The position numbers and the translations under genes were made by a program. This document shows positions 1 through 64,000 of a stretch of 64,000 nucleotides of DNA, in pieces (the stretch's first letter is position 1; every line of letters begins with the position of its first letter). The notes beneath the pieces were generated by a model that worked only from the letters and a program-made list of their open reading frames with translations, was not told the DNA's origin and did no database searches. Source of the DNA: Closterium sp. NIES-65 (taxonomy: Eukaryota; Streptophyta; Zygnematophyceae; Desmidiales; Closteriaceae); NCBI GenBank assembly GCA_948144175.1, contig CANXME010001453.1, positions 3,162,001 to 3,226,000 of the forward strand, in the 5' to 3' direction.

Positions 1-101
1 CACGTTCGCATGAGCCGATCATCATCTCGTCCGGCACACCAACACAACACGACAGCACGGGACAACGCTCAAGCGCAGCCAGTGAGGGCGCCGCACAGCC
101 G

Positions 102-1007
102 ATGCCTGGCATGGGAGGACACAGGATCGCACCAAGCCCACGGGAGCCTCGGGAAGTCCGTCGGCACGTGGAATTTGCGGCGACAAGTGGCGAACAACCC
201 AACATGGCACCAATGCCGCTCAAGCCGCAACGCCCGCCCTGCTTCGACCCAAGTCAATGCGGCGGTCCGACAGTTCAATCGTGGGTCTTCACGATGAACG
301 TTTTCTTCGACGCCAATTACGTCGAGTCGGACGCCGCAAAGATCCGGTATGCGGTTTCACTGCTAAGGGGCCCCGCCATGGACTGGTGGCGAGTCATCGT
401 GACGTCGCCACGCGCCTACGAGCCACCGTCGCACGAGGAAGGGCCCTCGGGTCCAGCTGTCACCTGGAGTTCGTTCTGCGAGACCGCCCAATACAGCACG
501 TGGGATGCGTGGTGCGCAGGAATTCGGGCGCGTTTTGAGCCGATCGCGGCTTCAATTTCGGCGCGTCAGAAACTGCGCACTTGGCGCCAGCTCGGGTCAG
601 TTCAAGACTATACCAGCGGTTTTCTCGCACTTTGCGAGCGGGTCGGCTACATGCACGAAGCGGAGCGAGTGGACCGTTACGTCGGAGGGCTGAAGCCGGA
701 CATCTCGCACGAGATAATGCTGCGCGGAATCTGTAACTTCAACGAGATTCTCGCGCTCGCCGAGAAGATCGACATTCTACGCCGACCGAGACCGGGGTCC
801 TATTACGGACATCGTCCTCGGGGACCGACCGAGCACGCCACTGTACACGCCGTCGCAACGAATGCAGGTGCCGCACCGTTTAAGGGGCGCTGCTTTGCTT
901 GCAACAGGCCGGGCCATCGCAAGAGCGAATGCCCAGAGGAGCTGAGGCGCCGAGGAGCAGAGCAGGGGAGGGAGTCTCAGAGGCAGGGAAACGCCAGCAG
1001 TCAGTAG
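102..1007 (+). CDS. gag: Ty3 gag (capsid and nucleocapsid region)
   Basis: About 300 residues with the layout of a Ty3-type retrotransposon gag. A capsid-like helical region (roughly residues 50-215) contains the conserved tryptophan pair of the motif AMDWWRVI. Near the C terminus there is one CCHC zinc knuckle (CFACNRPGHRKSEC). Gag packages the element's RNA into cytoplasmic particles. The end overlaps the start of the pol frame. It is part of the fossil element and not a host gene. Confidence 0.85.
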   Translation: MPGMGGHRIAPSPREPREVRRHVEFAATSGEQPNMAPMPLKPQRPPCFDPSQCGGPTVQSWVFTMNVFFDANYVESDAAKIRYAVSLLRGPAMDWWRVIVTSPRAYEPPSHEEGPSGPAVTWSSFCETAQYSTWDAWCAGIRARFEPIAASISARQKLRTWRQLGSVQDYTSGFLALCERVGYMHEAERVDRYVGGLKPDISHEIMLRGICNFNEILALAEKIDILRRPRPGSYYGHRPRGPTEHATVHAVATNAGAAPFKGRCFACNRPGHRKSECPEELRRRGAEQGRESQRQGNASSQ

Positions 1008-4000
1008 AAGTTGGGCCAACTACTGACGAGACTGCCTGCTCGCCCAACCACACCGACCCTCACCGAGTCACAGTACCGATTCATGCCATCGATCGGGCTC
1101 GGATGAATAAGGAGGGTACAGCGACGGATTGCCCGGTACTAATCTACGGGAAAATACAGGGAGCAGCAGTGAAGATTTTTATTGACGGAGGAGCAAGTCA
1201 CAGCTTAGTTAATACCGCAACCGCACGGAAATTACAGTTAACACTTAACCGATGCTTACCTGAGATAGATGCACGCTTAGTCGACGGCACGCCACTGGCT
1301 ATACGGGAAAAGGTGGAGAGAGTAAAGGTCCGCTGCGGAGGGAACTTCGGGTTTACACAGGAAATGCTCGCAACGACACTGGATGGGCACGACATTTTAT
1401 TGGGACGTGATTGGCTGCGACGGTATAACCCACGAATTGACTGGACGACGGGTAGCTGCACAGTGCGAAGTAGTGGTAACTGGGTCGTCCTACCTCGCTG
1501 GCAGCCACCCGAGTCTTCGACGGTCCAGGTCAACGCCATCACGATAAAACGGGTTGTCGCTGCTGAAGCTGACGTGTACGCAGTGGATATCGCATTAGTG
1601 GAAAAAGAGGACCGGCCGAGTGATTTGCAGAAACTGTTGGCAGCCGTACCAACCAAACTACAGGCACTACTGAAACGGTTCCCGGGTATCTTTCCGGATG
1701 ACTTACCGCAAGGGCTGCCACCTCAGCGGGCGCATGACCATAGGATTGAGTTAGAACCGGGGGCACAGCCAACTGTACAGCGCCAATTTCGACTGACACA
1801 GCCCAAGCTCGACGAGCTAAGGAAGCAGTTAGATTACCTGTTAGAGAAGCAGTTTATCCGACCGAGCTCGTCACCGTTCGCCGCACCGATACTGTTCACA
1901 CCGAAAAACGACGGGGGGTTTCGCATGTGCATCGACTACCGAGTGCTTAACAGGGTAACAGTAAAATCACGATACCCCATCCCCCGCGCCGACGAACTGA
2001 TCGACCAGCTGCGAACCGCACGAGTATTTTCGAAAATAGACTTACGGGGAGGTTACCATCAAATTCGGGTCGAACCATCGGACTGCGCCAAGACAGCATT
2101 TAGGACTAGGTACGGGTCATTCGAGTACACGGTGATGCCTTTCGGGCTGACCAACGCGCCTGCAACATTTCAGATGACCATGAACGAGGCGTTTAGGCCA
2201 CTTTTAGATAAATGCGTCATAGTTTACCTCGACGACATCCTCGTTTACAGTCGGGACCAGCAGCAGCACTTAGTAGATCTCGAACCAGTTTTTAAAATTT
2301 TAGAGGCACATCGGTTACTCACCAAGGGCTCCAAGTGCGAGTTTTTTCGGGACAGGCTAGAGTTTTTAGGTCACGTCATTTCGGAGGCTGGGGTTGAGAT
2401 AGACCCTAAGAAGCTGGATACCGTAAAAGCGTGGCATCCCCCGACGAACATCACGGAACTACAGAGTTTTTTAGGGTTTGTTAATTACGTTCGTCGGTTC
2501 GTCCCCGATATGGCACGCTTAACAGCCCCGCTCACTGATTTACTGCGTAAGGGGGTCCCTTTTACGTGGGGGGAGAAAGAGCATGCTGCCTTCTCTGCCC
2601 TGAAAAATGTTCTCTGTTCACCACCCGTCCTACGCATCGCTGACCCACACCGCCCCTTCGAAGCTGTTACAGACGCGAGTGACATCGCCATCGGAGCCGT
2701 AATGTTACAGGACTTCGGCAACGGCCTCCAACCCATCGCCTACGAATCACGCAAGCTACATCCACCTGAGCGAAATTACCCGATACACGACCGCGAAATG
2801 CTCGCGATCGTGCATGCATTCAAAGTGTGGCGTTGCTACTTGACCGGCGCAGACGTGACAGTACGGACAGACCATCGATCCCTACAGTACCTTCGCGCAC
2901 AGCCCCACCTCAACCCACGACAGATTCGGTGGCTCGACTTCCTCGAATCGAATTTCCACTATACGGTCACATATAAAAAAGGAGCCTCGAATATCGCCGA
3001 CGCACTGACCCGCCCCACTGCCCAAATACATGCGATACTACTCGCCCAGACCAGCCCGTTACTGACAAGACTATTTACCCACGGATATCAAACAGACCCA
3101 TTCTTCACAGGAGGAAATTCACAGCAATTCGCAGCAGCCAAGGGAGCCTATTACGTAAAAGCTGGATCCGACCGCATCTGGGTACCAGGGTACACGCTAC
3201 TACGGGAACTATTGTTACAGGAGGCACACGACGGAGTTACCTCGGGACATTTCGGAGTAGAAAAAACACGGCAGCAGCTGCAGCGGTACTATTACTGGCC
3301 GGAAATGTTGACCGACGTGCAACGACACGTGGCATCGTGTCCCACTTGCCAACTCATGAAGTCAACCAGGAAGCGGCCGGCAGGACAATTACAACCAATC
3401 CCACCTCCAGAGCGTGCTTGGCAGCAGGTGACGATGGACTTCGTCACGGGGTTACCGGCCGGGGCGAGTGGGAATGACGCGATCCTGGTCGTCGTCGATC
3501 GACTAACGAAAATGGCACATTTCGCAGCATGCAGGAAATCAATCACAGCCGAGGAAACAACCCGACTCTTCATCGCCACCGTCGTTCGACTGCACGGGAT
3601 ACCAGCGTCGATCATCAGCGACAGGGACACGAAGTTTACCAGTAATTTCTGGCGGAACCTGTGGCAGCAGTCCGGCACGCGACTTCAATTCAGTTCATCG
3701 TATCACCCCGAAACCGACGGACAGACAGAACGGACAAACCAGACTATGGAGAAACTCATTCGAGCCACGTGTGACGATCCAAACACGTGGGAGCAGCAGC
3801 TGCCTCTCATCGAGTTCGCATACAACAACGCGCCATCTGCCACGACCCAACAGTCGCCATTCTACTTGAATTACGGACAGAACCCAACAGTACCCATGAC
3901 ACCAAACCCCGACAATCCCGTTCCACGCGCACAACAGTTCGCCGAGATTTTGCAAGCAGCACGGACCAGGGCAGCAGAAGCAATTAAAAAATCAAATATC

Positions 4001-4495
4001 ATTGCTAAACGCAACGCCGATCGCCACCGCAGACCCGTCACTTATCAGCCCGACGACCTCGTTTAACTCGACACTCAGAACCTCCGCCTGCCCATCACTC
4101 CCAAACTCCGCCCTCGATACTGCGGGCCATTTCGAATCAGTCACATGATCACACCTGTCACCGCGCACCTCCTCCTTCCTGCTGACTGGTACGTCAGCCC
4201 CTCGTTCCACGTCAGCCTGCTTCGCCCTTACGTACCATCCACCAGCCAACTCCCACGACATCGACCATCCAGCATGTCACGACCACCAACCGAACCAGTC
4301 ATCACCCCCGACAAAATCTTGAGCCACAGAGTTCGCGACCCTCGAGGGGCCCGAAAAGTTGAGTTACTGATTCGCTGGAAAGATCGTACACCCACCGAAG
4401 ACAACTGGGTTCCCCTGGACAGAATTGAAAACCACCCTGTCGTCACCGACTATCTACGCAGCCGAAACTTCAAAGACGTCCACGCGCTTTCGTAA
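899..4495 (+). pseudogene. pol: Ty3 pol region: protease, RT, RNase H, integrase, chromodomain
   Basis: Domains in order are: an aspartic protease around 1170-1420 (motif FIDGGASHSLVN); a reverse transcriptase around 1740-2600 with the catalytic motif YLDDILVYS near 2222-2250; RNase H around 2640-3030 (TDASDIAIGAV); an HHCC zinc-binding integrase head around 3225-3365; an integrase core around 3420-3760 with the DDE acidic residues in TMDFVTGLP, ISDRDTKF and YHPETDGQTE; and a chromodomain around 4310-4470 with the aromatic and acidic residues LLIRWKDRTPTEDNW. The order RT-RH-IN is diagnostic of Ty3. The region is interrupted about once. Confidence 0.93.
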
Positions 4496-4527
4496 GGAGG
4501 ACCTTTTAGGAGGGGGGGGGGGGGTAG

Positions 4528-4887
4528 TGTAAGGAAATTCCCTTTTCCTTACTTCGCATCTCTGCTCAACGCGTACATCACTGTAGCACCTCAGTCAGCA
4601 CCGTTACCACTCGCGACCATCGCATCATTCATCATCCCGCCATTTTCGCACATCGCATCCCGACCTCACGGCTCGGCTGGTAACCCGCGCTCCGGGCCTA
4701 CGCTTCGACACGTTCCCAACCTCAGTCCCAGGCTCGTCGCGCGACCATTACCGTTACCACTGTAGTTTCGCTATATATTCTTCGCTCATGCCTTCGCTCA
4801 TTGTACTCTTGCTTCGATAGTGCAATTCTCGTTCGTTCACTCAATTGCACTCGTAACAGTAAGCGTTTATCTCCAAGAATCATTACA
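4528..4887 (+). repeat. 3' LTR of the Ty3 element
   Basis: The LTR begins TGTAAGGAAA directly after a purine-rich tract containing a long G run, and ends in ATTACA, giving the TG...CA ends of the family. It is about 360 bp long. A TATA-like stretch (CTATATATTC) near 4770 fits an LTR promoter. The partner LTR is outside the window, so the end was set from the tract and the TG/CA ends only. Confidence 0.8.
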
Positions 4888-4915
4888 GCTCCATGTTTTC
4901 AAGGATTTCACCGCA

Positions 4916-7287
4916 CTACTCCGTCCTAGGGTCAACCAGTCGCAGGAGTGTACCCTCCACTGACACTCCAGGGCCAAAGGCCAGCGCTAGCGTCCACTTG
5001 TCACCCTCCTTTTGGCGGTTATCACGTCGCACTTTATCTAGTACAAACATGATGGTGCATGATGCCATGTTAGCATACTCCCGCAGAATATCCCTGAAAA
5101 AGCACATCACACCAACATTTGGTGGCGCAGCGTAAGCCATGAGAAAGTTCATGCAAAAGCTCTGAGTGTTGAAAAACAATTCCTAACACATGCACCTGCT
5201 GACTTGGACCTGCTTGGACTTGAGCCCGCACCCCCGCTGAGTCATGTCCACAATGGACTTGCCGCCCGGGTGCACGGCCCACAGCATGTCACTGTAGCTC
5301 AGGTTGCCCACCAGGCTGCGCACAAAGGGGTTCACGTTGTTCCCCACCAGCTGAGTTGGGGAAATCAAGAACCAGTGGGCAGAGCATGGGGTGTTAGGGC
5401 ATGGTGTGGGGTGTTAGAGCATGGGGTAGGGTGTTAGAGCATGGGGTGGGGTGTTAGAGCATGGGGTGGGGTGTTAGAGCATGGGATGGGGTGTTAGAGC
5501 ATGGGGTGGGGTGTTAGAGCATGGGGTGGGGTGTTAGAGCATGGGATGGGGTGTTAGAGCATGGGGTGGGGTGTTGGAGCATGGGGTGGGGTGTTGGAGC
5601 ATGGGGTGGGGTGTTAGAGCATGGGGTGGGGTGTTAGAGCATGGGGTGTTAGAGCATGGGATGGGGTGTTAGAGCATGGGGTGGGGTGTTAGAGCATGGG
5701 TTGTTAGAACCAGCGAAGGCAAACCACGCAAACCATTCTAGAAGCACAAAATGAGCGAGCTTCGGTGTTGATTGAGGCCCTACCTTAAAGTGCAGGGCCT
5801 ACCTCGGGGAGGTTCTTCTTGAGCCCCACGTCGAGCCCATGGCACACCACGTTGGCTGTGATCACATCCTCGCTGTCCGGGATGTACGTGGTGCCGTGCC
5901 TGTGCACCTCAAACACCGCCTTCTCGCCCTCTCGAGGCTTCGCACCCAGGATGAACGCTGAGGGTTAAAGGAAGAGAGAGACAAAAAAAAAAGGACGGGG
6001 AAAAACAAAGTGGAGGGAGGGAGGGAGGGAGGGGATGGGAGTGAAGGGAGGCAGGAGAGGTGGATTTCCAGTGGTCACGTTCGGAAAAAAAAAAAAAAAA
6101 AAAAAAAACTCGCATACAGACTGCACTGACGATGTGGTTGTGTCCTGACAAAGGTGCTTCTGTCAGACTCACCGCCAGCGCCGTCAGCAAAGATGCAGTC
6201 GACGATGATGTTGTTGATGAGGTTGTCTGGATTGAGCGACTGAGCGTTGACCGAGTTGACCTCCACCGCCACCACGAGCACGCGGTGCGACGGGTCCCCT
6301 GCAGCGATCTCAGCAGCAGTGCGCAGCCCGATGACGCCTGCATGGCACCCCATGTAGCTCACGTACAGGTGCTTCGTGGACTGGGGGAGTCCCATCTGCT
6401 TGATCAGACACATGTCCAGGCCTGATTGGCGAACAAAGTGAGGGTATAGAAAGGAGAAGAGAGGGGAGTGAATGGGCTGCGAAACAACTTTGTAATCCGA
6501 AACAGGGATAGTCAAGAGTACACAAGACATTGAAGAAGAATGGGAGTGTTCTCCTAGGAAAAGATGATGATTTTCAAGGGAAAACGGAGGACAAAAAAAA
6601 AAAAGGTGTACCAGGGCAGTGAATGCCGGAGGTGGAGAAGGTGATGACGTGCGTGATGTCCTTGCAGTCCCCTCCCCAGTCGCTGATGGCCCTCTCACTG
6701 GCCGCCTTGCCCAGGGCAACAGCGGGCTCGAGCCAGAGCTTGAGCCGCGTGTCCAGGGAGGGCGAGCCAAAGGCAGCGATGGAGTCGTAGGTGTTGAAGA
6801 TGTCGCTGTCGTGCACCAGGTGGCGCGTCTTGATGCCGCAGTTCTCAACTGGTTGTTGAAATGGAAGGAGAAACAGTAATATATATATATATATATATAT
6901 TAGTGAAAGGAAAATGATACTCGTGTTGAAAGCCTTTGTTTTGAACGAGACAAACAAGAAAGAAACAGGCTGGAATCATGAGATCCCCAAGCCCCACTCA
7001 CTGATTCGCTTGGACAGGTCCTCGGTCTTCTTATCCGGGAACGGCAGCGTTGTGACAAACTTCTCATGAAATTCCGCTTGTGTGACCTTCCTGTCCGGGT
7101 TGGCCGTCCCAATGCCCAGGATATGCGCTAGTCCTGACGCATCTCCCCCCACAGGCACCGCGGGGCCAGAGTTGGTCTCGTTAACATTGAGGCTGGAGAC
7201 GAAGGCGGAGACAGCGCTGACGTCCTCGTTAGAAGGAGCAGCGTTAGTGAGCACCACAGGCGTGTCCATGTCGAGAAGGCCGGCCAT
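4916..7287 (-). CDS. Type III polyketide synthase (chalcone synthase superfamily)
   Basis: Six exons: 7287-7002, 6848-6612, 6421-6173, 5957-5803, 5350-5196 and 5093-4916, all GT-AG and in phase, giving 419 residues. The family condenses malonyl-CoA units onto a CoA starter in the cytosol. The catalytic triad is intact: Cys200 in YMGCHAG, His336 in HPGGKSIVD and Asn369 in EYANMASC. The C-terminal GFGPG loop reads AFGPGVSV. The N terminus is about 30 residues longer than in typical plant enzymes. Both positions that match the chalcone synthase gatekeeper phenylalanines appear replaced (first by a Gln/Ala context, second by Val in HGLDVGL), so a true chalcone synthase is unlikely and the product cannot be predicted. 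A Ty3 LTR ends 28 bp downstream. Confidence 0.93.
5382..5705. repeat. 20-bp minisatellite in polyketide synthase intron 4
   Basis: About sixteen copies of AGAGCATGGGGTGGGGTGTT with small variants fill most of the intron between exons 4 and 5 of the polyketide synthase gene. It shows no coding or splice-site similarity, unlike the exon-derived arrays further right. Confidence 0.9.
6085..6108. repeat. A/T homopolymer in polyketide synthase intron 3
   Basis: A run of about 24 A on the plus strand (T on the gene strand) lies just inside the intron after exon 3. Such runs are prone to length error. A TA microsatellite of similar size sits at 6879-6900 in intron 1, upstream of exon 2. Confidence 0.8.
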
Positions 7288-9664
7288 GGTGAGGAGAGAG
7301 AGCTACGAAACGAGAGGGAAAATGAGAGTCTGGGAGCTAGTGTGCGTAAACCGGGTCCTTGAGACCTCGCGGTATGAACGGGGCGAGGAAGTGTGAGAAT
7401 TAAGGCGACGAGTGGTGGTTTAAGAGCAGGCGCCAAGGGCTGAATTTACACAAGTGCTGGGATTTGGTGGAGCGAAGGAGAGTGAAGCAGAAAGCAGAAG
7501 CGCAGTCTGAGAGCAGGAGTACTGATTGAGAGTAGGAACTCAGACTAGAAAGCCTGAGAGATGGGAAGGTTGGAGTGTGATTACTACCCCAACAGCCATC
7601 CTTCTTATAGGAAATATGCGTGATGCATTGCATTGATCAAGCGGGAAAGCCGCTTCGATACTGACGTTAGACTGTTCCTAGGGAGCCTCCTCAGGCATCA
7701 TGCCACGTCAATGCCGTGCGATGCCTATGCCATGCCGTGACATGACATGACATGACATGAGATCCTAGTCATTACTGGTAGCTCGATGGTCAAGACATTA
7801 GACCAGCCCTTAGCATGGTAGGGGGACGACTAAGGAATTTCGTGTGTGACCAGTTCAAGGCCTGGGTGCGTCGCACGGGTCGCAGCTCGTCCGCGAACAG
7901 TCGAGTCATCGGCACGATGCTACGCGCGTCTGCCTGCGACACCTCCAGCGCGTGCTTGCGTGCGACGCTGGGCGACAGCGTTCGCGAAAAAAATAACGCG
8001 TTCCCGAGGAGCTGTCCCGTCATCGGGAGAGTCGCGACGCGATACAAATCGGTACGAAACATCAGCAGTCACTTCACTTATTGGGAAGGCCTTGGACCCA
8101 GGAACGATATTCGCGACTGCGGTTGACGAAACCGAGGCGGCGTGGTGGGGAGGAAGGATCCGTTTTATCAAATTATTTTGATCGTACAAAATGTCGTTAT
8201 CGCGTCGTGCTAGCCGGTTTTCGTGACGGTATTGGAAGGATCGGAATGATTAGTCACGTGATGAGGTCAGCCATGGCTCAGCCAAGCAGCTGTTGCTGCG
8301 TTCTATGTCGTCACTTCTGTCACTTCTGTCACCACTGTCCTTGCTGTCATGCAGGGAGTCATATATTCGGTTAACGCCAAGAAAAGGTAATAAGGAAAGC
8401 ACTTAGGGTTACCGAGCATGTGGTGCGTGTGTCTTGACGCGACGCGACACAGAAGTCATGACGACAAGTACGGATTGGTGGATCGAGATTCGAGGCGATC
8501 AAATGTCCTGTCAAAATCAAGACTAGGGGAATAACAGACGGCATAGGATCGGTTGAGAGTTATGACCGTCGTGCGTCGCTGTCAAAAAGGGCTTTCCAAG
8601 GCGGAGACTCTTAGCTGACGCTACGAAACTATGGATCTATGGAGAACAGTCGCATCTGTCGGCAATGTCCATGGCTGCTCACTCACCTCCACCATTTCTG
8701 ACGCTTTTATGCCAATCTCGATGTTTCTGAACTGAATGTGACCCTTGGCTGACCATCCAATCTGGTTCAGTGCGCTGTCGCACGGTAAGGTGCCACCACG
8801 TAACAAAGCAAAATACTGGTGCGAACCCATGCGACATCCCTTGAGCAGAATATGCATGTTTCCTGAGAGAGGTTCGGGAACACTCTGAAGCAGGAATAGA
8901 ATCTCTCTAGAAAGCTCTGTGCCGTGCCCGATCTCCTCAAAACCCAGTGAAAGAACGAGCCTGCCTTGAAATGGCCAGCCGAACCTCCTTGGCGGCCCGC
9001 CAGATTTCTTGCAGAAAGTCGAACTCCCGCACCGCACCACCCACCAAACCTGGAGTACTCCTTTCTGACATGCTGGGACGTTGATCACAAACCTGTGTGT
9101 GTGGTGTGGAGTCGCTTTACAAAACTGTCTGCCCCCAGCGAAAGCGTTTCCTCGGCAGCCCCACAAGGTCATGGTGGCCGTTCCTCATCCCACACAGCCT
9201 ACGACCAATCATTTCCCGTTTCAGTACCAAAAAATTCGCAGCTCCTCGTGTAGCCGGTGGATCAGAGAATGCAAGACCGCATTACGAAGTGGGAAACGGG
9301 AAGAGGTGGTAGAGTTCTGTCTTGGCGGTTCAGAGAGAAATACTGCGTTTCAAAGCGATCAAAAGTTTAAAAACAATGGTGATGTGGGGTATTCAGGGAT
9401 AGAGCTAGGGCTCGGGCGAAATTATCCAAGCAGTTTCGCCGCATTTGAGTTTTTGGTAACCACTTTCTCCTGTCACACAGACCAAATCTAGATGTTTCCA
9501 TGGCTTCCACTCTTCACATAGGCCTTGCTGTGACGACTGCCAGGTACGGATCTTTGCTGACGAGCATAATAGTGGATTAGAGTGCGTCCGTCGGCCCCGT
9601 TGGAGCTTTCAGTCTTTATTGTCGGATCGGCACGTTTCCCCAGAATTCTTTGCGTTCTGCCAGA
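7288..9664. other. Spacer between the polyketide synthase and TMEM128-like genes
   Basis: This should hold the divergent promoters of the two flanking genes. Several ORFs of 60-180 codons exist; the largest (8621-9172, minus) gives 183 residues of balanced composition that I do not recognise. Around 7745-7765 the sequence ACATG repeats a few times. Two stretches near 7775 and 7850 resemble RNA polymerase III A and B boxes but are too far apart for an ordinary tRNA. I see no gene I can support. Confidence 0.5.
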
Positions 9665-11316
9665 ATGTACGTGCAAGAAGTGCGATCGCAGCCTCGTCAT
9701 CGAGGAACGAGCGAAAAAACTCCTGAAGATGACGCGGACAGCATACCTACCACGTCAGCTCACCCCGCAAGTAACGCGACGGCGGTGAACGATGAGGACG
9801 ACCGGGACGAGAACGGGGTTGGTTCGGGCGACATTGCTCTTGACATGAAAATGAAGCCAACGCCGCCGCGGAAACGGAGTAAACTAGAGTCGGCAGCATG
9901 GCTGCTTGCTTGCGTCGCGATTCTAGTATTCGGCGACGGCAAGCGGCATTTCTTCCAGGCGGTGCTCAAGGACCCTCGCGTGCACAAGTAAGCCGACACC
10001 TTCTCGTCCTTGTTCGTTGTGACAGTATGACCAGGTACTCCGATACGAGTCAAGAATTCATGTTCTTTCAGGCAGGGCATCCTAAAGCGGCCTCTGAATG
10101 TTTCGGGCTTGAAAAGATTACCATTCCGTCACCACGATTTGATAAACCCGACCCAAATGCCTGGTAGTCTGTACAAACACACGTGCTGTAAATGCAAGAA
10201 TTACAATCAAACCCTTGACCTAAAGATTGTTTCCTCACTCTGTCTCGTTCCCTCGTTTTGTTGTCTTAACTATTCCTGAACTTTAAGTCTCTGATATCCT
10301 TCAACCTGTAACCTCTCCAATTTTCTCCACCCCCTTCACCTTCTGTCCATACCCTTCCGGTTTCAAGCAGGTTACCATCACAATGTTCTCAAATATGTAC
10401 GTCCTCTACTTTCCTTCCCCTCCACTCCCATTCACCCCATCCTCCACAATTCAGGCAACAATTCTTTGTGGCGTGTGTGTGCATCATCGTCAACGTGGCC
10501 GTCTGGCTCTACCTCACTGTCCTCATCCGCCTCGTGCTAAAAAATACCAGTCACTTTGAGCTTGCTGCTCCTGGAGCCAATGCAACCACAACATTGCTTA
10601 GCTTCATGTCCTTCATACTGTAAGTACTACCTCTACTTTTGAAGAGCCCCTTTCACGATACCATCTAGGATTTGTAGTCCAGTAGGAGGGGTGGAGCTTT
10701 TGACGCCTGGCTGCCAAAGATGCTTTAGTGTGCACTGTTGCAGTCAGTTGGCCGCTTGCTTTGTGGTGAACCACATTTCATGTAAACTGGTACGTAAGGA
10801 GTTCTCATATTTTTTGTCCATTTCCAATGCTGGTTCATTCTAGTCTTGTCATCAAGGCATCTAGTGGGGCGAGAGGTGGGAAAGGAGTTTGCTTTCCTGA
10901 GGCACATTTATCTGTTCCCTTGTGACCTCCCTTCCACAGATTTGCGATAGCATTATGGCCAGTCTTTGGCTTCTTCATCATCCCTATCCTGGTACATGCT
11001 TCTACCCTCTCAGGTGCTTTTCCATCCGGTCATACATTCATCTGCATTTCAATTTTGCTACGGGCTATTGGCAAGATAGCCCATTATAGAGTCATGTTCT
11101 TTTTGTTGCTTCTTTGACTCCTTTGTGTTGCTTCTTTGACTCTCCTCGGATGTTCCACTACCTCAAGGTTGTTCCATGCCGTTGTCCATATTTATCAAAC
11201 CCCCTCTTGCACTTCTGTTGTTTCCTGACATCCAGTGGGTATTCTTCATGACCTTAGTGGTCATTCTTTCAACCATTCCTCCCTACTCCCCGAAGTCTGC
11301 TGAAGACATGGAATAG
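9665..11316 (+). CDS. TMEM128-like four-pass membrane protein
   Basis: Four exons, 9665-9987, 10455-10619, 10940-10991 and 11236-11316, join in phase to 206 residues. The first 75 or so residues are hydrophilic and acidic. Four hydrophobic segments follow: SAAWLLACVAILVFG, FFVACVCIIVNVAVWLYLTV, a segment ending LFAIALWPVFGFFIIPIL, and WVFFMTLVVILS. The pattern ALWPVFGFF...PIL followed by a final FMTLVV helix matches the C-terminal half of TMEM128, a small ER-associated membrane protein of unclear function found in animals and plants. The start is the first ATG of exon 1. An in-frame TTG lies upstream but is not expected to serve. It is convergent with SEC61G, another ER membrane protein, 650 bp away. 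Confidence 0.8.
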
Positions 11317-11964
11317 CTGGAGGATGCCACAACTGGGGGAAACACCCAGTGAAAGGTTGATTTTTTTTTTTAGCTCTGAACAACGGTGGTGTGGACCAGT
11401 GTCATGTCATTTGTTCTACCCACGTGATCAGCTACAATATCAGCTCGTTAACACACATAGTAGTTGCACTACCCAATCACCACAACTGCAATGTGATGAT
11501 ATCCGTGAAGGCTTGATACAACCTGTGACCTATCTATCCTCCATGGACGACCCAAGATCTGCATGGAACGATTATGGTGAGAAAGCAATAATGGTGAAAG
11601 GAGAAGAATTAGCTGACAGACACGAAGGCACAAGAAAATAAAACTAGCTCTGCACATGGGCCCTTGCAGAAGACACTATGGGCCCTTGCACATGGGCCCT
11701 TGCAGAAGGCACAAGAAAATAAAACTAGCTCTGCCCTTGCAGGTATTAGTAGCTTGGCCCCATCAACACGCACTTGACCCTTCAGGCAAGGAACGTTCGC
11801 GTGAGCCCAGACAGTCCTGGGGGACGGATGTTTCCCAAAATCTTATGAACGGTATCCCGTCGTACCTTGATCACATGGACATGGAGAGAGAGCAGGGCGA
11901 CGGATATTTGAACAACGAATGAGTTTTCCCCATTGTTTGTAAACGGTATGCCGTCATACCTTGA
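11317..11964. other. Convergent spacer between TMEM128-like and SEC61G genes
   Basis: This holds the 3' UTRs of both genes. A short imperfect duplication (GGGCCCTTGCAGAAG type, followed by AAGAAAATAAAACTAGCTCTG in two copies) lies at 11630-11735 and includes AATAAA-like polyadenylation signals. No further gene was seen. Confidence 0.6.
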
Positions 11965-12394
11965 TTACGATCCAACGATAATGTTGTTGATGGGGATGAA
12001 AATTAGTTTCACAAAGAAGCCGATGAATCCCATGACCACGAACCCAATGGCTGTCCTGGATGCAACTTTCGTGAATTCTGCACGTCATAGACCATAGGAA
12101 AATAAGAATGATGAAATTTGAGCCCTGATAAAGAGCAAGGAAGCTGAACGAAGACGCTCAGTTAGGAATAGCCGAATCGTAACAAAGTAGGTCACAAGGA
12201 ACCTAACTGTGGAGGGAGGAATGACACGATTGCGAGAAATGACGGCGCGGAAGGGGATTGCGAAGTTAATCCGATGTCAGGGCAAAACACGTGAACGGAC
12301 CTTTCCGATCTGGTTTATGACACCGCTTCACTAGTCTGATGCTGTCCTTGGCGAAGTCCTGCACCGGCTTGACGACGTACTCAACAGCCTCCAT
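11965..12394 (-). CDS. SEC61G: SEC61 gamma, small subunit of the ER protein translocon
   Basis: Two short exons, 12394-12301 and 12077-11965, give 68 residues, the usual length of the family. The N terminus reads [18 protein letters not shown] and continues [14 protein letters not shown] across the phase-1 splice junction. The single transmembrane helix and C terminus are the family hallmark: [18 protein letters not shown], then [12 protein letters not shown] and stop. Sec61 gamma is the tail-anchored clamp subunit of the Sec61 channel that moves and inserts nascent proteins at the ER. Similarity to plant, animal and fungal Sec61 gamma is nearly continuous, so the call is secure although both exons are short. 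Confidence 0.97.
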
Positions 12395-13035
12395 TCTCCA
12401 AATTTAAAAAAGATCTGAAAAAATAAACCAAATTACGATCTTGTGATGGTGGCTATGCCGAGGAGGTTCGTGAAAGTAGCTCGGGATATGGCTGTTGCAA
12501 CTAGGTATCTAGAGATCTATAAGAGGAACTGTGCGAATGGCAGTTAGAAACAGGTGAGATTTGCGCAGGCAGGTTGAAGGAACTTCCGAGATCTCCGTCC
12601 GTCGGGTCGGGTTGAATAACTCGTTGCAAGTACTCTCTGTGAATTTCCTCGGTAACAAAATAAGCTCAAGGATTTTCAGAGAAATTTACCTCACGAGAAA
12701 AAAATACAACTCTCAATACATCATTAATTTTGTGAAACAACAACTTAAGTAAGCTCCTCTTTTTGCATTTTAACTTCCTGTCAATTACGGGCTCTTTGCT
12801 CAGGTGCTCATTTGAAGGCTTGGATTGGATTGGAATGGAATGGACCAGAAACACGCCTTTGTCCAATGCACAATCTCCTACACGAACCAATTGGATTTCT
12901 CTAAAAAGCTTCAGGGCATAGTCATTAGGGTGCACACAATACGGTACTAGCCCAGCCAAAACTAAAACAAAATTGACAGAAGCATATCCAGGAGTGGTAC
13001 TGGTGAATCCATAGCTTTTTAATTAACATTCAATC
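12395..13035. other. Spacer between SEC61G and UROD
   Basis: This holds the SEC61G promoter and 5' UTR and the 3' UTR of the uroporphyrinogen decarboxylase gene. No coding similarity or clear repeat was seen. Confidence 0.5.
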
Positions 13036-16000
13036 TTAAGCTTTTGCTACAACAGGCTCCTCGGCGTATTTCAGAGCACGAGTCATTTCAAAGAAGTGCA
13101 AGACGCTCTCCTCTGGTGTCCCCACCAACACGCCGTGGCCCAGGTTGAGAATGTGGCCGCGCGGACCCGCCTTGGCAACACAGCTGTGGGAGAGAGTGAA
13201 TGAGAACGAGGGTAGGGGGGGTATGAAGGGTGGAAAGAAATACGGCAAATCGTTATCGGTAGAATAAAGAACAGAGCATGTCCCCACCACCACGTCATGG
13301 CCCAGGTTGAGAACGTGGCCCTGTGGACCTACCGGTACCTTGCCCTCACACTGTGAGGAACTGAGTTAATGACAACAAGGGTATGGGGGGTACGAGGGGT
13401 GGGAAGAAAGACAGCAAAAACAGATGCACTTCCAGTATACATTTGTTGCAGCAAGTTTCCCACCAATGGATTGTACCTGTCGTGGCATCCTTGGAGGTCA
13501 ACAGCACAGCTGGGTCCACATTCCCTTGCACAGACAGCACTCACAATATGCAGCTCGTGATGCCATAGCAATCACACTCACCGGTGAATAGCATCAGTGA
13601 CGGCGTCCTTGGAGGCGAACAGCACAGCAGGGTCCACATTGCCCTGCACCGACAGCCTCGGCTTCGCACTCCCTCCGGGCCTCGCCCCCAGAGCGCCGTC
13701 GATCCGTGCCCGTGCATCGGCCATGTCAATGGTCCAGTCAACACCAATGACAATCACACAACACCCAAGATCACTCACCGATTGATGGCATCAGTGACAG
13801 CATCCTTGGAGGCGAAGAGCACGGCAGGGTCCACGTTCCCCTGCACCGACAGCCTCAGCTTCGCACTCCCCCCGGAACTCGCCCTCAGAGCGCCGTTAAT
13901 CCTCGCCCGTGCATCAGCCATGTCGATGGTCCAGTCCACTTCGATGACGTCAGCCCCAGTGGTGGCTATGCACCGACAGCACCCACTGTATATCACTCGT
14001 GGTTACAGCGAATCACTCACCGGTGGATGGCATCAGTAACGGCATCCTTGGAGGCGAACAGCACAGCAGGGTCCACGTTGCCCTGCACCGACAGCACTCA
14101 CAGAAAACCTTTGCTATATGCCAGTTAGTTACAGCAAGTTACTCACCGGTGGATGGCGTCAGTAACGGCATCCTTGGAAGCAAACAGCACGGCAGGGTCC
14201 ACGTTGCCCTGCACCGACAGCCTCGGCTTCTCACTCCCCCCAGGGCTCGCCCTCAGAGCGCCATCGATCCTCGCCCGTGCATCGGCCATGTCGATGGTCC
14301 AGTCAACACCGATGACGTCAGCCCCAGTGGTGGCCATGCGCTCCATGAGACCCCCGCTGCCATTGGCGTACAGCACGACTGGCACCGTGGGGTGCTTCGC
14401 CTTCAGCTGGGAGATAACCTGGGGGATGCAGTGAAGGGAAGGAAGGATGCACAGGGACGTTCAAAGAATGAAACCCAGTGGTGGCCATGCGCTCCATGAG
14501 ACCCCCGCTGCCATTGGCATAGAGCAGATAGGCACCATGGGGTGCTTTGCCTTAAGCTGGGAGATAACCTGGGGAATGGGGGACGATGATAAGGGAGGGA
14601 TGCAACAGGGGTTCTAAGGGTGAGCCCCAGTGGTGGCCATGCGCTCCATGAGACCCCCGCTGTCATTGGCGTACAGCACGACTGGGACTGTGGGTTCTGC
14701 TTCAGCTGGGAAATGACCTGGGGGGTGTAGCAAGGGGTGCACCAGGAACTCTCAAGGGGGTGTTTGTGCTCAAGTTTGTGCTGAAGTTTGAGCACAAATA
14801 GCACATAGCACAGCTGTCGAGCGCTCACCTGAATGATGTAAGGCTTGGCCCACTCGTCCCACAAGTCAGGGGGGACAGCATTACGAATGGCACAATATTT
14901 CTCATATAGTGAACTGCACAGTGGGCTTGAGGGCTCACTAGAATGATGTACGGCTTGGCCCATTCGACCCACTGGTCGGGCGGCGAAATCACACACGGCA
15001 CGGTTCGCCCCACATAGCACACTAGTTCACCTGAATGATGTACGGCTCGACCCACTCGTCCCACGGGCCGGGCGGCAGCATTACGAATGGCACAATATTT
15101 CTCATATAGTGAACTGCACAGTGGGCTTGAGCGCTCACCTGGATGATGTACGGCTTGGCCCACTCGTCCCACTGGTCGGGCGGCAGCTGGCCGTCCCACT
15201 GGTCGGGCGGCAGCTGGCCGCCCCACAAGTCAAACACCTGGATGCACTGCAACTGGGTGACCTGATGGTAGGTATAGGCGCCTTTGCTCCACACTGAACG
15301 GGGCTAGGCTCTCACCTCGAATACATATGGATTGGCCCACTCGTCTCACTGGTCGGTGACAGCTTCAAGCACTGCACGGATATTCCTCCCACAGAAGACC
15401 AGTTAAGCGCTCACCTGAATGTGGCTTGGCCCACTCGACCCACTGGTCGGAGATAGCAGCTCTAAGAACGGCACTGGTTTACCTCATAGAGCACAGCAGT
15501 CGAGCTCTTTCTCACCTGGATGATGTACGGCTTGGCCCATTCGTCCCACTGGTCGGGCGGCAGCTGGCCGCCCCACGAGTCAAAGACCTGGATGCACTGC
15601 GCGCCGGCGTCCACTTGGAACGCGGCATATGTTGCGATCTCATTGGCCAGGTGCTGCAGGATCGCGCGCAGCACGTCCGGCGCGCTGTGGATCATGCCCT
15701 TGATCTTGGTGTACGTACGCGTGGTGCCGCCCTCCACACAGTACGTCGCCAGCGTCCACGGCGCCCCCACAAAGCCCAGGAGAGCGGCCGTGCCCTCGAT
15801 CTGCCAGAAGAGGGGGCAGGAGGAAGGGGAAAGAGGGAAGGCGAAAGGAACGAAGGCACGTCAGGCGCGGGGAAGAAGGGTTGGGGGAACGGGGGAAGGG
15901 GGGAGGCTGGGAAGGGGGGGAGGGGGGGAGAGGGGAAGGAGGGACAGCGGGGAGGGGAAGGAATGGAACAGAGGCACGTGTGGCGCGCTCTGATTCATGG

Positions 16001-17469
16001 CGTTGACCTCACGTAGTTTCCCCCCACTCACACCGCCCCCATCTCCCCCTCTCCCCTCCCTTGTCCGCTTTTTCATATACCAACGCATATGCTTCCCAAA
16101 TTGCCGCAGTGACTCATATACAGAGGGCAGCTTTTCCAGCTGCATGGCTACCACCGCCTTGAGACCCTCGCAACTTTTCCCCTGCCCCCACCCTACCCCT
16201 CTCCCCTCCCCCTCTCCCCTCCCCCTTCCCACACTACCCGCCCCCGTCCCCACCCTACCGCTCTTCCTTCCCCTCCCCCATCCTACCGACAACTCCCGAC
16301 GCTATCTCCCCTTCCGACGCTATCTCCCCTTCCGACGCTACCCTCCCCTCCCCCAGTTCCCCCTCAACGTTCCCTCCCACGCACCTCTTTCCGAATCTGC
16401 CTCAGCGACTCATCAACGAAGTGCAGCTTGTCCAGCTGAACCGGCGTTAACGCCTTGAGATCCTCCGTCGTCCTAATGGGGCTGTCTATAATGGGGCCCT
16501 TGTTCTCGTCGATCTCGAACGGAATACCCATCGCATCCAACGGCGTCAGAATGTCCGAGAACAGGATCACGCCGTCGGGCTTGAACGCGCGCCACGGCTG
16601 CAGGGTAATTTCGACGATTAGATCCGTCGTCTCGGAACGTTCGCGGAAAGAGGGATGGTTCTTGGAGAGCTTCTGGTACGCAGCCATGTAGCGGCCCGCT
16701 TGGCGCATCATCCAGGCGGGCGGGCGCGGAATGGCCTCCCCGCGCGCGGCGCGCACCAGCAGGGGCTCGTCCGCTGGAAGGGGAAAAGGGATGGAGGGGA
16801 TACGTTGTGATACCATAAGGAAAGTCCCTGATCCAGGAGTCAGGCACACGCGGGGGACGCAGAATGGATTTTCCACGGCCGCCCACGCTAGTGTCTATCA
16901 CGGACCGACCAAGGTGAATGTTGGAATTCATAAGTTTCCTGTACCTCGTGCGCTAGACACATTGCAGCAAGTATTTTTTGCGTTGTGGAAGAAGCAAGGC
17001 ACATCAACACCTGCGAGGCATTGCAAGAGGCATTGTCGGGTCTGGGTTGACTTCAGGAAATCAGTTGGAAGGCACACATATCAGCGTCGCTTACCTGACG
17101 CCCTGGGCTGCACGGCCCGCCTCTGCGAAGCATTGCAGGAGACGGATTGGGTCGTGAGGGTTCGGCAGGCAGCGCCGTGGAGCTCGGAGCCTGCGAAGGA
17201 CACGGCGGGTTGACTATCATTGACTATCAGCGTCGCTTACCTGACGCCCTGGGCTGCACGGCCTGCCTCTGCGAAGCATTGCAGGAGACGGATTGGGTCG
17301 TGAGGGTTCGGCAGGCAGCGCCGTGGAGCTCGGAGCCTGCGAAGGACACGGCGAATTTCGCGCTGGTCGCCGTCACTGGTGATCGGGATGATTGCGCGAT
17401 GGTGCCGACGTGGCTCTGCATGCTGATTGGACGAGGGCGAGACAGGGAGCACAGAAATGGAAATGCCAC
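13036..17469 (-). CDS. HEME: Uroporphyrinogen decarboxylase, plastid-targeted
   Basis: Five exons, 17469-17241, 16773-16385, 15800-15516, 14418-14147 and 13183-13036, join in phase to 440 residues. The enzyme decarboxylates the four acetate side chains of uroporphyrinogen III to coproporphyrinogen III in heme and chlorophyll synthesis. Exon 1 (about 76 residues) is Ser/Ala/Thr-rich with Arg and few acidic residues, like a chloroplast transit peptide; an internal Met at codon 17 is an alternative start. The mature part carries [13 protein letters not shown] (first signature), [13 protein letters not shown] with the catalytic Asp, [16 protein letters not shown] (second signature), and the late NLGHGV histidine. 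Introns 1, 3 and 4 contain diverged copies of the flanking exon ends. Confidence 0.96.
13184..14146 (-). repeat. Tandem exon-end copies in UROD intron 4
   Basis: After the donor of exon 4 there are four diverged copies of that exon's tail at about 14024-14090, 13782-13960, 13582-13755 and 13455-13530. They encode variants of [19 protein letters not shown], and three end in a GTGAGT-type donor. Next, at about 13259-13345, comes one degraded copy of the head of exon 5 ([14 protein letters not shown]). None is a complete exon with both splice sites, so they are best read as intronic copies. Confidence 0.85.
14419..15515 (-). repeat. Tandem exon-end copies in UROD intron 3
   Basis: About six copies of the tail of exon 3 (variants of [15 protein letters not shown] followed by GTGAG) lie between about 15450 and 14827. 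One at 15135-15237 is longer and internally triplicated. They are followed by two copies of the head of exon 4 at about 14720-14620 and 14570-14480, each with its CAG acceptor. Copies differ by substitutions and small indels, so they are not exact assembly duplicates. Confidence 0.85.
17089..17352 (-). repeat. Duplicated tail of UROD exon 1
   Basis: A near-identical segment of about 120 bp occurs twice with a 136-bp offset. It contains the last third of the transit-peptide exon and the donor GTAAGC. The copy attached to the full exon is taken as functional. Confidence 0.85.
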
Positions 17470-18476
17470 ACGATAAATCTTGTACTAGCGACGCAGCCGT
17501 TGGACGCGTTGTCGCTACATTCCATCCGAGCAATTTTGCATCGTAAACATTCCGTCGAGCGAACATTAACGATATATTGTGACATACGAAGAGGCACTCC
17601 CGTTCTAATGCGCAGAAACGTACAGCTGAGAGGTCGATGTGGCGGCCATGGTTCCAAGGAAGCGCGTTAGCGACGCTGCAAGTCCAATGCAGCACTGCAA
17701 ATCCTGTCACACGCGAAGGAGTAATATGCGTGGAATTCGGAGCAGGCGTAGCGCCTGGACTCGTGCGTAAACAACTAGCTTCCCTGAAAATGGCTCCGGA
17801 AATTCCAGTTCACACAGAAATCAGAAATCATTGAGAGGAAACCAGAATTGGGATTTCCTTGATCAGCCAGCTAGGCGCACTGCTGATAGAACTTGGATGG
17901 ATGTTGCTGCGCCCTACAACGCTGACTAGGAATGTTGGCTGTGCTGGATGGCCCATGCTGACGTCGTCAACCAGCGCCTATTGGGCAATGTGATTCCCCG
18001 TGTCTAGAGCATCGAGCGAGTGGGGTTCCTCCAAATTCCAGGGATTCAGGACAAAACCCGACCTGTGCCATACGGGCTTATAAACTGCTTCGCCATGTGT
18101 AAACGTGTGTGTACTAGCTCATTTACAAAACTTTTGGTGGATCTTGCATGTTGTAGTCATCCGTAATCAAAATGGCAATATACACAAGCCAGGAAAAGCA
18201 CAGCAGCACAGCAAGACAAACCCCTTGCCACGTCTTCACGTTACTCGAAACCATTATTCCTAGCTGTCTCCTTGCTCACACACCCATGGCATGCCCTCTG
18301 GGATCCACAAAAAAACGCCAAGCACATATCACTGAACGTTACAACGCCAGTCAGGCACCCATGGTGATCCACCACCCACACACATGGTTCCCCTAAGCCA
18401 GTGCATGTGCCATGGCTGCACAAAAATTGCTGCTTGGCTTGCCCTTGCTCACCGGCCGCAACCAGCCTCTCCTTGT
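17470..18476. other. Spacer between UROD and CBSX6
   Basis: The UROD promoter region and the 3' flank of CBSX6 lie here. Apart from a degraded copy of the CBSX6 C terminus near 18290-18430, I see no gene. Confidence 0.5.
18290..18430 (-). pseudogene. Degraded extra copy of the CBSX6 last-exon tail
   Basis: The minus strand encodes CVWVVDHHGCLTGVVTFSDM, a clear relative of VWVVDDHGCPTGGVTFSDM in the real last exon 180 bp upstream. It lies beyond the stop codon and out of the gene, so it is a 3' tandem duplication remnant. Confidence 0.8.
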
Positions 18477-21400
18477 TCATGCACCCATCGCATGCACTCT
18501 AGGATCCACCAAAAACGCCGAAATCATATCGCTGAATGTAACCCCGCCAGTCGGGCACCCATGGTCATCCACCACCCACACGCGGTGGTTCCTGTGAGCC
18601 AATGCCTGCGCCATAGCTGCACAGAGATTGCTACTCGGCTTGCACTTGCTCACCGGCCTCATACGGCCTTTCTTAATGGATGGAGAAGCAGCAGCAGATG
18701 ACGACGCAGCAGAAGCAGCACCAGCAATTTCGGAATTAGCTTCAACCTTCACTTGCTGTTGCTGCTGCTCCTGCAGCTCCTGCTGCTCCTGCTTCTGCTG
18801 CACCAGTTTCAGCTGCTCGCCCCTCTCCCTGCTTTTCCAGTACCTCTCAGTGGCCGGCACTGCCAGCAGCAGATCCTGCACCGTCATGCCGCGCAGATTC
18901 CGGGCGGCGAACTGCGCAGTGCAGCCGCGCAGATCCACACTCGACAGCTGCCCCACCAGCTTGCCAGGAGGGAAAGAGGCGGCAGCACTGGCAGGATTGG
19001 CAGCTGACGAGCCGTGAGTTGACTGGGTTGACTTGGAGGAAGAGGGGGTGGTGCGGTCAGCGAATGGGTCGACCACTGCCAATGCATTGACATCCCCTGG
19101 GAAGGGAAGGGCAGTGGGACGGGGAGAGGAGGGGATAGAGAGGGGAGAGGAGGAAGAGGGGGTGGTGAGTTCAGGGAAAGGGTAGACCACTCCCAATGCA
19201 TTGACAACTCCTTAGGACGTGAGGGCTGTGGGACAAAGCAAGGAAAGAGGGGTAAGGGAGGGGAGGGGTAAGGCAGGTGAAGCGAGGGTGGATGACGTGG
19301 AAACACAGGGGGGATGATGGAAGAAGAAGACAGAGGACACAAACGGGGGGGAGTGCGACAAGATTATCAAACGGCACATATGCATACACAGAAATGGCAC
19401 ATATGCATACACAGAAACGGAACATATTCATACACAGAAACGGCACATATGCATACACAGAAACGGCACATATGCATACACAGAAACGGCACATATGCAT
19501 ACACAGAAACGGCACATATGCATACACAGAAACGGCACATATGCATACACAGAAACGGCACATATGCATACACAGAAACGGCACATATGCATACACAGAA
19601 ACGGCACATATGCATACACAGAAACGGCACATATGCATACACAGAAACGGCACATATGCACACACAGAAACGGCACATATGCATACACAGAAACGGCACA
19701 TATGCATACACAGGAACGGCACATATGCATACACAGAAACGGCACATATGCATACACAGAAACGGCACATATTCATACACAGAAACGGCACATATGCATA
19801 CACAGAAACGGCACATATGCATACACAGAAACGGCACATATGCATACACAGAAACTGCACATATGCATACACAGAAACGGCACATATGCATACACAGAAA
19901 CGGCACATATGCATACACAGAAAAGGCACATATGCATACACAGAAACTGAACATATGCATACACAGAAACTGAACATATGCATACACAGAAACTGCACAT
20001 ATGCATACACAGAAACTGAACATATGCATACACAGAAACGGCACATATGCATACACAGAAACGGCACATATGCATACGCATATGTATTCTCAAACACACA
20101 CAGATCAGACTTATATAGCCTCACGCTGACTAACTCACCAGCAGACGACTGCAAGAGCTGCAGAGCCTCATACGCGTTGTCAGAGCACTTTACTGTGACA
20201 ATCCGGGAGTGAACGAGCCCTAAATCGAGGAGGCTTTTAGAGGGTACAGGCTCCAACTGAGGCGCTCTGTCAAGCAGCCACCTCGCCACGTCAGTCTGAG
20301 TCAGCACGCAGAAATGAGGGCAGAAAAACTTTCGGGAGGGCGTGCAGCTGCCCCCCGGGCAGCGGACGCTGGGGGAGGGGGAGGCGCGGTGGAAAGCGGT
20401 GGTAATGGAATGGTTGGACGAGAGGGCGTTAGCGGGAGTGGTGGGAAGGATGGTAGGAATGGCAAGAGAGACGTTGGAATCAGTTGGAGTGGTCGCATAG
20501 GTGGAAGGAGTGAGGGTAGAACCCGTGCCACTGGTTTTCCTCCCTTCCCCCTCCCTCTCCCCCTCCCTCTCCCCCTCCCTCTCCCCCTCCCTCTCCCCCT
20601 CCCTCTTCCCCTCCCTCTTCCCCTCTCTCTTCCCCTCCCTCTTCCCCTCCCTCTCCACTTCGCTCTCACTCTTCCTCTCCCCCTCCCCCTCGCCCTTCTT
20701 CTCCCCCTCCTCTGTCTCCTCCTCATCATCACTTGGAAACGCGCACGAGTAGTGTGTGTTGCACTCCGAAAGCTGTACAGTGCTCCCTGCTTGTTGCGTA
20801 TATTGAGGCTGCTTATAAGGAATCGCATCCGGAACCCCTTGCAGGTGCTCTAACGAGAGAGAGGCGACGCCAGCAGCAAGGGGTTTGTGAGGGAGCTGAG
20901 AGGGGGTGGAGGAGAGAGAGTGAGGGGAGGTGGCGAGTGTGGTGGTGGTGGTGGAGGGAGTGAGGGAGTGGGAGGTGAAGGAGGGGTGAGAGAAGAGGGA
21001 GGAAGAGTTTGAAGTGAGAGAATGGAGAGAGGAGAGGGATGACTGAGAGGGAGGAGCAGAGGTGTGGGACAGGGAGGAGGAGGGAGGAGAGGAGGGAGAG
21101 GGAGTGAGACACGAGGAGGAGTGTGGGGGTTGGAAGGATGGAGAGTGTGGAGACGCACAGTGGATGTTTGTGGACGGAGAGTGGGAGGAAAGGGAGTGAG
21201 ACGGGAGTGGTGCTGCTACCGGTGCGTCGTCTTGCGGAGAGGAGGCAGAGGGGACGGAGGAGGGGCGGGTGTGGATGGGGACGATCAGCCGCTGCACTCC
21301 CTGCGCCATGGGTCGCATGATGGTGTTGATGCTGGATGGGGGAGATAGGGGGAGAGGGGGATGAGGGAAAGACAAGGTGTGGATGGGGACGATCAGCCGC

Positions 21401-24233
21401 TGCACTCCCTGTGCCATGGGACGCATGATGGTGGTGATACTGGGAGAGGTGAAAAGGGGGAGGAGGGGAGACAGTGAAAGGGAAGACACAGAAAGGAGGG
21501 AGGGGGTGGGTGTGAATAGGAACGATCAGGCGCTGCACTCCATGCGCCATGGGACGCATGATGGTGTGGATTCTGGGAGAGGGGGGAAACGGGGAGAGGG
21601 GGGGGGGAAGGAGTAGGATTTGGGAAGAAAAAGGAAGACAGAGTAGGGAATACACATGAAGATTGGTAAAAAAAAAAAGGTGTGGATCAGGACGATTGGG
21701 TGCTGCACTCCCTGCGCCATGGGACGCATGGTGGTGTTGATACTGGTATGTGGAGGGGAGGATTCGGGAAGGGAAGGAGAGACAGTAAAAGGAAAATTTG
21801 ACAAGCTCGAAGCGCCCCACTAGTGGGTTTGGAGAAACCCTACAAGAGTGCAACCTTGGAAGCACACAAATAAGAGGAATGGCAGCTTACGGTGGGTTTG
21901 GAAGAACCCCACTAGAGTGCGACCTTGGAAGCAAACAAATAAGAGGAAGAGCAGCTTACGGTGCGTTCAAGTCAGTGAGCAGCAGCGACAACCCTTCCTC
22001 GCTCGCCCGCACCAGCTGCCCCACTAGCATGCGACCTAAGAAGCACACGAATAAGAGGAGTTGCAGCTTACGACACACCAGGAGGTGGTTTACAGAGCAC
22101 TTGAAGCAGCTTACGGTGGTGCGTTCAAGTCAGTGAGCAGCAGCGACAACCCTTCCTCGCTCGCCCGCACCAGCTGCTCAACTAGCATGCGACCTAAGAA
22201 GCACACGACGAAGAGAGGAACAACAGCCTACGATGCACCTGGAGGTGGTTTACAGGGCAATTAAGGCAGCTTACGGTGCATTCAAGTCAGTGAGCAGCAG
22301 CGACAGCCCTTCCTCGCTCGCCCTCAACAGCTGCCCCACTGGCGTCTCCAACTCACACATGCCACCCTCCCGCCTTCCCCTCTCCCTCCCCGTCTCCTTG
22401 TCCCATTCCTGCTCCTCCTCCCCCTCCTCCTCCCCCTCCCCCTCACCCTCCCCTTCCCCCGCCCCCTCTCCCTTCCCCTCCCCCTCTCCCCCCCCCCTCC
22501 CCCTGCGCCACGTGCAGCAGCAGGTCTACCATGGTGACAGTCCCAATGTACGCCTTATTAGCTGCTGCAGTAAGCGAGAGCGCGTCAGAGTCGTATGGCA
22601 GGGAGAGAATGGTGCGAGCCAGGGAGCCGAGCGCCTGATGGGAAAGGGCATATGGGAGAGGGGAAGGACAGGGGAATGAGAAGGAAGAAACGTGGGAAAC
22701 AGGAGGAGAGGCGGGAGGGGAGGAGAGTTATATGGCAGGGAGAGGATGGACCGAGCCAGGGAGCCGAGAGCCTGATAGGAAAGGGAAGAGGGGAGAGCGG
22801 AAGGATGGGGGAATGAGAAGGAAGAAATAAGGAACCTAATCTTGGGACTGTATCAAAAGCATGTACCACCTAGCGGGGAAAACAGGAAGGACTAAACGGG
22901 TTCGATAGGGGGGACCATGCTGCCTAAATAAGGACGAAACGGGGGAAGCAGCCAGGCCATGCTGGAAACTGCGCGCGTGGGAGCGGGGGAAGTATGTCGC
23001 TGCACTAGGGGAGGAGGTAAGGGGGATGGGGCAGCGGGGGAAGAGGAAAATGGGGAAGGGGAGGGAAGGCAGCGGGGGAGGAGGAATATAGGAAGGGGGA
23101 TGCATACCACAGCAGGAAGAAAGAGCAGGTTGGGGAGAAAAGCGGGGGAAAGAGTACGTGGGAGCTGCTACCAAGTTGTCGTTTAAGCAGGGAGAAGGAG
23201 GGGGGCGAGTGGGGGAGAAGGGGGGGCGAGTAAACGGGAGCTGCTACCAGGCCGTCCTATATGCGAGGAAAAGGAGAGTTGCATACCACAGCAGTGAGGG
23301 GGGAACAGGGAGGAGGAGGGGGGAGGAAGAGCACACGGAAGCTGCTACCAGGTTGCCGTCTACGCGGCGAGCAAAAGAGAGGATAACACATACTGCAGCA
23401 GAGTGGGGAGCAGTCGAGTAAACGGGAGCTGCTACGAGGTCCTCTCGCACCAGAGCTTCGATTGTCTCTGAGTCGCTTTTGAGAATTCTAAAAAGCGAGA
23501 GAAGAAGAGAGAGAGGCATACCGCAGCAGCATGGGGTGCGGTGGAGTAGACGGGAGCTGCTACCAGGTCCTCTCGCACCAGAGCTTCGATTGCCTCTGTA
23601 CACCCACGTTTCGGTAAAAGCACAATCAGCACAAACGCCAACGGAAAAGGTTGGTGGAGTGGGGGGGAAGGGGAGGGGAACAAAGAACGGATGTGAGGAG
23701 GTTTGACCGGCCAGTGAGCCCTCGTTTTGACGCCTGACAGCCTTTGACTTTTAAGTCCACTGAAAAGTCATCTGACGGGTCAGTGAGCCCTGATTTTGAC
23801 GCCTGACGGCCCGACGCCTGACGCTTCACGAAAGTCGTCTCTCTGTTGACGCTTGGGTTGATGTTTGACGGCTGACGCTCATTGTTTGACGCCTGGATAT
23901 CAAGGCTTGGATACTAAGTCTTGAATATCAAGGCTTATATATTAACGTTTAGATGTCAAGGCTTGGATATCAAGGCTTGGATATCAAGGCTTGGATGTCA
24001 AGGCTTGGATGTCATGGCTTGGCTGTTAAGCTGTCGAAAGTCGCCTCGCTTAGACAATTGCCTAAATAGTCGCCTAAGCAGTCGCCTACTAAAAACGTAG
24101 CCGCGGAAAAATAACGAGAGTCCTGATAGTCTGACGCCTTACCGCCGACAGTCGCGGACTCAGGGAATTCGACGAGGCCGAGCTTGCTCCGCACGAGATC
24201 CGCTACCGTGTGCTCCGTTATAATCGCCGCCAT
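18477..24233 (-). CDS. CBSX6: CBS-domain protein, CBSX6 type
   Basis: Five exons: 24233-24143, 23595-23522, 22634-22275, 21331-20139 and 19096-18477, about 778 residues. Plant CBSX6 proteins hold four CBS motifs and are thought to sense adenylates; the exact role is unclear. Matching landmarks are the start MAAIITEHTVADLV, the CBS1 segment EAIEALVREDLVAAPVYST, YIGTVTMVDLLLHVAQ, the CBS2 helix TIMRPMAQGVQRLIVPI, FFCPHFCVLTQTDVARWLL in the third, and the last motif NHRVWVVDDHGCPTGGVTF. Exons 3, 4 and 5 carry long Glu/Gly-, Ser/Pro- and Gln-rich insertions absent from the roughly 425-residue Arabidopsis protein. Exon 3 is out of frame by one base unless the C10 run at 22488-22497 is one base too long; the phases of all other junctions demand this correction, so it is a sequence error or a real lesion. 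Confidence 0.88.
19375..20082. repeat. 23-bp minisatellite in CBSX6 intron 4
   Basis: About 31 copies of a 23-bp unit built around CACATATGCATACACAG, with few substitutions, lie between exons 4 and 5. The unit length is not a multiple of three and it contains no stop, so every frame on both strands is open; the ORFs across it are artefacts of this. The minus-strand frame of exon 4 runs through its donor and the whole array without a stop. Confidence 0.95.
21332..22274 (-). repeat. Tandem exon-end copies in CBSX6 intron 3
   Basis: Two copies of the tail of exon 3 (QLVRASEEGLSLLLTDLNA plus a donor) lie at about 22105-22190 and 21960-22040. A shorter repeat with the TTGGAAGCACACAAATAAGAG motif follows at 21800-21960. 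Then come three extra copies of the head of exon 4 (TIMRPMAQGVQRLIVPI and variants, each preceded by an acceptor) at about 21760-21690, 21570-21520 and 21445-21375. Confidence 0.85.
22635..23521 (-). repeat. Tandem exon-end copies in CBSX6 intron 2
   Basis: Copies of exon 2 (EALVREDLVAAPVYSTAPH and increasingly degraded versions) occur at about 23470-23400, 23360, 23250, 23170 and 22920. One copy of the head of exon 3 with its acceptor (ALGSLARSILSLP) lies at about 22780-22735. Confidence 0.8.
23596..24142. repeat. Short repeats in CBSX6 intron 1
   Basis: The intron carries a duplicated GTCAGTGAGCCCT segment near 23710-23800. An irregular array of AAGGCTTGGATATC-type units lies at about 23885-24025. 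No exon similarity was recognised here. Confidence 0.7.
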
Positions 24234-25259
24234 CGCTTTGCACCGAATCCGCTAACGTTGACGTTCGTTAAAGGCAGCGTCGGAAGCTGGAATAAGGCGC
24301 AGCGCGCACGTCAGCGATCACCAGAGAACATTGTGTTTGAAACACGACGCTCAAACGCGGCGTATGACAGCGATCACCGAAAAGCGTTCTGCACGGCGAA
24401 AGGCGCGCCCAGGAAATAAACCGAAGACTGGGATATAGGTCCGGCTAACGGTCCGCTGTGCGTCGGACGGTGCGGCGGCGGGTGTGGCGGCAAGTGTGGC
24501 GGCGGGTGTGGCGGCGGGTGCGGTGGCGGCGGGATGGTGGAGGGGATGGGTCGGTCGGGACTCGGGGGGGTCGAGGGGTGAGGTGTGGCGGCGGGAGGGA
24601 AGTGGTGGTATTGGAGGGGCTGCTCTGTGAGACAAATGTGAGGTTCAATGAGCTGTGTTCCGCTGAAGATCGGTTCGCTCAGTTTTAGAGAACAGCGCAA
24701 TCTCCATGCAGGCTGCATGAAAATAGAACAGCGCTGACATCGAGTGCGCCACGTCAGAGGGCTCGCACACATGTGTCACGTCAGGTCCTTGTTGGAATTC
24801 TTCGAGAACTTGTCATTCACCAGCACCAGCACTGGCAGAAACCGTACGTTTAGAACGTCTTCGCTATATTTCCGCTAATGGTTGAAACGATGGTCTAGGA
24901 TAATCAAGGTTTATTTCAGGTCGTCATTACCTGAGGTACCCAATTTGCCAATTGCTGATTGGCCGAAGTTTGCCACCCCGATTTCCAATCAGGCCTTCGC
25001 GAAACAGGATTGTCTTTGCGAAGACACATCTCTTCGCACCAGTCTTCCTTGAACAAGCAACATATTCATAATTCCCACATTTATCAAGTAATTTTTTCTC
25101 ATACAATCTTCTAAGGAGCAGGTTCTGCCTTTTCTTGCTTCAAGGACGTCGTTTCTTACCTGAATCTTAACTCAGAAAGCATTTCTTGCAGGTTCCGCTG
25201 ACGCAGCTCATCTAACTAAGATCGTCACAACTCGGATATTGCTTCACGTCGTGGAAACT
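24234..25259. promoter_or_regulatory. Divergent promoter region between CBSX6 and the LRR gene
   Basis: The two genes are transcribed away from this roughly 1-kb spacer, so it should hold both promoters and 5' UTRs. It includes a GGCGGCGGGTGTG-rich stretch at 24470-24540. No specific factor sites can be claimed. Confidence 0.5.
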
Positions 25260-27053
25260 ATGCCTCCTAAGGCCCGATCAAGGAAGGCGCTCGCAGATTC
25301 TGGCGTCAATGTGCCTGACGAACCATCACCGACCAAGTCAACTACTAGTTTGCGCAACCGGACAGTTCCAAGAAAAGAAGGCATTGCTGAAAACAATGCA
25401 ATCGAGGATAAGGCGCTTCCCAGGACACGTGCACAGGCTGCCAGCAAGATACCAACGAGATTATCATCAAGGCCTGACGTTCCTGAGCAGCTCGTGCGTC
25501 AGGAAGCTGTTGGGTCAGGATCTTTTCTGAACCGATTGGATACTCTTGAAAAGGAGTTGGAGGCAACTCGAGCGCGGGTAAAGATGCTGGAAGGGGATAA
25601 CTCAAAGACGCAGGAACAACTAAAGCAGACGCAGGAACTACTGAAGCAGCTGGAAGAGAAGGGAAAGGAAGATCGGAAGTATTATGAAGATAGAATCCGA
25701 AGGTTGAAGGATGAACTTGCATCCGTCAGCCATGGACATGGAGCTCCTGAGGACCGGCAGTCAGACCCGAAATCCGAGGAGAAAACCCAGAATGAGAACA
25801 ATGATCTTGAACTTCAGTCAGCTATGCAACAGGTCGTGCGAGTAATGGTGGAAAAGGTGATAACTACTGTCAAGGATGAGTTGCGCCAAGGCCAAGACAC
25901 GGAAGGCCAGAGATACAAACGGAGAAGAGAAGATTCATGCACACCAAACAGCCAGCAGCAGGTAAGGCCAGTCAGTTTGCATGCGTGTCACCCTGAATCA
26001 TGCAAGCCTTCCAAACCCCAAGTTTGTATTTCTTACCATTATCAGTTTTTTTCGTTGCAGAAAGTTGACAGCCCTAATGCTTCAAGCGCCTTTGGCAGCC
26101 CTCTGGAGAGCCCTAGTGCTACCCCAAGCTCACGAGCTCGAGCAACAGTCAACAAGCATGCAAATATTCATGACGAACACAGCGGCATCTACAGCATCCA
26201 TTTCAAGTCACGGGTTAACGACAAGAATGTGGAGGAAGTGGTCGAGGCCCTCCCTTTGGCTTATCCCGAACGTCTATCTTCCATTACCTCCATTGTTATC
26301 ACTGGCACCCAGTTCGCTCACCCATCTTCCTCGGTTTTCACTGGATCAACGCTATGTCGTGCTGGCCGTCTCCCTGCTCTATCCAGTCTATCCATTTCAG
26401 GCCACGCAATCAGTTACGAGGGTGCAGTTTCTATTGGCAAACTCTCGAGCCTCACGTCACTGGAGCTAAGCAACTGCACAAACATCAACAGCATTACGCT
26501 CTCCAATATGCTCCCTGGTCTCTGCAAGCTGGAGCACTTGGGACTATCCTCCACCAGCGTCAAAGAGGCAGGCATTCGGATCTTGAGTCAGCATCTCTCT
26601 GGAAGCCTCAAATCCCTCAATGTCACCTCATGTGATGGCTTGACAGATGCTGCCTTTGTGCACCTCAGCAGCTGTAAGCGCTTGGAGAAGTTGGAAGCTG
26701 GACACTTGGTGAAGCTCTCAGACGCTGGGCTACTTCAACTTGTTGAACTGCCTCTGAAGCATGTCATGTTAAAGTCATCGTCAAATGTCACAGGAGCTTG
26801 GCTCCAGAAACTGGATGGAGAAGTAATTGATCGCCTCGAGTCGCTTGATCTCAGCCACACAAAGGTGACTGATGATGTTTTGAAGCATCTGGCGGCTGAG
26901 GCCACAGGACTGAAGATATTGAAGGTCCGGTCATGTCCAAGCGTCACACAGCATGGGCTGAAGGACTTTCGCCAGTTGGGAAGGGAGTTGACAGTTGAAA
27001 ACAGTGTGACAGATGCATACGGATTCAGGAGATCATCCCTGATCAAACGTTAA
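25260..27053 (+). CDS. Coiled-coil and leucine-rich-repeat protein
   Basis: Two exons, 25260-25961 and 26061-27053, give 564 residues. The start is the ATG of MPPKARSRK; frames reaching further upstream have no ATG. Residues 1-85 are basic and disordered, with a PPKARSRKAL start suited to nuclear or chromatin targeting, though this is inference. Residues about 90-155 form a strong coiled coil rich in Glu, Lys and Gln. From about residue 300 to the end there are AMN1/F-box-type leucine-rich repeats (for example SLELSNCTNINSITLSNML and SLKSLNVTSCDGLTDAAF). No F-box or other enzymatic domain was seen. The single intron is 99 nt, a multiple of three, and free of in-frame stops, so its retention would insert 33 residues. 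I do not recognise a characterised orthologue. Confidence 0.85.
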   Translation: MPPKARSRKALADSGVNVPDEPSPTKSTTSLRNRTVPRKEGIAENNAIEDKALPRTRAQAASKIPTRLSSRPDVPEQLVRQEAVGSGSFLNRLDTLEKELEATRARVKMLEGDNSKTQEQLKQTQELLKQLEEKGKEDRKYYEDRIRRLKDELASVSHGHGAPEDRQSDPKSEEKTQNENNDLELQSAMQQVVRVMVEKVITTVKDELRQGQDTEGQRYKRRREDSCTPNSQQQVRPVSLHACHPESCKPSKPQVCISYHYQFFSLQKVDSPNASSAFGSPLESPSATPSSRARATVNKHANIHDEHSGIYSIHFKSRVNDKNVEEVVEALPLAYPERLSSITSIVITGTQFAHPSSSVFTGSTLCRAGRLPALSSLSISGHAISYEGAVSIGKLSSLTSLELSNCTNINSITLSNMLPGLCKLEHLGLSSTSVKEAGIRILSQHLSGSLKSLNVTSCDGLTDAAFVHLSSCKRLEKLEAGHLVKLSDAGLLQLVELPLKHVMLKSSSNVTGAWLQKLDGEVIDRLESLDLSHTKVTDDVLKHLAAEATGLKILKVRSCPSVTQHGLKDFRQLGRELTVENSVTDAYGFRRSSLIKR

Positions 27054-27218
27054 CACAATCTGGCAGCTACTGGTATTTGGAAATAGATTGGGAAAAACTT
27101 CAGTTGTGCAACTTTAGACGTATATAGATCTCAATTAGTTATATTGTCTGGAAGGCAGCAAATCAGGTTTCACAAAACATTATCTAAACCAATCAACTAT
27201 TCCCCTTGCCTACAGCAT

Positions 27219-30200
27219 TCACAGCCGAGGGTATGACTCTAGTTTCCTCAGAGCTCCAGCAAACAGAGACTTCACTTGAGAGTACCTCTCCATATCAATA
27301 GGACTCAACCCACTCATTGCCGATGCCATTGCCATCTGCATCCTCTTCCCCATCCCACTCCCTCCAGCCGACCATCTGCCACCACCCATCCCAAACCCAC
27401 ACTCCCCTCCACTGCCTCCCTCCATCCCTTCATCTTCCTCCTCCTCCGACTCTCCATACGAATCACTCCCTTCCATCACATCCTCCATCCCCTCCCCTGC
27501 TTCAAGCCCTCCACCACCAGACCCCATTCCACGGCTGCCTTGCAATCCCTGTAGCGAACCTCCTGCCATACCCGGCATGCCAAGGGACCCTCCCATAACA
27601 GCTCCAGCAGTCCCAGCAGCCGAGCCAGCAGCAGCACCCAAGGCAGATGGGTCATGCGGGATCATGTGATGCTGGTGTGGAAGCATCGGGTGCTGACTGC
27701 TGCTTCCTCCTGCTGCTCCTCCAGCCATGGCTGCTGAGTGCATGTGGGAAGGGTCGCCATAGGGTAGCATGGTACCGTACGGACCCATGCTGCTATGCAT
27801 GCCCCCGGTTGGTGAGTCTTGCTGGGAAGAGGTAAGTGCTCCCCCGTGTTCACCCATCTGGTCTTCAGGTTTAGTCCCAGGGAGGGCTGAACGTGTGGGC
27901 AAGAGGGGAAGCAATCAGGGCAAAGAAGGAAAAATGAGCGAGCAAGAAACGAGGGAGAACCTGAGGTTAGAGAACCTGAGGTTGAAGGGGCAGGAGGAAT
28001 GCTTCAACCTAACTAAATGTTAAGTTAATGATTGCTACAATGAAAAATGAGAAGCCTATTGACAACTTCAACTCGTCCAACAAGTTGCTCCACTCTCTAC
28101 CTCTTAGTTTCTTCTGGATTAACTAACTCAGAGCATACCTCGCTTGCGAGCAGTGGGCAGCTCGTGGCGGCGCTTGAAGCGGTAGAGCCACCCGTCCGAC
28201 ACCTTGAACTCGTCCGGCAGGATGCTCCCCTCTCTACCTATCATACTTTCCCCAGAGCCAGCTATCCCCCACAAAACTCACCTCGCTTGCGAGCAGTGGG
28301 CAGCTCATGGCGGCGCTTGAAGCGGTAGAGCCAGCCGTCCGACACCTTGAACTCGTCCGGGAGGATACTCAGCTCCACTGAGAGCTGTCTGGCCTTGTCC
28401 ACTATCATGGCATCACTGATGTTGGCGTGCATTGAACTCACCTGTTGCAGGAGGAGGAAAGGGACAAGGGAAAAGAGGGAACGGGGGGGATGGGAGACAT
28501 AATCACCTCAGCTCCACCAAGAGCTGCCTGGCCTTGTCCACATCATGGCATCTCTGATGTTGGCGTGCATTGAACTCACCTGGAGGAGGAAAGGGGAAGC
28601 GGATGGGGGGTGTTTGAGTCAGGGGACGAGGGGGAAGGGGAAGCGGATGGGAGGGACAGTGTCAGTTCCACTGGGAGATGCCTGGCCTTGTCCACTAATA
28701 TGACATCGCTGATGTTGGCATGCACTGAGCTGTTTCATCCCCTGTGATAGCAGATTCATGAAATCACTAACACGCATGCACCAACTGCACCCACGCACCT
28801 GTCGGTACCAGTGCGCCAAAGCAGCTTCCATCTGGGGGAACTTGGCCATGCGGCACCGCTTCTGCTTGGCTGCTGCGCCCGAGACCCTTTGCAGTGTTGC
28901 ATCTCCTTTACTAGCAGATTCACAAGATCATTACCATGCCCGCACCAACAGCACCCACCTGTCGGTACCAGTGCGCTAGAGCCGCTTCCATCTGGGGGAA
29001 CTTGGCCATGCGGCACCGCTTCTGCTTGGCTGCTGCGCCCGACACTCTGAGCCACCTGGGCGCGTCCTTGAGAATCTTGGAGACCGTTGTGCGACTGAGC
29101 CTCACTCCATACCGCCTGTACACCTGCATGACGCACAATTGGGGGAACGAGAGGGGATCGGGAGGGGGTGTGACGGATAAGAGAGATAAGAAACCTCTAT
29201 CTGGCAAATTGCCTTCGGTATCTCATTTGTACAAAGCAGCAGCTTTGCTGTTCACGAAAACATTTTAGGGTGGTTGCTTGTTCACCAAATCAACACACCT
29301 GCTGCACCCTCCCTTCCCCTCACCTGCTGCACCCTCCCTTCCCCTCACCTGCTGCACCCTCCCTTCCCCTCACCTGCTGCACCCTCCCTTCCCCTCACCT
29401 GCTCAACCATCTCGTCTTGAGACACGTCCCCCAGCTGCAGCTTCAGCTCGCAAATCTCCTTCTTCACCTGCCCTGTCACCGCCACCCGCCGCCGAACCGC
29501 CGACATGCGGCTCCAAGCCTCGGGGTCAGCTCCGAGCGCCGCCAAGGCTGAGGCTCGGCTGAGCACCAGCGGCTGGTCCAGGGAAGGGACGGCTGAGATC
29601 GCGCCTTCGGATTTCGCCGAGGAACCCATAGCCATTGATGTGGGAGAGAGGTGGACAGGCGTGGGATGGAGAACTGAGACTTGCTGGTTGAGTTGGGAGG
29701 GGAGGACCGAGCCTGGAGGCATGCCGTGCTGCATGGCATGGGGCATGGCATTGGGCATGCCATGTGGCATGCCATGGGGCATGGTGTGGTGCATGGGATG
29801 GTGCATGGGATGCATGGTCATGGGGATGCCTTCTGTTACGGTCATTCCCACAACGTCCGCCCCTTGGGGCATGTGTCCCGGTGCGCCCATGTGCCCTGGG
29901 GGGGGAATGAGCGCCTGCGCGGAGGCCATGTGCCCTGGGGGGGGCATGTGCGCGTTAGGAGCGCCCATGTGCGCCTGCGGGGGGAACATGTGGGGCTGCG
30001 GGGCGCCCATGTGCGCCTGCGGGGGGGGCATGTGCGCGCCCTGCGCCTGCATCTGCGCGGCTGCTGCTGCTGCTTGCATGTGTTCATGCTGATGCTGTTG
30101 CTGGTGCTGCATGTGCATGTGGGGGTGCATGTGCATGGATGGATCCATGTGGGGTTGGGGATAGGGATGTGGTAGCATGTGTTGCTGTTGTTGTTGCTGC

Positions 30201-32259
30201 TGCTGGTTATGCTGTTGCTGCTGGTTATGCTGTTGCTGCTGCATTTGTTGTTGCTGCTGCTGCTGCTGGTTCTGCTGCTGCTGCAACTGCTGATATTCCA
30301 TCTGTCCACTACTATGCTCCATATGCTCGTTCCCAACGTCCATGTATGCATGCCCATGCCCATGCCCATGTACCCCCATGCCCATAGTTTCAGGCGGAGC
30401 TACGTGCGCGGAAAAGCCCCCATCCGCGGGAATATGCGCCCCTGGCGGAAGGCCCATCTGATCCGCTGATGCTGGCGCGCCTAGCCCTGGCGTTGTTTCC
30501 GCCGCCGCTGCAGCTGCCGCTTCCGCTGCTGCTGCTGGTGCTGCCGCTGCTGCAGCTGCTGTTGCTGGTGTTGCCACTGCCGCTGCTGCAGCTGGTGGTG
30601 TTGTTGCCGCTGCCACTGCAGGTGCTGCGGGTGCTGCACCCTCCGTGCTCATCACACCACCATCCGCTCCGCCCGCTTCACTCACACGCATATCGTCACC
30701 CGCTCCCGCTTTCCCCATCGCCTGCGTTCCCCCGTCCCCCCCAACCATTTCCGCATCGGCGATTCCTGCGCCTGCGGCTTCCCCTTCCGCCATTCCTGCC
30801 CCTGCGCTTTCCCCACCTGGCTGCGCGGGTAGCTCCGCGGACTGCTGCGCAGATTGCTCCGCACTGCCTGCAGGAGCCGCAGGGAGCGCAGAATCTTGTT
30901 GCATGGGCTCCGCCTGCGGCGGTTCCGCCTGCGGAGGGCCCGCCTGTGGGGTCTCCGCCTGTTGCGCTTCGAGAGGCTGCGGCGGCACTACCAATTGCGA
31001 CGGCACTACCGGTTGCGACGGCTCTACCGGTTGCGACGGTTCCACCGGCAACTTCTGACTCGACTCCGTCACCTGTGACGGCTGCGGCGGCTGTGGCAGC
31101 GACTGCTCTGCCAGTTGCGGTGGTTCCACGGGCTGCGAAGGGACCGAGTCTGCCACAGCCGGCGAAGAGTCCATGGGTGCTTGCAAGTTTACTGTAGGTG
31201 TTCCCGAGGTAATGGGAGGATCGGACTTGGTGAAGGAAGCTATGCCCGCTGCTCGCTCCTCTCCTCTCTCCGCTTCACCCCCCTTTGCTTTCGCCTCTCC
31301 CTCTACTACAGCGGAAGTGTTTCGATCCGTCGCGTCCTTGACAGCGTGGTTGGCGTCAGCAGTCGGAGCAGTCGAGGAGGGATTCTCAGCCGCGGCTTTA
31401 ACAGGAGTAGGCGAAGCAGAGACACTTTCCGTCTCCATCTGTTTCGTATCCGTTACCATCCGTTTCGTCTCCGTCTTCTCCGTTTCCGTTCTTTCCGTCT
31501 CCATGGCTTCTGCTACCACACCTCCACCCTCGGCATCCGTAGCCGGCCTGTCACCAGGAGCAGCTATGACTTCAGCAGCGTCAATCACGGCGCTACCGTC
31601 AACTACGGCGGTGGTTTCAGATGGCGAAGCAGCAGCAGCAGCAGAAGCAGGTGAGCTACCCTCAGGCCTACGTTCGTCGTCGAGCCTTCTCTCCTCGTCA
31701 CACATCGCCTCGCCTTCCGGCTGCTTGGTACTACCACTCGGTTCGCTCGCGGTCGTCGTGGCGACATCAGCGCCATCGTGAGCGCTTGAGCGTGGAGGTG
31801 ACGCGAGATGGCTGTTCTCGACGGGTGCAGTCTCAACAATGGCACTATTGGCTCCCAATCCTGCAAACACGAAAAATGTAATCAAATATAATAAACCAAA
31901 TAGAAGTACACGATGAGGAGGGAATCAAGCAACTTGACGCTATAATGGCAAGGACATAGCCGCACACGCAGTATTAAAAAAAGAAAATTCGTCACAGTCG
32001 ATGGCAACGAAAAAAGAAGAGTACGACAACAGCATCGAAGTTTACAACTTCAACGATAGAACGATCACGCCTGCAGCTAAAAGATCAGGCTCAAAAGTAG
32101 ACGTTCGCGTTCAGAGCTAGAAATCAGCGTGAAACTTGCACGGGTGTGAGAAAGACGGCGCTAAACTGGCCCTTGGTCGTCTAAACTGAGTCACCAAATA
32201 CCAAACAAGTACAGTTCGAGAATACTAGACAACCATCACTCGCCTGTTGTATCCGACAT
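27219..32259 (-). CDS. Large protein with a CENP-B/pogo-type DNA-binding domain
   Basis: Proposed exons are 32259-32244, 31860-29399, 29123-28959, 28441-28282 and 27886-27219, which close in phase at 1,156 residues. Residues 1-780 are low complexity: Pro/Gln/Ala-rich, with poly-Gln and His-Met-Gly-rich tracts. A conserved part follows: a helix ending VKKEICELKLQLG, VYRRYGVRLSRTTVSKILK (psq-like HTH), then the CENP-B-type HTH with KFPQMEAALAHWYRQ and DEFKVSDGWLYRFKRRHELP. The C terminus is Gly/Met-rich with an acidic patch. No DDE transposase domain follows, so it looks like a domesticated DNA-binding domain, perhaps a transcription factor. The 16-nt first exon requires a GC-AG intron and is tentative. 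The gene converges on the LRR gene 165 bp away. Confidence 0.75.
27887..28281 (-). repeat. Tail copy of exon 4 in the CENP-B-like gene
   Basis: At about 28260-28139 the segment DEFKVSDGWLYRFKRRHELP is repeated nearly unchanged and ends in GTATGC in place of the GTGAGT of the complete exon. The rest of the intron is unremarkable. Confidence 0.85.
28442..28958 (-). repeat. Tandem exon-end copies in intron 3 of the CENP-B-like gene
   Basis: One copy of the tail of exon 3 (KFPQMEAALAHWYRQ plus donor) lies at about 28900-28795. Two copies of the head of exon 4 (MHANISD and KARQLPVEL variants) follow at about 28735-28665 and 28585-28500. Confidence 0.85.
29296..29400 (-). repeat. 25-bp minisatellite that repeats the donor of exon 2
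   Basis: Four near-perfect 25-bp units directly follow the real donor of exon 2. On the gene strand each contains GCAGCAGGTGAGGGG, so each unit recreates an exon-like CAG with a strong GTGAGG donor. Confidence 0.9.
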
Positions 32260-33188
32260 TCTTTTGTTCAGGTTGGCCGCGGAAAGGGAGGGTGATGCTA
32301 GTGAGAGCTCGCGAACCGGCCTAGAGAAGTTCAAAAAGGTTCTTGAAAAGAAGACGAATGTGAGTGAACGAAACCCTCGCTGCAGGAGAGAAGGTTGAAT
32401 TGAAGGTGATGTAAGGAGGAAAGAGGACGTTGAAGGTGATCCAATGGAGGGAGAAAGAAAGCTTCCAAGTTTGAAGGTGATGCAATGGAGGGAGCGGAAC
32501 TGACGAATACGTGACTTGCAGAGATGCGGTTGTGAAGGGTTGAGGGTGATGCAAAAGACGGAATCGAGTTCGTCTTAGTGCGTTTCAGAAAGATGCGTTT
32601 GCGAATGAAAGCGTTTCGATTGACATTCGATACGGTTGGTCAGGGTACTGACGCAAGAACAGGGTCTGACGGACGGTTAGGGAAAAGGCGCGAAACAGAA
32701 CCAGGCCTAGCCTCCTCCCAAACCGGCTGACATGGCTTCACCAGACCATACCATAGCAAGCTCAAGCCTATTTCAGACCGAGAGGATGTTCAGGAATAAG
32801 CGGGACTCGCAGACTTCTAAGTTGTTGCAAAAGCGCACTTCTTCCTCACCGATTTTGGTTTTGGGATCTCGCATTGTCACTTCAATTGTGAGTCTGGAAC
32901 ACGAAAAAAGTACGCTTGGTATCAGCAACTCACGACCGAAATTCCGTCTTGTAAATTTCGCTGTCGTGTGTGGTTCGTGGCTGGTCGTGACCTCGGCCGA
33001 ACCTAGTCTGAGGTGCTGACCCAAACGGCGGCTCAGTGCGTTCCTTTGCGATCAAAAACGGTGAAACTCTGAGCACGGAAGATATTTTCGCAAGCTGAAA
33101 GCTCCCGCCTGGCGTTGGCCCAATGAGAGCATTTCGCCGAGCGAAGTTGGATATTCGTAATTGCTCTGCAGGTTTATCTCATTACAAG
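32260..33188. other. Upstream region of the CENP-B-like gene
   Basis: No gene was recognised. At 32390-32550 an imperfect repeat of TTGAAGGTGATGCAATGGAGGGAG occurs three to four times, followed by unremarkable sequence up to the LTR element. The promoter of the minus-strand gene should lie here. Confidence 0.5.
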
Positions 33189-33193
33189 CAGGG

Positions 33194-33474
33194 TGTTATG
33201 AATCAACTTGCAGAGTGCGCAGTAAAAGGAATATCGAGAATGATTGAGTACTGAATTACTGAATTTCGCAACAATGAAGTAGCGAGGCCTAAATAGAGGA
33301 AAACCTAGCTAGGCGGGGGGTTCGGGTTGGGATGGCTCGGTGATGGTTGCGATTGGAGCGGAGGCCGACTCGGGAGTGGTTCGGTGCGACGAAATAGGAA
33401 GGTCAGGTTCGTCGCGTGACCCTCGGGATGGCCTCGCTAACGAGTGCCTCAGTAAGGATTTGTAAATCCTTACA
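33194..33474 (-). repeat. 3' LTR of the outer element
   Basis: 281 bp with TG...CA ends, preceded by the CAGGG target duplication. Near one end it contains the short inverted repeat AAGGATTTGTAAATCCTT. Confidence 0.95.
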
Positions 33475-35799
33475 CTCTCCCACCTTCTAAATAAGGCAGC
33501 CTTGTACTGAAACAGGCCCCACACTAGCAAGGATTCCGCAGATCTCCTCTTTAGCTGAATCCGACGGCCGAAATGCCTTTGACAATAATTTTGAAAAGGT
33601 TGGAATGTAAGCCGTTGATGAAGTCCGATTTCAATCTGACGGTCGAAGATGAACTGCCCAAAATGAAGTAGAAGTTGGAATGTGGGCCGTAGATCGAGCA
33701 GGTGTAGATCTGACGGTCGAAGACTGACGCGAAAAGAGAAGGAACCTGCTGACGCGAATTCAAACGCGATTGAGCAGGGACCGTTGATCGTGTCGGTGTG
33801 ATCGCGATCGTCCGTCGTGCTGACGCAACCTGACAAACTCAGAAAGGACCAAGAAAAACGCCAAGGAAAGAACAGTGCAGAGCACTTTCTCCCCCCTTCC
33901 AAGAAAGCTGTCCACAGAATCTTCAAAACTGCGCCGAAGTAAAACCCAACAGAACCAGGTGTTAAGTCCCACTGAAAACGAGCATTGAGCGTAGGGGACA
34001 AGGTGAAAACGTGTCGGTGTGGAAAATCGATGACGAAATCAGGTGTGACGTGCCCAAAAAAGTCTTCAAGGGCGAACCCGGGTAAGTAGACCAGAAACCG
34101 TGATGAAAAATCGCCGTTGCTCGAACTGTCGTGATTCCACCGAGAACTTCGGTGGTACTTTCCGCAGCTGCAGCTGGCAGCACCTGACGTGGTTGAGAAT
34201 TAATGCAGTTGTCGTGGGCGGGTCGAAGGCGAGTTGTCGGTAGCAGAGTTGGAATGGTTTCTCCGAGAAATTTGTCGTAATGCGCCGAGAGTTTAAGGGC
34301 AGGGATGAAATTTTACAGCTGTCGCTTCCCCCCGTCACTGTTGTTGCCGCCTTCTTCAGTTCGTCGTAAGTCGTTCGTACCCCTTGAAAACTCCGTGTAG
34401 TTCCCGCGGTGTTGCCCTGCGTAAATGTCGCGCGCGGTTAACCAAACGCCGAATTCTCCTCCGAAATTGTAGCCGCTTCTCGCCGTAAAACCTGTAAAGT
34501 CCCGCGTAAACTTCGAAAATGTCGTTTGAACACAGCCCTGAAAACCCGCAGATGCAGGTGCAGTTCTCCTCCGAAAATCTCGGTCGTACTATAGCCGCCC
34601 ACCCGGTCACCATCAGTTTCCTTCGGTTACCCGACCCCAGCGTGTGGGTTCAATCGAGAACCGGGGACTGCCCTGGGTCTTCCGAGACCGAATTTCACGG
34701 AACCTAGTGGCATCAACGCCGTTGGCCCCGTCGTCGAAACTGCTCCCGCCGATAAGTTTAACTGAAAACCACACAAAACTCCCACTGGCGCTTTGCAGAT
34801 GTTTCACCCATCGCTCGTCGCCGGTAGGTAAATCCGAAAACTTCGGCTGCTCCCACGCTCCCTTTTACTGAAGAATTTCCCGCGGTGTACGTTTAAACAC
34901 CAGTGGGTTCTAGGTATACCCGCCGCTGTGTTTCTTGCCAGGCGACTTAGAAGCGACCCTTCAGGCGAAGTCCCCCAACGACTCAACCGCACTCCAAGAA
35001 GCGAAGAAACACCCTCAGCTTCAACTCTTTTTTTTTTTGGTAGAAATATAACCCCGAAAATTGTGGTTGAGGCTGCAGTCCCGAAGTTATTCTCCGCCGT
35101 ATAGCCCCGACGTTTCCGCCGTTTTTTCCCTGGTACTCCGATGTTCACCCATCTTCATACCCGTCGGAACCACTTAGCGAATCCCATGTATCATTGGCAA
35201 TATACCGCTCGCCGCACCTCCATGTAACAATATCAAACCCTTTCGGGGGTCTACCGAATAGACTCCGAAATTCGCGGTGGATTGGTGCACGGGCTCAACC
35301 TCTCACTCAAGTGATCTGCTGGATCACCCAGAACTTTCCCTCCGTCGTCATTTTTTCGTATTCACCCCCCCACAATTCCGCTTCCCGCCGTTCACCCAGC
35401 GTCCGCTTTTGTCGGATGAGGTATCGTCGTTGTTGCCTGCGCGAACACGGCCCCGGTGGAGAGGCAAAAACTATCGGAGTCGGGACCTTAGTTAAAAGGA
35501 AACTATCGCCCAACCGTTTTGCAGCCCGCCGTGCCTATGACGCCACTAAAATTTCACAGCTTCCCGGTCTCAGCTTCGCCACTGCGCCGTTACCTCGTGT
35601 GTAGACGTCCGGGTCAGGAGAAACCTGTAAACTGCACCGATGTTATCCTCGCAGCTCCCCGACTTTTTCGCGTGTCGTTCACCCAGCCCGCTTTTGTCGG
35701 AGTAGAACAGTGCCGCGAACTCCACTTTTTTTTTTTGTATTTTCTGTACAGCAGTCGAACGAGCACCAATCCAGGTGCCTTTAACCAGCACAGGGTAGG

Positions 35800-35930
35800 T
35801 GTGAGAATAAATGATCAGAATGGAAATGACTAAGCCAGTGTTGGGTACAAATACAACCCTAGAAAGCTGTACCCCATATGTGCTACCCCACTATAGCCTA
35901 CAAACATGTATCAGCTATAATAATCTGACA
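35800..35930 (-). repeat. 3' LTR of the nested Copia element
   Basis: 131 bp, TG...CA ends, no differences seen from its partner at 43078-43208. Confidence 0.95.
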
Positions 35931-36139
35931 CACCCCCATAGGCAAAGTGGGGGAGAACAAGGGGTCACAAGACCAGTCAAGCAAAGCAAAGCAAAGCAAG
36001 CTCAGGGTGGATCACAAAGTCACCACACAGTCCGAGCACAAGAGCAGGGCCAGAGGCCAGTTCACATGCAGGAGTACAGACATATATATAACACTAGACA
36101 AGCAGGAGCAGGTATATATATGTCACAGTACAAGTAAAG

Positions 36140-38302
36140 TCAAGAAGAGAGCAAGTGAGGCAAGACAGACACAAGACCCAGCTGGGTGCAGAAGCGCTGA
36201 TGGTCACAAGGCGCGAGTGCCTTGGTGAACACATCAGCAGTGTTGGCCTCAGAGGCCACGTACGCAAGTCGCAACTGACCACGCTGCTGCAGCTCACGAG
36301 CAAGGAAGTAACGGAGAGCAATGTGCTTCGTTCTGTGCTCCAAGCGCTGCTCTCGACACAAGGCCAGCATGGCCTTGTTGTCTACGTACAGCACTGGAGG
36401 AGAACGAGGCGGCTCTCCAAGGTCAGTCAGCAGGTAGGTGAGCCAGCGAAGCTCCTGTGCAGCCATGGCCCCGGCGTAGATCTCAGCCTCACAACTGGAG
36501 CTGAGAACCGAAGACGAACGAGTAGACCGCCAAGAGACAGAGCCGGAACCAAGACTGAAGGTGTAACCCTGTGACGACCGCTGCGTAGCCTGGTCGTCAG
36601 CCCAAGAAGCGTCCGCGTGGCCTGTAAGGACCACTGGACTCCGCCCTCCAAGCACTAGCCCCATGCCCGACGTACTGCACAGGTAGCGCAATACCCTCTT
36701 CGCTGCAGCCATGTGCTCTGGTCGGTGTCTCCCAGGAGCAACATAGCGTGCAAGAATGCTCAGAGGGTATGCAAGGTCAGGTCGAGTGCAGGTCATCAGG
36801 TACATGAGGCAGCCAACAAGCTCTGGGTACGGGCCACTCGACTCTACGGACTCATCCGAAGGCAGAGCTGAGAGTGAGTGGCGAGTAGACAGAGGAGTGG
36901 CCTGAGGCGAGGAGTACGTGAAGCCGAAGCGCTGAAGGACCTGAAGGACCTGCTGCACCATGTGTGACTGAGTCAAGGTGATGGTGCGGCGTGCTCTGTC
37001 CCGAGTGATCTGCAAGCCAAGGTAGCTGCGCAGTTCACCCAGGTCAGTGCACGTGTGTCTCTTCAGTAGCTCGGACTTCACGTAGGCGAGTCCAGCAGTG
37101 TCCGCTGTGGCAAAGACCAAGTCGTCGACGTACACGAGGATGTAGAACGGCGGCAGTGAAGTGTCGGTGCGCAGAAACAGCGATGGGTCAGCAGTAGACG
37201 GAGCAAACCCAAGAGCCGCAAGCGTAGTCCTCAGTGTGTCGTGCCACTCACGCGGTGCCTGGCGGAGACCGTAGACTGGCCGTCGGAGGCTCCACTGGGT
37301 GCCAGGAGGGAAAGTCCCAGTGAAGCCAGGTGGACGGCGCAGCCAGATCTCCTCGTGCAGGCTACCCTGCAGGAACGCAGTGCTGAAGTCGAGAGAGTGA
37401 AGCTCGTCGTCGCGCTGAGCGGCTATGTGCAGCAGCACCCGAAGAGTGGTCATCTTCGGGGTGGGAGAGAAGGTCTGAAAGTAGTCAACTCCCTGCCGCT
37501 GACTGAAGCCACGAGCAACGTACCGCGCCTTGAAGACAGGTGGAGAGCCCGGCGGCCGCTTCACCCGGAAGATCCACATGCCACTGACGATGTTCGCCCC
37601 AGGAGGGGGAACTGCGTCAACGTAGGTGCCTGTGGACTTCCAGGAAGCCATCTCTGCATCCATAGCTGCCTGCCACTGAGAGGAGTAGGGACCCTCTACG
37701 GCCTCCGCGTAAGAGCGCGGAGTCGGGATGTCTAGTGCATCCGGGTCTCCCTCAGGAGCAAGCAGTACAGACGCGAGATGAGGTGAAGCAGCAGCCAGAC
37801 ACTGTAACTCCTCCTGCCTGTCCTCTAGGACGTCCGTGCCAAGAGCACACTCACCCCCGACGGACGGAGGACAGACAGACGCAGACTCAGCAACAAGACT
37901 AGCAGCGTAGTCTAGACGACAGCGAGCAGCAAAGTCGACGAGCTCTGCGACAAGAGCAGACGCAGCAGTGGACTCAAACGAGGGGTCAGTGACGACAGTA
38001 GCAAGCAGACGCGTGACAGTAGGACTGGCAGCACGAAGAGAGTCCGACTCAGGGTCGGCAAGCGCAGGAAGAGAGGACTCAGGAGGAGAAGGCAAAGGGG
38101 CACGCAGAGGAGCAGTGGACGGACGCAGAGACATCCGGTGCGTGCCAGGGACAGGAGGAGGACGCTGACGTGAACCGCGACCACTAGCGCGAGCAGTACG
38201 AACAGGCGACGCGGGACGAGACGCAGGCTCACGACGCTCAGTAAGACCTCCAGTAGGACCAGTGTAAGGAGAGGGAGCAGGCAGAGGAGAGGAAGGCTCC
38301 AA
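36140..38302 (-). CDS. Copia reverse transcriptase and RNase H region
   Basis: An open segment of about 720 residues. The first 180 or so are Pro/Ser-rich linker. The reverse transcriptase shows VDYFQTFSPTPKMTTLR, LDFSTAFLQGSL and the catalytic YVDDLVFAT near 37105-37140. The RNase H part shows GHADASWADD, SSSCEAEIYAGA and YVDNKAML. Confidence 0.95.
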   Translation of the reverse strand: MEPSSPLPAPSPYTGPTGGLTERREPASRPASPVRTARASGRGSRQRPPPVPGTHRMSLRPSTAPLRAPLPSPPESSLPALADPESDSLRAASPTVTRLLATVVTDPSFESTAASALVAELVDFAARCRLDYAASLVAESASVCPPSVGGECALGTDVLEDRQEELQCLAAASPHLASVLLAPEGDPDALDIPTPRSYAEAVEGPYSSQWQAAMDAEMASWKSTGTYVDAVPPPGANIVSGMWIFRVKRPPGSPPVFKARYVARGFSQRQGVDYFQTFSPTPKMTTLRVLLHIAAQRDDELHSLDFSTAFLQGSLHEEIWLRRPPGFTGTFPPGTQWSLRRPVYGLRQAPREWHDTLRTTLAALGFAPSTADPSLFLRTDTSLPPFYILVYVDDLVFATADTAGLAYVKSELLKRHTCTDLGELRSYLGLQITRDRARRTITLTQSHMVQQVLQVLQRFGFTYSSPQATPLSTRHSLSALPSDESVESSGPYPELVGCLMYLMTCTRPDLAYPLSILARYVAPGRHRPEHMAAAKRVLRYLCSTSGMGLVLGGRSPVVLTGHADASWADDQATQRSSQGYTFSLGSGSVSWRSTRSSSVLSSSCEAEIYAGAMAAQELRWLTYLLTDLGEPPRSPPVLYVDNKAMLALCREQRLEHRTKHIALRYFLARELQQRGQLRLAYVASEANTADVFTKALAPCDHQRFCTQLGLVSVLPHLLSS

Positions 38303-39235
38303 CAGTGACTGCGACTGGACAGGCTGCGGACACTCTACCGGAGGAGAAAGACCAAGAACCTGCTGCAGGAGCGGAACGAATTACGGCCGAGGCCGCGTGG
38401 CAGCTCCAGACTCAGCAGGGACAGCACCAGCACCCTCAGCGACAGCACCAGCGCCACCAACACCTCCAGCGGCAGGACCTCCAGCAGTACCAGCAGCAGA
38501 ACCACCGCGAGGACAGACAGCAGTGGTCTCAGCACCAACCCCCTCAGCAGCTCTAGCTCCAGGAGGACCCACAGGCCCAGCAGCTCCGGGACCGGCAGCA
38601 CCAGCACCCTCTGCTGTCGAAGAAGCTCCAGCTCCAGCAGCACGCCTCCAGCGGCGAGCAAACCACTCGCGCAGCTCCTGTGGAGAGAGGGGCTCTCGTC
38701 GAGACGCAGCAGCAGGAGAAACCCCAGGCTCAGCACCCCCAAGCTCAGCAGCTCCCAACTCAGCACCCCCAGGCTCAGCAGCTCCAGGCACAACACCCCC
38801 CGGCTCAGCACCCTCCGCAGTAGTACCCCCAGGCTCAGCACCCCCAGGCTCAGCAGCTCCCAACTCAGCACCCCCAGGCTCAGCAGCTCCAGGCACAGCA
38901 CCCCCCGGCTCAGCACCCTCCGCAGTAGTACCCCCAGGCCCAGCACCCCCAGGGTCAGCACCCCCAGAGTCAGCACCCCCAGGCTCAGCACCCGCAGCAG
39001 CACCAGAGTCACCAGTAACCTCGACCGGGTCAACTGCGTCTACCTGGGACACACCTGAGGGGGCAGGAACCTGAGGGGGGGGGGGGTCTACCGGGGGGGG
39101 AACCGGCACAAGGAAGTCCGGCGAAGGGGGGAGGGAAGGAGTGCGGTAGGGGAAGAGGCGGTAGAAGGGGACTGACTCGTCAAACGTGACGTCCTGGGAG
39201 GACAGAACACGGCGAGAGGTGGGGTGGTAGAACTG

Positions 39236-42106
39236 TCACCCTGGTGCGTCATGGGGGAAACCCAGGAAGACGCAGGGAGCAGCACGAGGGGACAGCTTGT
39301 CCGCAGACAGGTCGCGGACAAACGCCCGAGATCCCCAGACACGGAACGCAGACGCATCGCCAACCTTCCCCGTCCACAGCAAAGCTGGGGAGGTCTCCGG
39401 CATGGAGACCCTGGGGTGAAGGTTGATCTGATGCGCCGCGTATCGGACCGCAAACGGCCACAGAAAATGGGGGGCAGCCGCATGCATCATGGACGTACGG
39501 GCGACGTCCATGACCATGCCAATGCGGCGCTCAGCAATCCCATTTTGCTGTGGAGAGTCCGGAAGCGTGAAGGTCTGGCGGATGCCTCGTGCACGACAGT
39601 AGGCTCGCAGAAGGCCAGAGGAGAACTCTCCGCCTCTGTCCGAGTGCAGACGCAGAACAAGAAAGTCCGAGCCGAAGCTCTTCCTGAGCTGGAGACGAGC
39701 CTCGCGGATCCAGTCGATCAGCACCTCAGCGACAGCACCCTTGCTGAGCAAGGGGAGGACCGTGGTGTAACGCGAGTAGTCGTCAACCACCAACAGAAAG
39801 TAGCGCTCGTGACCCTGCCCACGGACGGGGGCTGGGCCCCACACGTCCATGTGAAGCGTCTGCAGAGGAGCCTCTGTCGGGGGGAACTGGGAGGAGTGAG
39901 GAGCAGCCCGGAGGCGACCCTCGACACAGGGGACACAGGAAGGTCCTGGCCCGGAGGGAAGGGGAGGGAGAGACTGGGGAAGACCAGAGACAAGGACACG
40001 GGAAGCCATGCTCCGAAGACGGGGCAAGGAGGGGTGACCAAGACGGTGGTGCCAAAGGAGAGTCTCGTGAGACAGGAGGCGACAAGAACAGGGGGCAGAC
40101 TCAGGACCTGACCGGGACGCAGCAGCAAGCACCTGACCTGACGCAGCCACCTGACCAGACGCAGGGACAGGAGGAGACTCAACGGTCAGGGTGTAGAGAC
40201 TCGACCCCGGCCGACGCGAGAACGTGGCCAGGTGTCGGCCTGTGCGTGCCTCCGTGCAGTGGGTCACCCGCTGACTCGCAGGAGTGAACTGGTGAACCCC
40301 CACATCCTGCAGGTCCGCGCCACTCACCAAGTTCGTAGAGAACGAGGGAAGGTACAGACCAGACAGGGTGCCCGAAGGGGCAGCCGGACACGGGAGGACA
40401 GTGGAGAAGTGAGAGAGGACAGGACCCCCAGAGGGGTCAGCCAGGGAGACGGCAACCGGCCGGCCAAGCGGCGTAAGGGTGGTGCGGTCTCGAAAGAAGG
40501 AGCGAGAAGCCCCAGAGTCAAGTGTGAAAGTAAGGGAGGACGAGGGCGATGCAGTACCTGAGAGCGCAGTCTCACCAGTACCTGAGAGCGCAGACGCACT
40601 GGCACCTAGAGCAGCAGCCTCACAAGCACCTAGCGCAGCAGTACCAATGCCCGGGTCGGGCTGGAAACACCGGTAACCCTCAGTCTCCTCACTAATAGTC
40701 ACAGCATACATAGCAGCAAGGATAGCATCAAAATCAAGATCAAAGATCGCTACACCAGCCCTAAGAAGCTCATCCCAGCGAGGGATCTCACTAGCCCCGG
40801 GGAACTGCTGACGCCAAGCGTCCGTCAGGCGGCCAAAACAGCGCTGAGTGGGGTGGGCACCCCCACACTGCTCACCCGCGCGGTCGCCGGAACGAAGGAC
40901 GTAGGTGCAAGGACCAGTACCCCCACCCCTCTGACGCTGAGTGTACCACTCACGAAGCTGCTGAGGCGGAGGGATGTCCCGCGAACGCTGCTGCTGCTGC
41001 TGCTGCGAGCGCTGGGCACCACCACCGCCGCTCCGCTGCTGGGTACCACCCCGACCAGCTCCACCCCCTCCACCTCCACCGCCTCCTCCGCTGCCTCCTC
41101 CGCCGCCTCCACCTCCGCCGCTGCCACCACCACCACCGCTGCCACCACCACCGCCGCCTCCGCAGCTGCTGCCACCACCACCACCACCCCCGCCACCACT
41201 CCCGCCGCCACCCCCACTCCCTCCGCCGCCTCCGCCGCCACCGCCACCGCCCCCTCCAGCTCCACCCGCACCCTTGCCCCCCTTGCCCTTGCCAGAGCGG
41301 CGTCTCCCACTAGGGGCAGACGCCGCGCCGACCGACTCAAGACCAAGCAGGTCGGCAGCAGCAGCAGAGGCAACAGAGGGCAGCAAGGGGGAAGGAGTGC
41401 ACCCCTCAAAGATGGGGGTGCAAGGGTCTCCACGAGAAGCTCCTACAGCGACTATGCTCTTCTCCGCTGCTAGGAGGGCCTTCTCGAGGACGTCGACGGT
41501 GAGGGTGGTGGGACAGACTGCGAGAAAGTGGTCCCTGACTACGCGAAGGGAGTCAGGGAGGCGTGCGACTACGTAGTAGAGAGTGATGTACATGGGGGGG
41601 GGGTTCTTAGCGCAGAACTCAGTAGGAAGGGCGGCGCGGTAGCGAGTGTCACTAGTGCGGAGGTGCGTAATGAGGTCAGCGACAGTGGGAAAGGCAGAGA
41701 GGTCAGGAAAGAGGTAGGGAAGCATGAGACGGCTCAGTGCAGCAGTGGCAGGGGAGGAGTAGCGCGCAACTACAGCGTCGTACAAGGTCTGAGCACTCTT
41801 GTACTGACTAAAGTGCGCGCGCTCAGAGGTAGGGAGGTGGCGACGCACAGCAAGATGTGCAGCAGCATCGCGGGTGGCCCACTGAGAGCGCACAGTGGGA
41901 TCAGCATCAGCAGCAGGAGCAGGAGAGGCGCCAGAGGTAAGGTCAAAGAGAGAGAGGCCGTCTGCCCTATCGCACTGTAAAAACAACTGCAGGTCGTCTA
42001 CCCAGACCTCAAAGGCAATGGCGCGACCCTCAGCGTCAAAAGCTAGGACACTAGGGGTAGCCATGACGACGACAGCGAAGCAGTGCAAGCAGTAGGGGAA
42101 GAGCAC
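39236..42106 (-). CDS. Copia gag, protease and integrase region
   Basis: An open segment of about 956 residues. A gag domain (residues 1-260) is followed by a very long Gly/Ser tract. A variant zinc-knuckle-like motif ends GEQCGGAHPTQRC. The protease motif is LDSGASRSFF. The GAG-pre-integrase motif is LLWHHRLGHPSLPRL. The integrase core has MDVWGPAPV, VVDDYSRYTTVLP and LHSDRGGEFSS. It is part of the recent element and not a host gene. Confidence 0.93.
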   Translation of the reverse strand: MLFPYCLHCFAVVVMATPSVLAFDAEGRAIAFEVWVDDLQLFLQCDRADGLSLFDLTSGASPAPAADADPTVRSQWATRDAAAHLAVRRHLPTSERAHFSQYKSAQTLYDAVVARYSSPATAALSRLMLPYLFPDLSAFPTVADLITHLRTSDTRYRAALPTEFCAKNPPPMYITLYYVVARLPDSLRVVRDHFLAVCPTTLTVDVLEKALLAAEKSIVAVGASRGDPCTPIFEGCTPSPLLPSVASAAAADLLGLESVGAASAPSGRRRSGKGKGGKGAGGAGGGGGGGGGGGGGSGGGGGSGGGGGGGGGSSCGGGGGGGSGGGGGSGGGGGGGGGSGGGGGGGGGGAGRGGTQQRSGGGGAQRSQQQQQQRSRDIPPPQQLREWYTQRQRGGGTGPCTYVLRSGDRAGEQCGGAHPTQRCFGRLTDAWRQQFPGASEIPRWDELLRAGVAIFDLDFDAILAAMYAVTISEETEGYRCFQPDPGIGTAALGACEAAALGASASALSGTGETALSGTASPSSSLTFTLDSGASRSFFRDRTTLTPLGRPVAVSLADPSGGPVLSHFSTVLPCPAAPSGTLSGLYLPSFSTNLVSGADLQDVGVHQFTPASQRVTHCTEARTGRHLATFSRRPGSSLYTLTVESPPVPASGQVAASGQVLAAASRSGPESAPCSCRLLSHETLLWHHRLGHPSLPRLRSMASRVLVSGLPQSLPPLPSGPGPSCVPCVEGRLRAAPHSSQFPPTEAPLQTLHMDVWGPAPVRGQGHERYFLLVVDDYSRYTTVLPLLSKGAVAEVLIDWIREARLQLRKSFGSDFLVLRLHSDRGGEFSSGLLRAYCRARGIRQTFTLPDSPQQNGIAERRIGMVMDVARTSMMHAAAPHFLWPFAVRYAAHQINLHPRVSMPETSPALLWTGKVGDASAFRVWGSRAFVRDLSADKLSPRAAPCVFLGFPHDAPG

Positions 42107-42139
42107 GCAGTGACAGTGGGACTGTGCTCACCAGGCAGG

Positions 42140-42970
42140 GCAGGCCGGACAACTCTGCAGAAGGGCGGCTCGGCGACTCAGCGACTCGGCTGCTGGGCGG
42201 CTCGGCTCCCGGGCGGCTCGGCGACAGGGCGGCTCTGGTTCAGGGCAGCTCGGCTGCCGGGCGGCTCGGCGGCAGGGCGGCTCGGGTGTAGGGCGGCTCG
42301 GCTCCCGGGCGGCTCGGCGGTCGGGCGGCTCGGGTGCGGGGCGGCTCGGCTGCACTGCTGCTCGGCTGCTGCAGGTGGGCGGCTCGGCTGCTGCAGGTAG
42401 GGTGGCGGGGCCGCGAGATCAGGGGCAGCGGGGCCGAAGTAGCAGGGCCGGCAGGTGCAGCGGCGGGGACGGCGGGGCCGCGGCTGGTGGAGCGGCGGAG
42501 CCGGCAGAGAGGGCGGCGGAGCCGCGGCTGAGCAGGCGGCGGGGCCGGCGGCGTAGTCGGCGGCTGGGCCGCGTCGTAGTGGGCGGCGGGGCCGCGTCAG
42601 AGCAGGCGGCGGGGCCGCGTCAGAGGCGGCGGCGGGGCCGCGTCAGTTCAGGCGGCGGGGCCGCGTCGTAGCGGGCGGCGGGGCCGCGTCAGAGGCGGCG
42701 GCGGGGCCGCGTCAGAGGCGGCGGCGGGGCCGCGTCAGAGGTGGCGGCGGGGCCGCGTCAGATCAGGCAGCGGGGCCGCGTCAGAGGTGGCGGCGGGGCC
42801 GCGTAAGAGGTGGCGGCGGGGCCGCGTCAGAGCAGGCGGCGGGGCCGCGTCGTAGCGGGCGGCGGGGCCGCGATCGGGCGGCGGGGCCGCGACGTGGCGG
42901 CGGGGCCGGGATCGGGTGGCGGGGCCGCGATCAGAAGGGGTGGCGGGGCCGCGTCTGAGGGACGGCAGGG
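42140..42970. repeat. GC-rich tandem arrays in the leader of the nested Copia element
   Basis: Between the 5' LTR and gag lie two arrays: CGGGCGGCTCGGC-type units at about 42160-42360 and GGCGGCGGGGCCGCGTCAGA-type units at about 42530-42960. They are extremely G+C-rich with no coding similarity. Confidence 0.85.
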
Positions 42971-43077
42971 CCACGAGGGAAAGGGCGACTCGAGGGGTCG
43001 CTAAAAAAAATGCGCGCCTCGGGGCGCGCTTCGGTGGGCCCTAGGCAACGTTCCCACAGGGAACTCGCTCTATACCA

Positions 43078-43208
43078 TGTGAGAATAAATGATCAGAATG
43101 GAAATGACTAAGCCAGTGTTGGGTACAAATACAACCCTAGAAAGCTGTACCCCATATGTGCTACCCCACTATAGCCTACAAACATGTATCAGCTATAATA
43201 ATCTGACA
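43078..43208 (-). repeat. 5' LTR of the nested Copia element
   Basis: 131 bp, identical by eye to 35800-35930, flanked outside by the second GTAGG target duplication. Confidence 0.95.
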
Positions 43209-44433
43209 GTAGGCACGTCTTCACCCCCGTTATTCGGCCAAGTAAGTTGACTGCATGAGTCAGAACTAAGACTTGGTGGGGATGGTAAGGTTCGGGCGAA
43301 GTAGGGCCGCAGATCGATTCCTCCGGCTTTTAATCTGCTCCCCACGACGTTCTTCAACCCTCGCTTAGCCGTTGGACCGTTTCTGCCCGTGTGTCCCGGC
43401 AGCCTGTACCGACTCCTCCGAAATTGTCGGGCGGTACCTTGGACACCGTTTAATCGTGGGCTGTCAGCAGCTGTCCCCGAAAACGAATTCCCTGGTCAGG
43501 AGAAACCGCTCTCGATACTGCCGGCCAGCTTGCAACAACACCAGGCACGCAGTGTCGCCGAGTTGATTCGAGGTGTACCTGCCCCGATTTCCCTCGTCGC
43601 CTGCGTCCCACTTCCCGTAAGTGCGATTTAGCCACCGCGTTTTCCGTTGCAGCCCGTAAGTGTCAGCGGTATGAAGTCTCGTCTGTCCACAAGCACTCCT
43701 GCCGAAATTGCTGATGACGCGCCCGCCAATGCAGTAAAAGCCGCCGCACTTAACAGGTCGGGCGGGACGGCTATTGACTCCCGCTAAGTCGGGCAGTCTT
43801 GTGTCGTCTCTCCTCGCCACCGACATTTTCGGACGCAAACTCCTTTTGCGCCTGGCGAGTTCCCCAGCCGACATTTCTTCACAGTAGCTCCGAAAATATC
43901 GCCACAGTGACGCACGTCCGTTGTCGCCAGCTGCCGAGCCACACTCCGTGAGTCACGCGCGCAAAATGACGACGAGCAACCGTTGTCACTTGCCGCATGA
44001 GACGACTCCGAAGTTTGTCGCGCAACTGTTGACTCAGGTCCAACGTCGTCAACTGCCACTCATCGTGACGACCTCCGAAAATTTCGTGCAGGTGCCGACG
44101 CAGGTCCGCTGACGCCAACTGCCTCACAAAATTCCGAAACCGTCGTTAAAACCGCAGCGGAATAGTAACTCACTTTTAATGTCGCGACAGCTACAGCTGT
44201 CCGTTGCCCGGGGGGGAGGGAGGCCACGGTCGATCGCGACCGTTCGGGGCAAGGATCTGGCGGTGCCGAAGGAGTACCTGTAAAACTATGGCCGCGAGGA
44301 GCAACTAACGCGTTCTCCTGGCCGGCCTACGCAACTCCTGGACCCCAAGACATCCCTCCTCGTCCCCCCCCCCCCCCGAGGGGTATACACTCTAAAAAGC
44401 GGGGTGAGCTAGGAAAGTAGCTCTGATACCAGG

Positions 44434-44714
44434 TGTTATGAATCAACTTGCAGAGTGCGCAATAAAAGGAATATCGAGAATGATTGAGTACTGAATTACT
44501 GAATTTCGCAACAATGAAGTAGCGAGGCCTAAATAGGGGAAAACCTAGCTAGGCGGGGGGTTCGGGATGGGATGGCTCGGTGATGGTTGCGATTGGAGCG
44601 GAGGCCGACTCGGGAGTGGTTCGGTGCGACGAAATAGGAAGGTCAGGTTCGTCGCGTGACCCTCGGGATGGCCTCGCTAACGAGTGCCTCAGTAAGGATT
44701 TGTAAATCCTTACA
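44434..44714 (-). repeat. 5' LTR of the outer element
   Basis: Partner of the LTR at 33194-33474 with three differences. It is followed on the plus strand by the second CAGGG target duplication. Confidence 0.95.
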
Positions 44715-44988
44715 CAGGGAGTAACATGAAACCAAACAAATCAATAGAGGACGTGAAAGCCTCTCAAACCTCAAATGGGTTGTCTAAGACATGCAGAGCA
44801 GACCTGTAAATTGGGAAATTCCAATGCACTATAAGTTTCAACCTTGCAGGGATCCACAACACCTGTTTGCTAACAGATGAAGCGATATTTTGCTTTGTTT
44901 CACAAACCAGTGGTACTACTTCATGTTCCTATACTCTGCACACCATCAAATCAAATCAAATCCGTGGAATAAAATCTTCTAAATATGG

Positions 44989-47900
44989 CTAGAAACTACC
45001 CTCAAAGTCCATATCTTCGTCATCATCACTATCACCATTCCCATCCTCATCCTCACCCCCACTCTCCAATCCCAAGGACGACAATGGCCCCATGCCATGC
45101 GGGCGGTGCTGATGCTCGTGCTGGTGCACGCTCCGAAGCTCCCGTAGTAGAGCCTTGGCATCCTCCTTCGCCTGCGATCAAGGCCCAAGAGAACCGTAAG
45201 CATGGTAAACCACATCGTAAACTGGCGTCGGGGCAGCAGTGTGTGGGGAGGAAGAGCCACCAACTCATCAAGCGGATGGAATGGCAAGTTATCAAGCGCT
45301 GCCCAATTCATCTCACCAAGCAAGCGGATGGAATGGCAAGTTATCAAGCGCTGCCCAATTCATCTCACCAAGCAAGCGGATGGAATGGCAAGTTATCAAG
45401 CGCTGCCCAATTCATCTCACCAAGCAAGCGGATGGAATGGCAAGTTATCAAGCGCTGCCCAATTCATCTCACCAAGCAAGCGGATGGAATATCGCTCCGC
45501 CTCCACCAAACTTCCCTTGGAGCAATTTGTGTGGCCAGGAAGAGCAGAGCTTCTACCAGCTCCAGCCCTTCCACTGGCTAAGTAGTGCAGCATGCTATCC
45601 ATTCCATTCCAATCCGGTCAATATTCAACTCACGGGGCCACCGAAGTTGAGCAGGCGAGTGGAATATCGCTCCTCCTCTGCAACACTGCCCTTGGAGCGG
45701 TGGTGTGTGGCCAGGAAGAGCAGCGCCTCACCAGCCCTGACTGTATGCTATCTACTCGAAGCTTGCAAGAGTTTGACTCACCGGTCCACCGAAGTCGAGG
45801 AGACGCGTGGAGTATCGTTCTGCCTCCGCAAGACTTCCTTCAGAGCGGTGGTGTGTGGCCAGGAAGAGCAGCGCCTCAACTAGCTCCGGCCCCTCCACCT
45901 GCTCCGAGTCCATTCGATCCAGATTGCGCCTGCAGACAGAGGGCGAACAGCGGAGGACAGTGGATGGTACACTGATAGGCGAAAGGGGGTGGTGTGTGGC
46001 CAGGAAGAGCAGCGCCTCAACTAGCTCCGACCCCTCCACCTGCTCTGAGTCCATTCGGTCCAGATTGCGCCTGGGATGTGGGAGTGGAGAGTGGAGAACA
46101 CACAGAGGAAACCAGCAGTGGACACACCAATAGGTGAAAGCTGATGGTGTGTGGCCAGGAAGAGCAGCGCCTCCACCTGCTCCGAGTCCATTCGGTCCAG
46201 ATTGCGCCTGGAAAAGGGGAGCACACAGTTGGGGGTAAGAGATGGGGTAGGAGTCGATAATGTGTGGCCAGGAAGAGCAGCACCTCAACTAGCTCCGGCT
46301 CCTCCACCTGCTCCGAGTCCATTCGGTCCAGATTGCGCCTGGGATGTGGGAGTGGAGAGTGGAGAACACACAGAGGAAACCAGCAGTGGACACACCAATA
46401 GGTGAAAGCTGATGGTGTGTGGCCAGGAAGAGCAGCGCCTCCACCTGCTCCGAGTCCATTCGGTCCAGATTGCGCCTGGAAAAGGGGAGCACACAGTTGG
46501 GGGTAAGAGATGGGGAAAGAGTCGATAATGTGTGGCCAGGAATAGCAGCGCCTCCACTAGCTCCGGCTCCTCCACCTGCTCCGAGTCCATTCGGTCCAGA
46601 TTGCGCCTGGGATGTGGGAGTGGAGAGTGGAGAACACACAGAGGAAACCAGCAGTGGACACACCAATAGGTGAAAGCTGATGGTGTGTGGCCAGGAAGAG
46701 CAGCGCCTCCACCTGCTCCGAGTCCATTCGGTCCAGATTGCGCCTGGAAAAGGGGAGCACACAGTTGGGGGTAAGAGATGGGGAAAGAGTCGATAATGTG
46801 TGGCCAGGAATAGCAGCGCCTCCACTAGCTCCGGCCCCTCGTCTTGCTAAGAGTCCATTCGGTCCAAATTGGGCCTGCAGGGAGGGGAGCACACAGATAG
46901 ATTCAATAATGTGAAACTAAGTTCACTTGGTGTCTTTCCCCTCCTTCACACTCGTGAAAATTAGCCGCCTGCCTCATCTGCCCCAGCCCCTCCTACGGGT
47001 TTGACAGCACGTGCAGCGCCAGGCCTTCCGACTCATTTACTTGTGCACCTGTCTGCCCTTTCATACTCACTTGTAGAAGTGTGCCGCCTGTCTCATCTGC
47101 CCCAGCCCCTCATACAGCTTTGACAGCTTGTGCAGAGCTAGCCCCTCGCTCTCATTGCTGGCGACGGCACGGCGGTAGCAGCGGATGGCCGACAGCTTGT
47201 GCAGTGCCAGCCCCTCACTCTCAACTCTCACAACCACACATGGTTCATACATCATGCTGCGCCCGATTTGCGCCTTCCCTCACGTAAAGACTCACAAGCG
47301 GTAGCAGTGGATGGCCAACAGCTTGTGCAGCGCCAGCCCCTCGCTTCCAAGTCCCACTACCACACATGGTTCACACATCATTCTGAGCCCGATTCGCGCG
47401 TTCCCTCACGCTGAAAGACTCACTTGTAGAAGTGTGCCGCCTGTCTCATCTGCCCCAGCCCCTCATACAGCTTCGACAGCTTGTGCAGAGCTAGCCCCTC
47501 GCTCTCATTGCTGGCGACAACAACACTCATTTCGTGTTATATGAGCACCCACCCTCACTTAGAGACTCACTTGTAGAAATGAGCAGCTTGCCTCATCTGC
47601 CCCAGCCCCTCATACAGCTTTGACAGCTTGTGCAGTGCCAGGCCCTCGCTCTCGTTGCTGGCGACGGCACGGCGGTAGCAGCGGATGGCGGCTTCCGGCT
47701 GCTGCAGCTGCTGTGCCTCGTAGCACTGCCCCATGGCACACCACATGCGTGAGTCGTGGGGGCGCAGGGAGGCTGCTTTACTGTTGGGGATAAGATCATA
47801 AGACAAGGGACAGGTGGGAAAAACATGGACAGGAGGAGAGAGAGTGGATGATGGTAGCAGCGGATGGCTGCTTCTGGCTGCTGCAGCTGCTGGGCCTCGT

Positions 47901-50900
47901 AGCACTGCCCCATGGCACACCACATGCGCGAGTCATGCGGGCGGAGAGAGGCCGCCTTCCTGTGGTTGGAGAGAAACACGCATAAAGGAAGGGAGAGTGG
48001 GGGTAGCAGTGGATGACGGCTGATGGCTGCTGCAGCTGCTGGGCCTCGTAGCAGCACTGCCCCATGGCACACCACATGCGCAAGTCGTGGGGTCGTAGAG
48101 AGGCCGCCTTCCTGTTAGGCATACAAAGACAGGAAGGAAGGAGAGAGTTAGAGTGGGCGGTAGCAGTGGATGACGGCTGCTGGCTGCTGCAGCTGCTGCG
48201 CCTCGTAGTAGCACTGCCCCATGGCACACCACATGCGCGAGTCATGCTGGCGCAAAGAATCGCATACGTCTGCCCGAGCATACACGAAAACCCCAAACCC
48301 TAAATCAGAGACTCACCAGTAGTAGTAGAGGGCGTAGTAGGGCATCGCAAGAATCTCATACGTCTGCCCGAGCCCGTACCATGTGCGATAATCCCTCGGA
48401 TTAAAATCGACCGCCCTCCTGTAAGCCTGGATCGCCCCGGCACTGTTCTTCATCTCCACATACTCGTGCCCCATCAGCGTCCACGCTGACAGGTAGCAGC
48501 ATTTGAACCTTCCCCTGATGCCAAAACCCGAAACCTTAACCCCTAAACCTTCAACTTAAGCCCCGAATAGAGGGCACTCACCAGTAGTTATAGAGGGCGT
48601 AGTAGTACGGCATGGCGAAACCCTCAACCTCACACCTGAAACCCCAAACCCCAAAGCAAACACTGTCACTCACCGGTAGTAGTAGAGGGCGTAGTAGGGC
48701 ATGGCGAGAATCTCATACGTCTGCCCGAGCCCGTACCACGCCCTATAATCCCTCGGGTTGATATCCACCGCCCGCCTGTACGCTTGAATCGCCCCGGCAC
48801 TGTTCTTCATCTCCACATACTCGTGCCCCATCAGCGTCCACGCTGACAGGTAGCAGCGGTCGAGGCGGAGGGCTCGGCGGAAGTAGGCCACGGCTCGCTC
48901 GTGGCGGCCCTTTAGGGAGAAATAGTTTCCGACGATGCAGCACGTCTCTGGCCGGTACTTGTCAATTTTTGTCACCTGACATGGGGGGAAAGAGGAGGGA
49001 GGGTGTGAAAGCCATGGGGAAGAGGGAAGGAGGGCACACCACGAAACCCATAAGGCAGAGGACCCATAGACCCATGCGGCAAGAGGCAGCGTCCATGCGG
49101 AGAGGTAGCAGCGGTCGAGGCGGAGGGCTCGGCGGAAGTAGGCTACGGCTCGCTCGTGGCGGCCCTTTAGGGAGAAATAGTTTCCGACGATGCAGCACGT
49201 CTCCGGGCGGTATTTATCGATTTTAGTGACCTGAGGGAAGGTGGAGGCAGTGCGCGAAAGCCATGGGGAAGGAATAAGGTACACATGTAAGAAAACCCTG
49301 ATGGCAAGAGGCAGCGTCCACGCGGAGAGGTAGCAGCGGTCGAGGCGGAGGGCTCGGTGGAATGGAAGTAGGCCACTGCACGCTCGTGGCGGCCCTTGAG
49401 GGAGAAGTAGTTTCCAACGATGCAACACGTCTCTGGCCGGTACTTGTCGATTTTAGTGACCTGGAGTGGCAAAAACAAGGGAGACGTGGAGAGGAAACGA
49501 CCACAGCAATGCTTTTAGGGAGAGTTGAGGCGCCTCAAAAGGATCTATGCTTATAATGGAAGAGCAGCAATTCTAAGAGTTGCAAAAGACGTGGAGAGGA
49601 AAAGACCACAGCAATGCTTTTAGGGAGAGTTGGTTTCCTTCCCACTATGCGGCCTGTTTTAGGGCGGTACTTGTCGACCCTTAATGGGGTTGACCAGTCA
49701 ACACCGGTCAACTCTGGTCAACTCACATGTGCTGTGAGGAAAACCCCCCCTTCACCCATGTGCAGGTCAACTCAAGTCAACGCCAGTCAACTTACCCGGT
49801 GCGCCAGGTGGGAGAGCCCAGCAAAGTCCTCCTTCACGTAGAGAATATTTGAAAACGTGTCCATGGCCTCTAGTCTGTACGGGTCAACGCCAGTCAACTC
49901 TGCGAACACAGCCTCTGCCGAGTCAAAGTCCCTCAGGTTGTAGTGCGCCGTTGCTGTTGCTGCTGCCACCCACGTGCTCTGTGGAAAGCCCCCTCCTTTC
50001 CCCGCCGCTTTGCCAGTTCCTCCTGTTGTTGTCTCTCCTGCTCCCCCTGCTGCTGCTGCTGCTGCTGCTGCTGCAGTTCCCCCTCCTTCCCCATCCGCCA
50101 TTCGCCTCCTTTCCCCCTGCTCCCCCTCTGCTTGCTGCGATGAGTGAGAGAGGGAGTGAGAGAAGGAGGAGGAGGCGGAGGAGGAGGAGGAAGGGGGGGA
50201 GGCGAGGTGCAGGCAGAGGGAGAGGGCTTCGGAGTTGCGGTGGAGGGAGAGGAGGAGGGAGGAGAGGGCGAATAGAGTCATCCAGTGGGCAGGGAGGGAG
50301 GGGAGGAGCGAGAGGTAGGTGTCGTGGTCGAGACAGAGGGCCTGGAGGGGAGGGGAGAGTGGGTGAGAAGGGAAGAGAGGGAAGGGGTTGGGGGGAGAAT
50401 AGTGGAGGAGAGAGGAGAGGGCGAAAAGAGTCATCCAGTGAAGGGAAGGGAGGGGAGGAGCGAGAGGTAGGTGTCATGGTCGAGACAGAGGCCGCAGCCT
50501 CGTAATGTCTCCCACCACTAAGTGGTGTTCCTTGAGTGAGAGGTAGGTGTCATGGTCGAGACAGAGAGCCTGAAAGGGAGACATGTAGGGGGGACGAGAG
50601 GGGAGGAACACAGGAGGGAGGAGAGGGCGAATAGAGTCATCCAGTGGGCAGGGAGGGAGGGGAGGAGCGAGAGGTAGGTGTGGTGGTCGAGACAGAGGGC
50701 CTGGAAATGGGTGTGTGGGTGGGAAGGGGAGGGGAGGGAAGGAGTTGGGGGGGAGAATATCGGAGGAGGAAGGAAAGGGCGAAGAGGGTCATCCAATGGC
50801 AAGGGAGGGAGGGGAGGAGGGATAGGTAGGTGTCATGGTCGAGACAGAGGGCCTGGAGGGGGGTGTGTGTGGGAGAGGGCGAAAGAAGGTTGGTGGAGGG

Positions 50901-53900
50901 GCAGCTGAGTTGACAGCGAAAAGGGGATTCAAGAGTGAGAAGAAAAGGGAGGCAAGGTGCAGGCAGAAGACTTTTGCGGCGCCTCACGAGGCGAGGTGCA
51001 GACAGAGGGAGAGGGCTTCGGAGTTGCGGTGGAGGGAGAGGAGGAGAGAGGAGACAAAGAGAGTCATCCAGTGGCAAGGGAGGGATGGGAGGAGGGAGAG
51101 ATAGGTGTCTTGGTCGAGACAGAGGGCCTGGAGCGGAAAGTGGGGCAGGAGCGGGGAGAGGGAAGGGTGGGGGGTGGGGGAGAAACATCGGATCGGAGGA
51201 GGGGAGGGCGAAGAGACCCATCCAGTGGGAAGGAGAGCGTGGGATGGAGAGTAGAAGATTCCACCTCAAAATCTTTCTCAGGACCTACCTCAAAACTTCA
51301 CCTCTATCACATGGTTAAGTCCCAAGGGACCTCTTCACACTCTCACACACTCCTTCACACTCACACTCCTTCACACTCTCACACACTCCTTCACACTCAC
51401 ACTCCTTCACACTCTCACACACTCCCTCACACTCTTCCCCACATACACTCAATCCCAGGGATACTAATCTCTCACCTCTATCTGCTGCCATGCAGCCAGA
51501 TTCCAAGGGTACTCCCGCACACTCCCTGACACTCTCACACACCAACCCCCCTCCCCTCCATCTCATACCCTTCCACACTCTCACTTCCAGAAATACTCTT
51601 CGCTCACCTCTATCTGCTGCCATGCAGCCCAGTTCCAAGGGTACTCCCTCACACTCTTGCACAGCAACCCCCTCCCCCTCTTCCTCACTCTCCTTCACTG
51701 CACGTGATTGTGTGCGTTTGTCAGCGTGCCTGCCACCCTCTCTCTCCTCATCTGCTGCCATGCAGCCCAGTTCCATTCCAAGGGCACTCCCGCACACTCT
51801 CACACAGCAACCCCCGCGCCTCCCCCTCTCTCCCCCTCTGCGCCAACACTACCCCCACCAGATACCTCCCCCACGCATCCAGCCTGCCTTGTGATTGGCC
51901 ACAAAGTCCCTCCCAGGGATACTACTCGCTCACCTCTATCTGCTGCCATGCAGCCCAAATCCAAGGAAACTCCCTCAAACTCTCCCACGCACTCTCCCAC
52001 GCACTCTCCCACGCACTCTCCCACGCACTCTCCCACGCACTCTCCCACGCACCCTCCCTCACACTCACTTCAAGGGTATACCCTCACCTCTATTTGCTGC
52101 CACGCAGCCCAGTTCCAAGGGTATTCCCGCACACTCTCACACAGAGCCACCCGCGCCTCCCCCTCTCTCCCCCTCTGCGACAACACCACTCCCAGCAGAT
52201 ACCTCCCCCACGCATCCAGCCTTCCTGCCGCCCGCTCCCGCTCCAGCTCAGCCTGGACACGTGGCAGCTCAGGATTGGCCACAGGAGACGCGGGGTTGTC
52301 CGGGGAGGAGGAGGTGGGGTGGGCAGGGAAGGGTATGGGCTGCTGCTGCTGGTTGGTTCCCGGGAGAGTTTGCTGCTGGGATGAGGTTTCTAGAATGATT
52401 TCTTCCTTGCGTTTCTCCCCTGCCTGAAAAGGGGGGGGTGAGGGGAGGGGGGGGGGAATGATGAGGGAAGGAGGGAAATGATGGAAGAACAGGGAACGGG
52501 CGGGTACTGCTGCTGCTGGTTGGTTTTTGAGGCGCCTCAAAAGAAGAGCAGGGTACGGGCGGGTACTGCTGCTGCTGGTTGGTTTTTGAGGCGCCTCACA
52601 AGACTTTTGAGGCGCCTTGTCGGAGTTCTTCCCTTCTCCTTCCTCACTCCTCCCTTGCCCCTGCCTCTTCCCTGCCTTGTGTCCTCACCTTCTTCCCTGC
52701 CTTGTGTCCTCACCTTCTTCCCTGCCTTGTGTCCTCACCTTCTTCCCTGCCTTGTGTCCTCACCTTCTTCCCTGCCTTGTGTCCTCACCTTCTTCCCTGC
52801 CTTGTGTCCTCACCTTCTTCCCTGCCTTGTGTCCTCACCTTCTTCCCTGCCTTGTGTCCTCACCTTCTTCCCTGCCTTGTGTCCTCACCTTCTTCCCTGC
52901 CTTGTGTCCTCACCTTCTTCCCTGCCTTGTGTCCTCACCTTCTTCCCTGCCTTGTGTCCTCACCTTCTTCCCTGCCTTGTGTCCTCACCTTCTTCCCTGC
53001 CTTGTGTCCTCACCTTCTTCCCTGCCTTGTGTCCTCACCTTCTTCCCTGCCTTGTGTCCTCACCTTCTTCCCTGCCTTGTGTCCTCACCTTCTTCCCTGC
53101 CTTGTGTCCTCACCTTCTTCCCTGCCTTGTGTCCTCACCTTCTTCCCTGCCTTGTGTCCTCACCTTCTTCCCTGCCTTGTGTCCTCACCTTCTTCCCTGC
53201 CTTGTGTCCTCACCTTCTTCCCTGCCTTGTGTCCTCACCTTCTTCCCTGCCTTGTGTCCTCACCTTCTTCCCTGCCTTGTGTCCTCACCTTCTTCCCTGC
53301 CTTGTGTCCTCACCTTCTTCCCTGCCTTGTGTCCTCACCTTCTTCCCTGCCTTGTGTCCTCACCTTCTTCCCTGCCTTGTGTCCTCACCTTCTTCCCTGC
53401 CTTGTGTCCTCACCTTCTTCCCTGCCTTGTGTCCTCACCTTCTTCCCTGCCTTGTGTCCTCACCTTCTTCCCTTCCTTCTTATTCTCGCCTTTCCCCACC
53501 TTGTGCTGTTCCCACTCCTGTCACCCTGTTCCCTTCTGCGTTCTCAGCCACTACCTGCCCCCTCCTGTGCTCGTGCTCGAGCTGCTCGGGCGCGAGTCAC
53601 ATGACTCTCAGCTGAGGACGGCTGCTCTTCAGTCCTGCCGTGCAGGTCTGGTGGTCCCCGGTCTGTTCTCCCTTCTTCTTCTCCAACACTAGCACTCCCA
53701 CGCCTCGCACTGCTCGCGCCCTCCCCTTCACTCTTCCCTATTCCACAGCTAGTGTATCCTTCTTTGCCCCTCTCTTCCCGTCCCACCTCTCTAGCCGCCC
53801 TTATCCCCTTGCCTTCCTGCTGCTGCCACTGCTCACGGCTGCACGCATCCCTCAACTGCACGGTATGTAGGTCCTCCACCGATACCGGTATCACCTCCTC

Positions 53901-56900
53901 CAAGTGTTCCGCTGCCTTAGCTTGCTCCCATGCCGCCCGGTTCTCCGCTTCTTCCATTGCATGGTCTGCCTTTTCCCCTGTTGCTAGGGGCTCCCCTGCC
54001 CCCACTTCCTCACTCTCCTGCTCTGCTCCCCCCAGCAGCTCTGGCCTTCCTTCCCGCAGCTTACTCACATGCTGCTCCGCCAGCTTGTTTCCCTGCGCTT
54101 GCTCCTCTGCTTGCATCCGATCCTTCATTGTCACGCCAGTCTTTGCCCCTGCCCTGATTTCCCCGAACAACTCCGCTGTCCTTAGCGCTGGCTGCCAACC
54201 ACTCCCTCCCATGTCTGTACTGCTCAGCTCCTTCTTCCCTCCTTTCTTCACCGCTCCCCCCTTCTCGCCCTTCCCTTCCGCATCTGCTGTCGCTGGTACA
54301 CACGGCCTTGCCCCCGCCTCTACGTCCCTCTCTTCTACTTCTCCTGCTGCAATTTCGCTCACTCCTGCCCCCACCTGCTCGTCCTTCTCTTCTGCTTCCG
54401 CGGCTGCTGGTACGCACGCCCAGGTCCCCTCCCTCGCATTCTTCCCTTCCCCTTCTGTGGCTGCCCATTCCTTCACCTTTTCATTCATCCCTTCAGTGCC
54501 TGCTGCTACTAATTCGCACACTCCCGCCTCCTCCTTCTCGTCCTTCTCTTCCCCTTCTGCCAATGCCCATTCCCTCACCTGCTCATTCTTCCCTTCAGTG
54601 TCTGCTGCTACAAATTCACACCCTCCCGCCTTCTCCTTCTCGTCCTTCTCTTCCCCTTCTGCCACTGCCCATTCCCTCACCTTCTCATCCTTCTCCTCCT
54701 CTCCTGCCACTGCCCATGCCCTCACCTTCGTTGCTTGCTCCCTTCCTCCGTCCCTGCCCCCACTGCGCAGCCCCATGACTGCACTGCTACGAAGCACTGC
54801 ACCGGCATATTCTGGCTCCTGCTCCTTTTCCTCTTCCTCCTCTTCCTTCCTTACATACAACCCCACCTGCCCCTCTGTTCTTTCTCTGAGCGCCCGCCCT
54901 TTCCTTCCGTCTCTGCCCCCACTGCGCAGACCCAGTTCCTCATGGCTACGTAACGCCAGGCATGTGTACTCTGGCTCCTGCCCCTCCTCCTCTTCTGCTC
55001 CTTCTTCCCTCACGTACAACCCAGCCTCCTTCTCCTTACTTCCTCCCAGGGCCTGCAACTCCGCCCGCAATTTCCTTATCTGGCTCTCAATCTCCTCTGT
55101 TGACCCTTTCCTTCCGCCTGTCCCTTTATCGCAGTCCCTTGCCTCATGCCCCCTTTCCCCACACTCTTTACATGTCGGTGCCTCCGGACAGTCCCTTCGG
55201 CGGTGCCCTGGCTTCCCAAATACATCGCAGTTCCTGCAGTGCATCCTTATGTGCCCCGGCTGCCCACAGCGGTAACAAGTGCGTGTCTCTGTCCTTTTCT
55301 CCAGCCTGCTCTCTTCTCCTGTTCCCTCCCCTGGTATCATCGCCGCTGCCCAGGTAGGACTCTTCTTCTCTATCGTCCTTGGCAGGTATACCTCGTACTT
55401 CCTCTGCGCGAGCTCCACCCGCTCCGCTAACTCGAACACCTCTTCTGGTGTTGCATCTGCTCCTAGCTCATAGACTCTCATTCTCAACCCTCCTGCCAAT
55501 CCCTTGTCTAAACCGTTCAGAAACTTGCTAATGATCATGCTGCTGTCCGTGCACACCACATCTTCCGCCAGGTTCGTTAACCGTCCGTAGTATGTCAGCA
55601 GTGACTCCTCATCCCTTTGCCTAAACTCCTGAAATTCCCGAATGCGCACTGCCGTATGCCCAGGGAACTGCTTTCTTAGGCGCTCCAGGAACAGTACCGT
55701 TGGGTCCTCGTCATCCTCTTCTGCCCTCCTCAGCCATTCACCAATCTTCATGCGATACAGAGTCTCTGCTTCTCCTCCCAACGTGCTTGGCAGGCTCAGG
55801 AAGAACTCGATCGGGTCCATCCCGCTTCTGTCGCATCGGTATTTAACACTGCTGATCTGCATCAAGTAATTTTTCAGACTTGGGCCGGTTTTCTCGTTTC
55901 CCGTGAAGCGTACTGGCACCTCCACTCGCGGCTGTGCTGTTGCGCCCCACTTCCCTGTTTCCCAGCTCTCCGTCCCTCCTCGCTCAGACACCATAACCCC
56001 TCTCCTCCTCTCCTGTTCTCCCCTGCTGCGTGTGCTGGTTCCGTACAGCACTCGCTCTAATCCTTCCCTAGCCGCTCTTGCTCCCGCAGATCCTTCGCCG
56101 TGACGCCCCGGCCTCCTCGGGCCCATCGGGCTAGTGCTCCTCCCTCGCGCATCTTCACGCTCCTCCCAGCGCCTCTCTGCATCTTCCCAACGCTTCTCTC
56201 CCCTTGCAGGGGACCGCTCCTGGTACCGTCGCCCTCTGTCCTCTCGCTGTCGCTCCTTCTCTGCTGCCCTCGAGACTTCTGGTGTCCGCACACCTTCTCT
56301 CTTGCCTCGCCAGTCCTCCTCGCGCCTCCACTCCCTTCCTCTTTCCGGTGAGTCCCACCTGTCTCTTTCCTCATAATCTCCACACTCTTCCCAGCCTCGG
56401 CGTTCCTGGTCCCGTTTCCCCCTTTCCCTTTTTCTTCCTGCCTCTTCACCCCCTTGGTATCGCTCTCCTTCGCCCCTCCTCTCACGGCTCTCTCTCTCGG
56501 GCCACCTTCTTGCTTCTTTGCTTGTTTCCTTTGCAGCCCTTCTCTCTGCCCACAGGTGTTCTTCTACTTTCTCACGGCGCGCTCCCGCCTGTTCCCTTGA
56601 GGCGCTGGGTGGCGATCGTATGCTACCCCTGCCTTGCGCCTTCTCCGCTGGCCGCCGCCTCCTTGCTGGCGAGTGCTGAACGCGCTTTCCTTCGTAATCC
56701 TCGTCCTCCTCCTCTTCTGACCATTCCAGCGATCTCCCTTCTCCCATCGCCATACGCCTCCTGCCCGCACGGCCTTGTCCTGGCTCGGGCGAACGATACA
56801 CTCCTGCTGGTGCAGCACGCCTCTTCTCCTCCTCCCCTCGCTCCCTTGACCAGGGCTCAGCTGCTTTGCTCCTGCTGCGCATCGCTTCACTCCCGCGCAC

Positions 56901-59900
56901 CTCCTCTGGCGCGCGTTCTGCCTCCGCGCGATTCCCCTCGCGCCTCGCTTCCTTCCCGCACACCTCCTCTGGCGCGCGATCTGCATCCGCGCGATTCCCC
57001 TGGCGCCTCTCTTGACTCCCGCGCACCTCCTCTGGCGCGCGATCTGCATCCGCGCGATTCCCCTGGCGCCTCGCTTGACTCCCGCGCACCTCCTCTGGCG
57101 CGCGATCTGCATCCGCGCGATTCCCCTGGCGCCTCGCTTGACTCCCGCGCACCTCCTCTGGCGCGCGATCTGCATCCGCGCGATTCCCCTGGCGCCTCGC
57201 TTGACTCCCGCGCACCTCCTCTGGCGCGCGATCTGCATCCGCGCGATTCCCCTGGCGCCTCGCTTGACTCCCGCGCACCTCCTCTGGCGCGCGATCTGCC
57301 TCCGCGCGATTCCCCTGGCATTTCGCGCCGCCCCCACCCATTCCGTTGGTCGCGCCATCTGCCTCTGCGCTCCCGCGTCGCCTTGCACCACTCCCACACA
57401 CTTCGTCTGTCGAGCGATTTAATCCCGTCGCCTCTCCGCGTTCTTCACGTTTTTCTCCACGACGCCTCTCGCCTGCCTTGCGCATGTCGCCCGGTGAGTG
57501 ATCTTCTTCCTCGTCCATGGGATCACCCTCCGCCAACTTCTCGCCGTCCGCCTCCTTCGCCAACATCAGCGAGTCCGTCTCATCGGCATCCTCCTGACGC
57601 CTTACTCCCGCGCCCCGCTGGCCTCTTGCCAGATCCCAGGGATCGCTCCTCGACGGCTGGGGTCCTGGCGCCGATCTCATCTGCAGACCGAGCTCGCCTT
57701 CACCGTGCAGTCCGTCACTGGTCGCCTTCCAATCCGCCCGATCCGCCTCTCTGCTAGGCGAGCGACCTGGCGAACTTCCCCGCTCCTTTGAGCGCATCCT
57801 TCGCGACGGCGGTATCTCCCGCTGCGAGTACGTCCGCTGCCACCGCAGCTCATGGCAGTCCATACTGCCTATCTGTTTCTCTCGTCTTGTGAGAAGTTTA
57901 CTCTCCCACAAGATGGCTGCCCACAGTGGCTTAGTCACCTAGCTAGCGTAGCCTTGTTGCGGTAACGTTATCCACTATATGAGGCAAACAAGACGAGAGA
58001 ACAGGTTTGCTATGCTAGGCTAGGCTATTTGTGCTTGGCTGCCCAGTCGCGAGTAACTCAGCGTGCTGGGTTGAGCTCGAGCCGCCTAGGCCTTGGAGTG
58101 GCCCTCGCCAGATTGCCTGTCTCCCGAGGTTCCTGAAATTGTCCCCGACGCGCCCTGTAACCCCCGATGCTACCCAACTTCTCGCTACTCTCTATAACCC
58201 AACTACCCCACATGCAGATTGAATAACACTCGCTACACCACTTCTACACCTAATTAGCACATGTCTCCAATATGATGCTCTTACCATTATATTTGGTGAC
58301 AGCCTCAAAAGAAGAGCAGGGTACGGGCGGGTACTGCTGCTGCTGGTTGGTTTTTGAGGCGCCTCAAAAGAAGAGCAGGGTACGGGCGGGTACTGCTGCT
58401 GCTGGTTGGTTTTTGAGGCGCCTCAAAAGACTTTTGAGGCGCCTCAAAAGAAGAGCAGGGTACGGGCGGGTACTGCTGCTGCTGGTTGGTTTTTGAGGCG
58501 CCTCAAAAGACTTTTGAGGCGCCTCAAAAGAAGAGCAGGGTACGGGCGGGTACTGCTGCTGCTGGTTGGTTTATGAGGCGCCTCAAAAGACTTTTGAGGC
58601 GCCTCAAAAGAAGAGCAGGGTACGGGCGGGTACTGCTGCTGCTGGTTGGTTTTTGAGGCGCCTCACAAGACTTTTGAGGCGCCTCAAAAGAAGAGCAGGG
58701 TACGGGCGGGTACTGCTGCTGCTGGTTGGTTTTTGAGGCGCCTCACAAGACTTTTGAGGCGCCTCAAAAGAAGAGCAGGGTACGGGCGGGTACTGCTGCT
58801 GCTGGTTGGTTTTTGAGGCGCCTCACAAAACTTTTGAGGCGCCTCAAAAGAAGAGTAGGGTACGGGCGGGTACTGCTGCTGCTGGTTGGTTTTTGAGGCG
58901 CCTCACAAGACTTTTGAGGCGCCTCAAAAGAAGAGCAGGGTACGGGCGGGTACTGCTGCTGCTGGTTGGTTCCCGGGAGGGTCTGCTGCTGGGATGAGGT
59001 TTCTAGAATGATTTCTTCCTTGCGTTTCTCGCCTGCCTGTAGGGATAAGGGGGAATGGAACACAGTGAGAATGGAGGAGGGGGATGGGTGGGTGGGTGGG
59101 TGTTGCTGCTGCTGGTTGGTTCCCGGGAGGGTCTGCTGCTGAGATGAAGTCTCTAGGATGATTTCTTCTTTGCGCTTCTCCCCTGCCTGCAGGGGTGGGT
59201 TTGATAGGGGAGGGAGGGGAGTGATGGGTGGGCAGGGAAGGGTATGTGCTGCTGCTGCTGGTTGGTTTACGGGAGGGTCTGCTGCTGGTTGGTTTAAGGG
59301 AGGGTCTGCTGCTGGTTGGTTTACGGCTTTAGAATGATCTCTTCCTTGCGCTTCTCCCCTGCCTGTAGCTGTGAGTGAGGAACAGCTGTAACGAAGAGGG
59401 ACTGGTGGGTGAGTGGATTGGTGGGTGAGTGGATTGGTGGGTGAGTGGATTGGTGGGTGAGTGGATTGGTGGGTGAGTGGATTGGTGGGTGAGTGGATTG
59501 GTGGGTGAGTGGATTGGTGGGTGAGTGGATTGGTGGGTGAGTGGATTGGTGGGTGAGTGGATGTTAGTGGTGGTGGTAGTTAGCCGATTATTGAGTCGAC
59601 TAGAATATTGTTAGTGGTGGTGGTTAAGTGAGTATGTGCTGCTTGTGGTGCTCCCTCTCTCACTCACAAGGTAGAGCGCATAGCAGCGCAGGAACAGGGC
59701 TCGCCTCCCTTGAACCCCCTCCAGCACGTTTGCCGCCCTCCTGAACTCCCTCACATCAAACAGCGCCCGCGCAAACAACACCTCGTCTTGTGGCACCTCA
59801 ATCATCGTATCACTCACCAGGTAGAGTGCATAGCAGCGCAGGAACAAAGCCCTCCTCCCCCCCACCCCTTCGAGCACATGTGCTGCCCTCCTGAACTCCC

Positions 59901-61612
59901 ATGTCAAACAATGCCCGCGCAAAAAGCACCTACTTATTTCACTCACAAGGTAGAGCGCATAGCAGCGCAGGAACAGCGCCCTCCTCCCTTGAACCCCCTC
60001 CAGCACGTGTGCCGCCCTCCTGAACTCCCTCACATCAAACAGCGCCCGCGCAAACAGCACCTCGTCCGAATCCTCCTCCTCCCCCTCCACAGCCTCCGTC
60101 CCTTTCACTTCACCTATCGCCGCCGCTCCTCCTTCAGCCCCGTGCGCCGTCCCTTTTGATCCTGCTGCCTCTCCTGTCGTGTGTGCCTCTGCCTTGGCAG
60201 CCCCTGCCTGCCCGTCCCTTGCTCCTCGCTCCTCTCTGCTGTCCCCTGCTGCAGATTCTGACTGGGAGGGCATGGCGGGTAGGCCAATTAGCTGCTCTGC
60301 AGCCCTGGAATGAGGAGGAGGAGAGAGGGAGTGAGAGGAATGTTAAAGTCTCTGCCCTGCCTGTCCCTTGCTCCTCGCTCCTCTCTCCTGTCCCCTGCTG
60401 TAGCTTCTGACTGAGAGTTCATGGCAGGTAGGCCGATTAGCTGCTCTGCAGCCCTGTGGAATCAGGAGGGGGAGAGGAGAGGGAAGTGATCAATAGAAGT
60501 GGTGGATAAGCAATGAGAGAATGATCGGCATTAGGTCTGGAACAGTGGGGAGGCGGCATGACCGGCAGGCCGTTCAGCTGCTCTGCAGCCCTGTGGAACC
60601 AGGAGGGGTTGAGGAGAGGGACGGGACGTCTCAGATTTTCTGATTGAGAAGGCATGGCGTTGCTCTGCGGGGCTAGAATCAGGAGGCGGAGAGACGATGG
60701 ATAAACAGAGGGCGGGAGATTGGCAATGGGTCCAGCGCACTGGGGAGACGGCATGCCGGGGTGACTTTTGAGTCGATTTAAAAGTCACGATGGATAAACA
60801 TTGGGCGGGAGATTGGCAATGGGTCCAGCGCACTGGGGAGACGGCATGCCGGGCAGGCTGATCGGCTGCTCTGCGGCCCTGTGGAATCAGAAAGGGGGGG
60901 AAAGAGGGGATGGCGGACAATAAATAGGAGAGGTGGAAAAGCAATGAGAGAACGGTCGGCATTGAGTGTGGTGTGGCACAAATGGAGACGGTAATAAACA
61001 TTGGAAGCACTACTAGGAACCTTGGGCGAATGGAGGTTTTTGAGAATTCTCAAAAACTCCCTACAATGAGAGAACGGTCGGCATTGGGTGTGGCGTGGCA
61101 CAAATGGAGACGGTACTATTTGGTGTGGCATGGTAATAAACATTGGAAGCACTACTAGGAACCTTGGGCGAATGGAAGCAGTGGAGAAGCGACAGCTTTG
61201 AATGACTTACCACGCGGACGCCTGGAGCAGGAATCGGTCGTGCAGCTCCCGCACGGCGGCTCGCAGCTAGACGCGCTTCAGCGGGCCCTTGACTTGACTT
61301 GACTCAACCTGACTCGACTTACCACGCGGACACCTGGAACAGGCATCGGTCGCGCAGTTCCCGCACGGCAGCTCGCAGCTCGGCGCGCTTCGGCAAGCCC
61401 TTGACTTGATTTCAGTTGACTTACCTTGACTTGACTTGATTGACTCACCATGAGGACGCCTGGAACAGGCATCGGTCGCGCAGTTCCCGCACGGCGGCTC
61501 GCAGCTCGGCGCGCTTCACGGCTGGGCTCGCCGCCGCTGCCGCTGCTAGCGCTGCTGCCACGGGATCGGCCGGAACGTGCCTGACGGCATCCGGCGTCGC
61601 TGGCACTGCCAT
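44989..61612 (-). CDS. APC8: Anaphase-promoting complex subunit 8 (CDC23)
   Basis: Eight exons, 61612-61449, 60304-59947, 52423-52088, 50341-49796, 48975-48674, 47780-47571, 45929-45782 and 45171-44989, all GT-AG and in phase, give 748 residues. APC8 is a TPR scaffold subunit of the anaphase-promoting complex, the E3 ligase that marks cyclins and securin for destruction in the nucleus. Landmarks are [13 protein letters not shown] near the N terminus; [81 protein letters not shown]; the TPRs [14 protein letters not shown] and [28 protein letters not shown]; and RLLDFGGP. Ala/Ser-rich insertions in exons 2 and 4 and an acidic tail explain the extra length over the 579-residue Arabidopsis protein. 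Every intron contains diverged copies of its flanking exon ends; intron 2 also contains a retroelement remnant. Confidence 0.96.
45172..45781 (-). repeat. Exon 7 tail copies and 52-bp array in APC8 intron 7
   Basis: Two diverged copies of the exon 7 tail (AERYSTRLL variants with donor) lie at about 45720-45640 and 45540-45470. The second leads into four exact copies of a 52-bp unit at 45269-45480. That unit includes the RLLG codons and a GTGAGATG donor-like site on the gene strand. Confidence 0.85.
45930..47570 (-). repeat. Tandem exon-end copies in APC8 intron 6
   Basis: Copies of the exon 6 tail ([21 protein letters not shown] variants) lie at about 47500-46950. At least seven copies of the exon 7 head ([11 protein letters not shown], each with a CAG acceptor) follow at about 46890-46000. 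Part of the latter is a 268-bp higher-order repeat present 2.6 times at 46143-46830. Confidence 0.88.
47781..48673 (-). repeat. Tandem exon-end copies in APC8 intron 5
   Basis: Copies of the exon 5 tail ([19 protein letters not shown]) lie near 48620-48570 and 48500-48310. Three copies of the exon 6 head ([20 protein letters not shown] variants) follow at about 48260-48170, 48115-48000 and 47960-47860. Confidence 0.88.
48976..49795 (-). repeat. Exon 5 head copies in APC8 intron 4
   Basis: Two long copies of the exon 5 head ([20 protein letters not shown] and following) lie at about 49465-49300 and 49230-49080, with a more degraded one at about 49680-49610. Each is preceded by an acceptor. 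Confidence 0.88.
50342..52087 (-). repeat. Tandem exon-end copies in APC8 intron 3
   Basis: Several copies of the exon 3 tail (CMAADRGE-phase remnants of the WAAWQQIE codons plus donor) with CA-rich repeats lie at about 52070-51300. About five copies of the exon 4 head ([17 protein letters not shown]) follow at about 51125-50400. Confidence 0.88.
52487..52625. repeat. Palindrome-bearing repeat, inner copies, APC8 intron 2
   Basis: Two units of the same repeat as at 58300-58965 (GGGTACGGGCGGGTACTGCT followed by GAGGCGCCTC). They lie 60 bp upstream (gene strand) of the complete exon 3. Confidence 0.85.
52667..53472. repeat. 25-bp minisatellite in APC8 intron 2
   Basis: About 32 almost identical 25-bp units. 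On the gene strand each contains GGGAAGAAGGTGAGGACAC, that is a GGTGAGG donor-like core. Long ORFs across it on the plus strand are by-products of a stop-free unit. Confidence 0.95.
53544..57938 (-). mobile_element. Gag-only Ty3-type retroelement remnant in APC8 intron 2
   Basis: A single open frame of 1,464 residues reads on the minus strand, in the same direction as APC8. The first 630 residues are highly charged, with five to six 63-bp repeats ([18 protein letters not shown] units). Residues about 660-880 match a retrotransposon gag capsid ([19 protein letters not shown] through [18 protein letters not shown]). Two CCHC zinc knuckles follow ([14 protein letters not shown] and [14 protein letters not shown]), with a knuckle-like stretch between. 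No protease, RT or integrase follows and no LTR pair was found, so the element is incomplete, although the gag frame itself looks whole. Confidence 0.85.
58300..58965. repeat. 80-bp array carrying a 20-bp perfect palindrome
   Basis: Nine units, mostly 80 bp apart. Each holds a fragment of APC8 exon 3 ([11 protein letters not shown] on the minus strand) and one or two copies of the palindrome CTTTTGAGGCGCCTCAAAAG or its slightly shortened form. Confidence 0.93.
58966..59400 (-). repeat. Exon 3 head copies in APC8 intron 2
   Basis: Three copies of the exon 3 head with acceptor ([20 protein letters not shown] and shorter forms) lie at about 59038-58940, 59190-59105 and 59370-59260. The complete exon 3 lies 6.5 kb further downstream, beyond the retroelement remnant. 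Confidence 0.88.
59401..59562. repeat. 16-bp minisatellite in APC8 intron 2
   Basis: About ten copies of GTGGGTGAGTGGATTG. Between it and exon 2 (59650-59940) lie two further copies of the exon 2 tail ([20 protein letters not shown] plus donor). Confidence 0.9.
60305..61448 (-). repeat. Tandem exon-end copies in APC8 intron 1
   Basis: Two copies of the exon 1 tail ([13 protein letters not shown] plus donor) lie at about 61385-61310 and 61275-61210. Four or so copies of the exon 2 head ([13 protein letters not shown] variants with acceptor) follow at about 60890-60410. A 110-bp direct duplication lies at 60950-61170. Confidence 0.88.
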
Positions 61613-62766
61613 GTCGGTCGAAATTCGTGAACGATCGTGTGATGGAACTAATGAAAACCCAATAAGACGAGATGCGAACTGTTGAGACGGCCCAGAATAG
61701 GAGATTTTCAAAGTGATAGTAAATCTAACCGAAGTAAAAATTCATGAGCAGAGCCGCAGACACGCCTGAGCGGACAGCACTCGCTTATTGTACGTTTGGC
61801 GTGGTCTCTAATACATTCTGTTACTTCCTACTATTCCCTAACAGCTGGCATTCCTTCAGGAATCTGACCTGGTTTCTGATCCCTGGTGTTCTACCCTATA
61901 GAACTTGGCTCTCACTAACCGCGATTCGAGAGCTCTCGAGATATAGCAGGACGGGATTCACAGATGATAGCGCGCACTTCTCAACAACAAACGAACCAAT
62001 CTTGAGACGAAGTGACGGCCGGACGTGGAGCCGAACCGATTCAAATAGGCACCTCGTCAAATTCTGAACCTGAAGCTCATGTTACCATTACTGTTCTCGC
62101 GTAATGGTTTCGCTGGAACTCTGTGCGATCTGGATCAGGCATTTTTGGGCAAACGAAGTTACACGAGATGCTTAAATAATGAAACGCAATCAGCAACGTA
62201 GCTAGCTTCGTCAATCTCCGTGATGTCTCGTGGAAACTGATGATTCTATGGTAACCTGTTAGCCCTTGGGAAGGTCGATCGCTACGCATTATTCAAACGA
62301 TCAGGCCCTTGCTCCTGGAAAAAAATGCTCACATCGTAAGGCACCTAGCAGTCAACTCTGTTAGCTGTCTAGCAGGTGTGTTGTGTAGAACCCTCCTGCT
62401 GCTGCTGGTCCAGTTATAACATAATCCGTCACGTGCAATACCGGGAGTCTAAGCGGTCATTTCGTTCTCTGAAGGATTTTGGATTTGAGGCTCCTGAGTT
62501 GCACGGTCATTTCTTACGCCACCCTGATTTCGCCCTACGCATCCCGCGTTTCGCTTCGCGAAGAACTTGCTCGTTCGCCATTCGCTCAGCTTGACAAACG
62601 TAGCTTTCGCGCTTCGCGCTCCTTGCTTAACGTCGCCACTCCGTGCCTTTTGAGGTGACTCTTGAGTCCACCCAACGGTCACTTTCGGAGCTACCCATTC
62701 CGCGCGTTCCAATCCCTCCCACGAAATCAAAGTAGAAAATCCAGCCTCGTATTCGCTATATCGGGG
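61613..62766. promoter_or_regulatory. Divergent promoter region between APC8 and CPSF73
   Basis: The two housekeeping genes are transcribed away from this 1.15-kb spacer, which should hold both promoters and 5' UTRs. No gene, strong repeat or specific site was recognised. Confidence 0.5.
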
Positions 62767-64000
62767 ATGGCGAAGCGCAAGGAGGATCCGTTACAAGCAG
62801 AGGACGCGCACGACAAGCTGGAGCTGATGCCGCTGGGCGCGGGCAACGAAGTGGGGCGGTCGTGCGTGTTCATGTCGTACAAGGGCAAGAACGTGCTGGT
62901 AATCACTCCCTAGGCGCCTCATTTTTGTCGTATATGGGCAAGAACGTGCTGGTAATGGCCCTTAGGTGCAGCTGATGCCTGTAGGGGCAACCAACTGGGG
63001 CGGTCGTGCGTGTTCATGTCGTACAAGGGCAAGAACGTGCTGGTGAGGGCAAGAACGTGCTGGTGAGGGCAAGCACGTGCTGGTGAGGGCTAGCACGTGC
63101 TGGTGAGGGCTAGCACGTGCTGGTGAGGGCAAGCACGTGCTGGTGAGGGCTAGCACGTGCTGGTGAGGGCTAGCACGTGCTGGTGAGGGCAAGCACGTGC
63201 TGGTGAGGGCTAGCACGTGCTGGTGAGGGCAAGCACGTGCTGGTGAGGGCAAGCACGTGCTGGTGAGGGCAAGCACGTGCTGGTTATGGCTCTTCAGTTC
63301 GAATGTGGCATTCACCCTGCATGCTCTACTCAGGCATCGCTGGGCTGCCCGCCTTTGGTCACCTGCCTAGTTTCCATCCCCTTTCACCCCACTCAATCCC
63401 CTTCCACCGCACCCAACCCTTTCCCCACTGCCAGTTCGACTGTGGCATTCATCCCGCGTACTCTGGCATTGCCGGGCTGCCCTTCTTTGGTCACCTGCCT
63501 TCTTTCCATCCCCTTCCCCCCCACTCAATCCCCTTCCACCGCATCCAATCCCCTTCCACCGCACCCAACCCTCTTCGCACTGCCAGTTTGACTGTGGCAT
63601 TCACCCCGCCTACTCGGGCATCGCCGGGCTGCCCTTCTTTGACGAGATCGACCCCTCCTGTATTGACGTGCTGCTCGTCACGCAGTGAGTGCTGTTGACT
63701 GCCGTTGACTTGAGTTGACTCGAGTTGACTTGTTGACCTTGGTGTGCTTCTGGGCTGCCCTTCTTTGATGAGATCGACCCCTCCTGTATCGACGTGCTGC
63801 TGGTGACGCAGTGAGTGCTGCTGACTGCCGTTGACTTGAGTTGACTCATGTTGACTCACTGAGTGCTGCTGCCCTTCTTTGATGAGATCGACCCCTCCTG
63901 TGTGGACGTGCTGCTGGTGACTCAGTGAGTGTTGAATCCTTTCTGCTGCGTTGACATGAGTTGACTCGTGTTGACTCACTGAGTGCTGCTGGGCTGCCCT
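62767..64000 (+). CDS. CPSF73: CPSF73 (mRNA 3'-end endonuclease), first two exons only
   Basis: Exon 1 (62767-62898) encodes 44 residues ending MPLGAGNEVGRSCVFMSYKG and KNVL. Exon 2 (63587-63684) continues FDCGIHPAYSGIAGLPFFDE and IDPSCIDVLLVT and ends in phase 2 with CA before GTGAGT, ready for the His of the metallo-beta-lactamase motif HFHIDH, which must lie beyond the window. CPSF73 is the zinc-dependent nuclease that cuts pre-mRNA before polyadenylation. The LGAGNEVGRSCV start is typical of the family. Two degraded copies of the exon 2 head precede it (63297-63350 and 63437-63500) and at least two copies of its tail with donors follow (63749-63814 and 63870-63925). Confidence 0.93.
62926..63292 (+). 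repeat. Exon 1 donor minisatellite in CPSF73 intron 1
   Basis: After one short and one longer copy of the exon 1 tail there is a 20-bp array from about 63030 to 63290. Each unit is AAGAACGTGCTGGTGAGGGC or a one- or two-base variant: the last four codons of exon 1 fused to a GTGAGG donor. Twelve units keep the donor. Confidence 0.93.
63685..64000 (+). repeat. Exon 2 tail copies in CPSF73 intron 2
   Basis: Two copies of FFDEIDPSCIDVLLVT (one with Val for Ile) plus GTGAGT donors, separated by TTGACTTGAGTTGACT-type filler. A third copy appears to begin at the window end. Confidence 0.88.

Follow-up and report, generated by a model that had tools for sequence, protein, structure and literature searches.

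The window analysed here is a stretch of 64,000 nucleotides from the streptophyte alga Closterium sp. NIES-65, in which part of a UROD gene, an APC8 gene and the start of a CPSF73 gene were located (Table 1). When UROD exons 2-4 are spliced the frame is open, and the spliced product is 99% identical to a protein of Closterium NIES-53 (P0001), 94% to P0002 and 85% to the Trinity-named P0003, these comparison proteins of related Closterium being annotated or transcriptome-derived. The APC8 product is 98% identical across the full 747 aa of P0122 from Closterium Naga37s-1. Pfam matches to URO-D and ANAPC8 were found on P0001 and P0122, respectively, and both proteins agree with spliced models that skip every one of the exon copies described below. 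All ten introns of the two genes have GT...AG borders. A protein search with one UROD exon as query found nothing, and codon-bias gene finding in the window and its upstream DNA gave a signal too weak for models.

Table 1. Genes, exon-end copies and palindromes in the window. Positions count from the first nucleotide of the window; exons and copies of minus-strand genes are given in the direction of the gene.
Feature	Position	Strand	Details
UROD gene part, four exons	13036..16772	-	Exons 16772-16385 (5' limit arbitrary), 15800-15516, 14418-14147, 13183-13036 (stop)
UROD intron 2, tail-half copies of exon 2	14829..15450	-	Seven matches; five reach the junction, 5/5 with GT
UROD intron 2, head copies of exon 3	14474..14717	-	Two, both with AG, downstream of the tail copies
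UROD intron 3, tail copies of exon 3	13467..14095	-	Four matches of 75, 193, 170 and 72 bp; the 72-bp one scored as truncated
UROD intron 3, partial head copy of exon 4	13279..13329	-	One; stops 16 nt before the junction
APC8 gene, eight exons	44989..61610	-	61610-61449, 60304-59947, 52423-52088, 50341-49796, 48975-48674, 47780-47571, 45929-45782, 45171-44989
APC8 intron 1	60347..61391	-	Exon 1 tail copies 61391-61323, 61280-61211; then exon 2 head copies 60878-60840, 60590-60548, 60453-60347
APC8 intron 2	58935..59931	-	Exon 2 tail copies 59931-59668, then exon 3 head copies 59362-58935
APC8 intron 3	50534..52059	-	Exon 3 tail copies 52059-51476, then exon 4 head copies 51127-50534
APC8 intron 4	49087..49460	-	Two exon 5 head copies with AG
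APC8 intron 5	47853..48626	-	Exon 5 tail copies 48626-48584, 48500-48319; then exon 6 head copies 48254-48156, 48110-47999, 47958-47853
APC8 intron 6, tail copies of exon 6	46958..47518	-	
APC8 intron 6, head copies of exon 7	45988..46875	-	Seven; second contig (C697) 536 bp shorter here
APC8 intron 7	45485..45730	-	Exon 7 tail copies 45730-45635; 45579-45485 truncated
CPSF73 start	62791..63922	+	tblastn with human N-terminus; TRF; comparison with second contig
CPSF73 exon part	62791-62901	+	Copy of the same at 62959-63045
CPSF73 20-bp minisatellite	63026-63284		TRF
CPSF73 head copies	63292-63318, 63438-63485	+	Upstream of the likely real exon 63590-63682
CPSF73 tail copies	63755-63808, 63869-63922	+	
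56-bp target, empty site	46906..46961	.	Single in the window; doubled on the second contig around a 21-bp insert with TTTTGAGTCGACTCAAAA
Palindrome TTTTGAGAATTCTCAAAA	61038..61055	.	APC8 intron 1; a copy of a 113-bp direct repeat on each side
Palindrome TTTTGAGGCGCCTCAAAA	52525..52542	.	41-bp direct repeat abutting both sides

The introns of UROD and APC8 contain 63 exon-derived matches, which we sorted into 23 tail copies and 25 head copies, each ending at most 12 nt from the junction, and 15 truncated ones. Match ends lie within 1 nt of the junction in 36 of the 63, within 3 nt in 39 and within 12 nt in 48; some of those that fall short may be older copies trimmed by local alignment or nested duplication. 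Exon-derived sequence accounts for 46% of the intron length of the two genes (4,866 of 10,490 bp), and for about 63% of APC8 intron 5. The original prediction held that introns in five genes carry diverged copies of the upstream exon tail with its donor, followed by copies of the downstream exon head with its acceptor, and that nearly all of them keep their splice site. In agreement, GT is kept in 21 of the 23 tails and AG in 23 of the 25 heads, and the tails all precede the heads in the six introns that have both kinds. As for the genes named, UROD and APC8 are borne out by exon models, while copies in CBSX6 and the CENP-B-like gene were recognised by self-similarity only. CPSF73, at the right edge of the window, has exon-end copies on the plus strand too, as judged from a tblastn search guided by the human N-terminus and from copy-number differences, two of its copies being missing from the second contig; here 63590-63682 is likely to be the real exon and the head and tail segments on either side its copies.

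The same pattern extends beyond the window. We screened ten genes under stricter rules than those of the UROD and APC8 listing, with a bit-score threshold of 42.1 taken from the study of exon stuttering in chicken: UROD1 and APC8, both flagged beforehand, three other UROD-family loci (one contig per pair) and five of eleven CCT loci, three with visible repeated matches and two without. For the CCT genes and UROD2-4 the exons are profile-match cores, so that some of the 41 introns may conceal a small exon. The screen yielded 118 exon-derived copies, with exonic parts of up to about 212 bp, and every one of them adjoins its source exon on the same strand; exon tails make up 48 of the 50 downstream copies and exon heads all 68 upstream ones. 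A few of the 118 are situated not between exon cores but in the sequence that flanks the outermost ones. There were no distal or antisense copies among the ten genes and no matches in five shuffled sets. An origin by retro- or splicing-mediated copying, which predicts whole exons or antisense or non-adjacent copies, was rejected, as none of these passed the screen. Copies are present in 31 of the 41 introns, and affected genes occur on all six screened contigs with UROD1, APC8 or CCT genes, the strongly affected ones lying on C1450, C43, C1626, C1052, C1757 and C1133. UROD2 is free of copies across its four introns, which indicates that genes differ in copy load; the strict exon-derived share ranges from 0 to 33% per gene. 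In Closterium housekeeping genes the majority of examined introns thus contain partial copies, old as well as recent, of neighbouring exon ends.

Exon copies are not confined to one contig. A second contig, C697, which apart from insertions is about 99% identical to the window through most of 11.7-64 kb and 96% identical at 4.9-11.7 kb, carries them too, with copy-number differences, and the two contigs differ in length at such arrays by 536, 160, 144-184 and 132 bp; both belong to one assembly and do not constitute a population sample. Tandem repeats are error-prone in assembly, and some of these differences could be such errors. That the copies themselves are artefacts is nevertheless extremely improbable, since in UROD and APC8 they differ by scattered substitutions at 72-100% identity, they recur on both contigs and in genes of other contigs, and a comparable amplification exists in an annotated protein of another strain, the second APC8 of Naga37s-1, with six near-identical in-frame repeats of the exon-4 head.

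Is duplication aimed at the junctions, as the original prediction supposed? A process linked, for example, to transcription, R-loops or the splicing machinery could duplicate exon-intron boundaries specifically. The exon-derived share of UROD and APC8 introns would suit such a process, and so would the tandem duplication families at lower identity: 14 of 23 families of at least 90% identity cross a junction, where uniform placement expects 7.5 +/- 2.1, and 20 of 33 of at least 85% identity, against 11.0 +/- 2.5. The excess is absent from the youngest class, in which decay bias is impossible: 3 of 11 families of at least 95% identity cross a junction versus 2.7 +/- 1.3 expected, and the other eight are purely intronic and spread over seven introns; this class is small, and two of its 11 members belong to a block of minisatellite or transposon sequence in APC8 intron 2. 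The strict share per gene in the ten-gene set also speaks against targeting, which we consider unlikely and which is not needed to explain the copies. The claim of duplication acting specifically at junctions is not supported. The excess among older families fits a slower decay of exon-anchored pairs, because the exon is conserved and pairs anchored there would stay recognisable longer. In this sense, the alternative that had been offered alongside the prediction, that duplications are frequent everywhere and only those bearing coding sequence are noticed, agrees with the youngest class, its decay step being our inference. It does not extend evenly to the DNA between genes, for which equal density had been named as a point against intron growth: 20 families of at least 90% identity were found in about 34 kb of intron (the 23 minus three in the transposon and minisatellite block, excluded from the 34 kb), whereas 80 kb of neighbouring DNA, for the most part transposon-like, had 7, a comparison that is not clean because transposon-like DNA is probably younger. 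The higher density in introns could again be read as targeting; the several-fold lower density in the neighbouring DNA suggests that the duplication process is not uniform genome-wide.

We consider it fairly probable (about 0.7) that uniform small duplications combined with the tolerance of splicing lengthened these introns. Small tandem duplications, with units of about 60-270 bp, would be frequent and roughly uniform within genes of this alga, arising perhaps by staggered-break fill-in or template switching during repair or replication. Those inside an exon or over a whole exon would be purged by selection, and no family wholly inside an exon or spanning more than one exon was found among the tandem duplication families. 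Those astride one exon-intron junction would be tolerated because splicing still takes the first donor and the last acceptor, and the extra piece of exon leaves with the intron. The order of the copies calls for no separate mechanism, since an extra donor is tolerable only downstream of the real one and an extra acceptor only upstream, so that copied exon tails come to occupy the 5' side of the intron and copied exon heads its 3' side. Tandem copies, once present, may expand and contract further, and through repeated rounds introns would have grown to about 1 kb from a starting length of roughly 200 bp. The predicted growth by repeated local duplication at both junctions is supported by intron length, with a median of 912 bp for introns with copies (n=31) versus 225 bp for those without (n=10; p = 8e-5), and we count the latter value in favour of this explanation. 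A simulation of uniform duplication under the splicing constraint gave an exon-derived share of 43-48% for an ancestral intron of 150 bp and 35-39% for one of 200 bp, compared with the 46% seen in UROD and APC8. These two genes exceed the simulated share by about 1-2 SD if 200 bp is assumed and by more with 300 bp, the ancestral length being itself inferred.

The copies had also been proposed to provide many decoy splice sites. Intact sites, as candidate decoys, are indeed common. In favour of the copies being retained as decoys that regulate splicing, GT or AG is found in 44 of the 48 junction copies versus about 78% expected from identity (binomial p = 0.01), a value that overstates the case because related copies are non-independent and alignments favour matched ends. 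Such retention is very unlikely, given that copies diverge to about 72% identity and that their number is not the same on the two near-identical contigs. Decoys may be kept silent by exon definition, each having only one splice site, and how splicing disregards several intact decoy sites per intron becomes a question in its own right.

Introners, a single sequence family present in many genes, supply splice sites and change intron content in bulk. A bulk change of introns is common to both, but within-gene comparison shows the Closterium exon copies to be gene-specific and derived from the adjoining exon, rather than one inserted sequence common to the introns of many genes. The closest known system is exon stuttering, or sequence stuttering, on chicken dot chromosomes (Hron et al., 2026; PMC12954441). 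Both systems have exon-edge fragments with the adjacent donor or acceptor repeated as imperfect tandems in the neighbouring intron, together with intact exons, polymorphic intron length, GC-rich genes and the possibility of an unaffected paralogue. In Closterium we likewise found proximal, same-strand copies, intact exons and length polymorphism, the last between two contigs of one assembly. Stuttering is described there from birds, in addition to unshown data on gerbil genes, and is concentrated on dot chromosomes, where it affects 190 of 5,572 annotated introns (3.4%), with a median exonic part of 36 bp, and the source reaches the exon border within 1 base in over 90% of cases in chicken (PMC12954441). 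Closterium differs in being a streptophyte alga, in the proportion of examined introns affected, in exonic parts that reach about 212 bp and in the palindrome-insertion class described below, of which the consulted sections of that report make no mention. In the potato RdRp gene, a tandem duplication across an intron-exon boundary, tolerated through splicing, is reported to create a new intron (PMC4974935); the boundary-crossing duplication is common to both, whereas in Closterium existing introns lengthen. As for the source of duplications, breaks with complementary 3' overhangs followed by fill-in gave small tandem duplications at induced breaks in cultured cells (PMC8355091); this is a plausible source in Closterium too. 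A form of gene instability known from bird microchromosomes is thus extended to a distant lineage in which most examined introns are affected. Recognisable exon pieces offer a natural assay of the number, age and position of a cell's small tandem duplications, and they can account for the spurious repeats that some Closterium gene models contain.

The analysis also led to a palindrome-insertion class with long target duplications, for which we know of no counterpart. The palindrome TTTTGAG-NNNN-CTCAAAA has 30,327 exact occurrences in the genome versus 4 for the reversed pattern used as control, and it usually has a direct repeat on both sides: of 15 exact copies that stand isolated, 11 abut a direct repeat, versus 55 of 400 random positions. 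It might be proposed that most duplications are by-products of this mobile element inserting with target duplications of 40-110 bp, the junction copies being old insertions whose palindrome decayed. The abundance and flanking repeats of the motif suit this reading, as do the exact empty site in APC8 intron 6, whose 56-bp duplication meets an exon-6 tail copy where that copy ends, and a palindrome or its remnant in 10 of 57 spaced duplications (a count of the listed spacers). The remaining 47 spacers lack it; the young junction duplications inspected, in CCT genes (C43, C1626 and C1757; 95-97% identity), have no palindrome between their copies; and the exact motif is absent from four of the five CCT loci, all with junction copies, while the fifth has five. 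We therefore regard it as improbable that most duplications arose in this way. That palindromes lie behind all spacers was rejected, as the mean stem strength of the 57 is not above that of random segments (p = 0.29); strong stems (score 8 or more) are nevertheless over-represented among the 57 spacers (14% vs 2%), and the motif belongs to a subset. A broader version is possible, if rather doubtful: a hitherto unrecognised palindrome of 18-21 bp, mobile or repair-born and with a self-complementary centre, at about 30,000 sites and duplicating 40-110 bp of target, might together with plain tandem duplications that it possibly seeded be a main engine of intron growth, the exon-end copies being its footprint at splice junctions. 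Searches of a prokaryote collection with a 24-base form of the palindrome, and of a plasmid collection with the copia-like region, returned none. Virus contigs showed one palindrome site per contig among the matches listed, which we take as chance.

Exon structures were modelled in UROD and in APC8, and copies were sought by matching each exon to its own gene. UROD exons 2-4 give an open frame when joined, and the model agrees with the NIES-53 annotation and with a Trinity-named protein, neither of which carries an inserted copy; the APC8 model aligns end to end with a 747-residue Naga37s-1 protein. In both genes, sense-strand partial exon copies are confined to the two introns adjoining the source exon, and the other exon-to-gene matches are weak, antisense, low-complexity stretches. 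The original prediction of introns holding diverged exon-tail and exon-head copies was confirmed: 63 exon-derived matches lie in 10 introns. Allowing a gap of up to 12 nt from the exon end for tails and from the exon start for heads, 23 are tails, 25 are heads and the other 15 are truncated. As had been proposed, all tails precede all heads in the six introns (6/6) having both; at the 12-nt cut, three of the remaining four are tail-only and one is head-only. The expected single splice site is mostly kept, with GT intact in 21/23 tails and AG in 23/25 heads. Complete exons do stay unique, as no duplication family lies inside an exon or across two exons, an absence in line with purifying selection.

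Repeated partial matches to one profile stretch were also found among genes of the CCT (chaperonin) family, which lie on other contigs. Five of the 11 CCT loci, three with such matches and two without, were screened together with UROD1, APC8 and UROD2-4 by blastn-short (bit score of at least 42.1, the threshold of the chicken study). The ten genes gave 118 copies, a few of them in flanking sequence beyond the outermost exon cores: 11 in UROD1, 39 in APC8, 7 to 21 in each CCT gene and one each in UROD3 and UROD4. The paralogue UROD2 (L016, on contig C1769), with no exon copies in its four introns, is a natural control. None of the 118 copies was distal or antisense, and five shuffled sets yielded none. 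Downstream copies derive from the exon 3' half in 48 of 50 cases and upstream copies from the 5' half in 68 of 68. Copy-bearing introns (31/41) have a median length of 912 bp, compared with 225 bp for the 10 lacking copies (p = 8e-5). The strict exon-derived share of intron length varies from 0 to 33% per gene, the APC8 denominator taking in a 6.5-kb transposon-bearing block.

Such a pattern could reflect duplication directed to exon-intron junctions or uniform duplication filtered by splicing. Measured against uniform placement of tandem duplication families among tolerated intron positions, the enrichment at junctions that had been suggested is not seen in the youngest class (at least 95% identity), where 3/11 families overlap an exon against 2.7 +/- 1.3 expected (3/9 without two families in the minisatellite/transposon block, the expectation still being that for 11). 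An excess does appear at 90% (14/23 vs 7.5 +/- 2.1) and 85% identity (20/33 vs 11.0 +/- 2.5), but its rise with age is the pattern predicted if exon-anchored pairs decay more slowly, weak junction targeting being a less likely source. We simulated uniform duplication, rejecting events that alter the mRNA, and obtained exon-derived shares of 43-48%, 35-39% and 24-28% for starting introns of 150, 200 and 300 bp; the observed share is 46% in UROD and APC8, both picked as conspicuous. Family placement, simulation and the lack of exon-internal families thus make uniform duplication with a splicing filter sufficient, if ancestral introns measured about 150-200 bp.

Uniform duplication does not describe all of the DNA examined. 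At 90% identity or more we counted 20 families in about 34 kb of intron (the 23 less three in a block omitted from the 34 kb), whereas the 80 kb preceding the window contain 7; this upstream DNA, mostly transposon-like by its reading frames and probably young, is a poor control for gene association. At 80% identity this DNA holds 19 families, 9 of them in its sole recognised gene (73.9-78.3 kb, with a cyclic-nucleotide-binding domain), and there are none between 5.7 and 13.1 kb of the window.

Small duplications would most likely arise often through repair or replication, staggered-break fill-in being one possible source; splicing would make them tolerable, existing tandems could expand later, and exon definition would keep one-sided decoys silent. 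Patch-mediated and nick-induced duplications are known from related plant work. Staggered-break fill-in is a documented route to small tandem duplications in other cells (PMC8355091), and PMC4974935 mentions the AGGT model for intron gain. The same anatomy in chicken was given the name exon stuttering by Hron et al. 2026 (PMC12954441). The literature searched, with most subscription papers outside its scope, gave no further paper using that term and no Closterium report on introns with tandem duplication, junction duplication with intron expansion, or tandem repeats with partial exons.

The assembly comprises 874 Mb in 2,400 contigs, the window being C1450:3162001-3226000. Protein identity is 99% for UROD against Closterium sp. 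NIES-53 and 94-95% against NIES-68, and 98% for APC8 against Closterium sp. Naga37s-1, so the genome is that of a Closterium, probably of the C. peracerosum-strigosum-littorale complex. For this complex, PMC10407611 reports six long-read assemblies that range in size from 438 to 975 Mb; mean intron length is 485-554 bp for four of these. A second genomic copy on contig C697, a term neutral between allele and duplicated segment, is about 99% identical over most of 11.7-64 kb outside insertions and 96% at 4.9-11.7 kb.

Spacers of young duplications contain a recurrent 18-mer, TTTTGAG-NNNN-CTCAAAA, centred mostly on TCGA, AATT, GCGC or ACGT, with 30,327 exact genome sites versus 4 for the reversed pattern. 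Among isolated distinct exact palindromes in the analysed sequence, 11/15 abut a 37-113 bp direct repeat on both sides, against 55/400 random positions; tolerating at most three mismatches, and under a looser criterion, the counts are 15/20 and 77/300. At the empty site in APC8 intron 6, comparison of both copies identifies the C697 state as an insertion with target duplication; at upstream 76.6 kb, C697 lacks the palindrome and one repeat copy and has extra changes. By manual count, the motif or a remnant occurs in 10/57 spaced duplications, and it was found neither in the other 47 spacers nor in the young exon-junction duplications examined. Palindrome insertions are therefore a distinct class adding to intron growth, and we do not claim them as the maker of exon copies. 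The best 10 of 243 literature matches on palindromes and target site duplication include no report of this insertion class in Closterium.

Coordinates of palindrome sites and other features (window positions unless stated; transposon family names come from reading of the frames)
Feature	Position	Description
Palindrome sites	52525, 61038; C697 202190	
Empty site	46906-46961, APC8 intron 6	56 bp, single; on C697 doubled around a 21-bp palindrome-bearing insert
20-bp minisatellite	63026-63284	about 13 copies; resembles last codons and donor of CPSF73 exon
25-bp and 23-bp minisatellites	52666-53478; 19369-20077	within introns or next to them; about 30 copies; lengths differ on C697
11.5-kb insertion	33193-44723	missing on C697; 284-bp ends 98.9% identical; copia-like polyprotein frame inside
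Ty3-like polyprotein frame	884-4066	
Small LTR-type element, not exon stutter	C1450 upstream 28385-28761 (L023:8385-8761)	142-bp direct repeats (start TGTCAG, end CTGACA) around 93 bp with what we take to be primer-binding-like TGGTATCAGAGC, reverse strand

Exon-end copying is recent and perhaps continuing. The two genomic copies differ by 160 bp at 28.8 kb and by 536 bp in the array of exon-7 heads of APC8; CPSF73 shows two further differences, one of 144-184 bp at an exon-tail copy and one of 132 bp at a head copy. Alignments near these sites show 99.6% and 98.5% identity; for the APC8 array, which aligns ambiguously, the value is 94.7%. The second APC8 protein of Naga37s-1 (P0121) is annotated with 1,243 residues, its extra length holding six near-identical exon-4 head copies with the intron between read as coding, together with exon-3 and exon-5 copies. 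This annotated protein suggests further amplification at the same exon-4 junction in Naga37s-1, and illustrates a practical effect of exon copies, namely doubtful gene models.
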